The position numbers were made by a program, and so were the translations under genes. The notes under the pieces are model-generated. The model worked only from the letters and a program-made list of their open reading frames with translations. It was not told the origin of the DNA and did no database searches. A stretch of DNA of 64,000 bases from Harmothoe impar (lineage: Eukaryota > Annelida > Polychaeta > Phyllodocida > Polynoidae): contig OX381710.1 of NCBI GenBank assembly GCA_947462335.1, positions 30,867,004 through 30,931,003 on the forward strand, given 5' to 3'. This document shows positions 1 through 64,000 of this stretch, piece after piece. How positions within the stretch are numbered: the stretch's first letter is position 1; every line of letters begins with the position of its first letter.

Positions 1-111
1 TGCTAAGTACCCCTACTGATGATGTGGATTTTGCTAAAATTTGGATGATTGGACCTTCTGCCAGTGAGTGGCCATGCAGGCATGGGTGGCACACTGTCTA
101 AATATTGATTT

Positions 112-715
112 CGCTTCCACGCCATAAGAGATATAGTCTTAGGACCTTTACCAGTGTAAGCAGGACACTTCAGGCGTCATTTTGAGGTATTACAAGTGGG
201 GGTAAACCTATTGAAAGTATTTTTAAAATAAAAAATAAGAATTTTTAGTGACTTTCTGTCACTTTTTCGAAGTGCTATATACACATATTTGGGGTCATTT
301 GAAAGGTATTTTTCTGCTCTATCAGATTTACTAACTACCTAGTTCATACACTTTATGGCGTAAGAGCGAAAGTAGAATAACTCTCCCAACCCCCTTCAGC
401 TCTGTAATTGACACTGCTTTCACTTCCACACCATAAGAGATACTGTCTTAGGTATTTTATCAGTGCAAGCAGGACACTTCAGGCGTCATTTTGAGGTATT
501 ACAAGGAGGGGTATGCCTACTGTAAGTATTTTTTAGATAAATAAATATGCATTTTTGGGCAATTTCCGGCTATTTTGGGCAATTTTTCAAAATGTTAGAC
601 ACACATATTTGGGTTTATTTGAAAGGTATTTCTTTGCTCTTTGAGATGCACTAATTACCTAGTTGACACGCTCAACGGCATAAGAGCGAGAGTAGAAAAA
701 AGATCCGAGCCCCTG
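112..715. repeat. Two diverged tandem copies of a ~310-bp unit
   Basis: The copies run from about 112 to 420 and 421 to 715. Matching landmarks are CTTCCAC-x-CCATAAGAGATA (113/422), AGCAGGACACTTCAGGCGTC in both, and TAAGAGCGA-x-AGTAGAA (361/681). Noncoding; the offset is 309-320 bp. Confidence 0.8.
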
Positions 716-775
716 CATCTGAAGGCACATGTCCTCACATATTGGCTATACATAGGTTAATTAACATGTAATATT

Positions 776-907
776 TAACCAATAATAGATGGATAACAGG
801 CACACGAGGGCCTATATGCGTGTATAACGCCCGAGGTGCGAAGCACCGAGGGCGTTATACACGTATATAGGCCCGAGTGTGCCTGTTATCCATCTATTAT
901 TAGGTTT
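776..907. repeat. Near-perfect 121-bp palindrome (foldback)
   Basis: The arms meet at about 841 around GGTGCGAAGCACC. The outer ends are AATAATAGATGGATAACAGG (781) and its complement ending at 901. It could form a long DNA or RNA hairpin with only a few mismatches. No TIR-flanked body remains, so it may be a solo foldback element. Confidence 0.9.
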
Positions 908-1151
908 ATTATACGATTTTTCCATTCAAATGTCCTTATTTACCTGTAATTCGTCCTAATTTGGCCATTTTGAAGGATATTTACATGGACTATATCGAGC
1001 AAGGAGGGTGCCATGTTGGTTTTGACATCCCACCAACCTGCTCGCTGATTGGTGGAGTTAAAACGGGACAGCCAATGAGAGGACGCGATACAAAAAGTCT
1101 TTGGCACCTGAGCGCGGGGGGCATTCGTTAGATAGACTGGAACCCAACCTG

Positions 1152-1247
1152 CGTTTCCCCTCCTTTGAACCACTGCCAGAAATGAATGGGCTCTAGAGTG
1201 TTCGCCTCACACACCGGAGATCCCCGGATCGAATCCGGTTGGAAACG
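1152..1247 (+). repeat. tRNA-Val(CAC)-derived sequence
   Basis: GTTCGCCTCACAC (anticodon CAC at 1208-1210) and CCCCGGATCGAATCCGG (T arm and B box) match eukaryotic tRNA-Val. GTTTCC at 1152 could pair with GGAAAC at 1241-1246 as the acceptor stem. The D-arm region is replaced by an insertion, so it is a pseudogene or SINE head rather than a working tRNA. Confidence 0.6.
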
Positions 1248-1479
1248 TACCATTTCTTAAGTGCCTATATTTATGTGAAAAAAAAACCCTAGAATTATTT
1301 TAACGAATAGATAAGTAAAGTCCAACTACTACCTTTATAGTAAAAAAAGAATTATAAAAATTTTTTGATTTTAGGAGAAGTTATGACAAAAAGTGTAAAA
1401 ATTGCTGTATCTCTGTTAATATAAGAGCTAGAGGGCTGGGAATGTGTCTGTAGACTTCTTGTTTTACCCCCTTATTCTG

Positions 1480-1557
1480 TATGGACGGCACGGTTAAGTG
1501 GATAGGGCGTCGGACTCGTAGTCTTGCGGCCCCGGGTTCGATCCCACGACGAAACGT
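1480..1557 (+). repeat. tRNA-like (Arg-like) sequence with A and B boxes
   Basis: TTAAGTGGATAGGGCGTCGG resembles the D-arm/A box of tRNA-Arg, and GGGTTCGATCCC is a good B box. The anticodon arm and acceptor stem do not pair well. It ends in GAAACGTA, as does the Val-like copy 300 bp upstream. Probably a SINE-type pseudogene. Confidence 0.45.
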
Positions 1558-3274
1558 AGGATTTTAATTCTAAATATTCCCCTCAATCGTGCTGTTATCG
1601 TGTGATAACAGAACTGAGTTATCCACAAAAAGCACCATCAGAGCCCCAATCGTATAATAATGATAGATATGACCCCTCAGGACACTCATACTTGATATTC
1701 CATACAAGAAAATTCAATTCACATTTGTATACCAATTTCAAACCCATTTGTACCCAGCATAGAAAACCATAATATCAGCATTTGTAAGAACCAAGGGGAA
1801 ATCTGACATATTAGGGAAATGAGACACTACCAAACTTGCAATATTTTGCACATCTTTGTGCAAAATCCATGACTTCCCTGTAATATATCACACTTTTGAG
1901 GGCCTGCAAAAAGAAAACTTGAAGTTTGAATTGATTGAGTCTTCACTCAAATAAGGGGATATATGCTGTGATCAGGATCCAATCCGTTTACACAGCTATT
2001 CCTTTCCCCAGATATTACAGAATGCATTTCATATGCATGCATAATGAGCTTGGGCAGAAGGAAGTCCAGATCTCATTATGGCACTTTCAAATGGCTGTCA
2101 AATCCAAACCGTTTAACCGATCTGTATCATGTAAAGTTTGTTTTTATTCTTTTAACATGGTCTGTCCATCTGACCCGTTTCCACATGTGCAACAATAATA
2201 TCTGGAAATGACCTGGGATACCTACTTCTAGCATACCTCCCAGTTCTAAGTGGCGCTCAGACCTTATTATTAGTGTTGCCATTCCTTACTACTTCCTTTA
2301 CAACTATTAGTCAATCCTTAACCGCTCAAGAGCGACATTATGCCTTAAGCTCCATGGCCATTTGTCGTCATGATGCAACAACGCAGCGCCAGTAACTCCG
2401 CTACTGCATTGATGTATCATGCCGACCCTTGGTATGATGCATAATGTAGGCCTCGCTAGTGCTGCAGTCATGTATGGTGGTGACAAAAAGGCATAGTTTA
2501 TTAAGCACTATGCTGCACTGGAAGGGTCAACTAATCACAATGCACAGCTCTATGGGATAATATAAATTGTAACCCGTTACATGATATATGTACATATATA
2601 GTTTGGGTAACAGTAAGGCAAATAGATAAAGAACCTGACACACTGGTTAAGAAACCCAGAACAAATGGTTGCAACACGACAGTGGTTGTATGCGGCAATT
2701 GTTTTGCACTACATAATTGAAGACAGTACTTAAATCAGGGTTCCCAAGAAACGTTCAGACTGAAATTCCATGACATTCCATGACAAATATCACAATTTTC
2801 CATGCCATTTGTAAGATTCTTTTTTTTTCATTTCCCATGGCATTCCACTACACACGGCCATTTAAATTTTATTTTTATTTTTATATATATATGTATATAT
2901 ATTTTTACAAAATTCCATAACATTCAGTGACTTTTCAGACAGCTTTCAAATTCAATGACATTCCATGACACGTGGGAACCCTGTTAAATGATCCTACGTC
3001 TATCACAAAACGAGTGTCATGTGTTGCAACATTTCCTGTGATTAGGAAATCACAACTGCAGCTACATAAATTCTATCGCTATGACATTTACTGACTCCTG
3101 ACAAATGGCACGATGAAGGCATATGTTGAAGTCACTGAGACAAGTCTAACCCTTTACCCTTCTGGAATACCTACAACGCACACCCCTGGTGACGGCTAAC
3201 AAGGATAAGGCACTAACTAAAATAATAAAACCCAAAAAAACACCAACCAACATCTCTTTATCATGTTGTAACAG

Positions 3275-3340
3275 GGGAAGTCTTTAGTCAAAGGAGGCGA
3301 GAAATTGCTAGACGGAAGCCTAGACATGATAGAGCACACG
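3275..3340 (+). CDS. FAM114A: FAM114A exon, possible duplicate of the next exon's start
   Basis: This 66-bp phase 0-0 exon lies between a TTGTAACAG acceptor and a GTAAAA donor. Its 22 residues start GKSLVKGGEKLLDGSL. The following exon starts GKSLKSGSEKVIGGGL, so the two look like an internal duplication. It can be skipped without changing the frame. It is short and its donor is only fair, so membership in the mature mRNA is likely but not certain. Confidence 0.6.
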
Positions 3341-6300
3341 GTAAAATTGTGTTTTGAAAGCTTTACTTCGGGGCTTTCAAGCAGTGTCTTTTATTTTCTA
3401 CATGGATTACATTTACCTTTATTTATTTAACCGGTGGAGCATTTGCTTTGAATAATACAAATTCCTTTAGTTTATGGTCTTGAGTTATTTTAACTATATT
3501 TTGAAATCGTTTAAGCGTCTGGTGTTAATTTTCCTCCCAGTTGGAATACTTTGTTCATCTTATGTTAAACCGACTTATTTTAGATATTTTTTCTTCAGCT
3601 CTTTTCAGTTTTAGTCTACCATTCATAAAGAAAAGCAATATGTTTCGCATGCACATTTGAAATGGATATATAAATATGGTATTCTCAGGGGAAAAAACAA
3701 CAACTCAGCTTTTAAAGATCACATAGTAACATTCTATATGTATTTAACAGGGCAAGTCATTGAAGAGTGGCAGTGAGAAGGTGATTGGAGGCGGACTCAC
3801 CGTCCTCGAGACGATCGGTAAGAAGACCTACGATGTGATCGCGGAAGGCGATCACGGAGTGAAGGAAGCGATTCGCAACCGGCCTAACCTTTCACAGGTA
3901 ATGACTTACGTGTAACTAAACAATTTATATGCGGGTGAGCCAGAAAATTGAGCTGGCAGAATAAAATAAAAGTTCCCAAAATAGATTGAAATAGATTAAA
4001 ATGTAATTATTCATATTGTTCTACTATTGTAACTCAAAATACACTTTGATAGTAACTTGACTGTCTCTCTTTATAATTAGATGCTTCGTGATGCTAAAAA
4101 GAAGGCAGAGGAGAAGTCCACCCAAGACGCTGAGTTTGAGGAGGTCCGCAAGGCTCATTTCGGAATGTTATTTGATGACTACAACGGTATGTATATAATT
4201 GAATACATTTACACACAATTGTCATAACTTTGAAACTTCAATATCTCAATTTAGCAGTTTTATTAAAATCAATGAAGTCTGATAATCACATGATTAAATA
4301 CAACTTCTTGCAGCAATGAACAAAACTTTATATCTTTAAAATGGTGATACTAGCCGTGTAAAACAAATTTTCAATCTTTCATATTCTTTGTACACTTTTA
4401 ATCGTATTTTCTTTTAATTTTTAGGATTAGTTCACCTTGAGGCTCTGGAGGCTGTAGCCAACCAGTGCGAGAGCCGCGTCCAGAATATGCTGACCGTGCT
4501 GGATGGGGATCAGCTCGAGGCCTCCAAACATGAACTTATTATCATGAAGGAGATCTTCCAGATCGAGGAATTTTCAGATGACGAGGCCGAGGAGCCGAAA
4601 GGTACTGAACCTCTTAACATTTACATCAATTTGGATATGAAAGGGGTCAAATATGATGAAGTTTACAATATATATATGATATATGATTGACATCAAATGA
4701 TCGTTTTTGAGTGTTGTTGGGAGGGGGGGGGACTTAAATGATTTTATTTAGCGTTTAATATCTATTTAATTCTTCCTCTTTCGCTGGGATGTCTGTAATA
4801 CTTGGCTTATTCCCTATGATAACCATATTCCTCTCCACTTTTATTCCCACCCGATTTTAGAATAGACTGACCACTTAATGCAGAAAATGCAAAGTGGAGT
4901 AGTATAGTTATTGTAGTCAAGACACTTAGTGTGGGAATTATAATAGAATGCAGCGTGGGAGTTGTATTGGGGAATGAGACAAACGTTGTGTAATCGTGCA
5001 TATGCTAATACTATTAGTAATAGGGGATTACTGGTGATTGTCAACAGTGGCGTTATCTGACTACTGGGCAATTGCATATTGGAGCTGTTGGTGGTGACTC
5101 CCTGTCAGACAAGATCTGTGCCTACCCATCAGCATATTACGAATCAATGTTACTCCATTCCTTCATAAGAACATCATTTAGATAGACTAGGATATACCGG
5201 TAATTCTACTTCTCAATGGATCGAGCCCACAATTATTGGTAAACTTTTTGAATAGGGTATATAGAGTGTACTCATTCCTTAGTTTGAAAAAAAGAACACT
5301 GTTCTGTGATGAAAGTGACAATGGCCCTTCGAAGTGTTTTTATGTGTTCAATCATATGAAAAACATGAAGAGTTGATTTGAAATGTCATGGGGCAAAAAA
5401 TATTTTGTTACATCCATGACGAAGAAACCAAATTAATGCGCACCCAGTAATGCGACATGTAATATTTGAGCGTGACATGTAATATTTGAGCCAGTTTTAG
5501 ACATACGCATTTGAATAAGAAAAATTGGCTGAAACCCAGGTATCATGGTACATGCATTACGATGGTAAATGTAATACCATGAGTACAAAACCCATTGGAC
5601 AGTCGATAAATATGTATACTTAATTCCATGAGCCTGTCACTCATCGCATCGCATTGTACAGACGTACTAGGGAATCCTCTTGGCAGCGACGTGCGAGTAA
5701 CAGGCATATGGTGTTGTTTTATTGATCGATCCTACCCCATCCCATACCAAGTCAAGGTGAAGCCAGTCGATGCTGGTGTAACAGCTGCTATAGAACATAC
5801 CCAGACACAGTGCAGGTTATTTACATGTAGTTGTCAAAATTGCCCAAGTGGGCATTTTAAGAGCACATAGTGCATAATTATACAATATGTTTTAAATAAT
5901 CTACAGTTTGTGATACTATATACATACTTATATGGCCTTTATTGATACGATTCTCAAGGGTTAGACATGGTATAGCCTAATTAGTAACAGTATGGGAAGA
6001 GTTATGGGACCTTGGAGGGTGTGGGGCCTGTGTTCAGGTTGTAAGAGCGAGACATGGTATAGCTCAGTTTGTATGATCAGAACTGTGAGACCCTGGAGGC
6101 TGGACCCGGTTATGAAGATTAGACACGGTATAACCTGGCTATTATGGTCAGACCTGTAGGGACCCTAGAAGGTGTAGCTGCTGTGACCATATTATAGAGT
6201 AAATATAATGGGATGAAAGTCTTCAGGGATTTTGAAGTCCCAAGGCCCTATACATTCATACAAAAATCCTGGTTTTTGGGCCAATAATGGACCATTTCAG

Positions 6301-9300
6301 GGGTTTTCATGCTCTGTGACTTTCATCACTGATTATTATTAGACATTGTATAGTCTGGCTAGTATAAGTAGACTGGTAGGGACCAGAGAATAGCCATAGG
6401 GAGTTTGAGCAGGTTATAATGATAAGACACAGTATAGCCTGATTAGTATGGTCAGACATGTTGGGACCCTGAAGGGGGTAGGGGCTGTGACCAGTTTATA
6501 AAGATCAGACACGATATAGTCTGTTTAGTATGGTCAGACGTGTAGGGACTCTGGAGGGTGTAGGGGGCTATACCATATCCGGTAGATATGGTATAGCCTG
6601 ATTAGTATTGTCAGACCCATGGGGACCCTGGAGGGTGTGTTAGCGGTGCCCAGGTTGTTGTTAATCTAGCCATCCCTGTCAGGGGAGGCAGTTGTTAATC
6701 AGATTAGAGGTTAGCTCACGCACGGCCAGGTTACATCACTGGGAGGAGCTTGGGCTGCCAACTGGGGCTGAATAATCAATAACTGAGCTGCTCCTTCACC
6801 TTACAGTGGATGAGGACCATGAATTTGAGCAACTCGCTACCGAGCATGTCGGCAATCTTGGACTGAGTGTAACTGCAACAAGATTAGTAGAGGTGTGTAT
6901 GATATACAATGTGTGTTAAATGCGGAAATAAACCATTTTAAATTTTAATAGTGTGTTATTGTGTATGAAGGGGAAAACAGGATTGATCATTTCAGTGAGA
7001 AATACCGAATTCGTATACAATTTTAAACAAAATATTACTCATGTTTGAGTGTTAAAAAAAACAAAATATCGTGATATTAAATGCATACTATCCTAGCCGT
7101 ATTATTCGTTCTCTTTGAATATTAACAGTATTGATGGATCTATTTTAGGCGCACCACAAGTCAAGACTTTGGCTGAAGGACTGTTCTGATGAACAGCAAC
7201 AGGGCGTACGGATTAATGCGAAGGTATGTAGCGATTACATATTCACTGATACAAGAGTTATAACTTGAGACATACCTATATTAGGGTATCACCAGTTTTA
7301 GGCGAAATCTTCTAATGTGGATAATTATATTGGTAATCAACTTGTAGATAATGCATATGGTTGGAGAAACATAAATAATTGACACAAAATTACTAGTCAA
7401 CCAGTGCATTTTTAACATAAAAACAAACAAAAAGCCATCAAATGTATAAAAGAAAAGATCACTTTGACACCCAACCTATTTACGAGAGTAGTCTTTCATA
7501 GAATTTTGATGTATGTTTTCCCAAGAAAATATAGAAAGAAAAATCCAGGTCAGTAGAGGAGCAGTCGATTTTATAAATAATATGAAATCAACTTTATGTC
7601 GTAATAAATACGTGTAGAATTTCCTTCCCCAGAATGAATAAATGAGATGATGAGATTGAGAGGAAAACTGTATCACAGGAAGTTAACAGGAATTCGGACA
7701 AAAGTAGATTTTAACACACAATTTGTATAGACACATGCTTTCTTTTCACATATCAAAACGAGAGGTTGTAGACCTTATACCAATGTATGTAAAACCATCA
7801 ATTCCTAAAAATAAATATCGTATATTGACACTATCCATCTAATCCCCACGTCCACCGGATTATCAGGCAGGGGTAGGACGCTTCTCTTGTAGATTGTATG
7901 GTTTAATTTGCTCCCCTTCCGTCAGTAGTGAATCATTTTTCCCCGAAGATATTCACTCTCGTTCTTATTAATGTAGGAAGGTACCGGTATGGTCTCACAT
8001 TAGTGGTCGATTACTTACGATGATAACAGAACCACCATTAGTTTTAAAATATATTTTACTTCTTTTTAGATTAACTTGATTGTAGCATGTCCTACATTAA
8101 TTAACATATTTTTTCGTGTATGACATCTAAATATTTTAGATTAAATATTTGTCTTAAATGTACTTCTAAGCCCCTATCTCCTTTTCTACAAGGCAACATT
8201 ATCAGTGGTTTCTTTTCGTGTATGAAGGTTCTGGGTTTACCTGAATTCGGTTGTTTCGGTGACAGCAATTTGTATCTTTTTAAATATCTCTTATAACCTT
8301 TATAAAATTGAATGGAGATAGAATTATAGAACCAGTGTGGTGATTTACTGTTAGCTCACCTGTCCCGTGATATAACAACACACACACGTTCCAAATGCAT
8401 AAAAGGGAGGTTGAAACAGATAATGACAGATAAGACTATGAATAAAGCAGCGGCAAATAAAGCAAACAGTTTGTGGATTTTGCTGCAGTATAATTAATGG
8501 TAGAACGGGTGACCCACCATGATCATGGACACAGCACTGTGTTACACTTAATTTACTTGGAGTTATAAAACTTTCATTGGTGAGTTATTATAAAATACCA
8601 TATTGAAACATCCCTTCATCTTGCTACTCTAATGAAATTGTAGTTACTGTAGTTATCCGTACACCACACATAGGCTACACCCTCATACAACAAATGGCCC
8701 TCACCCCACCCTTCTTATGTGCCTGTACACAAATCTTGTGTCTCTCCCTCTCTTTAGGCTTGTCAAAGCCTGGCCATGTATGATGGCCTCAAAAAGCGCA
8801 ACGTTGCCCAGGTGAGTAGTGAGATCCTACCATGTCAGCTGTTTGTGTGGAGCCGCATGGTCCCTTAAGGCCCAGCCACACTACCATGTTTTGCTCTGAC
8901 CCGATTGGACTCAATCCGACTGTCGGCCGACTGTCGAGCTATTGTGCGGTCGGGTTGGGTCTCATTGAGTCGTCACCGAGAGAAAATTACAGGTGTGGTG
9001 ATCCCCTTTAAGGCACCAACTGGAGGTAGTGGGACCCAGCCACCTACCTCTGGGAACCTTGTGCCATAGTCTTAGCCAAGTGTATTATGTAGATCTATTT
9101 GTGAAACTACTGCAAGTGCTGTGTATACAGTGAACATAGTATGCTACATGTAGGTAGCGTGTATGTGAGTGTCCAAACAACTGTCTCATGGTCTAAATTG
9201 GAAAACGCCCATGATGCAATTGTCAATTTTTGTCATAGTGTTCCTCAAAATCTTCCATGTCAATCGGTTTTCAGGATTTTTATGAATAATAGCTTATATG

Positions 9301-12300
9301 TATCTATATATATAGTCACTTGAAAATATAAAAGAGCAAACATCTGAAATTGGTTGGATTGAATTGATAACAGTAATAACACATGCTTGGCTGGCGGGAG
9401 ACCGAAATTGACATATATATTTGTAGAATAAAAAAGTAAATCTAATCATATGCTAGAGCTTTTCAAGATCCATTTTATCTTGTTTAATTTGCTGTATTGT
9501 ATCATGCATTGGCTTCACTGGTATATTATTGCATACAATTTCCACTCACAAGAAATGACAATATTAGTTTGGGTGGCATGTCTGCCGAGTGCAGCTTCCT
9601 CTATCGGTTTATTATCTCACCATACACGCCTCTACCTAGTCTCTGATTCAGGACCCACCACACTACCTTTTATAACTTTTGATACCAGCAGATTATAGGG
9701 TGAAATTTCAAAAAGGCTATATCATGAGGTTTTTAATAAATAAAGTAATTAATTAACGCACAGTGATAGGCAGCTTCCTTATCTATAAGTCCGTTTCCCT
9801 ATTCCCATGTTGACACCTTAGAGATGTACCGTAGGATTGCTGTGAGTTTTAGATATCACTGTACTGTACTTTCCACTCCATGTAAGACATGCTTAATACT
9901 GTGGGTCGAAGTGGGGTCTCTTATGCCCTAAAGTTCACTTGACGCAATATTGGAGAACGTAAAGGGAATATTATGTGACACATATTGCACCTAGGGTAGG
10001 GATTTTCCTTAAATAAGCCTCTTTGTTAGAAGCTTGCCACAGGCCTACTAGCGCCTTTCCTGTAAAAGATAATCCCCCAAAAAACTCGAAGCAACAACCC
10101 TAAAAAGTGAACTAAATGAACACCAATTCCCACATAAAACATGGGTTCATTGCACCTGAACTATAATGCTAATGGGTCCTGCATGGCACTATGGTGAACT
10201 TGAATAACACATGATACCAATAAGAACCTCACAGTCACACCAAGTCTGACGCTAAACCATATAGAACTTTGAGAGACCTCACAATTCACACTTAGCGGTA
10301 ATTGTATCTATTCCCAAGCTCTGCGCCTTAATTCTGTTACACCCCTCCTACATATTCCACCCAGAGTCATTTAAATAGGTTACCATCGTTGTTGTTGTTA
10401 CTGTTATAGACATTGACTGCATGAGGATGTGTTGTTCATGACTAGATAGTATATTTGTGTTTGTGTTCCAAAATAGGAATTAGGAATTCATCTTGGGTAT
10501 GCCGTCGACATTTATTTGAGATTTGTATCATGAATAGACTTGAACGTTGTGTCATGAGTAAATGCAGGTATTCGGTAAATATCGGAAATATAAAGTAGAA
10601 ATTCTGTCTAAAGCTAACACCCTCTCATTTCCACCCAAAGTTAATACGTTACAGACATGTAATCGGTATTAAAACAGTCCAGTTTCCCAAATAATGTAAT
10701 TTATTCACCCTTTATCAAGTTAAAAAAACAGCATAGTATATTTACGTTACCTTTGATGTAATGGCCCCTTTCCCTTGATTTATGTCACAGGAGATTCACC
10801 AGATGGCGATCCAGTCGTTGGCCGAGCTGACGGCGGTTAGTGTGGAGCAGTTCCACAAGGTGGCGCAGCAGCTGCTTCTCAGACAAGAAGGCCCTTACAG
10901 CGTGTTCAAATCCAAGGCAACCTGCCTCTTCAAGTAAGTCACTCTTTTAGGCTGTGCTTTGTCTTGTGTTTGTTTTTGTATGGTCTCAGGCCCTTCACTA
11001 TTCCAGTTGGGATTAAGGTTCCCACTGCAAAGAATGTTACAAAATTGTGTGTGTTGGGCCGGGGGATGGGCAGCACCTTGCATCTCTGTTAATTTCTATA
11101 CTAGTCTGTAGAATCCTGCTGTGTTTGTTCCTTTGATATAACTAATATGATATCTTACTTTTGGTCCATAGCGTCATAGTTAATTAGAAATCAATTAGTT
11201 GCTGGTTAGTGGCTACAGACTAAAAATAATCAAGTTGTTCCTTTCTTCCAGCCTCGTGAGAGTTATTGGCAAAGAGGTGGATATCGTCGCAGTACAGTTT
11301 ACGCACAGGCTTAATAAGGCCGCAGTAAGTAACAAAGACAAAATCATTAGTCATTAGGATAAAACAAAGTTGTGACTATAATTCACTGAATAAATTTATA
11401 GCTGGTTGCCGGCCATCGAAGTAGTATCAACAGGAATGCGCGCCACAGGCATGCGACAGTAGCGCACAGACTCACGCGGCAGTCGTAACACGTGTCTGAT
11501 TTCCCGCTTAATATTTCAATGATGTTCATGTATGAGGAACACCATTTATATTATTATATAAGACTATATTGCAGTAACTATATTTTGATATAATAAGCGT
11601 GGTCATGACAAGTAACGATTTTGCTTCCAGGAGGACGCAGAGGAACCAGACTCTGTCAACCCATTCATCACCAATGTGTATCTTGAGGTAAGAAAATTAC
11701 AGACATTCCTGTCTATGTATCTTAGGTTGTGACATAGAAGACTTTGAAATGTTGGAAAGTATTCAATACAGGGTATTCTAAAGACAACAAGGCACTACAT
11801 GTGTGACTTCTTTTTCACAATATAGACTTTTCATATTCGTTGAAACATGTACCATCAGTCCCTTCACAGTCGCTGGTGGCAACCTTTTATCCAACAAAGG
11901 AATGCTACTTTTATTTATTTACTGATTTTTGCCTGTTTAGAAACAAAAGGCAGCAGTGAGTATACAATAGCCAATGTTGAGGTTAACTTTCACAGCTCCT
12001 AGAACTGTGAACTAACTAATACTGCTGTGTGGAAGGCATGGACATTGCCCTTGCTTTACACTGACTTCAAGGTGTGCCTGGTAATCTGTTTTGCCCCCTC
12101 TTGCTGCCAGATTGGGTTTGCACCATGTCATGTTCTCTAAACTGCATGTTATGCAAGCTGAGATCTATGATATCTTACTATAAGAATCTTATAGAGAAAA
12201 ATGCTATTACCAGATTGAGCAATAAGAAAATTAGCATTGATTTTAGACAAGAATCTCTGTAGAGATTTGTAGAAATGACTTTGCTATGTTCAAGCTTCAA

Positions 12301-15300
12301 GAGTGACAACCTCAAGACCCATTAATAACATCTTTACAAATCAGTTAATTTGCATGGTAAAATGTGTGATGAATTGAATAAAGTTTCCCTCGACACCTGA
12401 TTTACAGGCGATTACACAAACGAAAAAATATGACGCTGTATAGGCCAGAGTGCAGGGCAATACTGATGCTGTCACCGGGGTGTTGAGTCTGAAATACAGC
12501 ACAGTCCAGGAAACGATCACCCAGGTTAGTGCAAGAATGGAAACCATGAAAAATGCGCTGAGTGATTATTTTGAGGATTCACAACGGCCTGTGGTACCAT
12601 TAATAATTTGCACAATGTTTAATGCTCAACTGGCGGTCTCTACTGCTGGCGAGTATGACTACATCAAGCAAGCAAAACTGGATGCATCAATATTGAATAT
12701 CAATCGACATATTATGCAAATGAATAATGCGCATAATGTCAAGACGCCATATCTGGAGCGCTTCACTTTAAAGCACAAAAATGGTGAAGGCTACTTAAAC
12801 AGCTCTATTATCCTGAAGGACGGAAAATTCCCACAACTCGCTGACGCAATGGTTCTACAGAAGCTACTATTAAATGCCATTGATAAAAACATTGCCCAGG
12901 GCCTTCACCAATAGGTCTATTAGTATAACCTATAGGTAGGCCTAGTCCGCTGGAATTGGATACCATGATTTGATTGCCCAAGGATCCAATGAAGAGGCTG
13001 ACCACAGCCTACTACCGCTGCTCTTCATGTGTTTATGATAATCATGTCATGTGTAGCAAGTTCTAACGTGAGGCTGACTACAGCCTAGTGAATATTGAAG
13101 ATTACTATTTCTATATGACTTGATGAAATTTAGTAACCTGAATCTCCCGTCGTGTGAGGCTGAGCACAGCCCTGTGATGCTGACTACAGCCAAGTGTGGC
13201 TGACTACAGCCTATTCATTATTCCTATCTCAGTAATATGGCTTGATGAAATTCCCATCGTGTGAGCCTGACTACAGGTTAGTGAGGCTAACTATAGGATA
13301 GTGAGGCTGACCACAGCCTACCTACCATCTTGTTACTATGTTTATTTTACTTACTGCCCCAATCACAAGGATACCGGTAAAAAGCACTCGGATTACAAGG
13401 AAATAAACTGTGACCCAGAAATGACGAGCTATGATAAAACACAATACAAGTGCTACCCATCAAGTGAGGCTGACCACAGCCTAGTGAATAAGTTTATCTC
13501 ACTTTGTCTCTCACCTGGCTATCTGTTTTAAACAAAAGCTTATATGTACCGCATGAGGCTCAACCGGTGATCTGCGTTAAACAAAGGTGTAAACGCACCA
13601 CATGAGGCTGAACACAGCCTAGTGACTATGATGAAATGTATTCCACATTACTTGGGCCAACAAATGGGATTTATTATTTTTCTTCTATGATGAAATGGGA
13701 CGCATTTCGTATATAACACGTGAGGCTGACTACAGCCTAGTGTAGACTCTTGATTTATTACTTTGACTTAGAACTGTGATTACACAGTGCCAAGAACAAA
13801 TATTGTATTGGAATATCCATTTATGTCCAGTTATAGTGTGGGAGCCCTATACAAAATACTGCTGAATAAAAACTAACTGTCACTCGTGCGGCGCGCCTTC
13901 CCGAGGACACCTCTAGGAAGTCTATTTATATACTCAAGAAGACCTACCTAGTAGGACAAGAACTTGGAACTGTGAGATTAGTCCGCATTTAGGACTACAT
14001 TTAGAACTTAAATGCACTGTTGACTACACACCTGCACACACCCCCTGTGACCTTAGTCTGCGACGCCACTTATGGCAATCCGACTAGGATCACCCCTTCT
14101 GCCCACTACAAAAATGCGCATTAGGACCACTTCTCATTTGCACTTTGCACTCCTGTTTGTTATCTTTACACGGTCATGGCTGGCCACTCATGTACACAAC
14201 CATCATGATAAGCGGTTAAACACACACATATGTCGAAATGAAGATGAAAATGAAGACAACAGTTCGTGTCTTCTCTCCTGACGAATGAGGAGCTGTGCAA
14301 GACCAAAGGACTAAAGCTAATTGGTTATAATATAAGGAGTTTGGTCCCGAAAGTTGACCAGGTACAAAAACTGTTGGGAAAGTGTGACTACCTGGCAGTT
14401 AGTGAAACTTGGTTGACACCTGACCTCCCAAATCACCTAGTGGACCTCCGTGACATGACAATTTTTAGGCAAGACCGCCTAATACACAAGACTGACAAAA
14501 AATGCGGCGGGGTGGCATGCTATGTCTCTAATAAGCATGCCCCCTACACTGTCAAACTGGAGGAACTGTGTGTGTCTACAAAGGATATTGAGGCGGTAAC
14601 ATTATGCACCACGAGTCCAACCTCGGGACATAGACTTGTTGTATCGGTATATAGACCACCGAAAGGTAATGTTAAAGCATTCTACAAAAGCCTAACATCA
14701 ATACTGGACAATAATCCATTAACTGAAAAGGACGTTTGGATACTTGGTGATGTGAATGTGGATTTCAAAAAACGGAACAGCGCTAAGTATAAAAAGACTA
14801 GTGCATTCCTGAAGAAGCACCATCTACATCAGTTGAGGACTGGAGTAACACGATTACATAAGAAAGGAGCGACAATTATTGACCACATTTACACCAATGT
14901 TGAGGCAACAATGTCAGGGAATATGGTGGAGTATATTAGCGATCACATCCCGATATATGCCATCTACAAAAAAATCAGGAATCAACACTTGCGGACTGAA
15001 ATAACAGGTAGATCATACAAAAACTACCTAAAAGACGACCTGATAGCTAGTATTAACAACAATGTTCCAATTGAAGCCCTTGGATCTCTACATCCTGAAG
15101 AGGCCATCGAGTTCATTACTACTGGTGTCAAAAGTTACCTTGATGAAAAATGCCCCATCAAGCAAATGAAAATACCAACGGAGGAGGAGCCATGGTTTGA
15201 CGACGAAGTACGGGGTGACATAAAAAAACGACGAGTTGCCCTTAGACTGGCAGCCAGACACGCAGGAGAGAAAACCAGGCACCTAAAAGAAGTAAGAAAG

Positions 15301-18300
15301 TTACAACATAGCGTGGACAAGAAAGTAAGAAGAAACAAGTCCAAGATCATCAAAGAACAACTACGCATATATAAAAAGAACCCTAAAAAGTTCTGGGCGC
15401 GGCTGAACGAGATTTGGAAAGGTAAAAGGAAGACACAAACCATCAGTCTTCTTGATGAAACAACTGCTAGACATATCCCCACAGCTGAGACAGCGAACTA
15501 CATCAATAGGTACTTTTGCAGTATAGGCGGAGTACTGGCAGAACAGTTAGCTCACCTACCAGGGGACTTCCAAATCGACGAGGCACTGACCGAGGCCATA
15601 GATGAACAAAATCGACACCCCGCAGCCGGGGCACATGACCCCGTTCGACTGAACATAGGTGAAATTGCCAGTCAATCACTGAAATACCATATCGAGGAAA
15701 TTGAGATAGGCAAATCCTCGGGCATGGTAGATATACGAACACATGTGATCAAGGACACCCTACTAGGTAATATTGAACACTGGACTCTTGTGATCAACAC
15801 TTGTATAAAACACAATTGCTTCCCTAGACTGCTAAAAGACGGAACGATTATACCACTACCGAAACCTGGATCGCCACGGTCTGTACTCAACTGGAGACCT
15901 ATAACACTGCTCAGTGTGATAGGTAAGCTGTTGGAACGAGTTATTTACAGAGAACTGATGACCTACTTGCAAGAGAATGAGATCATCACAGAAGTACAAT
16001 ATGGATTCATGCCGGGCAGGTCGACTGCTATGGCAGTCCTGAAGATAGTAAATATGCTCTTTAGTGCTAGGAACAAGGGTGAGTTTGCCCTGGCACTATA
16101 CTTGGACGTAAAGAAAGCATTCGATTGCGTCCACCACGGTAGACTGATGAGGAAACTAAAAGACATAGGATTGGGAGTAGGTGCGCTGGAATTCCTACAA
16201 AGTTACCTCTCTACCCGAAAATGCACCACACTGGCAAACAACGTGAGATCCGACCCTGAAGAGGTCTCGTACGGCGTCCCTCAGGGGAGTATACTGGGAC
16301 CGGTCCTATTTCTCATCTACGTGAATGACTTACCAGAATATGTGACAAACAGTTTTGTACTGCTATACGCGGATGACCTGATTTTAGTAACCAAACACAA
16401 GAATCCAGAGATAGCGTGCAGAAATCTCCAACTAGATCTGGACTCAGTCATCTCATGGTGCTCCACAAACAGGCTGACCCCGAACATTAAAAAGACCAAG
16501 TACATGTGGTTTGCCTCGGACAAGAAGATTGACCTGACCCTTGGTCATGCACTTTATATAGGAGACCAACCATTAGAAGAGGTAATCGAATATAGATATC
16601 TGGGAGTATTGCTCGACTGTGAACTGAGGTTCGAGGGTCACCTTGAAGAAAGCCTACACCAAACTACCGCCAAAACTGAGCAACTCAAGAGAGTGAGACC
16701 CAACATCAATATGATTGATGCTATATCGATATATAAACAATGTATAGTGCCAATAATGGAATACTGCGATATCATCATTGAGTCGGGACCTTCAAAGCTG
16801 ATAAAGAAGTTCCAGACTGCCCAGAATAAGTGCCTATGCATATGTATGAGGAAGAAGCGCCGAGAGGTATCAACGAATGAACTACACCGGGTATGCAAGG
16901 TCGAACGACTGAAGACTAGAAGGAAGAAGCACTTACTATGTGCTATGTATAAGCACAGCCGGGAAGTGCACAATATAGTCAACCCCACCAGACGAGCTCG
17001 TACTCGCGGCGACAACAAAATACGCCTCGTGGTTGAGCGACCAAAAAGTGAAAAATACCGCAGCAGCCCTCTATACCGAGGCATGCTCGAATGGAATGAA
17101 CTAACGGACGCCACTCAGAAAGCTGACACAATGACTTCTTTTAAGAAGCTAGCGTTTACCGTGAAGTAGACGTGAGATTTATGTCTCATCAAGTTATAAG
17201 TGGAACTGGAAGTATTAATGACACTGTGACAAATGGTCTATAGTCCCTACACTTAGTCTAATGTTTGTTAATTGAGCCAACAAAAGTAAATACATGACTT
17301 AGCTAAAAATGACTGCAGTCACCCTCAAGTTGCTTGCACAACTTTATGCTCCAATCATTGCCATGCTTTATTGCACAAAGACATTATGTGTGTTGTCGAA
17401 AGTATCACTTATAATAGATAATTTACCATGAGTCAAATTTTTCTGAACTTTGCATGTATAAACATGCTACAAGGACATGCCAGCCAACTGCTATAATTTA
17501 AGTAAAATAAAAATGCCTATGGTACCATACCTATTCATGAACTCGAGCACTTTACGGCTCATACAGACAGTATGCTGAAAATGGCTAAGTACCAAACAAG
17601 AACCGTTTGTACATAATATTATAATTCCTTTTCACACCCTTTATGACAATTTCGGAAGAACATGTTTGTATTACATGAGATATGTCAATAAATCTACTTA
17701 AAAAAATCGAAAGAGTTAGCATATTATAATATTATTTTATTTTAGTCATATATTACAATTCGAATGTTATATTAAAAACCATACCTTATATTTAATGCGA
17801 TATCCACGACCATAGTTATATAAAATAATTGATTAAATAATCATATTTTTGTTATCCATTGAATAATTTAAAAAAAATGCTTACAACTACTGGCATAGCA
17901 GATTTGACCCCACAACCAGTACACATCCCATGTGTGGAGATCCTTGCTAAACAAATTTATACAGTTTAAATATAAAATACCCTTTCTTGATCAGAATCAG
18001 TGTGGAAATAAATAATATGTTACAGCCTGGAGCTCTGTAATGAAGCAACCCATCGATTGTTCCCTCAACATTGGTTATTGTAGTACCGCGGATGAGGTTT
18101 ATATACGCAGCTTTCGGTTTGATACTGTACACCCATTTACTGGGGCAATACTGAAACTTCCCTATACATACATTGTGTTTCTCTTTGATAAAACCTTCTG
18201 AATTGTCGGGTCTGGATCTTGCTATGCATGCCAATGGTTATGCTGCAAGTGGTTACTATCATATTGAATAGTAACTAAGTATGACCTCCTTTAGTTTGAG

Positions 18301-19375
18301 TATTTGCACGATTTAAACCCTAACGCGTTACCATCTCAAACTGTTATTTGCCAATGGTAAACAATATGGTTCAAACTTGCATGGCCATTCATTCTTATAG
18401 CAAAGTAAAGCCCGTCACCACTTTCTGTAAACTTTGACAGCAAAACATAATTAATCACCGCCTTCCATGATCCTTTTATACATCAACACATAATCCAGGC
18501 GTTAATTGTAGAACAGAAGGTGGCCTAAACCATCGCTTCCTTGTATAATTCATCACAGCAATGCACAAGCCATCACCACCTCTTATAATTCTTCAGATAA
18601 ATACACAATCCATCAACATAATCCATAACTCCTCACCACAACACACAATCCATCACCATAATCCATAACTCCTCACCACAAAACACAATCCATCACCAGA
18701 ATCCATAACTCCTCACCACAACAGACAATCGATCACCATAATCCATAACTCCTCACCACAACACACAATCCATCAACATAATCCATAACTCCTCACCACA
18801 ACACACAATCCATCACCATAATCCATAACTCCTCACCACAACACACAATCCATCACCAGAATCCATAACTCCTCACCACAACACACAATCCATCACCAGA
18901 ATCCATAACTCCTCACCACAACACACAATCCATCTACTACAATCTAGTTGATCAACATAATCTATGACTCCTCACCACAATACACGACTAACCTCCTCCC
19001 TATTCAAGCATGCACCATGCGAGCTACATTCTGTACCATTGCTATAGCAATACTATGCCACTTTTCATATACCAATACGATCCCTCACACGTGTACATAA
19101 ACTTCATATCTTTAGATGACTTGCCATATATTATAATGTCTCACATTTTAACAACACAGCCTAGTTATGTGTTACATGGAAAATTCCAGGTAATTACAAA
19201 AAGCAAGGATTAGAAAAACGACAGAAATGAATGAAAATGTGATGTCCCACTTACACACATATTTTCCCTTGCCCCTGCACAGGCTACCAACAGTAAGACC
19301 TACATCCAGGACGCATTCCAACTCCTGCTGCCAGTCCTCCAACAGTCGGCACTACAGGCCAACACTGAGTCATGA
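3275..19375 (+). CDS. FAM114A: FAM114A (NOXP20-like) gene, 3' eleven exons
   Basis: Exons read from splice sites: 3275-3340, 3751-3897, 4081-4186, 4425-4601, 6807-6892, 7149-7223, 8758-8811, 10791-10933, 11252-11324, 11631-11687 and 19283-19375 (stop TGA). Every junction is GT-AG and the phases chain without a break, giving 358 residues plus stop. The amino-terminal exons lie upstream and were not found. Family hallmarks seen are ETIGKKTYDVIAEGD in exon 2, HLEALEAVANQCE with the acidic FSDDEAEE tail in exon 4, and the carboxy end TYIQDAFQLLLPVLQQ, which matches my memory of vertebrate FAM114A1/A2. The family is cytosolic. Vertebrate members are described as Golgi/Rab2-associated or neuronal proteins, and the biochemical role is unsettled. 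The 7.6-kb last intron contains a LINE. The gene converges on the channel gene to its right. Confidence 0.9.
5960..6650. repeat. Degenerate tandem repeat of ~85-bp units in a FAM114A intron
   Basis: Units begin with GACAYGGTATAGCCTG-like words at 5963, 6051, 6122, 6340, 6426, 6508 and 6582, and carry TAGTATGGTCAGAC and GGGACCCTGGAGGGTGT. One unit has about 130 bp of extra sequence. Strongly diverged, so old. Confidence 0.75.
12430..12914 (+). pseudogene. SGNH-hydrolase-like ORF remnant of a retroelement
   Basis: The open frame ends at a stop at 12914 (about 154 codons). It contains RPVVPLIICTMFNAQL and ILNINRHIMQMNNAHNVKTP, then YLERF and DGKFPQLADAM. The pattern resembles SGNH/GDSL-like domains that I recall as common in retroelement-associated proteins of marine invertebrates, where the end usually reads DGxHL. 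Here the His of that catalytic D-x-x-H is replaced (DGKFP), and the amino-terminal GDS block is not visible. It may be the ORF1 remains of the LINE 1.3 kb downstream or of another element. Confidence 0.4.
12995..13738. repeat. Array of about eleven 16-bp palindromes (AGGCTG-N4-CAGCCT)
   Basis: Copies of AGGCTGACTACAGCCT or close variants start at 12995, 13071, 13157, 13177, 13197, 13264, 13284, 13304, 13467, 13605 and 13723. The stem is 6 bp and the 4-base loop varies (ACTA, ACCA, AGCA, AACA). Most copies are framed by GTG before and AGTG after. Spacing is irregular (20-163 bp), so this is not a plain tandem repeat. The array lies between the SGNH-like remnant and the LINE ORF. Confidence 0.85.
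14072..14281 (+). CDS. Small ORF overlapping the start of the LINE ORF
   Basis: ATG at 14072, 69 codons, stop TGA at 14279-14281. It overlaps the endonuclease frame by 28 bases in a shifted (-1) frame. It contains a hydrophobic stretch (LHFALLFVIF) and a His/Asp/Glu-rich end. It has no recognisable domain. It could be a leader that supplies the start for the LINE ORF by frameshift or reinitiation, or it could be chance. Confidence 0.25.
   Translation: MAIRLGSPLLPTTKMRIRTTSHLHFALLFVIFTRSWLATHVHNHHDKRLNTHICRNEDENEDNSSCLLS
14254..17169 (+). mobile_element. LINE (CR1/L2-like) endonuclease-reverse transcriptase ORF, uninterrupted
   Basis: A single frame of about 967 codons lies in the last intron of FAM114A, same strand. 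The amino-terminal half is an APE-type endonuclease: GYNIRSL (Asn), SETWL (Glu), VYRPPKGN, GDVNVD (Asp) and SDHIPIYA (His). The carboxy half is a reverse transcriptase: LNWRPITLLS, YGFMPGRST, LYLDVKKAFDCVHH, GVPQGSILGP, LLYADD at residues 700-704, and a basic thumb/tail region. The general style (VYRPPKGN, YADD) matches the CR1/L2 superfamily. There is no ATG before the endonuclease Asn motif: the frame opens at 14254 after a TGA, and the first in-frame ATG lies after the catalytic Glu. An ORF from 14072 to 14281 overlaps it in another frame. The absence of stops over 2.9 kb suggests a recent insertion. Confidence 0.9.
17947..18234 (-). other. Unrecognised open frame, 95 codons
   Basis: An uninterrupted minus-strand frame with protein-like composition (for example PKAAYINLIRGTTITNVEGT and four cysteines). 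It has no ATG at its start and no recognised domain. It is antisense within the last FAM114A intron. It may be an exon fragment or element debris. Confidence 0.15.
18601..18940. repeat. 40-bp minisatellite, eight copies
   Basis: ATCCATAACTCCTCACCACA begins each unit at 18621, 18661, 18701, 18741, 18781, 18821, 18861 and 18901, at an exact 40-bp period with only a few substitutions. There is no spacer variation, so it is not a CRISPR array. It lies about 340 bp upstream of the last FAM114A exon. Confidence 0.95.
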
Positions 19376-22300
19376 GCGCCCTCTGCAGGGACGCCCAGAG
19401 AACTCTCTCCCACCTATCAGATGTCGCCACAGTCGATGCCTTGTTGTCCGCCTCAACATCGGATCACCCACAGACAATGGGGACCACAGTGCATGTGCAA
19501 TTGAAAACAGGGAAAACAAAACTTTAAGAAAAGCCACCATGAGACCACAGATGATGCCTTCTCATTAAAAAAAAGAACTGATATAATGATCCTGGTGTTT
19601 TAATACTAGGCTCTGAATAGCTCAATATATGAGGACCATGGGGATTACAATTGTATGCTACAGACAAGGGAAAAGAACTGTTCAATGGCTTTTCAAATTG
19701 TATCTGCGAATCTGTGATTGTCTCTCATGGGCAACATCCGTTAGCCTATACACTGTAAAGATTATACCGAGGAACCAGAAATCACAATTGGAGAATGACT
19801 TATAACGTTGAAGTTTCAATAAGGGCCTGACTGGTTATTTGTGATACAGAATACTAAAGGAGAAGAGAGAGGAATCTCATAAGACCTCTGGTAAAAAGAT
19901 ACACTGTTGGCACAAGCTTACTGCCATTGTGAAAATGAAAATGTAACACCAAGGATAGAAACTGCACCTTGAGGGTACTAGTGCCGCCTACCCCTCACTG
20001 GAAGGACTGCAGATGTTTAGACTTTAAACTGTTCATTTCAACTCTGAAAGGTTGCCTGCATAACATAGAAGTAGAACGAGTACCAGAGGAGTCGTAGGCA
20101 GGCAATTGTTTCTGCATTGTGGTTAGAATTATGCAATAACCTGGACCACATTAGGTCAGAGAGTCAGTAGTGGAGAGTGATATGTATGTATGTATGATAC
20201 TAGTTACTTCACCCTAAATGTAATAAAGTAAAATACACCCACACCCTGTTGTATAGGAAAATGATAGGCTCAGTGCACGCACCTCCACATTCATGTCTAG
20301 GCCTATACTTTGTAAGATATTTATTATTTTTCTAGACTTAGGGGTTGAAAGACCTATGTATATGTTTGGGCACAGCATAGGCTTGGTGGTGCTAATGCTT
20401 GCTAAATATAGGCATCAAAACCATGTAAGGTACACGCGCTAGAATGGCCATTACCATAAATGTTGTATTGCATGCAAGTATTTAAAAAGCAATGTAAAAT
20501 TAACATATTCTAGTAACTGGAGTTGGTTTTACAATGTATGTGGCATACACAATGTGAGACTTGGAGTGACTTCTTTCAAGTTGGGATACCTACTAAATGA
20601 GCATATCAGATAGGGGTGAGTGACCGTTATATTATACCATGCTGCCAAGTAGTATACAAACTGCACATTTTCAATTTTCGGTGACTGTGGGCACTTATAG
20701 ATGTTGGTAGCACCAAAATGTTTGGTGTAAAGTTCAAAGATGTGACTACTACTCTAGTTCTAAATGTATTATACCACTTATAAGATGTAGGTCAGTTATC
20801 CCATTGTCAATAACACGCTCTTGTCATTATGTACAAGAAGAGATTATCACTTTTTCTTGCATGTCTCTGCAGGGATTCGAAGAGGGAAACACAAAATCCA
20901 TGGGTATTGTTGACCCATTTACAGACATCTAAATAACGAATAGAAAGTAAAATATATATAGCAGGTATCCCAACTTTTACATCAACTTACCAGTATGTAG
21001 AGATCTAGAGTTTCACAAATAAAACAGATTTTTTTCCTCCTAGATACCCATCCATAGCGTGTTCCATGAAATAGATGCGCAGATAACATTTTGAGCTGGG
21101 TGACATTGTGTGGTCCCATTTCTGTTCATCCATTTTGATTTCCAGGTTTGATGCTACTGTTTCACCCACCTGAGGTGGCCTAGTGAATTTCTCTCCTAGT
21201 CGTGTTGTACAACTTCTTCACCTTATACAGATAAGGACAGTTTTTTTGAATTGATGAACATTGTGGGAGTTGTATCCTAAAGCATTGGGTATAAGATATT
21301 GCATTCTTATATCCAAATATTATTTCCCTTAGAATACATACAAAAATGTACTGTTTCTGTCAGTATAATATGTAATCTGGACACTATGATGAAATGTGCT
21401 TAGTGACTAGTGAAGTTTGGTTGATATTAAGGTGTCATAAATGTCAAGTGCATTCCACAGTGGGTTTATCTTTATTTATGTAAATAGAAATATTTAAAAT
21501 TGATTCAAGGCGAGGGAAGATTCCATTATAGGGGAAAGTTAAGATTACTGTTTATTGTTAATTATTTTGACTGAGTTTGTTCTACAAGGTGATGCATGCT
21601 AGGTTGTTTATCTCCGTTAAGTAGACATATTGCCTATATTTTGCCATTTAGCTGTTCCCATATACATTATTGGATTTAAAATGGCCCTTCCCTGAACCAA
21701 ACAAGCCTTGAATGGGAACTATTGTGTCTAACATTATTGTTATATTCACTTATTCATTATCAAATATTTCCTAGCATAAACCTGGTTATCTGTGCTTAGA
21801 ACCTTGTCTGTTTAAGGTGGGATACACATGTATTTCAGGTACCACGTAGTATTTAAAAGACACGGAATGTTTTTATGTCAATGATATGCAACTGGCTTAT
21901 GACAACTAATGTAGCCTCTTTTAACTGTATCTTGAATTTGACAAGACGTATCACACAGAAAATAATGACTAAATGTGAATTATATATGATATTGTTAGAT
22001 ACCTATCACAGGGAACGGTTGTATTCATTGTATCGGTAACAAGATCTGATTTATTAAAGTTCATTTTTACAAACTTAATAGTTTATTCAAATCCTATATG
22101 CTTCGTAATTTAAGTGGAATTGTATAGTTGGAGAAGATTATATGTGTTAAAATGCTATTCCTTTAGGCCAAATGTTGATGTGTTAACTATTATATGACTC
22201 ACAATGGAAGCCTTCATTAAACCCAGTGGCATAACTTTCACAGATGGAATAAGCTATTTGTCAAACGAAATAGGTTTCCACAGAGATGTATGTGATTAGA

Positions 22301-25253
22301 AATGTATATCATGATGTCTTTTTCTAGATAGCATATATGGAATAAAAGTGGCCACCAAAAACTAAGTATATTCGTTTGTTGTCCTTTTAAGTCACCAAGG
22401 GGAAGATGTTGAATATCAGCACTGTGTTGGGATTTCTAACTTGATGTGGGGCTGGTCACGGGACCAGCAAAATGTCTGCCGTATTTTCATTAAGAAATAC
22501 TATTCAGGATCTTATAACTTGCCAACTATGGAAGAATCCGTACGTCAGCAGCATGTAGAAATTTGAAAATGTCTCCTAGTGCACTAGGATTTTACATTGT
22601 TAAACCGGAAGTCTCTTTAACACCAGAAAGATGTGTACGCAGGAAATACAGTACTATCAGAAGGACTGTAAAACTTCAGCGTAGAAGCCGCGGCTTGTAC
22701 GCGAATCAGACTCAGCTTTCTTTTGATACCAAACATGCTTATATAGGGTGCGGCTTATACAAGTTTTTATATGTATAGTACAGTACCAAATAATTTTCAG
22801 AACCCCTCTGCGGCTTATATGATTTGTCAAAGTTAGGGGTGCGGCTAATATGCGAGTTAGGCTAATACGCGAGGTTTTACGGTAATTCACATCAACAGCT
22901 ATTCTTAAAGGAGCTCTGAATCCACGACCTCATTTGCGTGCAAAACTCGGCAGGGTTAGGTCACCGACTCAGTGCTCCTTTAAAGGGAAAAAATACTTGC
23001 TTTGCTAGACATTCTAGGCCAATAGCCCATGCCATGGACGTTGTCCCTTAAATATTGGTCCTTTGTTACGCTCTATGTGATAAGTAGGCTCATCAGCAAA
23101 TGAGAAGGCACCTCCCCCCCCCCTTTAAAAAAAACAACAACAACAAAAAACTATTTTTTTGATAAAATGTCTTGGCACCTCCTTGGATAGAACCCCCAAT
23201 CCTCTGATTATGAGGCGGACATCAGGGGCATAACCACCATACTGCTGATTATGGTGGGGTTGTGTAGAGCTAGTGTGCTATCATCTCATGCATCTATTAT
23301 TGAATCAGGGTCCTCCCTGAGTCAAGTGTGACATTTTTGGACATCTCTCTCGGTGAAAAATTAAAATCGCTCGATTTCTCATTTTGCATTGTTTCTCTCG
23401 TTCTTGCTATCAAAAGATGCCAAATAACATGCTCTATCCCAATATGTCCTTTTCAAGAAAGAATTCCGACCAGAAACCCCCAAAAACCTCGAAATCCAAG
23501 TGTCACATTTCACTTCAGCATAGAACCCTATAGACAGCTGAAGGCCCCAAAATCAAAGGTTTCATGATATCCCTGCTAATCCTATGAGCGCGCATGGTAA
23601 CTTACCGACCGGGGGTCAGAGCGGAAAAAGGCACAGAAGGTGGGCGTATATGCTGTAATCTATGCACCCATCAAAATAAGATAGAAGCAGCCACTACAGA
23701 TCCCACAAAGGACCTATAGGCAACTTGGCGGCTGCCTTGTCGTGAAAACTTTGACCGGGGGACAGGGTGGAAAATACCAGCTGCTCCCCCACACTCACCT
23801 GCTCCCCCACAGCCACTTGCTCACCCACCCACATCTGCTTTGCCTGAAATATCATTGCATACTAGTGTGACACATGCTATGAGGGTAGTTTTAAACTAGC
23901 AATACTTTGCTGCTGTTAGAATTGCCAGAAAATTCATTGTTCCCAAATGATTTACACCCTCAATATTCAGGTTAATCAATTCCATTGTTTAATTACCCTG
24001 ACCCTGAGTCATTTGTGATGTCAATCACACGTTCAATCTTTGACATATTATACAACAGAGCAACACAAGCTATGCCCATAGTATGGGATATAATGTAGTT
24101 TGCCTGACAATCTCAGAGTTCAACACAGAAGGATGTATCAATACCCTTTAAGCACCCTGATCCTAAGTCATTTGTGATGTAAACTACATATAATATTATA
24201 TTCAATCTTTCAGTTTCATCAAGCGAAAATAAAAAGGCTATACAATGCACACAATAATGTATTTTATTCGCACGCTTCTGTTTGGATATTAAAAGATAAT
24301 CCACAGTTATGATTGATCCTTATGATAAATAACACCAACAATAACCTACACAATGCAGATGTATCGGTTGCCGATGGGTGTTTACATACAGTTAGCATAA
24401 TTATAACATTCGATAGAGTTTTTATGGACAGTTGCCACAAAAAATGATGTAGAGGGAATTAAAAAGATAAAGTAAAATAAATCATTATCTGCCCTACAAT
24501 AGTTAGCGATGGTTAGGCCTAAATGTTATCCTCTTGAATACTATCACCACTCAAAGGAAAACCCTTTCATTTTGCAGGTTCAGGCCTAGCTGTCTATTTT
24601 ACACTATTTTGTTGGGGTAATGTTGTAGGGGTAAAGGGTAAAATTGATTGGCTTAGTGTCACTGTATGCTCATATTTTGAAAAACACCTTTCAAACGCTG
24701 TTTTATCTACTGACGGCTCGTCTTATTTTTTGTAATGTATCTCGGCCTATGCCTCCTTTAAATCATAAAGTCTGAATAAACTACAAGACTTTATGAGTTC
24801 TACTTATATGTAATCACATCTAAGTAGTCACATCTATAATGTTATAAGCATCTTAGTACGTTATTATGGGAGAAGATTTCCAATCACTTAAAACCCAATC
24901 ATCTTTCCATCTCTTACATATAAGTAATTAAGGAGGTGTACCCTATATCAAACAACTTAAAAACCCTTAAAGCCTTGAAGGTTGGCTTGAAATCAAACCT
25001 TCTACATAAGTTCAATATCTATAATCTCCTTATCATCTTAATTCCATGGCTACGACCCATTCTGACATTCTCCGGCTACATTTCTCAGATAGTATAACGT
25101 TTTTTCTCTCCAGATAATATGAGCAAGCAGTATGAACACCATCAGACATAGTAGCCTATATTTAGTAACGTTCTCACCTACAACCAGCATTGCCAGTTTA
25201 GTGTGTCAAAAGGGACCATCTTAAAGTTCAGTCACTAAGCCTCGATGAAAAGG
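19376..25253. other. Convergent intergenic region and 3' UTRs
   Basis: No supported coding exon. It holds the FAM114A 3' UTR (AATAAA near 20222 and later candidates), the channel-gene 3' UTR on the other strand, one small TIR element (22664-22884) and AT-rich single-copy-looking sequence. Confidence 0.6.
22664..22884. mobile_element. Small TIR element with GTGCGGCTTATA-type motifs
   Basis: The ends GACTGTAAAACTTCAGCGTA and, reversed, ACCGTAAAACCTCGCGTA form diverged terminal inverted repeats. The interior repeats GCGGCTTATA or GCGGCTAATA several times, as in known nonautonomous DNA transposons. About 220 bp, noncoding. Confidence 0.6.
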
Positions 25254-25547
25254 TTAAACAGAAGGGGCAGTGGTCATTCTCTTGGCTGCCTTGGTGTTTC
25301 TTCCATCTTGCTGACACACACTCAAGGGTAAGGGTACCTTATGGATACCATTAGTCTGTGTGGTCCCCCTCACTGAAGGCCTCTTAGGTGCTACCCTGGT
25401 GACGGTAGCGTTAGCGGCAGGTCTCTTGCAGGCGATGCAGTAGACAGTAACTTCTACCAGCAACTGGAGGAACTCGAAAATGGTCATCACAGAGAAGCCA
25501 ATGAAGAGGCCCAGCAGTCCACCAATGTCAGAGACAAGTTGTGCTTC
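25254..25547 (-). CDS. Channel exon 16: TM2, GFS selectivity filter and cytosolic tail
   Basis: Acceptor GCCCATAG|GAAGCA, then 97 codons and TAA at 25256-25254. LVSDIGGLLGLFIGFSVMT is the pore helix. The selectivity filter GxS is GFS at residues 716-718, and a small residue (Ser, in LVSD) sits at the degenerin position. The tail is short and basic with Thr/Pro. It has no PPxY motif, so Nedd4-type ubiquitination as in vertebrate ENaC is not predicted. Confidence 0.93.
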   Translation of the reverse strand, partial: EAQLVSDIGGLLGLFIGFSVMTIFEFLQLLVEVTVYCIACKRPAANATVTRVAPKRPSVRGTTQTNGIHKVPLPLSVCQQDGRNTKAAKRMTTAPSV

Positions 25548-28500
25548 CTATGGGCAAGGATATGTCAGATGATGAATAATTGATCATGAGGGCTTTTTGA
25601 CTGGATTTTATATAGAATATCAGAGAATCAATGTATCATGATACATACTTACAGACTGAAATAAAGTCAATCTCTACTCAATTGTGATTATCACGAACTT
25701 TATCGTTTTTCTATTGCAACAGATGGGTTAATAGTTTTAGCTTAAACATAATTTAAACAGAGTAAGCTATGTGGATATTGAACTACATGTATGTGCCTCT
25801 ACATGGGTAAAAATCGACACGCGCGACACGGCGACACGGCCCTTTTAAAAATCGACACGCGCGACACGGCCCTTTTAAAAATCGACGGACACATAGGACT
25901 GAGGAATAAAATTCGACAGACACATATATCTTAGGAATGAAATCTGACAGACACATAAAACTGGAGTATAAAATCTGACAGACACAGACAAGGTGTGACC
26001 GCCAAATGCTGCCTATAAAGGGGGAGGGGTGAAGGTGAGAAAATTGGGAGGGGCGGGGGGGTGCTATATACTCTCACACCTCATCCAAGCAGCATTCTCA
26101 CACCTGCAGCCGGTGTAAGAATGCTATGGCTGGGGGGGGGGGGGGGGGGGATAGGGATAGGAGTGCCCCTACATGGGTAAAAATCGACACGGGCGACACA
26201 GCGACACGGCCCTTTTAGGCCATTTTAAAAATCGACGGACACAGGAAAATTAGAGATAAAAATCGACTCACAGGGATTTTTCTATAAGTTCATATATATA
26301 TATATACCTAAAAATCGACAGGATGACAAGGCCCTTTTGCTAAAAATCGACACAGCGACACGGTCAAAATTCTGGGGACCCATGTAGAGGCACATGTATC
26401 TACCTCCTACATTATTTTCTATTTAAAGTATCATCTTGGTAATGCCCATTACCGTGAAAGCAGGCACTTCTGTAATGCTCTCCCAGTTGAGTTCCTCAAA
26501 GTACACCTCTACTTTGAGCAGGTTCCGCTTGTATTTGTCAGGATCGTTAGGGTCATCTAGGATACCTGGGATCCGTCCCCTCAGTGACTCCAAGGTTGTG
26601 TTCTGTATGTGAGAGTGTGGCACAATGAAAGGTTTGAATGAGAATATGATATAACTGCATGCTAAAATGTACGTCTATGGTGTCCATTATAATATAACAG
26701 CGACGACGATTCACCCACAAAGTTTCTCTTCCCCACACAAATACATAATGACAGTAAAATATATACAAATACTTTTGGTTGACGTTTCTTGTCTGGATTG
26801 ACAGCGATTACCATAGCCTTTTCGCATGTACAGCAAATAATATTTACCTTTAGTACATCATTTGGCCATTGTCCACTAGACACAGAACTTGTGAACCACA
26901 CTTGGCTGCAAAAAACAATGAGAAATATAAAAGAAAACTGGTCTCATTAGACATATACTATATACTATAGCCACTCCCAGGGAATAACATGCATGTTTAC
27001 TCTTTCATCATTCTTTTATTTTGGACTTCCCTTTATAATTGCATTATAACATTCATGATGTGTATTACATATATAGGTTGAAAGGAGAACATACCTACAT
27101 GGAGATGGGCAGTCACACTCAAATGTGTTATTGTTGAAATTGTCTGTGACGTCCTGCTTGCATTTAGCTGGGAAGGAAGGAAGGTATGCATTATATGAAT
27201 GTCTTCTTTTTTAATGGGGCAAAAAATCTCAAATGATAATTCAACGTTGGTGTCCATGGGAGTAGCTTATTCATCTGGATTATCGGAATGGGGTTGTTAT
27301 CATAATAATATGAGATTGTTCTGGCGCTTTACGGTCTGATAGGGTGAAAGAAATACGATTTCTGATCTTTCATATGATGGGGGAGCTGAGTGGCCAATGT
27401 GGAGAAATTTACATAATTAGTTGGGATATTTTACCCTGAGTGACATTAGCAGTGCTGCAGGCATAATATTCCTGACCCCCCAGGGCCTGTCCAGACATGG
27501 GGTAAGACGGGTCAGCACAGTCACATTGTGCTGTCAGTTCTTTCTGGTAACACGTCTTGCTGCAGCTCTGTAAAGAAAAGGTTGAAATTAACTTATTTAC
27601 TGAGGAGACAACCTCCATAGACAACATCCATACCTCAATGGACAACCCCTTATACCCCGGATATCTACCGGCAGTAAGTGTACCAACTATACTGGGTAGC
27701 ACATTGGAGTGATGTTGGATCTACATTATGTCACTACCATATTAGGGAAATCAGAGAATAGTGCCTGCAGTAGCAGACATCTATATACAAACTACATGTC
27801 ATGACATTTTGGATAATTCTGTAGAGCACTACAGGATATACACCTTACAGCCTACATTAACTAAACGTGTTGCATCCTCCCTGAAATGTGGTTCAGATCC
27901 TTTCTTTCAGGGAAGATGCAATCAGTGAAGGTTAATGGTATCACTTCTGACAAATTAATCAAAAGTGGGGTCCCTCAGGATTTCATCCTGGGTCCATTAT
28001 TAAATTCAAGAAAGCATTATATTGGGCGATACCCCTAAAGTCTGCGATTAAATCATGAAAGATATTCATGTGTGGTCCTTGTGTGGGCTCTCTCACCCGC
28101 CCACCCCTATCTATACACACCTTGAACAACATGCTACTCACATGACTAATCACACTTTTTATGTTAAAATGTCCATGCTTTCAAAGACTAATCCATTATT
28201 ATGCTATTCATTAAGTACACTGATATTGATACTCATGTAAAAAGGTGTGTAAGTGGTTTGTACCCGGACAATTAGGACCATGGCGTCCCCTGGATGCAAT
28301 TAGAATAAAGAATTTTGAATTGAATTGCATTGTGTTAATGATATTTGAAATAAAAGGTGGTTCTCTAAATGGATACTTATACATGTGTGACATGAGGGTT
28401 GAAACCGATCCATGTGAGCTAGGGCAAAATACTTACTGCTTGCCCATATGATTTGTGGAAGTACTCCATGAACAGATCTGTTGTGTTATCATCAAAGCCA

Positions 28501-31500
28501 TCTTCAATACAGTTGCTGTATCTTCCTCCCTGTCTCACGATACTTGTCTAAAATGAACATCGCACTGACACATTTTAGTCACTAAATCTTGTACCCTTGT
28601 AATTGTGCCATGTTGTCCAAAGAGAGGGCATAATGTTCCAGCATAATGTGAAACAAAGTTTGAATTAGATTCTATTAGCCCCTCCCACCCGGTAAGCCAA
28701 TAAATTGCACAAAATTGCATTAAGTTACAAGAAATCCAGTGGTGAAGGGGTTAAAAAGAGAAACACTTAGGGTTCCATGACTAGTTGACATACTAGTATG
28801 TATTTTTGTATTCATGATGTATTTCGATCTCAAAGGTGTTCGGCAATAGGTGCCCCTAAGGCTGTGTCTCACCAGATCGGACCAATGTGAACATCTTGGA
28901 CTGGGTAACATCTTTGACCGAGTGCCATCTTTGAATGGATGCCATGTTCGACCGGTCGCCACAAATCAAAGATTGAAAATAAATTCTTCTTTGATATGTA
29001 ATGGATAGAATAAAGAAAATGGCGGTGGTTATATCTCCATAATTATATATCTTCACCTGCCATAAATAGACCGTTTTCTGTCAGAAGGTCAAAGATAGCA
29101 CCCCGGGGATAGCACCCAGTTAGAGATGGCACCCGATCAAAAGATGGCATCCAGTCAAAGACGTTCAAATTGGCCAGACCTGGTGAGACACAGCCCTATA
29201 CTGTAAGATAGGTAAGCACATTCTGAGTGCGCAATATTCGACATTTGAAAGTTGAAAGGCCGAGGGAAAATCATGGATGCACCAAAAACCAGTTGAGTGA
29301 TAATATTGAAATGGGTGGAAGTTCATTATCTGTATGTGCAGCAAAGCCTGATAAAATGAATTATTGAGGAAGCATGAAGTATCTTTTATTTGTGGCATAC
29401 TAACCTGTCTGAGGCCGATGGAGGTGAGCAGGCCGGGCTGTAGGATGAGGCCCTCGTCCTCTGGGAAGGGCATGGTGTCCGGGGTGTGGGCTACAAGCCG
29501 GACACCTGCCACATCCCCAGCCGTCTTAACATACTCATCCTGCCCCACATTCAGCACCAGTGACAGCCCTGTAGGGGAGGTTTTACAAATAGATTACAAT
29601 GAATGTAATAATGCAAATCTGTGTTTATGGTACTAGGCCTATTCAGCTCCTGTGACATAAACCTCTGTGTGGGCCATATGAGATTTGAAAATAAAGGTAT
29701 GGGTGGGTGAAACAATGGTCCAATGATATTTGAAGCTAGACAATTTCAGCCATCATCTTATCCTGACAAGTTTGTCACAAGTAATAGCACCTTCTACCAC
29801 ACAACCAGTGAACAAGTTAAGCTCAAAGACCACTAGAGTCTGCAGGCTGTGAGCTGGGACCCCCAACAAACGGTGTATGGAGGGTTTTTGGTGATTCTGG
29901 CTTGTGAGACCCCACTGAGCACAGTCCCATTCAGTGCTAAGCTGGCACTGCCAGGGAAATCTATAAAAGACGTTTTCCCAACTGGCTCCCGGGAAAATGA
30001 TGACTCTCAGAAAAATTTATATCTCTGCTGATTGATAATCTAGAATTTTGATTTCAACACCAAATAATATGTTTGCAAGGTCAGAAGTTCAAAATGTGTC
30101 CATATAAAAGCGATTCAACCTCAAGGTCAAGGGCAATTCAGAAGTAAAACTTCCTTTTTTGTTATTTTACATTGAAATCAACTGAAGAACAAATATATGA
30201 TACTAGGTACTATTATCATAGACATAGTGAAATTACATCATTCACGGTCACGGTCAAGGTCAAAGTCAAGGTAAAGTCAAAGCTTAAGATTCCATTTTGG
30301 CACCTTGTTACGGATCAGCTTACTTTTCCCCTTACACTGTTCAGAATATGAAAAATGCTCAGTTGATAAAGTATACTTCTTCACTAAAAGATTATTCACT
30401 AAAATATCATGGTCAAACAATTTATTCACTTAAATATCATGGTAAAACAAACAGTTTGATCTATATTGAAATCAATGATAATTCATCTGATTCAAGATTG
30501 CAGTGATTTTAAACAATATCATAGTCAGCCAAGAGTCTCAATTTGGTTATTCATCTGAGGAACTGTCATTTATTATGACCTTCCTCGGTTTCGGCACCCT
30601 TCCCCATCTTCAAATCTGCAGAACACACTTCTTATCTTCCCCTTCCTTGCCTTCCCCTTGACAACCTGAGCTCGCAGAGAACCCACATTGTCAATATCTG
30701 GGTGGCATAGGAGGCTGCCGTGGAGATTCTTGCTTCCTTTATGATGTCTGAAATGTTTGCAGTTAGATCCACCAGTAAGTCTATTAGTGAATATTATAAT
30801 CAGGATAGGAAATACATGATAGACATAATAATTCTTATACATTTACCAATTATGTGCAAAAAGGTATTGTGCCTTCATCCTAACCTTGACCTTGAGAACT
30901 GTAAGTGTAACATCTAATATTGTTATGGAAATGGTACCTAGCATCATGAACATGTCACAGGATAGATTATTATTGAAAATACCAGAATAGGAAGTTTAGT
31001 TTAACCTTGACCCTTACATTGACCTTCAATATGCCTATGATATAATAATAGTATTAGCATTGTATTCATTTTGGAGCCATTTTGGTAAAAAAAAGTCTTT
31101 TACGGTTTTTGGTGGTGCCAGCTTGGCACTGTATGGATTGTCTTAACTGGGGTCTCACGAGCCAGAATCCCCCAACCCCCCCCCCTATGTTGTTTGCTGC
31201 GAGGTTCAAGTAGATAGGCCAGTTCCGCAACCGGACTACTACCTGATTTCTGGGTATCTCTGCGGATTTGGAACACGTTTTGGGGGGATCATCAAGAATC
31301 GCAGTTTTACCCTTATTGCAAGGATATAGGCTATACGATTATTGGACAATGTCTTCTAACATGATATGATATGTATGACAGACATACCATAACGGCGTCC
31401 GGTCTTCCAACTCATCCTTTGATTGCTAATGTTATGATTGAATGTGTAGCAGTTTCCAAGAATCGGGTTGAAGTAGGTCTCTATGTCACTAATAGTTAAA

Positions 31501-34500
31501 AAAGAGCCGAGCTTATTCACATACTGAACACATCATGTAACATAACTCATGATAATTAAACATGAGGGGATCAATGCAGGTAACGAAGCAACCAAAGATA
31601 AATAAATAAGAAGGGGTATACACACAAGTGACTGGGTAAAGATTGTAAGATTGTAAGATTTTTTATTCAAGCTTAGTCACGGTTTACACTGCGATATTCG
31701 TAAGTTGAACAAACACTATGTACATATAGGTTTAACATATAAATACATAAGTTTGTAGTTTCAAGTCAGCTATCAAGCTGACTGTAGCGGTCATTATCAT
31801 GTAGTTCTGTACCAAATTATTGCATCAAAAACAGAGATAAATCGTATGAGAAATATGAAGCTTGGAGAGTTGGCCCAGGGGGGCGACTTGAATTAATTTT
31901 ACCGGGATGTGTGGTCATGGGCCTCAACACATCACCCATATGTGAGTCGGCTGATTAGTTGAAAAATGACCCATAATGGTGCAGACCTACCAAGAATATG
32001 GACCCATATGTGTGCAACTTAGTTGCATTACCGGTAGTATAGATGAAATATAAACATGAACTACTCATCATAATGTATTACCTTTATCCAGTAAATGTCT
32101 GTAACTTACCAATTTACTTTGCTACAGCTATTAAGTTCTTTACAATACATTTTGTCTACATATAATTGTGCAGGTTTTGACACTGAGTATCACTACCCTA
32201 AATATCAGACCCATAACAGAGCAGCTCCTAAAAAAGATACCCATAATGGAGTTCACAGTCCCACTCAATGGAGGCTTAAAAAGGACCCATATCACTCCAA
32301 TTTTTGACCACACCTCCCGGTATGTTTGGAAGTGAGTCGCCCCCCTGGGAGAGTTGGCCAACTCCTTTGAAATTTGTCAACTAAGAAAGAGAGATTGTTC
32401 ATGAGAGAAAATTCGAGATGAGAGCACTCATGTGACGTTTTGATTCACAGAGGAGCAAAATTACTTGTGCCAACATTACTTTGGCTAAAACAGTGGTATT
32501 GATGACGATATAGAATAACACTTTACAGTCATCTCTAGCCACCATGGCTACTTGGAAATAAACGCGACATGCGTCCATCCAGGCTGAATTAGTTAAATAT
32601 GGGTATAAACAGAATCAGCATAACGTCAATATCTCCTCTCACCTTTGTATACAGAGCCGTCCATCATATTGACAGTCAATGAGAAGCTCATTTTGTTGGT
32701 AGCCGAGGGCTGACTTCTCAGCAACGGGAAGATCGGCAAGCAGCTCCGTGAACAGCTCAGCCTGAACATACTCAGCTGTTTGGGGCTGCTCTTCTACAGA
32801 ACCTGCTCACCAAAGGAAATTGACAATTTGGCATTAAAAACATTAAGGTGTTCATACATCATTGAATGCTGTCTTTACTTTATATGACCTTTGTGTCACA
32901 ATTGGCTGTGGTGATCTAGTGATGTCATGAAACTAAACAATACATACTGTTTCTAGAGAGAATAAGTTATTCATTCTAGAAGAGAATAAGGTGTTAAATC
33001 ATGGTAAGGTAATAGGAAATTCAAATAACATAATATCAATGTCAAAACATAAGTCAGAATACTGGATCTTTCATTTACCTTTAGAAAATAAGGTCGCTGC
33101 TGTAGATGATTCTGCATCGTAGATAAAGAGATAGATAACACAAACTGTCAATAGGTAACACGAACTGTCAATACCAGAATTATTATGCCAATGGGGAATC
33201 TTTTCACTATTGATAGTTTGAGGTGTCAATGAAACTGTCAATGAGAGATAGGAATCTTTTCCACTATTGACAGTTTGAATTGCCAAAAGGTTTTTTTCTT
33301 CCTAAATGATATTTACATTATTGGTAAGGTAATCCTATATATATATAGTAGTTCTGTAGCATTGTCACCAAATGGACAATCGCCACTGCACAACAAACTA
33401 CCCAATGGGCAAATTGGCAGTTGGCACAATCTTCAGGGGATTAATGCAACATTATTTACCCATAGTGTTGTATAAGTTGAAATTTAGAATTGAAAAGATT
33501 TTCAATAATATAGTAGTTTAGAAGATATCCCTCCTCCTTCTAGTGGGAATGGCATCCCTGGTGACAGACATTCTCCCCTCTGGAACTTTCCCTGAAAATT
33601 TTGAGACTATCTCGCCTAACACCCTTCCCCTCAAATCTCCCATGGGAATTCTCCCAACATCAACCCCCCTCCACCGGAATTCTCCCACCTGATCTCCTAC
33701 TATATGATTTGATTTTTATTTGTTTTTTATTTGGCAATAAAATGATCACAGTTGTCACAAAAAGCGTTTTTCAATGCATGCCAACGTTTTGTACAATATG
33801 GTTCACAACAATTTTAGTCATTGATAGTTCATGACAACTTAGTCATACCTGGACAGTTTATACCATATTGATATGAATACAGATGTCCTAGCGGGAGTAG
33901 GGCAATGCGCCCGTGCTAGGTTTAGATGCATATACATTAATCTTGATGTATCTGTATTTATCAAACCTAATAAAACATTAAAAAAAATTAGTCATGTGAG
34001 TCTGTCTCTAGATGAGCAGCGGCTCAAAGGTGGCTAGATTTGTCTTTGTTATGAAGGTTATAGGAACAGGTCCATATGCTGTTGTTCTGGTCTAAGTCTG
34101 TCAAAGCCGCACTCCACAGCTTACAGGAGTCTTTAGGTAGATGTCCTTTCCTCTCTCCTTTGTGTTTTGATTGCGAGACCAGCTCCACAAACTTCGTAGC
34201 TGAACAGATTTGCGAGCAGGATGGAGTGATTGACGGTATCGAATGCCTTGCGGAGGTCTAAGAAGACTACCACAGAGGGCCAACCTTTATTCAGGGACTC
34301 AAATATTTCATTTGTCAAACCAAAGATGGTGTCCATTGTTACAATCTTACAATCTTTACCCAGTCCATGAAACCCATTGTTCCATGAAACCCAGACATGC
34401 TCATGTGCCTGCACGTCTTGTAGAAGTTGTTGATGTATTAGCTTTTCCAAAGCTTTGAGCAGGCAGCAAGCAAACAAACTGGGTGCCAATTTCCTACTAG

Positions 34501-35443
34501 GCTGAGGTCGCCTGATTCTTACGCCTATGCTCTGGTTGGTGATCTTCAATGCTAGCAGGGGTCTGGTGAGTAGGGCATCCTTTACGACACATCCTCGTAT
34601 GTGGTCCACTCCTGTTGCTTTTATGGCATCCATCTTTTTGATGACTTTTACAAGTTGTGCATCTGTACATTGTTGAAGAACAAGTTTCTTCTCATCCGGC
34701 ACAAGTAGGGGTACATGTATCAATGGGGGGTCATTTGCAAATGCTGAGGCTGAGCTGTTCACGGAGCTGCTTGCTGATCTTCCCGTTGCTGAGAAGTCAG
34801 CCCTTGGCTACCAACAAAATGAGCTTCTCATTGACTGTCAATACAATATGGACGGCTCTATGTACAAAGGTCGATTCTGGTCCTATCTTGGTCTGGTAGG
34901 GGTACTTCAATGTCTTGCTGGTCACCACTCTACAGCTGTTTCAGAATGTTTTTGCTTTTTTTATGATGAAGACCATACGTGGTCACTGTTCAAAGCGGTC
35001 ATTCAGTAGATCTGATCCAGAACTGAAGTACCTCTAGGATGCATGGTAATGTGTGTAATGTGGACCCAAATTTCCCTGTCCCCATGACCGGACTATCTAT
35101 CAATTCCAGGAGTTGTTTGTAGGCTGTCTTCTTGTTGCCTTTTGGGGGTTTATGTACTGTCATAATCACCAGAGGTGATGTCCAGAGGTTACGGATAGCA
35201 TTCCGATGGTTTCAAGATGCTTACTGACAAGTGTCATGCCAGGCAAACTGATGTCACTGTTCCTGATGTTATAACGTAGCCAACTTTCTATTATGCATAG
35301 GTAATCACAATGAACTATAGTATTAACGGAATTCGGGTTAGTTGTAAGCAAATTCCTGACGTTCTGCCTGGATGATCATAATTTAAATAAGTATATCTGA
35401 CTTCAACCTTTGAGATTATATGAGAATGTTCTTATGCATTTTA

Positions 35444-35483
<40 letters not shown>

Positions 35484-38400
35484 ACAGAAAGAAAGAAAGA
35501 AAGAAAATTTAATATAAAAATAGGAAAGAAAGAAAGCATAGAAAGCTTACTAAAAATGAGTAGAGAATATTGTATCCTACACACACAGAAAAGTGAGAGT
35601 CATTGTCCCTAAAACTACTGCCTGACTCTCAGGTGAAGGTAGTTTTAGCGACAATGACTCTCACTTTTCTGAGGGTGTATCTAGGGAAGGGCCCGGGAAA
35701 GAGCCCCAGGACACGTTTGTGCAATTTTTATACACTGGATTACACTAGTCCACGTAGACACATCCAGTCCTCAATTAAATAATAGGACCACTTAAAAATC
35801 TGGCGTCTACATTGGACCAGCTAATTTAGCTATCTCTTCATCAGCGACATTTGGCAGCAATGCTAGCTATTAGATAACAATATTCACGAAAACATTGCAT
35901 GCATAATGTCAATGTATGAGCGTTTTGCCATCAAACGAAGTGTGATCCCACCTGGTGTTCCAGAAGCCGCAGTAGTCGCAGCAGCGGTTTCAGTTGGAGG
36001 AAACGTAGTTGTAGTCGCAGCAGTCGCAGCAGGCGCAGCAGGCGCAGCAGTCGCAGCAGGCGCAGCAGTCGCAGCAGGCGCAGCAGGCGCAGCAGTGCTG
36101 CTTTCAGTTGTTGTAACAGTGCTGGCTTTATTGGTGGTAAATCATGGAATTATAAACACTCATCATACACATGGTGCCACTTATTGGCTTTTACTATTAT
36201 CAGTTATTGAATTGAAATATATTTATTGGCTGAAAAATCTACATAAGATACATTGAGTTTTTCATTTAGCAGCCAAGTCACCTCCTGCAAAAGAAGGATC
36301 GGATAGAAAAGAGTTCATGTTATGTTTAGAGTTATTCACAAGTTCTTTGTCAAAGAGATTATAAGAGTTTCAGCATTGGGTAGATCTACTACACTATAAG
36401 GCACTAAGGAATTTCCGACTGTCTTTCAGTTTCTGAGTCTCTGGTGGCAGTCTGTTCCAGTCCTCCATCCCGCGTAGCAGTGGGCTCTTGTCGTAGACAT
36501 CACTCCGGGATCTCATGCATTTCAGTTTCACTTTAGCATTGGCTCGTAGAACTCTCGTAGGCACTACTATGTTGTCCATTATGGTGTTTCAATATTGGAT
36601 ATTCGTAATACTTTTATTCTTTTTTTTGTCAAATGAGCAGCGCTCTTTATTTTCCATAAGTAGTATATAGGTGAGTACATTTATCGAGCTGCTATGTTTT
36701 TTCCTGACAAAATATGTCTACCTAGTATATGGGTCATGCATTCTCCACATTGTATAAGGATGTCAGGTTTTCATGATAATGCACAAAGGACAGGACAGAC
36801 TAACATAGACAGGACAGACAAAACAGGACGGGACAACACAAGCTCAGTTACAATGCGATTACAATTATGCTAATTACAACAATCTCTCCAAGATATCCTC
36901 CAAGATGAGGAATTTCTTCACCTTATTTTCTCGCTTGCAAATTTCTCTTTCTGCTAGTAGTTTTCCTTTGAATTTTCTGGCCCAATCTAGCACATCTAGA
37001 TGGTTTTTGTGAAACAATCTTTGTCTATAAATATAAAATTGAATAGTATAAAGTTCTCTATTCTGGATGCCGATGTTGTATTTGGATTGTTCTAGGGCAC
37101 TTTTGTAGTCGTGGTCCCACGGGATAACAACTACCTCCTCGTTTCTTACAGGATAAGACCTTCCTCAATCTCATCATCAATGGAAAATCGTAGCACATTT
37201 TTCATCCACTTTCGTACCATATGCCAGAAGAAGGCTACATCTGGACAGTAGAGCAGAAAATGGGCGATATTGTCCTCCTGACCACAATATAAACATTCTG
37301 CGGAATCCACACCTTTCCTTTTAAACAGATACCGCCTACAGGGAAGGATACGTTGATATATTTTGAATTGCAAAGATTGAAGTTTTGTTTCTCTGGCTGC
37401 CCTTGTTTATAATTTTTTCCATAGATCAGGTTCTGTAGTCATGCATGGATAGACCTCTGTCCACCTTAATTGTGAAGAAGGAGTTTTGTAGTGTATTCTC
37501 CTTACCACATTATATATTGTTTTACTTGAGATAGAAAATAAGTTGACAGTTTCACCTATGCCAGCCCTTAAACACAAGAAGAGCGGAGTGTGATTAATTT
37601 CCTCACAAGTTATTTTCATTGACCATGGGATGGCAGACTTAATTTGTAACATTTGCAGAAAATTACATTTTACTCCATATATATATAATATATATATATG
37701 GTTGTCATCTCATTATGGTTCATAAAGCTACCATTTGATATCAAGTCTCGTACCTGCACAATACCTGCCTCTCTCCACTCCTTCCATTGTTCCAAATGCT
37801 CTCATTTTGAAATTCTTCTTCATTTTTTGGATAATGATGATAAATCTTTATCCAAGTCTCTAGGATATCCGTATAGAATGGATTTGCAATATCTTTGATC
37901 TTACTTCTTTTCTTTTCTAGGAAGGTGTAAAAGAGGGAGGTCTACACATTGAAGATAATTATATCTTGGATATATTGTCCATCTTTGATGTTCAGATAAC
38001 CAAAGTCTCTTAATCCAGTGCAATTGGCTAGATCTAACCATCGATTCAAAATCTAACAACCTTAACCGTCTTTCTCCTATTGGCAGGCACATTGTACATA
38101 TGATAGGCAACTCTGTTCACAGCACTACCCCAGAGAAATTAACTTTCTGAAAATACTTTTATTCTTAATGCTGTCTCTCCATATTTATATCATATTTTAC
38201 ACAAAGAAACTCTCAAACTGTTGATGACAAAAAAAAGGTACCTACTAGTTTGACACATCACACGATGGCTTGCAGTACACGCTGATGGTTCAAATAGGTG
38301 ATTGGCCTGTCCATCAGCATAGAGGCAGGCTCCAGACCCAGTTGGCTTTTTTCCGTTTGATCCTGCATCCTTCCAATTGCCGCCTGCCACTTGCTCACCA

Positions 38401-41400
38401 GATGGCCATATCCATTTCCCTGCCGCCGCATTCCCTTGTTGATTTGCATTCAACCAGTAGCTAGAGAAGAGAGAATTGTTTTCAGCTTATAAGGCCACTT
38501 GAAAAAGATCAGCTTTACGGACATCTCCTGCATGGGTGCTTTAAAATGAAAGATTTCATAAAAAAAAATATGACCAAAATCCCGCATGCATGAAGAGGGT
38601 AACAATGTCATATAATATACCGAACTAACCATACCTCAACCAATAATTGGTGTAGGAACTAGATTTAAAAAGCATTTTACTCCCTGTTTTATTCTCAATG
38701 TTTTTAAAGTATTGTCCCCATCATCTATGATGGTTAAATTGAAGATCATACAATGCATATATCCAAATTCTATTAAATCTGAAATATAAGAATTGGCCGC
38801 CCTCAATGCATAAAATAGGAATATCAAATAAAATAAAAAGCCTCCCTCCCGCATCTCCCCCCCCCCAAAGTATCCGCAGAGCTGATCATTATTTTCAAGC
38901 GGCCTAACATCTATAGTTTTCTCACATTTGGAATATGAGTGGTGTCATTCAAGCATGATCAGATGTGGAACTTTGTTGTGGGACTGTGGTGTTGGTGCTA
39001 GAGGAGCTGGGGTATATCAACAGAAGAAATGCTACTACGGTGTCATGTTCGTTGGATTAGTGAAGCACAAATCTATAGGTAAAGACAGGTGCAGTATACT
39101 TATAATATAATGCGAAAAAGACATAATGGTGTTTACAATATCATTTTGAGTTCACAGAATGTAACCAACGGTTTCTAAGATATCTACAGAGAGAAAAGAT
39201 ACAGGGTCATAAGGGAGTCCGGGTTGCCTCCACGATGATTCTCCTCTCTATAGGGGAGCCCAGGCTGCATAAGAGAGCCTATCTGACTCCCTGACTGAGC
39301 TAAGGGAGTCACGGGCGCACTTAAGAGAGTCGAATCAGGAGCAATGCTCACCTAGAGAGGGGGGGGGGGTCATTCTGGAGGCAACCTAAACTCCCTTTTG
39401 ACGCGGTTTCTTTTCTCTGTGTAATATATGACTCGGTGGGAAGTGAACTCCACCTGTTATATTTTAGTTTCTATGCACTCACCATCTTTATTACCTATGC
39501 CACAGTAACGTTCTATGTATAAACCTCTATTGACCTATCAAATTAGGGGTAAAATAGAGAAGGCACAACACAGAAAACAAATATAGAGTCTGATATAAAC
39601 CTTGGGGCACTGCTATAATGTGTTTTCATGTGTTCGATCTTTGCAGTCGTGTCTAACACTATGAGGGTGGTACCATTCTGTTCGCACTGGGAAACGGCAC
39701 TGCTCTGGGTGGTCGCAGTCGTGGCAGATAATTCATAGCACCATCTCATGTTCCCATCGACATATAGCTGTATACTACAAGCTGAAATAGAAGACGAATC
39801 TTAGAGTTATCTTGATGATCAAGGTTTTTTCTTTTGCTTTGATCCACATTGATTTATTAATTTTCACAATGAGACGTGTAAGGGTTCCCACTGAAAAGTA
39901 CTGGGGAAATGAACGTTCACAACTTGAGTGAATCAGGTGAATCTGGGAAGGTGACCATTACTTGGGAAAAACTTGGGAATCCCTCAAGAATTCACACCGG
40001 GAGTTCCTGTGAAACCGGAAGCAAGTTTTTGACCCAGGAGATACTACAGACTTTCTGAAGATGTATTCTCATACATTTATCCCCATACTATCATACAATT
40101 CACCCAAGTTTGAACTTGGGATATTTCCCAGTTATTACCAAGATTCACCTTTCTTGATGTACTCCCAGTTCTACACCCAATCGACATGTTCTATGGTGAG
40201 GGGCATTTCCTGTGCTTTTCTCAGGAAATGGACTTATGCAAAACTAGTGACATGTCCATAAGATTTCCACAAGTCTGGACTCTGGATATTCCCAAGTTAT
40301 TCTCGAGATTCACCCTTTTTGTCATACTTTCAGTTTTCTATGACATTGATATGTTCTATGGTGAGGGGCATTTCTTGTGCATTTCTCATGAAATGGACTT
40401 GTGCAAAACTAGTGACATGTCCATAAGATTTCCACAAGTCTAGACTTTGGATATTCCCAAGTAATTCCTGTGATTCACCCTTGTTTTCATAATCTAAGTT
40501 TTGTATGACATTGATATGTTCTATGATGAAGGGCATTTCTTGTGAATTTCTTAGGAAATGGACTTGTGCAAAACTAGTGACATGTCCATAAGATTTCCAT
40601 AAGTCTGGACTCTGGATATTCCCAAATTATTCCCCAGATTGTTGCTCTCTTGACAAAACTTAGGGCTTGACCCCTGTTGTCAAACCCTAAGTTTTGTAGA
40701 TAAAGGGAACACACTGACCCTGCCCCAGCTTAGTTAGCACCCCCCCCCTCCACACAAACACACTTGTGACATCCTTCCCTGGGGGCCCAGGGCTGCACCC
40801 AAGCCTGACTCAGCTCCTGGCCTAATCCTGTTATGATAGTACAGACACTGGGTATGTTACCTAGACAACAGGTCATGTGTTAGAATGTCTGCCTATATCA
40901 TAGTATCCATGCACCATTAGGCCATCCCTCCCCAACAGATACAGACAGGAAGAAGTAAAAGAGAGGGAGATGTGCAAATGCAATATTTTGAAGGTTTGTA
41001 CCCTTTTCTATATTATGCATTTATTGCTACATTACTTTGTATATCTATACATGTAGGTATATATAATGCATGTTGATGATTATATTCAACACAACAGATA
41101 GGACATGTTGAATTTTATATATGTGTAGGCCTATACTATAATTTTATAAATCTATGTCATTGCCTTGGTAGTATAATTATGCATATGCATGTTTTTGTAT
41201 ACTGTTTACATCAGACTCTGACAAAAATATGAAAAGAGTATTCTCTGCCTGACATAATTGTTATACATATGTTATGCCTCATATGCTAATTGTACATGTA
41301 TTTTGTTCTTTTAGGTCATTCCCAACAGCAGCTGCAATATGTAACATTCAGGGATACAGGAAGTTTAATTGATAATGTTGTGATGTGAAAACAAATAAAA

Positions 41401-44400
41401 GTGATAAATAAAGGAGCTGAACTGTGTATTTTGCTATAATTTAGTATTCATTAATGGTGTTATTCTGAGGCAAAGAAGTTGCCAAACTGGGGAACCATAA
41501 CTTGGGAGAAGCAGGTGAAAATCTGGGGAACCAAACTAGGGAACCATAACTTGGGAGAAGCAGGTGAAAATCTGGGGAATCATAACTCAGGAGAAACAAG
41601 TGCCAATCTTGGGAACTATGACTTGGGAGAAACAAGTGCCAATCTGGGGAGCCATTACATGAGAATTTGATCTTGTGGAAATCACAGGAATAACTTGAGA
41701 CCCAGACATGAGAAAAACTTGTGCAAATCATGAGAAATCTTGAGAATCAGACTTAGGAAATAAAGTTGTGTGAATCTGGGGATAAACTTAGGATTCAGAC
41801 TTAAGATATTATCTCAAGTATGCTAGGTTTTTTGCTGTCTACACTTTCCCGGGAACCCTCCCTTCCCAGTTCTGGAGAATCTCCCCAGTCGTGACTCGGG
41901 AAATTCCTAAGAATTTCCAAAGTTTTTGTTCAGTGGGTTGTAATAATAAGTGACAAAAGGATTTTGTGGAAGGTTGCCAAAATTGGACCGGCTTGTAAAT
42001 TGGACCATCCCTGTTTCCCTTAGTTACACTAATTGGAACAAAATTTCAGTTATGCAACATTTTGGGTAATTCCAAGTATATTCTCAACAAGTAACTTTTT
42101 TTTTGTGAAGGGGTCAGTAAAATGGTTCTTCTAAGGCTAATTGATTTTGGGACCTCCTGATCTTATTTTTCTAGTTGTTTACTTAAGCCCTCCCCGTTGC
42201 TAGGAAACAGTATTTGGAACAAAATCCTTTCAGATAGTAAGAAATGATATTTTGTTATTGGGTAATAATCAAAAAACTTAAAATTCACTGATAGGCTTTG
42301 GGAGAGAGAAAGTTGATGATAAATATGACAAGGCGCCTAAATTGGACCAAAACAAGTTTCCATAATTGGACCAGGTCCAATTATGGAAATTGACAATTTT
42401 TGACCGGCAGGAGTAAAAAATTCGACCCCGAAAACAATTCTCCCCAGAATATCTTGCCATCTGTTGTTAAAAGATGAGCACTCCCTTAGGGCATTCGAGT
42501 CACATACAAGCTGTTGCTGTAATTAACAGGACCTATCTATGAATCTAGCGAGAAAAAATAACAAAAACAAATTTTTTTATTTTTTTTCAAATGTCCCAAC
42601 TTTTTTTTTCACAGGGGTACTACCCATAATATGTAGGGTTGTTGGAAAGATATAAACGAGGAACTACACATCTGAACACATACCTGAAAGAAAACGATTA
42701 AGACCCGAAGAATATGTGAGAAAACTGACTGAATTAAGCATTGGTCCAATTTTGGATACCCGGTGGTCCGATTTAGGCACCCGGTATCCAAAATTGGACC
42801 GGTTGCATTCTTTTTTCATTGGCTTGTGGCAGCAAGAATAATTAAAATCTCAAACTTTTTTTTTACGATTAGAAGGCCTTTGACTAGGCTTACCCTTCAT
42901 ATGATTTTCATATTCAAATTACTAGAAATAAACGCTACACAGTGAAGTGTTCTTAGGGGGTCCAATTTTGGCAACCTTCCCTTAAGGTAGATAAATATCA
43001 TTGTTCGCAGTATACGTGTATATACAGGTTCAACTAGAACCTGAATAGCGGGTTTAAGGAAGGGATACAAATAATGATGGTGTCATATTTACTGATTGAG
43101 ATAGTATCTGATGAGTACAAACTTTGGGTTTGTCTTAAATATTATTTTACACGAATATAGATAGCATCTCAAAAGTGATGGCAGACAAAAAAACAAAATA
43201 TACAACATTGCTCAATTCCTGAATTGGCTCGACGTTGGCGACTATGTTTCTTCTGTTGGCTATCATTTAAGCTCTTCTGCTTTATCTCCCCCCGAGTTGA
43301 CACATTCCTCTTTCGTCTACGCCTTCCCGACACAATGTTTTGTATGCTGGGAATAGTCTCTAGTAGAGAGCTAAAAGAGAAACATCGTAAGATTCAGAGA
43401 TCAGAAACCACATTATACAATTAATATTACTATCAATAACACTTCAGATTTAAGATTTAACTAGCGGCACAATTTTCTATGACATAGGTGGCACACAATA
43501 CACAGAGAAAGGTAAAGGTGTCACCATAGCTCTTCTACCAGAGTCAACTCTAGTTGACTCTCATTACAGAATCATGATGACTTTGGTAGAAGGGTCACAG
43601 CTTCTTTAGTCGTACCCTTGCCCCTTGTACAACTTGACTTTCCCTTTAGTAAAGAGTCAATTGAAGTTGGCCCCTCCCACAACAGAGCCATTGCCCAGGT
43701 AGCAAGGGTATATTGGGCCAATGTCGACAATGATCGACTCCATCGCAATCGTTATACCAACCTTGGCCCATTGTAGGTAATGCATACATTGGTTCAACAT
43801 ACAAATTACAATGATGGCCCACCCTTGGCAATTCCTATAATGGGCCATTGCTGGGTTGACCGCTGGCCCAGAGCTGGCCCATGCTTGATATTGCTGATAT
43901 TGACCCAGTGTTGGCCCAGTGTTGGAACATTTCAGGGCCATCATATTATTTCTGATGTTGGACCAACATCGATTCTAACTACACTTGTCCAATATTGGCT
44001 GTGATCTACACCAGGGGGATTCAATGTTGCCTGAAGAATATCTTACAGGATGGCTCCAACTTTGCCATCATATTGGGTTATTAATGTGATCCCCAGTGTG
44101 CTCTACATGTTTAAAGGTCAGAGGAAGTTCATGGATGAAATTTGATATCTAAAAGTGCAATTTACTGCATGACATTAGTGGGAATCTGTCAAAAGGAACT
44201 TGAAGACACCTCATGTGTGGCTAATGGAGTTAGATAAGTCCTAAATCATAGTAATACAGTTTGTATGGTGTCTAACCAATTTGGGATAGAGATCAAGATG
44301 GATTGAAAAGACAGAAATGGCTTTTCCTAAACTGATGATACTTGACAGTCATGTCTTAAATGTGTTTGTACATTCAATTATACACATAAAAATAGTATTG

Positions 44401-47400
44401 TTCAATATAAGTGATTGTTGCAGTTGTCCTATATTGAGAATTATATGTTGGAGCCACATATGTATTTCAAGGTTGCCCCGATGTTTAATTTGTAACCTTG
44501 GAATAATGTAAAAACATTTTAATGTTGGCCCACCATTGGGCCAACATGAAATCAATATCCCTTTTTCCGAGCATGGGCCATTACTGGGCCAGCGGTCAAA
44601 CCAGCGGTGGGCCAATATCAAAATGCCAATATTGGCCCATTTTTAAGTGGTATATTGGCCCAATGATGGCCCAATGTACTTATGTTACCTGGGTGGTTGC
44701 TTGACTCCTCATGAAATGAAGAGTGTTAAAAAAAATTGATTAGTTGCATAGGATACCATGGGACCATAAGACTTGGAACTTACTGTCTGACATGTATGTA
44801 AGACACTGATTACTTCTACATATACACCTATGATATTGGCATTTAATTTGAAGCATGTAGATCTATATTGGTCTGCGAAATGGGAGTGTGCATGAGGCTG
44901 GTATAAACTATTCCTCTCACACAAGGAAAATTGGTGTCCATGTCTCGTTATTGACCCCTCTTGAGCAATACCCTAACCCACTTACTTCTCTCACTGGCCT
45001 CACCTGGCTTCTTCACTAATATACCTGTTGCCCCCACTCTACCCTCACATAATTATAAAATCAACCCTACTGATAAGTATCGATTTTGACTCCTCTTTTT
45101 TGATTCAACTGTAATTCACTTTCCAGAAACGGAGTCACAATCACTTGACCCCCCGTTATCAGAGTCACACGGGAGACAAACTGTGACTCTGGCTGTCAGA
45201 GTCATGGGGACTCCTTTACTTTTCTCTGTATAGATATTGTGGGTAACATCACCAGATCATGAAATTGGTATATCATGTTTTATCAGACATCGGGTAGGTC
45301 TATACAAATGGCCTAATAAAAGCAATAATTATAGTATACGATTAATTGGATATCAATCTGATATAGTAAATATATCCGAAATTAAGGCAAGGCTCAAATT
45401 AATGTACCACTTTTCCCTCTAATGTATTTCAATAATGAGATTGAGTCATTATCACAGAAAACATCCTCTGGAGGAATGGTACTCACGGATACTGCAGCGC
45501 TATACAAAGTGACAGACGTAGTGAAAGAAGAGGGAGTGAAATATGTTATTGCAAATGAGAAGTTTTGCAAACTGCAGCTACAATCTATAAATCTAGCCTA
45601 ATCTAATCTGCATAGGGCTTCTACTAACAGGATGCTGGAGAAAGTACTTGAGGCAAATCCAAAGAGCAGAAGAAGAGAAGATATCAAAAGGAATTAAGGG
45701 ACAGGTGAGGCAACACTGTAACTGATGTGTTAATCCAATACCAATGGGATATAGTGACCAGGTCTTGATATGATATGTAGCATATAAATATAGATAAGTG
45801 ACACCTACCTCTTTACCGGGTTTATATTACACACAGTTATAGCTGGAAATTTCAACTCGAGTGATGTTTCGATCTTTGTTTTGATGTTCACAGGATAGTC
45901 GAAGTACTTCTCAAACGATAGGTAGAGTGTGAGCACAAGAAGTACCAAGGTGCCCAAGGTGATGAGGATCCAGAATAATTTCCTCAGCTTTCCTATGTAA
46001 AGGGTCACATGATTTTCATAAAAGCTATGTTTACAGATTATCAGAACTCAGGCTTATGTATGTACGGAGGGTGAAAGTGATGGTATTCTTAGGGAGTGGT
46101 CACTTGTTAAAAACAGAGGTTGGGGTGGAGGTGGATTTTGGGGCCTTGAAGGGGAGGATCAAACATTTTGAACCCCTTATAGTGGGGAGGGCAACGAAAA
46201 GTAGACCCATTTAGAACAAAAAGCACTTTATTTATAGCCAAAAAGGGGTCGGCAATAATAAATTTCAAACCTTCTGGGGAGGGGGAACAAAAGAAATTTG
46301 GACCCCTCTCTCATCAGTTTGTGATGCTTATTGGTTGCTTCTCAGTGCAATTTTGGTTGATTATTGCCTCTAAAGTATCATTAAGAGATATCTGCAGTCT
46401 CCCCCTGCATAAACCATGGCCTTTGTAATATTGTAAATCTCAGGGATTCCAAAGCAAACTATCCAAATCACAATACTTGGTAATAATATTAGTAAGGTAT
46501 GTCTCGGCCGATAATGCCATTGGATTGGGACAAGATTAAGACCTCGTTGCATATCGCCAAATTGCATTTAATCCCCAGAGTTTGCTCCACCTAAATCGCA
46601 CTATAAAGTTTAGGCATCACGCATCCCCTGTGCCTTCATTATCCCATTTCAGTGATGGGTGGACAGCGGATGTGGGATGTATGTCCCTGTGAATGACTGG
46701 CATGTTGCTTTAAAGCACTTGAAGGGTTAAATAGCTGATAATCATAACGGTGTGATACCCGAACCCCTAGTGGGATGATCTTGTACATGATGGCAAATTA
46801 TTTCATCGCACCATCGCCTACAAGATTACACCCCCGTGAACTATACACTGTTAAAAGCAAATGCAGCTGAGCAATAGAATCCACTGTAGTTTTACATTAT
46901 ACTACGGTATTACTATACATGGGAAGTAGAATATAGTACTGGTTTACAGTATAATATGAGCAGATGGTACGTAGCTCACCAGTGTGCACGGACCAACGTT
47001 TAGAGTGAGTCTTAATCAAGTCTTAATATAGCTTAGTGTTTAAGGTGTCTGACTATTTTGGGTCAAAAGTATGTAGATTTACTCCTAATATTTACCCAAT
47101 ACACCTTATGTAATTTGGAACCAACCGCGAAGAGAAAAGTAGGGGGTCCCAAGCTACTTTTTAAAATATTGAATTTTGAAAAACAAAATTATAGCTCTCT
47201 AAGATTGAACCAGAGAATCCTTTATATTGAGAGCAGTGGTAGTAAAAGTATCGTCATATTTTTTAATTTCTCCAGCCCTGCCTTGAGCAGTGGATTAATG
47301 GGATCAGCACTGAACTTGGACACTGGGGTTGTGAGTTCGCTCCTTGGTCAATCCACCACTTTTACTCAATCTACTCTATAGGAGAGCGCACACGTCACAT

Positions 47401-50400
47401 GCACAGAAATCGTCGCAATGAACCTGTTTAGCAAGGTAGGCAACCACCTTAAGTCTAAGTCAATAGTGTTTAAAGTATTCATCAATAATAAAAAAGGAAA
47501 AGCTACTGACCAGAGGCATTAGCAACATGGGGAATTCCGTGGGCCGTTGTGTTCCCCTTAAATTGGTGCCAAATGACTTGGTATCCCCAATCTGCGCTCT
47601 GCTCCTCCAGGCCCTTCTCCAGGTGCTCCTCCGTCATGATGGATGGGTGCACCATGGGTAGGCAGTTCGATGACCTGCTACTTTTGCCGCTCCCTATCTG
47701 TCACAGTGTTAAAGAGCCTCATCTTGTATGACATTATATTACCTATTCTATTAGCTTGATCAGCATGTGACCTACCTTATTAGAAAGATGAATTATTTCT
47801 CTTTAAAGACTGATGGGATATTTCTTTTTATTTATATATATATATATATATTTTATAAATATCACACACTTTACATTTAGATATATGTGAGCAGCCAAGC
47901 AGAAAGGATGGTCCCCGCGGGATTAGTTCCGATTTTAGCCACCAGGGGGCGCCACTATGGCCTAAAATGAAAGAATTAGGCTAAAAATAGCTCTTGGGTA
48001 CTTTTTTCTGGAGAATTCAATAGGATTACATAACACATTCCATTTTTGGTGAAAAGCTTCCATATTTGGAACGTAAAAAGAACGTTTTAGAGCCTAAATG
48101 TGTGTCTTTGTTGATATGTGTTGCCATGGAAACGTGATTTTCATTCTAAATTAAGATATTAAGTAGCTCATTGATAAAATGATTCATTGGGATTACTATT
48201 GTCAAAACAGAATAGAATTATCATTTCTAGATTAAAATCTATGGCCTATAGGATAAAAATGTATGATCATTTTCTAATTATTCTAATTATGCTAATTACA
48301 TAGAGATATCTAGGAAACTAAGGGACTTGGAGCTTATTGGGGTTTTGGATAGGGCAATGCCCACCCATATTCATCCAGTCATTTCTCAAAAACTAGAAAT
48401 GATATCTTCTTGTGTAATATATCACTGGAAAGCTTATGATATAAATTTTAAAGTTGACATTTTCATTGGATATCCCTTTCCCCTTGCCTGTACACATATT
48501 TCCTATTGAAGAGATCAGTGATTTGGGCTGCGGACCATGACTCAGGGGCCGTACATGGTATACGGTTGTATGTGAAGGGGGAGGGGGCTAAAATAAAGAT
48601 ATCTCGAGGCCTGATACACAACAACAGGATATACTTTCTATATATGTAACTTTCTTTACATTATCTCCAATATCCTAGTCACAGTTGTAGGGTGGGGGCA
48701 CCTGTTATGAATGCTCCTGGACCATTAATAGGTGACCATCTTTAGATGATCGATTCGACACATTTAAAGTATGCACATTTTAACATGGTTACCCCACTGG
48801 ACACATATGATATATCAGCATATATTCCTGAAGGAAAATTCCTTCCTCAAATACAAATCAGTATGCATCTAATATGTTGATTTCAAAAAGTTGAATTGAA
48901 CCTAAAGTCGGACACCTCATGTCAGAAATGATCCTTGAGTCGGACACTATGATATGATTATGATAAACAGTAGGTTTTTAAGTGATACCCTAGTGGATAT
49001 AGTCAAACTCAACATATTATTATGTCCCTCAAACAGTTAGTAAATAGAAGAACTATTCCTTAATTTAGAGTAGTTCTGCTCCATTTCAATGTTGAGTGCC
49101 TGGTTCAGCACCATCACTGAAGGCACATACCAAGGGACCTGGAAATTGGGAAACAGAATCCCGTTACCAAAGGGCGGAGACCTGACTTCTGTGAGCAACT
49201 GGAGACCAGTGTGTCTCCTCAATGTGTGCAGCAAAGTGTGTGAGAAGCTGCTACATAGTCAACTACTGACCCACCTGGTCTGCTACAACTACCTGTCTAG
49301 CAGACAGTTCGGTTTCATTCTGGGTAGGAGTACCACAGGTGCCATCTTTGGCCTGACACTTGAGCTCTACAATGCCTTGAACACTGCCTTCCGCATTCCT
49401 ATTCTTGGATCTGTGGAAGGCTTTCAACACAGTGAACCATGTGATTCTACTCAGGAGTACGGTATGGACGAAACAGCTGTGGGCTGGTTTGCTAGATACC
49501 TAGAAAACTGTCAACAATGTACCACAGCAAACAACCAACGAAGTGACTCAAGACATGTAACATGCGGTGTGCCCCAAGGATCGGTCTTGGGGCCACTGCT
49601 GTTCCTCCTGTATATAAATAGTGTGGTCACCTGTATGAGTGCATACATGTATGCAGACGATCTGGCTGTGATAGCGACAGGCAGAGATCCAGCAAAAATC
49701 CATATGCTACTGCAAACCAACACCGCTACTGTACATAGGAAACTGGTGCACAGAAAACCGGCTGACAGTCACTGATAAACTCACATTATGGGGGTATACC
49801 CAAAAGGAACAAGGCTTGACATAGCTGGCTTAGATGTGACGCTCCAAGGAAAGAATCTGCTCAGCAAAGTACAACAGTACAATTACCTTGGCCTTACAAT
49901 TGAACAGCACATGACACTTGGTCCACAGTGCAACAAAATCATTGGCATGGTCAGGAACAGACTGGTTCAACTAAAAAGGATACGGATGAGGAGGGGTAAG
50001 GAGGCCTGTCTACCCATCTACAAACATATGATCCTACCAACAATGGAATATGGCCACATCCTCCTTGATAGAGCACCAGCTTGGGCAATGCCTAAACTGC
50101 AGGTCCTGCAAAATGACTGCCTGAGGGTCTGCGATAAACGATCCACGGGACATTGATATACCAACGCTTCATGTAAATAACAATGCCACCATGCAACATG
50201 AGAGATTGAACCATCAGATTCTGGCATATATGTACTCGCTGGCACAGATGGAAAGCAATCGAATTGCCCCCCAATGAGAGTTAACAGGGAATATCAAAAT
50301 CAAAATCAAAGTCCAGAGACCAGTAAAAGACATTTTCTACTGCAGCCTACTGTACCATGGGTGTAAGCTCTGGGTTAGGCTCACATCTGCATGAGCAACA

Positions 50401-53400
50401 ACATCAACTGACAAAGACTCTCTTCTTGGGCATGTTGGAAAAGCATGATCTAAGACCATTAAACCTGCCATCAAATTATTGACACTTGACTGACTATTCT
50501 GCAAATGTGAACTATCTAAGAATTATCATTCGATGTACATAGCTTTGGCATAGAATGTGAAAACTCCCAGTGTAATGAGATTTTATTTGCCAAATAAAAA
50601 TTACCAAAACTCAAAACTCAAACTCAGGTATTCCATACTAGTCAACCTATTAGTACTAATATTTTGCAACTTTTTTAGTATTAGATAATCAGGTCAAAAC
50701 TTGTTAACAGCGTAATACAGTGTAATAATAAAGTGTGCCTTTACCCTAGTACCAACTAGCCCAGCTTCCAACAGTCACAGAGCTTGAAATACGCAGTACA
50801 AGACTCTACAAGAATGGGAATGAATACTTTATATATTTATATCATGATAGTGTGCACCCAGGCCCATGGCTGCAAGTCCCGGTGTGTGAGGTCAGTGTGG
50901 CCTCTCTGTGCACCCATACACCTCTAGCTCTATTAGGCACTAGCGAGATACTGGTGGCGCCATCATGTGTTCCTCTGGTACCAATTGTATCCCCCTGGTC
51001 ACCAGGGACCAGCCCAGCCAAATATTATGTCCGAGATTAGGGTACAAACATGGCCTAACTAATGTGATTGGCTTGTAGCTAGACTTTCCTTAGTATGTCA
51101 CCTGTCCATGATGGTGTAGTGGTTAGCACTGTGGCTTTGTTCTAATCCCTCCCAAGCCAGTTGCATCTTTGTTTACAACCCTTTTTATTTATTTAAATAG
51201 CTTTGTTAGGAAATTAGTTATATTGAGGTGCACCCAATGTAATAGGTTAGGGAAACAGAACAATTATCTAACCATTGAAAATAATAATATAGAGGTAATC
51301 TGATTGTTTATTTATTGAAACAAAATGCTATGGATTATAAACCAAGCAACCTTGGTGTGGATTCGAAGCCAGCACCTTTGCATTGGCAAGCCACAGTGCT
51401 AACCAGTACACTATCATGGACTTGTGACATAAGGAATGTCCAGCTCCAAAAGCCACTCACATTACTTAGGCCATGTTTATACCCTGATCTCATCCACGAG
51501 ATTTGCCTGAGCTGGTTGCTGTAGGGTAGAGGGGTGACACTGGTACCATTAAGCATGGCGTTGTCCACTGGACATCCTGCTAGAGCGGAATACCTCCACC
51601 ACTGCTACTACAGGCTATATGACAGAAGTCGACCTGGCCTATAGGCCTATAGCTTAGAAAACATCATATATAACCCCGAAATCTTTACTAAATTGATATT
51701 ATATAAGAGCATGTGTATTTCTACATGGTATTCCCCCATAAAAATCCATTTTAAACCAACATTCTGAATATTTGCATTTTCGCCCGAACTACCTACATGC
51801 CATGGGTATATGCAAGTGTGCTTAAAATGAATTAGTGTGTGATAAAGTACGCTTGGCTCAATTATAAACTGGCTAAAATGTTAGTAGTGCGTATTCCACC
51901 TGACGTCCTTCATACATCAACTTTTTCACAATTATGACTCAGCTAATTAAGACTAGTCGCAATATAATGAATTAACAATAGATGTAATTTGGAGCCAACC
52001 ATAATGGGTAAACAACAAATGGATCACGTAGGATCAGTTGCATGCATGCTATCAGATCTTTGCTGTTGATATCTAGATATCTAGTCACTGCATATCAAAT
52101 TGATTGTCAATAAAAAAAAGGAATGCAGTTTATCTGGAAGTACTGTCGCCTACTAATGAAGCGTTATACATTATGTAGGCTTTTTGTACTAGTGTTGAGC
52201 AGTGTGCATGCAACCAAGCCACTAAAGCAGAAAGGATAGTCCGTGGGGGATTAGTTCCGATTTTTGCCACCAGGGGGGGCGCCACTATGGCCTTAAATGA
52301 AAGAAACAGGCTAAAAAATGCTCTAGAGTACTTTTTTCTGTAGAATATGATAAGAATACACAAAACATTCCATTTCTGGTGAAAAGCCTCTATATTTGGA
52401 ATGTAAAAAGAACGTTTTAAGGCCTAAATGGGTGTCCTTGTTGATATGTGTTGCCATGGAAAGATGATTTTCATTCCAAATTGAAAAATTAAAGATAGCT
52501 ATTGATAGAATGATTCATGGGGGTTACTATGGTAAAAAAAGAATAATGATACCATTCCTAGATCAAATTTTATGACCCATACAATGAAAATGTATGATAT
52601 ATTTCTCATTATCATAATTACGCTAATTAGACAGGGATATTTGGGAAAATATGAGACTTAGAGCTTATTGGGCTTTTTGGTAGGGTAATGCCCACACATA
52701 TTCATGAAGCCATTCCTCGAAAACTAGAATTGATATCTTCAAGTGTAATACATCATTGGAAAGCTTATGAGATCCATTTTAAAAGTGTATTTTTCCTTGG
52801 AGTATCCTTTTCCCTTGCCTGTACACAAACTTCAAAAGATAAGTATTTCATGAAAAAATGTGCAATAGATGCAAATCTGTATAAGTTATGGCTGTATAAT
52901 TATGGCAATATGGTATTAGCTATAATAGTGGAATTACAAATGGACAAAGGTCTGTATAGGCTCTCCACACTATTCGATTAACAGTTCCTCTGGGCATCAG
53001 GTGAATAACCGTTACGAATATTTGAAGAGAACTCATGTAAAATACTTGTGGATATTATACACCTTTTAGAGAATGACGAAATTGATCATTTAAGGGAAGC
53101 CTAGTGTTTTGATGTAATAATGCCTTTTATCACCAGTGCTGCATTCATGCATCATGCCGACCTGTTGGGAGTGTATTAACTACGTATAGGGTTGGCAGTA
53201 TGCATTCCTGCCGGGTCCATCCATCAGTTCATGCATCATAACAACAAAAAGCGTAATGCATTAAAACACTACGCGATACTTAACTGTTTGAGAGGGTTAG
53301 GCTAACGTGTCAGCGTCAGGGATCAGCATGGCACATATTCTTCTCTTTTATCCTCACAGATTCACATAACGGTTTTCGGTTGGCCCACTACAGTCATAAT

Positions 53401-54066
53401 GTTAGCAAACTTAAGGAAGAGTCAAGATGATTTCCCGGTGCAATATATCAAAATTTACTGTACGTCTAAGTTTTCCGATTATAAGATTGGACTTTGTCTC
53501 ATAAGAAAGACTAGAATTTACTTAAGGTAAACAGTGAGGTGTGACACAGAACCCCCATTAAGCCGTTCTTATTTACTGAACCAACAGCTAAAGACAAAGA
53601 CCAAATACTTTCCTCACATACAACCACTTCTAAGTAAATGGCATTTTGCGCTTACCACTGCTATACATCTATTCACTCAGAGGGAATACGATGATTTATG
53701 AAAGCCAACACGCTTTAGATGAATTTCAAATACATTTTCCAAGCGTATAATGCCTTGCTTCATCCAATGAGTTCAAGGGATCACTACCGGTAGAAGCACC
53801 CCCCCTATTATTTGTAGATTTGCATTGAGACGCTTCTATCTCTGAATTTCTCATTGGTTCTCTACTGCAAGCTACCATGCTCAATGTTTAGGTTGAGCTT
53901 CTCCCCAATTATAAATACACACCCATCTATATGAATACATTGCCTTCTTTCGGTAACGAACGGATATGCATGAGAGATCAAACTGAAGTCTATGCTTACT
54001 ATCATTAAGAGATGTAGAACTTACCCGTGTTGTCGTTAGCTGCTGAGTGCTGGCTGCTCCTGTCAT
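25254..54066 (-). CDS. ENaC/ASIC-family channel subunit with an inserted C-type lectin domain
   Basis: Sixteen exons on the minus strand, 5' to 3': 54066-54025, 47697-47511, 45992-45809, 43370-43207, 39781-39601, 38460-38242, 36121-35952, 32802-32643, 31488-31388, 29568-29405, 28547-28437, 27567-27435, 27167-27095, 26905-26848, 26602-26453 and 25547-25254. Intron phases in order are 0,1,2,1,2,2,1,2,1,0,0,1,2,0,0. The sum is 2391 bases, or 796 residues and a TAA stop. Domains: HG motif at 67-68, TM1 about 82-103, polybasic sites at 154-159 and 182-185, lectin domain 194-323, Thr/Ala/Pro stalk 327-382, finger/thumb/palm about 384-699, TM2 and GFS filter about 703-730. The family forms trimeric amiloride-sensitive or ligand/proton-gated sodium channels in the plasma membrane. 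Known members are about 500-700 residues; the excess here is the lectin and stalk. The start codon and the exon 4 donor are uncertain. Two adjacent genes are the alternative, but phase continuity argues against it. Confidence 0.8.
25791..26395. mobile_element. TIR element filled with AAAATCGACA motifs
   Basis: A perfect 18-bp terminal inverted repeat, ATGTGCCTCTACATGGGT (25791-25808 and 26378-26395). Inside, AAAAATCGACACGCGCGACA-like words recur near both ends, with a long G run at about 26133-26150. About 605 bp. It lies between the last two channel exons. Confidence 0.8.
26453..26602 (-). CDS. Channel exon 15: pre-TM2 palm strand
   Basis: Fifty codons in phase 0-0. They contain RNLLKVEVYFEELNWESITE, which matches the conserved pre-TM2 strand (LNIYFxExNYxTIEE) that couples the palm to the pore. 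A less conserved loop (GRIPGILDDPNDPDK) lies before it. The donor is TTCACG|GTAATG. Confidence 0.92.
26848..31488 (-). CDS. Channel exons 9-14: finger, thumb and palm of the ectodomain
   Basis: Six exons: 31488-31388, 29568-29405, 28547-28437, 27567-27435, 27167-27095 and 26905-26848. They hold the family landmarks in order: YFNPILGNCYTFN; GLSLVLNV with AGVRLVAH and MPFPEDEG; the TSIGLRQ stretch; RYSNCIEDGF; SCSKTCYQKELTAQCDCADP; CKQDV with FECDCPSPC; and SQVWFTSSVSSGQWP. The conserved thumb cysteines and the palm strands are all present. No stop or frameshift interrupts the reading. All splice sites are GT-AG. Confidence 0.93.
27900..28020 (+). pseudogene. LINE reverse-transcriptase relic
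   Basis: Translation around 27919-28010 reads VKVNGITSDKLIKSGVPQ and then ILGPLL. This matches the region before and at reverse-transcriptase motif B (GVPQGSILGPLLF), with the Gly-Ser changed. It is a short fragment in a channel-gene intron; AATAAAGAATTTTGAATTGA near 28303 may be its 3' end. Confidence 0.6.
28859..29197. mobile_element. Foldback element with ~75-bp inverted ends
   Basis: The left end GGCTGTGTCTCACCAGATC and the right end (reversed) GGCTGTGTCTCACCAGGTC continue as diverged inverted copies containing TTTGAxxGxxTGCCATC words. About 340 bp, in a channel-gene intron. Confidence 0.7.
29862..31205. mobile_element. Long foldback element, ~1.34 kb
   Basis: The 100-bp ends are inverted copies: GATTCTGGCTTGTGAGACCC (left) against GATTCTGGCTCGTGAGACCC (right, reversed), then GCTAAGCTGGCAC against GCCAAGCTGGCAC. 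The interior has CAAGGTCAAGGTC runs and a 30573-30842 minus-strand open frame with a basic stretch (VVKGKARKGKIRS) that I could not identify. Confidence 0.65.
31865..32359. mobile_element. TIR element with 11-bp target-site duplication
   Basis: The direct repeat GAGAGTTGGCC lies at 31865-31875 and 32349-32359. Just inside are inverted ends CAGGGGGGCGACTT and, reversed, CAGGGGGGCGACTC, followed by matching TACCGGGAKGTGTGGTC blocks. CCCATA words repeat inside. About 475 bp. Confidence 0.8.
32643..32802 (-). CDS. Channel exon 8: finger domain with CQYDGRLC
   Basis: Acceptor GGTGAGCAG|GTTCTG and donor ACAAAG|GTGAGA, starting in phase 1 and ending in phase 2. It ends with NELLIDCQYDGRLC, which matches the conserved C-x-(2,3)-G-x-x-C of the ENaC/ASIC finger region (as in ILSCxFxGxxC). 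The first part is acidic and helix-like (AELFTELLADLPVAEKSAL). An inverted, diverged copy of most of this exon lies at 34747-34870. Confidence 0.88.
34133..35380 (-). pseudogene. CR1/L2-like LINE relic interrupted by an exon copy
   Basis: On the minus strand, 35351-35166 reads IIESWLRYN and DISLPGMTLV (endonuclease start), and about 35140-35060 reads VHKPPKGNKKTAYKQLLELI. From 34740 down to 34133 it reads KATGVDHIRGCVVKD, KALEKLIHQQLL and VVFLDLRKAFDTVNH (reverse-transcriptase motif A). Frames are broken. A 124-bp fragment of channel exon 8 sits between the two parts in the opposite sense. Confidence 0.75.
34747..34870 (+). pseudogene. Inverted partial copy of channel exon 8
   Basis: Positions 34747-34870 on plus match about the last 120 bases of the exon that lies on minus at 32643-32802 (for example GAGCTTCTCATTGACTGTCA in both), with a few substitutions and a +2 indel that breaks the frame. 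Similarity stops at ACAAAG|G, the exon's donor boundary. It is a duplicated exon fragment, not a functional exon. Confidence 0.9.
35436..35516. repeat. (GAAA)n microsatellite
   Basis: A run of AAAG/GAAA units with one short interruption. It lies immediately before the 35578 hairpin in a channel intron. Confidence 0.95.
35578..35681. repeat. 104-bp hairpin (foldback), CAGAAAAGTGAGAGTCA ends
   Basis: The arms AGAAAAGTGAGAGTCATTGT (35588-35607) and, reversed, the same word starting at about 35671 pair almost perfectly for 40 bp around TGACTCTCAGG. Related ends occur near 39186, 43500 and 45235. Confidence 0.85.
35952..36121 (-). CDS. Channel exon 7: Thr/Ala/Pro-rich mucin-like stalk
   Basis: Acceptor AAAGCCAG|CACTG at 36121 and donor ACACCAG|GTGGGA at 35952, with intron phase 2 before it and phase 1 after it. 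It encodes about 56 residues, almost only Thr, Ala, Pro and Ser, built on repeats of TAAPAA and PAATAA. It is a typical O-glycosylated spacer. The DNA is a 9-base-periodic GCN run that could change length by slippage. The plus-strand reading gives an Ala/Val-rich open frame that is only a shadow. Junctions on both sides are in phase with the lectin exon and the ENaC finger exon. Confidence 0.75.
36394..36590 (-). pseudogene. LINE reverse-transcriptase C-terminal relic
   Basis: The minus frame MDNIVVPTRVLRANAKVK with SPLLRGMEDWNRLPPETQ matches the tail of the intact LINE ORF (SPLYRGMLEWNELTDATQ). It ends in a stop. Only the last ~60 codons are present. Confidence 0.7.
37100..38110 (-). pseudogene. 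L1/Tx1-like LINE C-terminal relic
   Basis: Minus frames from 38110 to about 37146 read GERRLRLLDFESMVRSSQLHWIKRL, PWSMKITCEEINHTPLFLCL and RILPCRRYLFKRKG, then CLYCGQEDNIAHFLLYC (zinc-knuckle-like end), with several frameshifts. This is the style of the C-terminal part of L1/Tx1-type reverse transcriptases. An identical type of end is seen at 60680. Confidence 0.65.
38242..39781 (-). CDS. Channel exons 5-6: C-type lectin domain
   Basis: Exon 39781-39601 and exon 38460-38242 are joined in phase 2. Together they give about 130 residues with six cysteines: CSIQLY, RWCYELS, SQCEQNG, GACLYAD, PSACTAS and VMCQTS. This is the long-form C-type lectin pattern with an extra amino-terminal disulfide. 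Fold landmarks are CYELS near the start, KWIWPSGE (the WxW strand) and the final VMC. The classical Ca2+/sugar motifs EPN or QPD and WND are missing: KKPTG and ANHLFEP sit in their places. Mannose- or galactose-type Ca2+-dependent binding is therefore not predicted. The domain is extracellular, between TM1 and the channel finger region. Confidence 0.85.
38491..38906. mobile_element. TIR element, GGCCACTTGAAAA ends
   Basis: AAGGCCACTTGAAAAAGATCAG at the left and, reversed, TAGGCCGCTTGAAAATAATGATCAG at the right. About 415 bp and AT-rich, right next to the lectin exon 38242-38460. Confidence 0.6.
39186..39420. mobile_element. Foldback element with GGGAGTC motifs
   Basis: Inverted ends ACAGAGAGAAAAGA (left) and ACAGAGAAAAGAAA (right, reversed), then AAGGGAGTCCGGGTTGCCTCC against AAGGGAGTTTAGGTTGCCTCC. 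About 235 bp, between polybasic exon 4 and the first lectin exon. Confidence 0.7.
40112..40640. repeat. 165-bp tandem repeat, three copies plus a partial
   Basis: AAACTAGTGACATGTCCATA recurs at 40241, 40406 and 40571, and GGATATTCCCAA recurs at 40283, 40448 and 40613, giving an exact 165-bp period. The copies make fake open frames. Confidence 0.92.
41480..41670. repeat. Tandem repeat of ~35-bp GGGAACCATAACTTGGGAGA units
   Basis: About five diverged copies of GGGAACCATAACTTGGGAGA followed by AGCAGGTGAAAATCT or AACAAGTGCCAATCT. The words resemble those around 39900-40060, so both may belong to one repeat family. Confidence 0.75.
41968..42980. mobile_element. 1.0-kb element with perfect 22-bp TIRs
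   Basis: GGAAGGTTGCCAAAATTGG with the following ACC at 41968-41989 is repeated exactly, inverted, at 42959-42980. The interior contains several more TTGGACC or GGTCCAATT words in both orientations. No transposase frame; nonautonomous. Confidence 0.88.
43207..43370 (-). CDS. Channel exon 4: polybasic linker with two furin-like sites
   Basis: Acceptor TCTCTTTTAG|CTCTCT at 43370. The frame that completes exon 3's phase-2 codon is open for 54 codons and contains SGRRRRKRNVS and, 23 residues on, HSRQRRANS. Both fit the furin consensus R-x-x-R (the first also R-x-K/R-R). The next exon needs phase 1. Three weak GT donors in this reading, at 43233, 43244 and 43206, all give phase 1, so the downstream end is uncertain; I use the last. 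A bridging exon of phase 2 to 1 is required between TM1 and the lectin exons, which supports this one. The role (proteolytic activation) is inferred from vertebrate alpha/gamma ENaC. Confidence 0.55.
43690..44700. mobile_element. Repeat family B, copy 1 (TTGGCCCAATATTGGCC-rich TIR element)
   Basis: The ends GCCCAGGTAGCAAGGGTATA and, reversed, ACCCAGGTAACATAAGTACA are followed by ATTGGGCCA words. The interior is about 1 kb, with many TTGGCCCA and TGGGCCA boxes clustered near both ends. A second copy lies at 62502-63998. Apparent open frames here are repeat shadows. Confidence 0.85.
45120..45236. repeat. Foldback related to the CAGAGAAAAGTAAAGGAGTC family
   Basis: GGAGTCACAATCACTTGACC on the left and GGGGACTCCTTTACTTTTCTCTG on the right form a loose inverted pair with several internal AGAGTCA words. 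It shares its end with the elements near 39186, 35578 and 43500. Confidence 0.5.
45809..45992 (-). CDS. Channel exon 3: TM1 and first extracellular strand
   Basis: Acceptor TTTACATAG|GAAAG and donor AAAGAG|GTAGGT, starting in phase 1 and ending in phase 2. The hydrophobic run from LFWILITLG to LYLSF is TM1. It is followed by the family signature LKFPAITVCNINPVK, which begins the extracellular region. The basic residues KLRK lie on the cytosolic side, consistent with type II-like entry of TM1. Confidence 0.93.
47511..47697 (-). CDS. Channel exon 2: cytosolic N-terminus with HG gating motif
   Basis: Acceptor GTGACAG|ATAGGG and donor GCCTCTG|GTCAGT, ending in phase 1. It encodes the cytosolic segment just before TM1. 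The key feature is FKGNTTAHGIPHVANAS, the His-Gly motif that is conserved across the ENaC/degenerin family and needed for gating. In-frame ATGs at 47655 and 47637 could serve as starts. Confidence 0.88.
47888..48500. mobile_element. Repeat family A, copy 1, with CTCF-like motif
   Basis: About 610 bp, from GAGCAGCCAAGCAGAAAGG to CCCTTGCCTGTACACA. It contains CCACCAGGGGGCGCC at 47939-47953 and, further on, GTTGCCATGGAAAC. It shares blocks over its whole length with 52193-52828 and, with an internal deletion, 62192-62469. No coding frame. Confidence 0.9.
49040..50620 (+). pseudogene. CR1/L2-like LINE relic with reverse transcriptase
   Basis: The frame at 49089-49775 reads LTSVSNWRPVCLLNVCSK, RQFGFILGRSTT, VTCGVPQGSVLGPLLFLLYI and AYMYADDLAVI (YADD motif). 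A frameshifted stretch replaces motif A. After a further shift, 49788-50156 carries the thumb and tail (MEYGHILLDRAP). The 3' end is probably near 50600 (GCCAAATAAAAATT). Frameshifts and stops make it dead. Confidence 0.8.
51105..51420. mobile_element. Inverted pair of tRNA-like ends
   Basis: The left arm at 51105-51137 and the right arm at 51388-51420 are 33-bp inverted copies with two mismatches (core GGTTAGCACTGTGGCTT). The minus reading continues into a B box, GGCTTCGAATCC (51370-51359). It therefore looks like two head-to-head tRNA-derived heads, only one with a B box. Confidence 0.65.
52193..52828. mobile_element. Repeat family A, copy 2, with CTCF-like motif
   Basis: Same order of blocks as copy 1: AAGCAGAAAGGAT, GATTAGTTCCGATTTT, CCACCAGGGGGGGCGCC at 52267-52283 (two extra G), GTTGCCATGGAAA and CCCTTGCCTGTACACA. 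Diverged by substitutions and small indels. Confidence 0.9.
53102..53272. mobile_element. 170-bp TIR element (TAGTGTTTTGATGTAATAAT ends)
   Basis: TAGTGTTTTGATGTAATAAT at the left and, reversed, TAGTGTTTTAATGCATTACG at the right. A related but more diverged sequence occurs around 2400-2510 (TGCCGACCCTTGGTATGATG and AAAAAGGCATAGTTTATTAA). Confidence 0.7.
54025..54066 (-). CDS. Channel gene, probable first coding exon
   Basis: An ATG at 54066-54064 opens 14 codons (MTGAASTQQLTTTR) up to a strong donor CGG|GTAAGT at 54025/54024. The frame stays open upstream to 54102 without another ATG. The phase-0 junction joins in frame to the exon at 47697. The ATG context is weak (ttgATGa). In-frame ATGs at 47655 and 47637 in the next exon are alternatives, in which case this exon would be 5' UTR. 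Confidence 0.5.
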
Positions 54067-54099
54067 CAAGTCCCTTAACGTACAGAGCCTTTGCCGCCT

Positions 54100-54200
54100 C
54101 ACTCTGGCACGTGTGTTGACATGACGTCATTCCATGGCTAGCGCCTATTGTTGGTATAGGGCACTAGCGCATTAGGCTATTGGGGCTGCCATCTTGCCTG
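54100..54200 (-). promoter_or_regulatory. Probable promoter of the channel gene (E-box and CRE-like)
   Basis: Just upstream of the first exon on the minus strand are a perfect CACGTG at 54108-54113 and a perfect TGACGTCA at 54122-54129. The region is locally richer in GC than its surroundings. No clear TATA box was seen. The position fits a proximal promoter; assignment is by motif and location only. Confidence 0.35.
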
Positions 54201-56080
54201 AGAGCAATACATTGTGGTTAGGCCCCCAACTCCAGAGCAGTGCATCATGGGAGAATTTCTTATCAGCACCTTTGTTCAAGGTGTGAAAGGAGGGGATCAA
54301 CATGATAAGGAGGTTTAGCCCCCGACTACCTGAGGTACCAGGATGTGCTAGTCTCGTATAGTAAGGTATATTATTTTGGTCACTGCAGTGCTGTATTACA
54401 GACGACGCCGGATATTTGACCCTGGTGTCAAACATCTGGCGAAGTTTGCGGTATGGGTTAAGGTATGCAGAGGCCAATGCCCGGTGTCTGCACGTATCAC
54501 CCATAGAGGATGTTATCTACTTTCTAGAAAGTGAATGAAATGTTTTATCATGGACTTCCAATGCCCTTGGAAAATATAATATGAGATATTTGCCCGATCA
54601 AACCCAGTGGGCTTTAAAATGCATTATTTCATAGGGCAAATATGGAAATAAGGTGCCATCTCCTGAAGCTTCTCCCTCGATTTTAGGAAAATTAGGTGTT
54701 TGTCATTCATGATAGTAATCGCTTGTTATGATAAGGGGTATATTTATGTTTAAATTCCGTGGATAATGGGGTATCCATAAGGAGAACGCAGGCTACGTCC
54801 CTTTTCACTGCTGAGTACAGGGGCCGGATAATGAAGATAAGAATGGGCAACTAATTACTAGTTTAAATAGTAATACCAGTCAAGTCATTTATGAAAATTC
54901 CCAAATAAATGGTTCATTCCATATATTTCTGATGGTTGTAAGATTGATGAGTGTTATTCTTCAGGTCAATGCCTAAAATTTAGTTCATTTCTGAAGGATA
55001 TGGAAAAAATCCTCTAGAAGCAATCAGACCTTACAGGTAACTCATAGAAATCAGACCGGTTGAAAGTGGTGAATCTACCCTAAAATAGAAATTCACGCAT
55101 GGCGATAGTTGAGTGTGTATTTTGTATTATGATGGTATTAATGTGACTTCTTGTCCGGATCCCAGCAAATGGACCTTTGTTTGGTAAAGCAACAACTATA
55201 GGTTTTCAACACACATTGGTACAGCCAGGCTAGCAGGTTAAACAATTTTTAACCATGCTAACATTGCTCTAAAACAAAAGTGCTTAGATACTGTGCCATA
55301 TGAAGCGGCGTAATTATTCTCTTTGAGTAGGGTGCTATGTTGTTGGGTTGCTAAGGAGACCACTTGTCATGTTGATTAATAACCATGCAAGAGGATGTGG
55401 CCTTAGTCTAACAAAGTGGATGGACAACAATGACACTATTGATAACCGTAAAGGTATTGTTAGTGGCCGGAGGCTAGTTATCATGAAGTCAATGCCAAGG
55501 GCTTTAGGGGGAGCTTTATACTCCATTAGACTATGCCTTTCATAGGCGGTGGAGCAGCCCGGGAGCAACCCGAAAAGTGTGTTGGGATGGGGGGTTGTAG
55601 GTGAGAGGGGTTATGAAATTGGGGGGGGGGGGGGGTGATGCCGTGTTGCTTTATAGACAATACAAACTAGCAAAGCAACAGGGTTTATAATGATGTCAAT
55701 GCTGATCACGAGTCAAAGACGGCTGTGGCCAATCTCTCTCTCTCCCTCTCTCTCTCCCTCTCTCTCTCTCTCTCTTGTTCTTTTAACTTATGTCACTATA
55801 GTGATTAGGTGCTCAGTGGACCACATAAATACACATCACTGTATGCAATAATATTCATGGTCTTTCCACCCAACTGTGGTATAGGAGGCATAGTTATATT
55901 GCTGGTCATCATGCTACAAACATCTTACGGCCACAAATCTATTCAGGTTTCAGTAAACATATGGCTTTATGCAACAAAGATTATGTAGTGGTCTCATGGA
56001 CCAAATAAGGTTATAGATACATTTGTCTTTAGGCAACAAACCCTTTATTTGTAGGTAGTTTGGTTTGTAAGACCACTATT

Positions 56081-56444
56081 AGGCCACTCAAAAATATGAA
56101 ATGGTTTCTGATCACCGCGCGCATCATAGAACTCAGGTTTTGAGGAAAACTTTTCTCGATTCTTTTGTAATTTTTGATATAGAAAACATGATAAAGATGG
56201 ACAAATATTGGCATGTTTGGTATCAAATTATAGCTAGTACTGACAGTAATGCAGTAAGAAAGAGGAAAACTAACATTTTCCCTACTTTTAAAAATCAGTA
56301 AATCCTTAACTACTATAATGTGAAATTTGGTCACGAAAAACATCTATTTTCCTATACATATTTACCCGTGAGTAAAAAAAAGCCTCCCTCATCATATTTT
56401 TCATTCGTTGGTGATGAGAAATTCTTTTTTTTTTTGAGTGGCCT
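56081..56444. mobile_element. TIR element, AGGCCACTCAAAAA ends
   Basis: AGGCCACTCAAAAATATGAA (left) against AGGCCACTCAAAAAAAAAAA (right, reversed), then inverted TGATCACC and TCATCACC blocks. About 364 bp, AT-rich, noncoding. Confidence 0.7.
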
Positions 56445-57441
56445 TAAATAGGATCTGAGCAGCTAGCGAGGTTCCAGGCAGGGCCCCCGAAATGGGAAAA
56501 CCTGCCCGATGTGGGCTCAGATCAGTTTCAAAGTGAAATGTCCGATGTGGGCTCAGATTGGATTTAGATAAGCGAAAATGTATACTACATTATTAAAAAA
56601 AGAAACCCTCCAAAAAAGCCCCCTCATTAGGTTACTGTTCTTATGGCTCCCCATGTATATCTGACCAAGGCTGGCGTTGATTCACGTCCGCTGAGAAAAT
56701 TGAATACTTGGTATCTTTTTTCTTTTTCTTTTTCTTTTCTTTTTCTCCCAGCCCCTTAATTATTGCTTATGTACATGCATACAGTAGTAGGCACCCCACA
56801 TAGCTTAACTTTCAAACTTTGTCTAAGTTCTTGGCCCTCCAACACTAACCCTATGTCAGTGGCATTTTTGCTCACCAGATTCTTTTTCGGGAGGGAGGAG
56901 GGAGGGAGAAAATTATCAACTTTTCTCCAGGGCAAATCACCCCAGCTTCACTGTAACCTTTCTGCTCACTTCTATTGAGCTTAGCTGTGTGAGGTGCTAC
57001 ATTTTGATGACGATGAGTGCCCCCCCCCCACAATCATTCTTGGTATAGAATGTTCATTCCCTAATACATTAGGTGTGCAGTGGGATGTAGTTCTATTTCT
57101 AGCTGACCCCACAAGGCCACGTATACAACGCTCTAAATATCCTGGCCACCCTGATATGAAGATGGGACGGACACTAGTTACCAAGCACACTTGGTATAGG
57201 GTTCTACCATGACATTGTTAAGGGGTGGCACCACCTGCCGGCACACATCAGACCTAAATTGGCAAACAAGATAGCACTGGGCCTCTTTGTATTAGATGCC
57301 CCCCCCCCCCCCCCAAATGACTCCCGATGATGGGGGGGGGGGCAGATGGGGGGGGGGGTCCCCATGTCACGTGTCGATTTTAAGAAATGACCATGTCACA
57401 TGTCCCTTAGGAAAAAGTCATGTCACTAAGGGACTCATACA

Positions 57442-58283
57442 TACACTGTAAATAGTTACTGTTAGTTTACAGCACAATATACTGTAAATTTACATAACAT
57501 GTTGCTGTAGTCGGAAATACAGAACTATTTGCTGTATATTTACCGACTTCTGTGCTGTAAATCAAATTTACAGTAATGTTGCTGTAAATTTACAGCACAT
57601 GATCTGTATATTTCTGCCACATGGTGGCAGCACTATATCATTTTGTGTAACAATTCTTGTGAACACTGTATTTTGGGGGGTAAATAAAGCCCCTTGTCTG
57701 TGAAAACATAGTAAAATAAGAATGTGTGAGAGAAACTTCAGCAAGATATTGTATAAGGCATTTCAGCTTGCAGAAATGTGTTAAATAATGCAAATATCAG
57801 CAAAAGTATATAATAGATACCACATCTGTGGAAAAGTCAAATCCTTAACTGTCTGAACTGTGTAGTGCTGGTATCACATACAGTTTAGCTGGATAAGTAT
57901 TAAAACCATTACATTGTGTAATGTTTGTTATCCATAATGCAACTGAAGTAATGCAGGAAGGTTCTCTTCATGCATATCAATTGAGATCAATTGATAGTAA
58001 CAATAATTAATGATAAAAAACTCAACTTATGGCATTTACAGTACTTTCTGCTGTTAAATTACAGCATACAATATACTGTAAATTTACAGCAAAATGTGCT
58101 GGCAGTTTTGGTTCCAGTAGATTTTGCTGTAATTGAACAGAAGAATATACTGTAAAATTACAGCACATTCTTCTGTTTAAATTACAGCAAATGAGTTGCT
58201 GTAAATTCACAGCAAAATGTGCTGGAACCAAAACTGCCCGCACATTTTGCTGTAAATCTACAGTGGTTACTTCTAACAGTGTA
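57442..58283. mobile_element. Element rich in TGCTGTAAATTTACAGCA palindromes
   Basis: Ends TACACTGTAAATAGTTACTG and, reversed, TACACTGTTAGAAGTAACCA. GCTGTAAATTTACAGC-type self-complementary words occur many times near both ends, with an AT-rich core of about 400 bp. It appears to lie inside a second repeat whose ATGTCACATGTCGATTTTAA words flank it (57364-57425 and 58410-58522). Confidence 0.7.
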
Positions 58284-58718
58284 GGGGTCTTGGGGCCGCA
58301 GGCCCCAGGAAAATTTAGAAAAATTTACAACCTACAGGGACATAATCTGAAGAAAAAGTTGGGTAATCTACTGTACACCAAATGAGGGATTTTTTTCTTG
58401 ATGTCACTAAGCCCCATGTCACATGTCGATTTTAAGAAATGGCCATGTCACATGTCACTTTAATAGCAATGTCACATGTCGATTTTAAGAAATGGCCATG
58501 TCGCCATGTCGATTTTAGGGGTCCATACCCATGATGATCTTCTCCACATGCCTTGCGTATTGGTCTAACAATTAAACATGCATGCCTGCCTTACTCTTCA
58601 GGCTGTAGTGTAGGGGGTTGGTACAGAACTCCTCCATTGTATTGTGACCCGGCCGACTCCTTCCCCGCCCCCTTACTCACCCCAGCCACTGCTACTGTGT
58701 CCAAATGTCTACACATAT

Positions 58719-59245
58719 TACCTTAATTCGAATTTAGGTAATTGGAGGTGGCCACTTAGGATATTGACAACAAATAGAAGGGGGTTGATTTAGCCTACTT
58801 AGAAGCAAGTATATATATGAGTTATTACTGCACAAATATACTTATAGGAGATATACACTACCATAATATATAGGTATTGCATTTAGAGGCCAAATGGCAT
58901 GGTTTGTGTGTCACAGGCTTGGGAAGTTTTCACATATATTACCATAATTCAGTTTGCAATTAACATAGGGTATCACTATAATTCATTGTTAGGTATTACC
59001 ATAACTCTGGGATATATGTAACTTCTACTTTTATTTCATGGTGAATACGGCAATCCCATTGACTGAACCAAGGAAGGCCGTACTTAACCCCCCGTGAAAT
59101 AACCCTCGTCCGTATTTCACTGACTGTCTAATCATTAAAATTGTTAATATTGTTAATAAGTACATAAAATAAACACAAAGGAGCACTTGTAGAACTCTAC
59201 TCGTGCACCTTTGTCTATGTTTTACCTAAATTCGAATTAAGGTAC
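58719..59245. mobile_element. 527-bp element with palindromic TIRs
   Basis: ACCTTAATTCGAATTTAGGT at about 58721 and its exact inverse at about 59224-59244. Each end is itself close to a palindrome around TTCGAA. The interior is AT-rich with further ACCATAATTC words. It ends about 95 bp upstream of the candidate start codon at 59342. Confidence 0.8.
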
Positions 59246-59341
59246 TAGGTGTAGGCACAGTGTGTGTGGGACGATACTGTATTCTTGGTTGAGTGGGATG
59301 TAGCTGCAGGACACCAGTCAGTCTGAAGATAGACAGCCACC

Positions 59342-59439
59342 ATGAAGAATGTTATGAAGGGACTGGGACTTTCTGATGTCCATAGGGACAAGGAAAGTCC
59401 AGTGGTCAGGGCTAGCGCCATCTCTAAACTCACCCTGTG
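59342..59439 (+). CDS. Candidate first coding exon of an unidentified gene
   Basis: The ATG at 59342 lies in a near-perfect Kozak context (AGCCACCATGA). The frame runs 32 codons (starting MKNVMKGLGLSDVHR) to a consensus donor CCCTGTG|GTAAGT, leaving phase 2. The peptide is charged and looks like an ordinary protein amino terminus with no signal peptide. I do not recognise the family. No convincing second exon was found in the remaining 4.5 kb, which is filled with repeats, so the gene would continue outside the window. It is head-to-head with the channel gene about 5 kb away. A chance combination of good start and good donor is the alternative. Confidence 0.45.
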
Positions 59440-59826
59440 GTAAGTACAACTATACAATACCATAACATGCCTTCCTTGTGTACAGAGGTGTCACCTTATT
59501 TCACAAGTATTACCCGCAATAATGCATACGTAAGACTGCTACCTTAAAGGTGGTCGCCCCTTTTAGCGCGAGCTACTTATAGATGGTGATACCACCTCCC
59601 AACGATGGATCTAAACATAGCTCAACACCTTGGCGATCAACTATTCACTATTCACAACATTGGCCGAAATGCCTTGAACCAAATATTACCTAATACCAAC
59701 CTACATTTTGTAGCCTCTATCAGACACTAATAGGAACATGGGTTGTTAGTTAATATTATTACAATTTGAACCAATGTAGACCATTACAGCAATATTGCAA
59801 GTGGTTGGAGCGATGCATATAACTTG

Positions 59827-59892
59827 AATATTTATTTTATTTATTTATTTATTTATTTATTTATCTATTTATTTATTTATTTATTTGTTCAT

Positions 59893-59927
<35 letters not shown>

Positions 59928-59960
59928 TTCATTTATTTATTTATTTATTTATTCATTTAG
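59827..59960. repeat. (TTTA)n microsatellite
   Basis: About 33 tetranucleotide units with few interruptions. It produces a spurious Ile/Tyr/Leu/Phe open frame. Confidence 0.97.
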
Positions 59961-60659
59961 TGTTCCACCACCTAGTGAGAACGGTTCATGTTATTGCAAA
60001 TCAGTGCTCAAGGTGTACGCAAATTTTGGGCGATCACAATCAAATAATTTTATAATACATGGGTGAGAAAAGTAGCGATGAGGGGGGGGCGGGTTGTGGT
60101 TTCCCGTGTCTTCAGTCATGGGGACGATACATATGTGGTTATCGGTTCAGGCAAGTCAGTCGCCTCTTAAGGCTCCCTCATCAACACAAGATTGTGTTTT
60201 CAAGTCCAATCTATTCCATCTGTCAATTCACCTCCTTAGTTAAGATCGTTTTGTCCCCATGTCCCGACCTTTCACGCAGTTGGTTCATTTCCAGACGGTT
60301 TCATAACACCCTGTCTTTTTATACCTTAATTTATAGTTACAAGCACTGTAGTATTTATGTTTGCAGCATGTGGTGGAGTAGGAATCCTCTGGTCCTCCTT
60401 TAAATCCAGGTGTATGGGGGGGGGGGGGGGGTAAAGAATGAGCAGCTTAAATTCAGAGAGACCCAGATACGCACCAGTGCAGACATCCCCCGCCGAGATA
60501 TAATGTACTGGTTAATATATCATTATAGTTCTGTATACCAAGGACATCAGAATTAAAAATGAAACACCTTTTAAACTTTCAATCCTTCTTCTTATATAAG
60601 GTAGCGTTTGAGAAACATAATTCATATCTTTTGGAATTTTCCAACTATCTATCACAGAC

Positions 60660-60994
60660 CCTGAACCGTACTGAGAGAGGTGTTCCATTTTATACCTTGT
60701 AATAGGTATTTGCATCAAAGTAGGGTTGTTGATTCTCCGACCTGTAATTATTGTGATGAGATAGACGGTATTCAGCATTTCTTTTTGTATTGTCTGAAGG
60801 TAGGTAGGTTCTGGACTTCTATCAGTAATTGGTTATTTGGAACAGTTGGTATGGATTTGAAGATGGAAAGTGAAGCCGGTCACTTATTTAACAACCCAAG
60901 TAAAGGGAGACAGTTTCGGTTTGAGAATTATATTCTTCTTACCGTTTACACGACAAACGTGTGGTTTTGTTCACAACCACAGCATCAGACATTT
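60660..60994 (+). pseudogene. L1/Tx1-like LINE C-terminal relic
   Basis: The plus frame reads MFHFIPCNRYLHQSRVVDSP then CNYCDEIDGIQHFFLYC and FWTSISNWL, matching the relic at 37146-37373 (CLYCGQEDNIAHFLLYC, FFWHMVRKWM). Only the C-terminal end is present, on the opposite strand from that copy. Confidence 0.6.
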
Positions 60995-62191
60995 TAGACT
61001 TACATTAGTTCCTTCAGTGTATATGTGATGGAAAACCTCCGCAGAGTAGTAGAATATGGTGCGTAACCTCACTTATACTCCACCCTCTATCCTAGTAGAT
61101 CAAGAAAATGATATCATATTCATTGTTTGATAAGGCATTTACATGATTTTCGAAATTCATATTCATTCCACTAGGTCACTCCCCACAGGCTGTTCAAGAT
61201 CACCTGAAAGGTGTTTCACAAGGAATATAATTTATGGATTGATCTATTTTGCTTATGAGTGGTCTAAATAGAATGCAGAATACAATAATTCTTAGGAGAA
61301 CGGCAAGTGTTTCAAAAGGATTGATTTATGCTGTGGTTCAGAAATGAGTTACGATTGGTACCACATAATAGAATGGTCCTTTTGAAACACCCGTAATATT
61401 TATTCTATTTCTATTCTTACCCACCACTCTTACCCACTATAGAATACTCCATAATTTCAATTCACTGTCAAACTATCATGAGAAAATGGCAATAGAACAC
61501 TTATAACAGTTAGCACTTACCCCAAAAACGACGCATAATACTTATATGTCACCTTTATGTAGCCAGAGAGAAAAACATTAAAATTCCCATTTATAATGAA
61601 AATATCAAATATAGGAGATGGTAATACCTTCCCCTTTTTAGGCCTCTAGAAGCACTTACTTTGCATTCATAATTTCCTTATGTATGAGTGGTAACATCGA
61701 TCGTAAATATCACTCATAAGTTCTTGTGAAACACTTGCTCTAGTCCCTACTTATGAGAGATCATTAGACTTACGACCAGTGTGGTCATAAGTCAAATTTA
61801 CGAGTGGTGGAGCTTGTGAAACACTTTGAAAAAGATTGATCTATTACAGCCATTGTGAAACACCTTCCCGGTGGTCTGAGAGAGGACAATATTCCATATA
61901 ACCTACAGTAAGAACAATAGACTAAACACCCATGTGGAGTATGAAAGCGAGCACCATACTGGAGCACCACCTGCCAGGTGAACCGCATAGCATCTTGTAC
62001 TGTCCTCGGCACCGCAGGCCTAACCTCCACTACAAGACTGAAACTAGAATCACTGAGCATGACTATTCCTAATATATACTTCCATCTATGGTTCACCTTT
62101 CATGAACTCTATTTTAGGCAGGTCATTCGGTTTAGGCAGTTGTATGTCATTTCGATTTTGAATGTGAAAGTCGAATATACAGTTATCATAT

Positions 62192-62469
62192 ATGAGCAGG
62201 CAAGCAGAAAGGGGTACCCCTGCCTATAGGATCAAAATATATTATCATTTTTCTAATTATTCTAATCATGCTAATTAGATAGAGATATATTGGAAACTAT
62301 GAGACTTATAGCTTATTGGGGTTTTGGATAGGGCTATTCATATAGCCATTTTTCAAAAACTAGAAATGATTATCTGCTTGTAATATAATTATCACTAGAC
62401 AGCTTATGATATCAATTTTAAAGTTGACATTTTCGTTGGATATCCCTTTTCCCTTGCCTGTACACATAT
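62192..62469. mobile_element. Repeat family A, internally deleted copy 3
   Basis: GAGCAGGCAAGCAGAAAGG is joined directly to GGATCAAAATATATTATCAT and continues to CCCTTGCCTGTACACATA. The CTCF-like motif and about 330 bp are missing compared with copies 1 and 2. Confidence 0.85.
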
Positions 62470-62501
62470 ACAGTTTTACAGTTGGAGTTTAAGAGATAAA
62501 A

Positions 62502-63998
62502 GGTAGCAAAGGTATATCGACTACATCACATTATAGCAACCATGGTCATTGTAGGTAACGCATGCATTGGTTCAACAAATTACAATGATGGCCCACCCTT
62601 GGCAAGTACTCAGTTGAAATGTTATGTTGATCCAACATTGGAATTCTGATAATGGACCATTGCTGGGTTGACCACAGGCCCAGAGCTGGTCCATGCTTGC
62701 AGATGCTGATATTGACCCAGTGTTGGCCCAGTGTTCACATTTCAGGGCCATGATATTATTTCTGATGTTAGACCAACATCTATTATAATTACATTGGTCC
62801 AATATTGGATGTGCAATCTCCACCAGGGGGACTCAATGTTGCCTGAGGAGTTTCTGACAGCTTGGCTCCTACTTTGACATCATATTGGTTTATACATGTG
62901 ATCCCCCTCTATGCTTTACATGTCAAATTCAATATCTAAAAGTGGCATTTACTGCATGATACCACTTGGAATTTGCCAAAAGAAACTTGAAGACACCTCA
63001 TGTGTGGGTAATGAAGTTAGATAAGTCCTAGATCATAATAATACTGTTTGTATGATTTCTAACCATTTTAGGACAGCGATTAAGATGGATTGAAAAGACA
63101 GAAATGACTTTTCTAGACTGATGATACTTGGCAGTCATTTTTAAGCATACTTGCAAATTCAATTATACAAATAGAAATAGTATTGTTCAATATTAGTGGT
63201 TGTTGCAGTGGTCCTATATTGAAAATTATATGTTAGGGCGACATATGTAACCCATTTAGAGAAATGACCCCTTCAAGCGGGACGTTTTTAACTGGCCTTG
63301 GCCACCAGGGGGCCCAAGAATGGCTAAAGAGTGCCTAATTCAAGTAAAAATGCTTTAGGATAATCTTTTGTGTAGAATGCAATAGACTTATTAGAACTAT
63401 TTTATCGTTACTGCTAACATTTCATAAAACACTTTCTGGTAGCTATGGAAATGATTCCATAACACAAAATGGGAGATAATTGTGCTAATTTCTTAGAAAT
63501 CTTGCCGGTTACTCAAAACTGAAAACAGACATAAAAATTCCTTCTAGGACCAAATTTAGACTTGAAAATCTCATTTTATTTGGTTATTCATCTATAAAAC
63601 TGGTTTCTCATAATCATCACTATTTATTATGGGATACAATGCTTTTAGAGGTTATTTACCATTTCCAGTTTTTGATATGAACTACCGGTACCGGTAATCG
63701 TTGAAAAGCAATTCCCACAAAACTACCAGGAACCTTTTAGCTCATTATATCTCATTTGAAAGGGTCTGACCCCAACTTTAAATAATTATTCCTCCCCGGA
63801 TGGGTCTTTTCCCTAGCCTGGTCACATTTGTATTACAAGGTTGCCCTAGTGTTTAATTTCTAAACATGGTATAATATTAAAAGATTGAAATGTTGGCCCA
63901 ACCAGCGATGGGCCAACATTAAATTGCCAATTTTGGCCCATTTTTTAGACATGAATTGGCCCAATCATGTCCCAATAAAGCTATGTTACCTGGGCAGT
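62502..63998. mobile_element. Repeat family B, copy 2, split by an insertion
   Basis: From GGTAGCAAAGGTATA to TTACCTGGGCAGTTG it parallels 43700-44700 in block order (TGATGGCCCACCCTTGGCAA in both), except that 63250-63823 is inserted. It reaches the window end. Confidence 0.88.
63250..63823. mobile_element. Family A-related insertion inside family B copy 2
   Basis: The insert is flanked by ACATATGTA (63241-63249) and ACATTTGTA (63824-63832), a likely 9-bp target duplication with one mismatch. It carries CCACCAGGGGGCCC at 63302-63315 and ends TTTTCCCTAGCCTGGTC, like the TTTTCCCTTGCCTGTAC end of family A. Most of its body is strongly diverged from copies 1 and 2. Confidence 0.7.
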
Positions 63999-64000
63999 TG

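What the first reader, a model, noticed from the sequence alone, without database searches (positions are those of the whole stretch)
25254..54066. A sodium-channel (ENaC/ASIC) subunit with a C-type lectin domain inside its extracellular loop
Reading splice sites by hand gives sixteen exons whose phases chain without a break from the HG motif through TM1, a lectin domain, a Thr/Ala/Pro stalk and the full ENaC ectodomain to TM2. ENaC/degenerin family members I know of do not carry a lectin domain in this place. Such a receptor-channel could sense glycans, matrix or microbes, or be tethered through its stalk. The sensing role is inference; the domain order is read from the sequence.
Basis: partly seen in the sequence, partly recalled or inferred. 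Interest (0 to 1): 0.92.

Follow-up and report, generated by a model that had tools for sequence, protein, structure and literature searches.

The report
Sodium channel with a lectin head
The genome of a likely annelid worm carries two related genes, each predicted to make an ENaC-type sodium channel subunit with a C-type-lectin-like head on a threonine-rich stalk inside its outer part, which would let whatever the head binds influence the channel.

Summary
On the minus strand, 16 coding exons (47655 to 25254) chain in phase with GT-AG borders into a 780-residue protein: HG motif, TM1, two furin-like sites 26 residues apart, a C-type-lectin-like domain (CTLD), a Thr/Ala/Pro stalk, then the ENaC finger-to-TM2 region. 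The proposed first exon near 54066 is unsupported. A diverged paralog on another large contig has the same order in 9.4 kb, with introns of only 198 and 152 bp on either side of its lectin-stalk exons, so a separate lectin gene hardly fits. The CTLD is under purifying selection. The lectin-stalk exons form a phase 1-1 cassette, as exon shuffling predicts. Mitochondrial gene order points to an annelid. Classic sugar-binding motifs are missing, so glycan sensing is unsupported; protein or matrix binding, or a tethered modulator as in polycystin-1, is likelier. No transcript, structure or current could be tested. Open-access paper searches showed no report of this architecture.

The parts
47511..47655 (-). 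coding exon e2: start Met, N-terminus, HG motif (TAHGIPH)
   Evidence: model; e2-e3 are 69.9% identical in aa to the C10 paralog; ENaC alignment over HG
45809..45992 (-). coding exon e3: TM1 and first palm strand (FPAITVCNINPVK)
   Evidence: hydropathy peak starting at residue 57
43204..43370 (-). coding exon e4: two furin-like sites (RRKR ending at residue 131, RQRR ending at 157) around a 26-residue tract
   Evidence: weak donor; paralog exon has RRKR and RRRR; weak match in the paralog (E 0.007)
39601..39781 (-). coding exon e5: first half of the CTLD (phase 1 to 2)
38242..38460 (-). coding exon e6: second half of the CTLD (phase 2 to 2)
35952..36121 (-). coding exon e7: Thr/Ala/Pro stalk (phase 2 to 1)
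   Evidence: a longer Thr-rich exon at the same place in the paralog
33079..33111 (-). coding exon e8: 33-base stalk exon (phase 1 to 1), no counterpart in the paralog
32643..32802 (-). coding exon e9: start of the finger region (LIDCQYDGRLC)
   Evidence: paralog match 75% identical
31388..31488 (-). coding exon e10: YFNPILGNCYTFN
29405..29568 (-). coding exon e11: most conserved exon, 98.2% aa identity with the paralog at dS 0.448
28437..28547 (-). coding exon e12
27435..27567 (-). coding exon e13: cysteine-rich region
27095..27167 (-). coding exon e14
26848..26905 (-). coding exon e15
26453..26602 (-). coding exon e16: last palm stretch leading to TM2
25254..25547 (-). coding exon e17: TM2 with G-x-S filter (GFS) and C-terminus, stop TAA
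   Evidence: hydropathy peak starting at 696
   Evidence: only a GT donor at its end

Best explanation
The window encodes a predicted ENaC-type sodium channel subunit in which a C-type-lectin-like domain on a Thr/Ala/Pro stalk lies between TM1 and the finger, and the head likely works as a tethered binding module that tunes the channel's opening. Shown by sequence: domain order, exon phases, collinear paralog, selection on the CTLD. Inferred, in order: (1) the subunit forms a trimer, possibly with the C10 paralog; (2) a furin-type protease cuts at RRKR and RQRR, releasing a 26-residue tract and leaving the CTLD near a new free N-terminus, still joined to the finger through the stalk; (3) the CTLD binds a matrix or cell-surface protein, or a neighbouring subunit, more likely than a sugar in the classic Ca2+-dependent way; (4) binding or pull, passed through the stalk to the finger, changes opening, much as the polycystin-1 CTLD activates the PC-1/PC-2 channel. 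The cassette likely arose by exon shuffling into a phase-1 intron before the duplication that made the two genes.
For: Unbroken 780-aa frame over 16 exons. ASC 303.8 bits; Lectin_C 31.6 bits, over its cut-off, on the lectin part. ENaC alignments on both sides of the insert. Paralog C10:17489034-17498419 with 15 exons in the same order, phases and strand: nine rows, e5, the others by a more sensitive local search, model. With the lectin part as query, 11 candidates in the genome were scored and 4 matched, all four in these two loci. CTLD pN 0.323 against pS 0.584; 0 of 1000 bootstraps with pN at or above pS. Introns of 198, 209 and 152 bp before the lectin, before the stalk and after the stalk in the paralog. 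Cassette e5-e8 is phase 1 to 1, and the CTLD-less relative C11a has a phase-1 intron before its finger exon (read by hand). Furin-like pairs in both copies. Precedent for a CTLD gating a channel: PMC7728438, passages. Precedent for double-cleavage activation of ENaC, with the excised mouse alpha tract 206-231: PMC8791634, passages.
Against: No transcript, protein or current. The paralog's CTLD alone gave no Pfam hit at E 0.01, and a profile of the two CTLDs matches solved CTLDs only weakly (best 0.0011), below a collagen-adhesin row whose own stretches are not significant. e4 is not clearly constrained (omega 0.80; 271 of 1000 bootstraps with pN at or above pS) and neither is e14-e15 (132 of 1000), so the furin tract is among the least constrained parts. 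Skipping e5-e8 stays in frame, so a lectin-free isoform may exist. Poly(A)-like hexamers exist: 15 in the 10.4 kb from e4 to e9 against 6 in the 7.1 kb after e9, one of them at 36132 just before e7, and in the paralog one lies 5 bases into the 152-bp intron after the stalk exon. I chose the paralog's splice sites with the window model in view.
Confidence: 0.7

Rival explanations
1. The lectin-stalk cassette is optional: one gene makes both a plain ENaC-like subunit (e4 joined to e9) and a lectin-headed one by alternative splicing.
For: The cassette is phase 1-1; skipping e5-e8 leaves a 579-aa open frame. The e4 donor looks weak (by eye).
Against: No RNA to show it. Selection on the CTLD shows that the included form matters.
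Confidence: 0.3
2. The CTLD is only a passive anchor or a structural stand-in for the ENaC GRIP region, with no effect on gating.
For: It sits between TM1 and the finger, where ENaC carries its GRIP domain (PMC8791634 passages). Sugar motifs are absent. CTLD identity (53.0%) is lower than that of e9-e17 (75.6%).
Against: pN is well below pS and the CTLD cysteines are kept in both copies, which fits a folded, used surface.
Confidence: 0.25
3. Two genes read as one: a lectin gene nested in an intron of an ordinary ENaC-like gene.
For: The window's introns from e4 to e9 are 3422, 1140, 2120, 2840 and 276 bp and hold retroelement-like frames and poly(A)-like hexamers.
Against: In the paralog the introns next to the lectin and stalk exons are 198, 209 and 152 bp; exons keep phase and strand; the same nesting would have to persist on a second contig. 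A start codon or signal peptide of its own for the lectin exons was not systematically searched for.
Confidence: 0.04
4. A recent decayed fusion with no function.
For: No expression data.
Against: Both copies are open over 780 and 786 aa, and pN is below pS in the CTLD and in the ENaC part.
Confidence: 0.03

Closest known systems
Vertebrate ENaC alpha/gamma subunits (DEG/ENaC family, Pfam ASC)
   Same: HG motif, TM1, finger to TM2 with G-x-S filter; two furin-like sites after TM1 with a 26-residue tract, the length of the mouse alpha tract 206-231
   Different: a CTLD and a Thr/Ala/Pro stalk follow the second furin-like site; likely annelid, not vertebrate
ENaC-like relatives in the same genome (C11, about 23.00-23.04 Mb)
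   Same: related exons on both sides of the TM1-finger gap; C11a has furin-like sites and a phase-1 intron before the finger exon
   Different: no CTLD found between TM1 and finger exons, and no lectin-exon match on C11
FaNaC / peptide-gated annelid and mollusc DEG/ENaC channels
   Same: same superfamily; a solved FMRFamide-gated channel matches at 142 bits; ENaC and annelid FaNaC/WaNaC share a major clade in PMC9822975 (passages)
   Different: scores below ENaC; no lectin domain known to me (recalled)
Polycystin-1 (PC-1) C-type lectin domain
   Same: a CTLD in the ectodomain of a channel complex, tied to proteolysis, that activates the channel (PMC7728438 passages)
   Different: unrelated channel family; there the CTLD lies in the long N-terminus between PKD repeats, here between TM1 and the finger
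CTLDs of LY75, CD69 and E-selectin
   Same: sequence similarity of the lectin exons (E 7.7e-6, 1.1e-4, 2.5e-4)
   Different: not joined to a channel; E-selectin's Ca2+/sugar motifs (recalled) are lacking here

Membership tests
DEG/ENaC family | Pfam ASC match over the whole channel | tested here: met
   303.8 bits against cut-off 23.6, residues 34-711
DEG/ENaC family | HG motif before TM1 and G/S-x-S filter in TM2 | tested here: met
   TAHG aligned with ENaC HG; GFS at 700-702; filter rule from PMC8791634 passages; the HG rule is recalled
DEG/ENaC family | two TM segments around one large ectodomain | tested here: met
   two hydropathy peaks over the threshold, at 57 and 696
DEG/ENaC family | trimeric amiloride-sensitive Na+ current | not testable with these tools
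   needs expression
ENaC with GRIP-type double cleavage | two furin motifs flanking a tract after TM1 | tested here: met
   RRKR 128-131 and RQRR 154-157; paralog RRKR and RRRR; cleavage itself untested
ENaC with GRIP-type double cleavage | cleavage activates the channel | not testable with these tools
   needs electrophysiology
C-type-lectin-like domain | Lectin_C profile over the curated cut-off | tested here: met
   lectin part of the window 31.6 against 22.6 bits, though not listed for the whole protein; the paralog CTLD alone gave no hit at E 0.01
C-type-lectin-like domain | six cysteines of the long form (pattern recalled) | tested here: met
   167, 180, 198, 271, 287, 295; counterparts 148, 161, 179, 254, 270, 279 in the paralog
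Ca2+-dependent sugar-binding C-type lectin | EPN or QPD motif and WND motif (recalled) | tested here: not met
   KPT, and HLFEPSAC or HRFRPSDC, at those places in the two copies (alignment, judged by eye)

The most novel reading that the evidence does not exclude
A lectin-gated sodium channel: protease cutting just ahead of the CTLD frees a tethered lectin head that acts as the channel's own agonist or load sensor, and splicing of the in-frame lectin-stalk cassette switches the same gene between a plain ENaC and a lectin-headed receptor channel.
Probability: 0.22. Interest if true: 0.87.

Novelty: new variant of a known kind. Interest (0 to 1): 0.7.

Why it matters
DEG/ENaC channels are described as sharing one plan, two TM segments and a large extracellular domain (PMC9822975 passage). 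A duplicated, selected gene in which a whole binding module sits beside the ENaC proteolysis region would show how such a channel can become a receptor by exon shuffling. It would put ENaC-style double cleavage sites outside vertebrates, whereas the vertebrate study ties their steady presence to the move to land (PMC8791634 passages). It would also give a second channel family, after polycystin-1, in which a CTLD could gate ions.

Tried and rejected
First exon chain with the e6 donor at 38246: frame broke at e7, so the donor at 38242 was taken. Large protein search with the whole model: 7993 candidates scored, none at E 0.001 or better; whether that collection covers annelids is unknown, so the spread over species stays untested. 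Lead that some ASC loci on C20 and C5 might be long single-exon genes with other inserted domains: no open frame of 300 aa or more in the two stretches fetched; dropped. Gene conversion as the reason for the 95-98% identical e11: rejected, its dS of 0.448 is like that of e14-e16 (0.474). Other lectin-ENaC neighbours: the 150 listed Lectin_C matches (150 scored of 1358 candidates) against the 105 ASC matches (93 scored of 847), by eye: nearest pair about 18 kb apart on C5, no further fusion seen; neither of the two fusion loci appears in that Lectin_C list, so it can miss such genes. First dN/dS run had a wrong e17 in the paralog and was redone. tRNA search on the mitochondrial contigs found none (bacterial code), so gene order rests on protein genes. 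Structure prediction was not used: its stated rule takes proteins read letter for letter from DNA, and this one is spliced.

Full report
Gene model. Reading the minus strand and joining 16 coding exons from ATG 47655 to stop 25254 gives a 780-aa protein with no internal stop; all 15 introns are GT-AG. One joint (e6/e7) failed on the first try and was resolved by another donor four bases on; the e4 donor looks weak.

Domains. Pfam gives ASC at 3.1e-90 over residues 34-711; Lectin_C is found when the lectin exons are scanned alone (2.9e-7, over the cut-off) but is not listed for the whole protein. In solved structures, ENaC gamma is best (2.5e-50), with separate matches before and after the insert; ENaC subunits score above ASIC5, FaNaC and ASIC1. 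The insert matches CTLDs of LY75, CD69 and E-selectin. There are two hydropathy peaks over the threshold, furin-like motifs at 128-131 and 154-157, and a 68-residue stalk with 25 A, 19 T, 8 P and 7 S. The tract between the furin sites is 26 residues, the length of the mouse alpha tract 206-231 named in PMC8791634 (passages seen); e4 as a whole is little constrained here.

Paralog. A search of the window's own 1.51-Gb genome with the protein found a collinear second gene on C10 (nine rows, in which 58 of 9380 first-look candidates were scored); with the lectin part as query, 11 candidates were scored and 4 matched, all in the two loci. The remaining exons came from a more sensitive local search, e4 only weakly (E 0.007). 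I placed the borders by homology and GT-AG sites: 15 exons, 786 aa, phases in and out equal to the window's in all 15; the window's 33-base e8 has no counterpart. The sites were chosen with the window model in view, and two borders (the e4 donor, and e6/e7) had alternatives. Introns next to the lectin and stalk exons are 198, 209 and 152 bp, which leaves little room for a separate lectin gene. CTLD identity is 53.0%, pN 0.323, pS 0.584, 0 of 1000 bootstraps with pN at or above pS; the ENaC part e9-e17 is 75.6% identical with omega 0.24. e4 and e14-e15 are not clearly constrained (271 and 132 of 1000). The stalk differs much in length (68 against 124 residues) but is Thr-rich in both.

Against a single gene. 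Poly(A)-like hexamers are no rarer in the lectin region than after it: 15 in 10.4 kb (e4 to e9) against 6 in 7.1 kb after e9, one at 36132 just before e7; in the paralog one lies 5 bases into the intron after the stalk exon. I take these as background, but RNA must decide.

Origin. The cassette e5-e8 begins and ends in phase 1, and leaving it out keeps a 579-aa frame. In a relative without a CTLD (C11a) the intron before the finger exon is phase 1 as well, read by hand, with furin-like sites on both sides of it. This is what exon shuffling into an existing intron predicts. The mitochondrial contig C736 has a COX1 frame without stops under tables 5, 9, 13, 14 and 24 (4 stops under table 2); table 5 is my choice. 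All on one strand it shows cox1-cox2-cox3-nad6-cob-atp6-nad5-nad4L-nad4 and nad1-nad3-nad2. Nine of the ten proteins scanned had a Pfam match; nad6 had none, nad2 has only a family it shares with nad4 and nad5, and nad4L was not scanned, so these three are placed by eye; cox1 comes from its own family search. The order nad6/cob after cox3, atp6 between cob and nad5, nad5 before nad4L/nad4, and nad3 between nad1 and nad2 is what PMC2639372 lists for annelids (passages seen).

What it likely does. The channel part is complete by sequence. The CTLD keeps its cysteines but lacks the EPN/QPD and WND motifs (recalled), so I expect protein or matrix binding, or contact within the trimer, rather than classic sugar binding. 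[quoted passage not shown] I take that as a model, not as homology. Proteolysis, ligand, trimer and gating effect are inferred.

Novelty. Six of the ten join ENaC or amiloride channel with lectin: 1 paper (passages, unrelated), 100 holding three of four terms (none of the 15 listed holds 'lectin domain'), 4, 0, 0 and 8 holding five of six terms. Apart's paper I judged these by listing only; no title or abstract start describes this architecture. The library holds open-access papers only. PMC9822975 (passages) places human ENaC and annelid FaNaC/WaNaC in one major clade and has no occurrence of 'lectin' in its main text.

Noticed in passing
window 34741-34871 (+): An inverted, 92% identical, 131-base partial copy of exon e9 lies in intron e7-e8, beside and partly overlapping a reverse-transcriptase-like frame (34133-34807, -, by eye).
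   Followed up: partly
window 14254-17169 (+): Open frame of 971 aa that looks by eye like a LINE protein (endonuclease plus reverse transcriptase); described only.
   Followed up: no
G000 C466 (L039, L040): A second mitochondrial-type contig whose COX1 is only 51% identical to that of C736 and looks flatworm-like (recalled), hinting at a parasite, prey or contaminant in the assembly.
   Followed up: partly
G000 C7:58645832-58865106 and other places: Clusters of DEG/ENaC genes readable in one open frame: 13 of the genome's 105 listed ASC matches (93 of 847 candidates scored) lie in this one 0.22-Mb stretch.
   Followed up: no
L025, C10:17485810-17486434: A frameshifted partial copy of the e16-e17 region lies just upstream of the C10 gene, perhaps a third, decayed neighbour; whether it had lectin exons is unknown.
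   Followed up: partly
L033, C11 about 23.01 Mb: The CTLD-less ENaC-like gene C11a also has two furin-like sites after TM1 (GRKKR and RRKKR), about 12 residues apart once its phase-1 intron is removed (by hand).
   Followed up: partly
G000 C1:53776887-53785136, C6:77106894-77108957, C15:42799633-42801261: Long open frames (776-837 aa) with several tandem C-type lectin domains.
   Followed up: no
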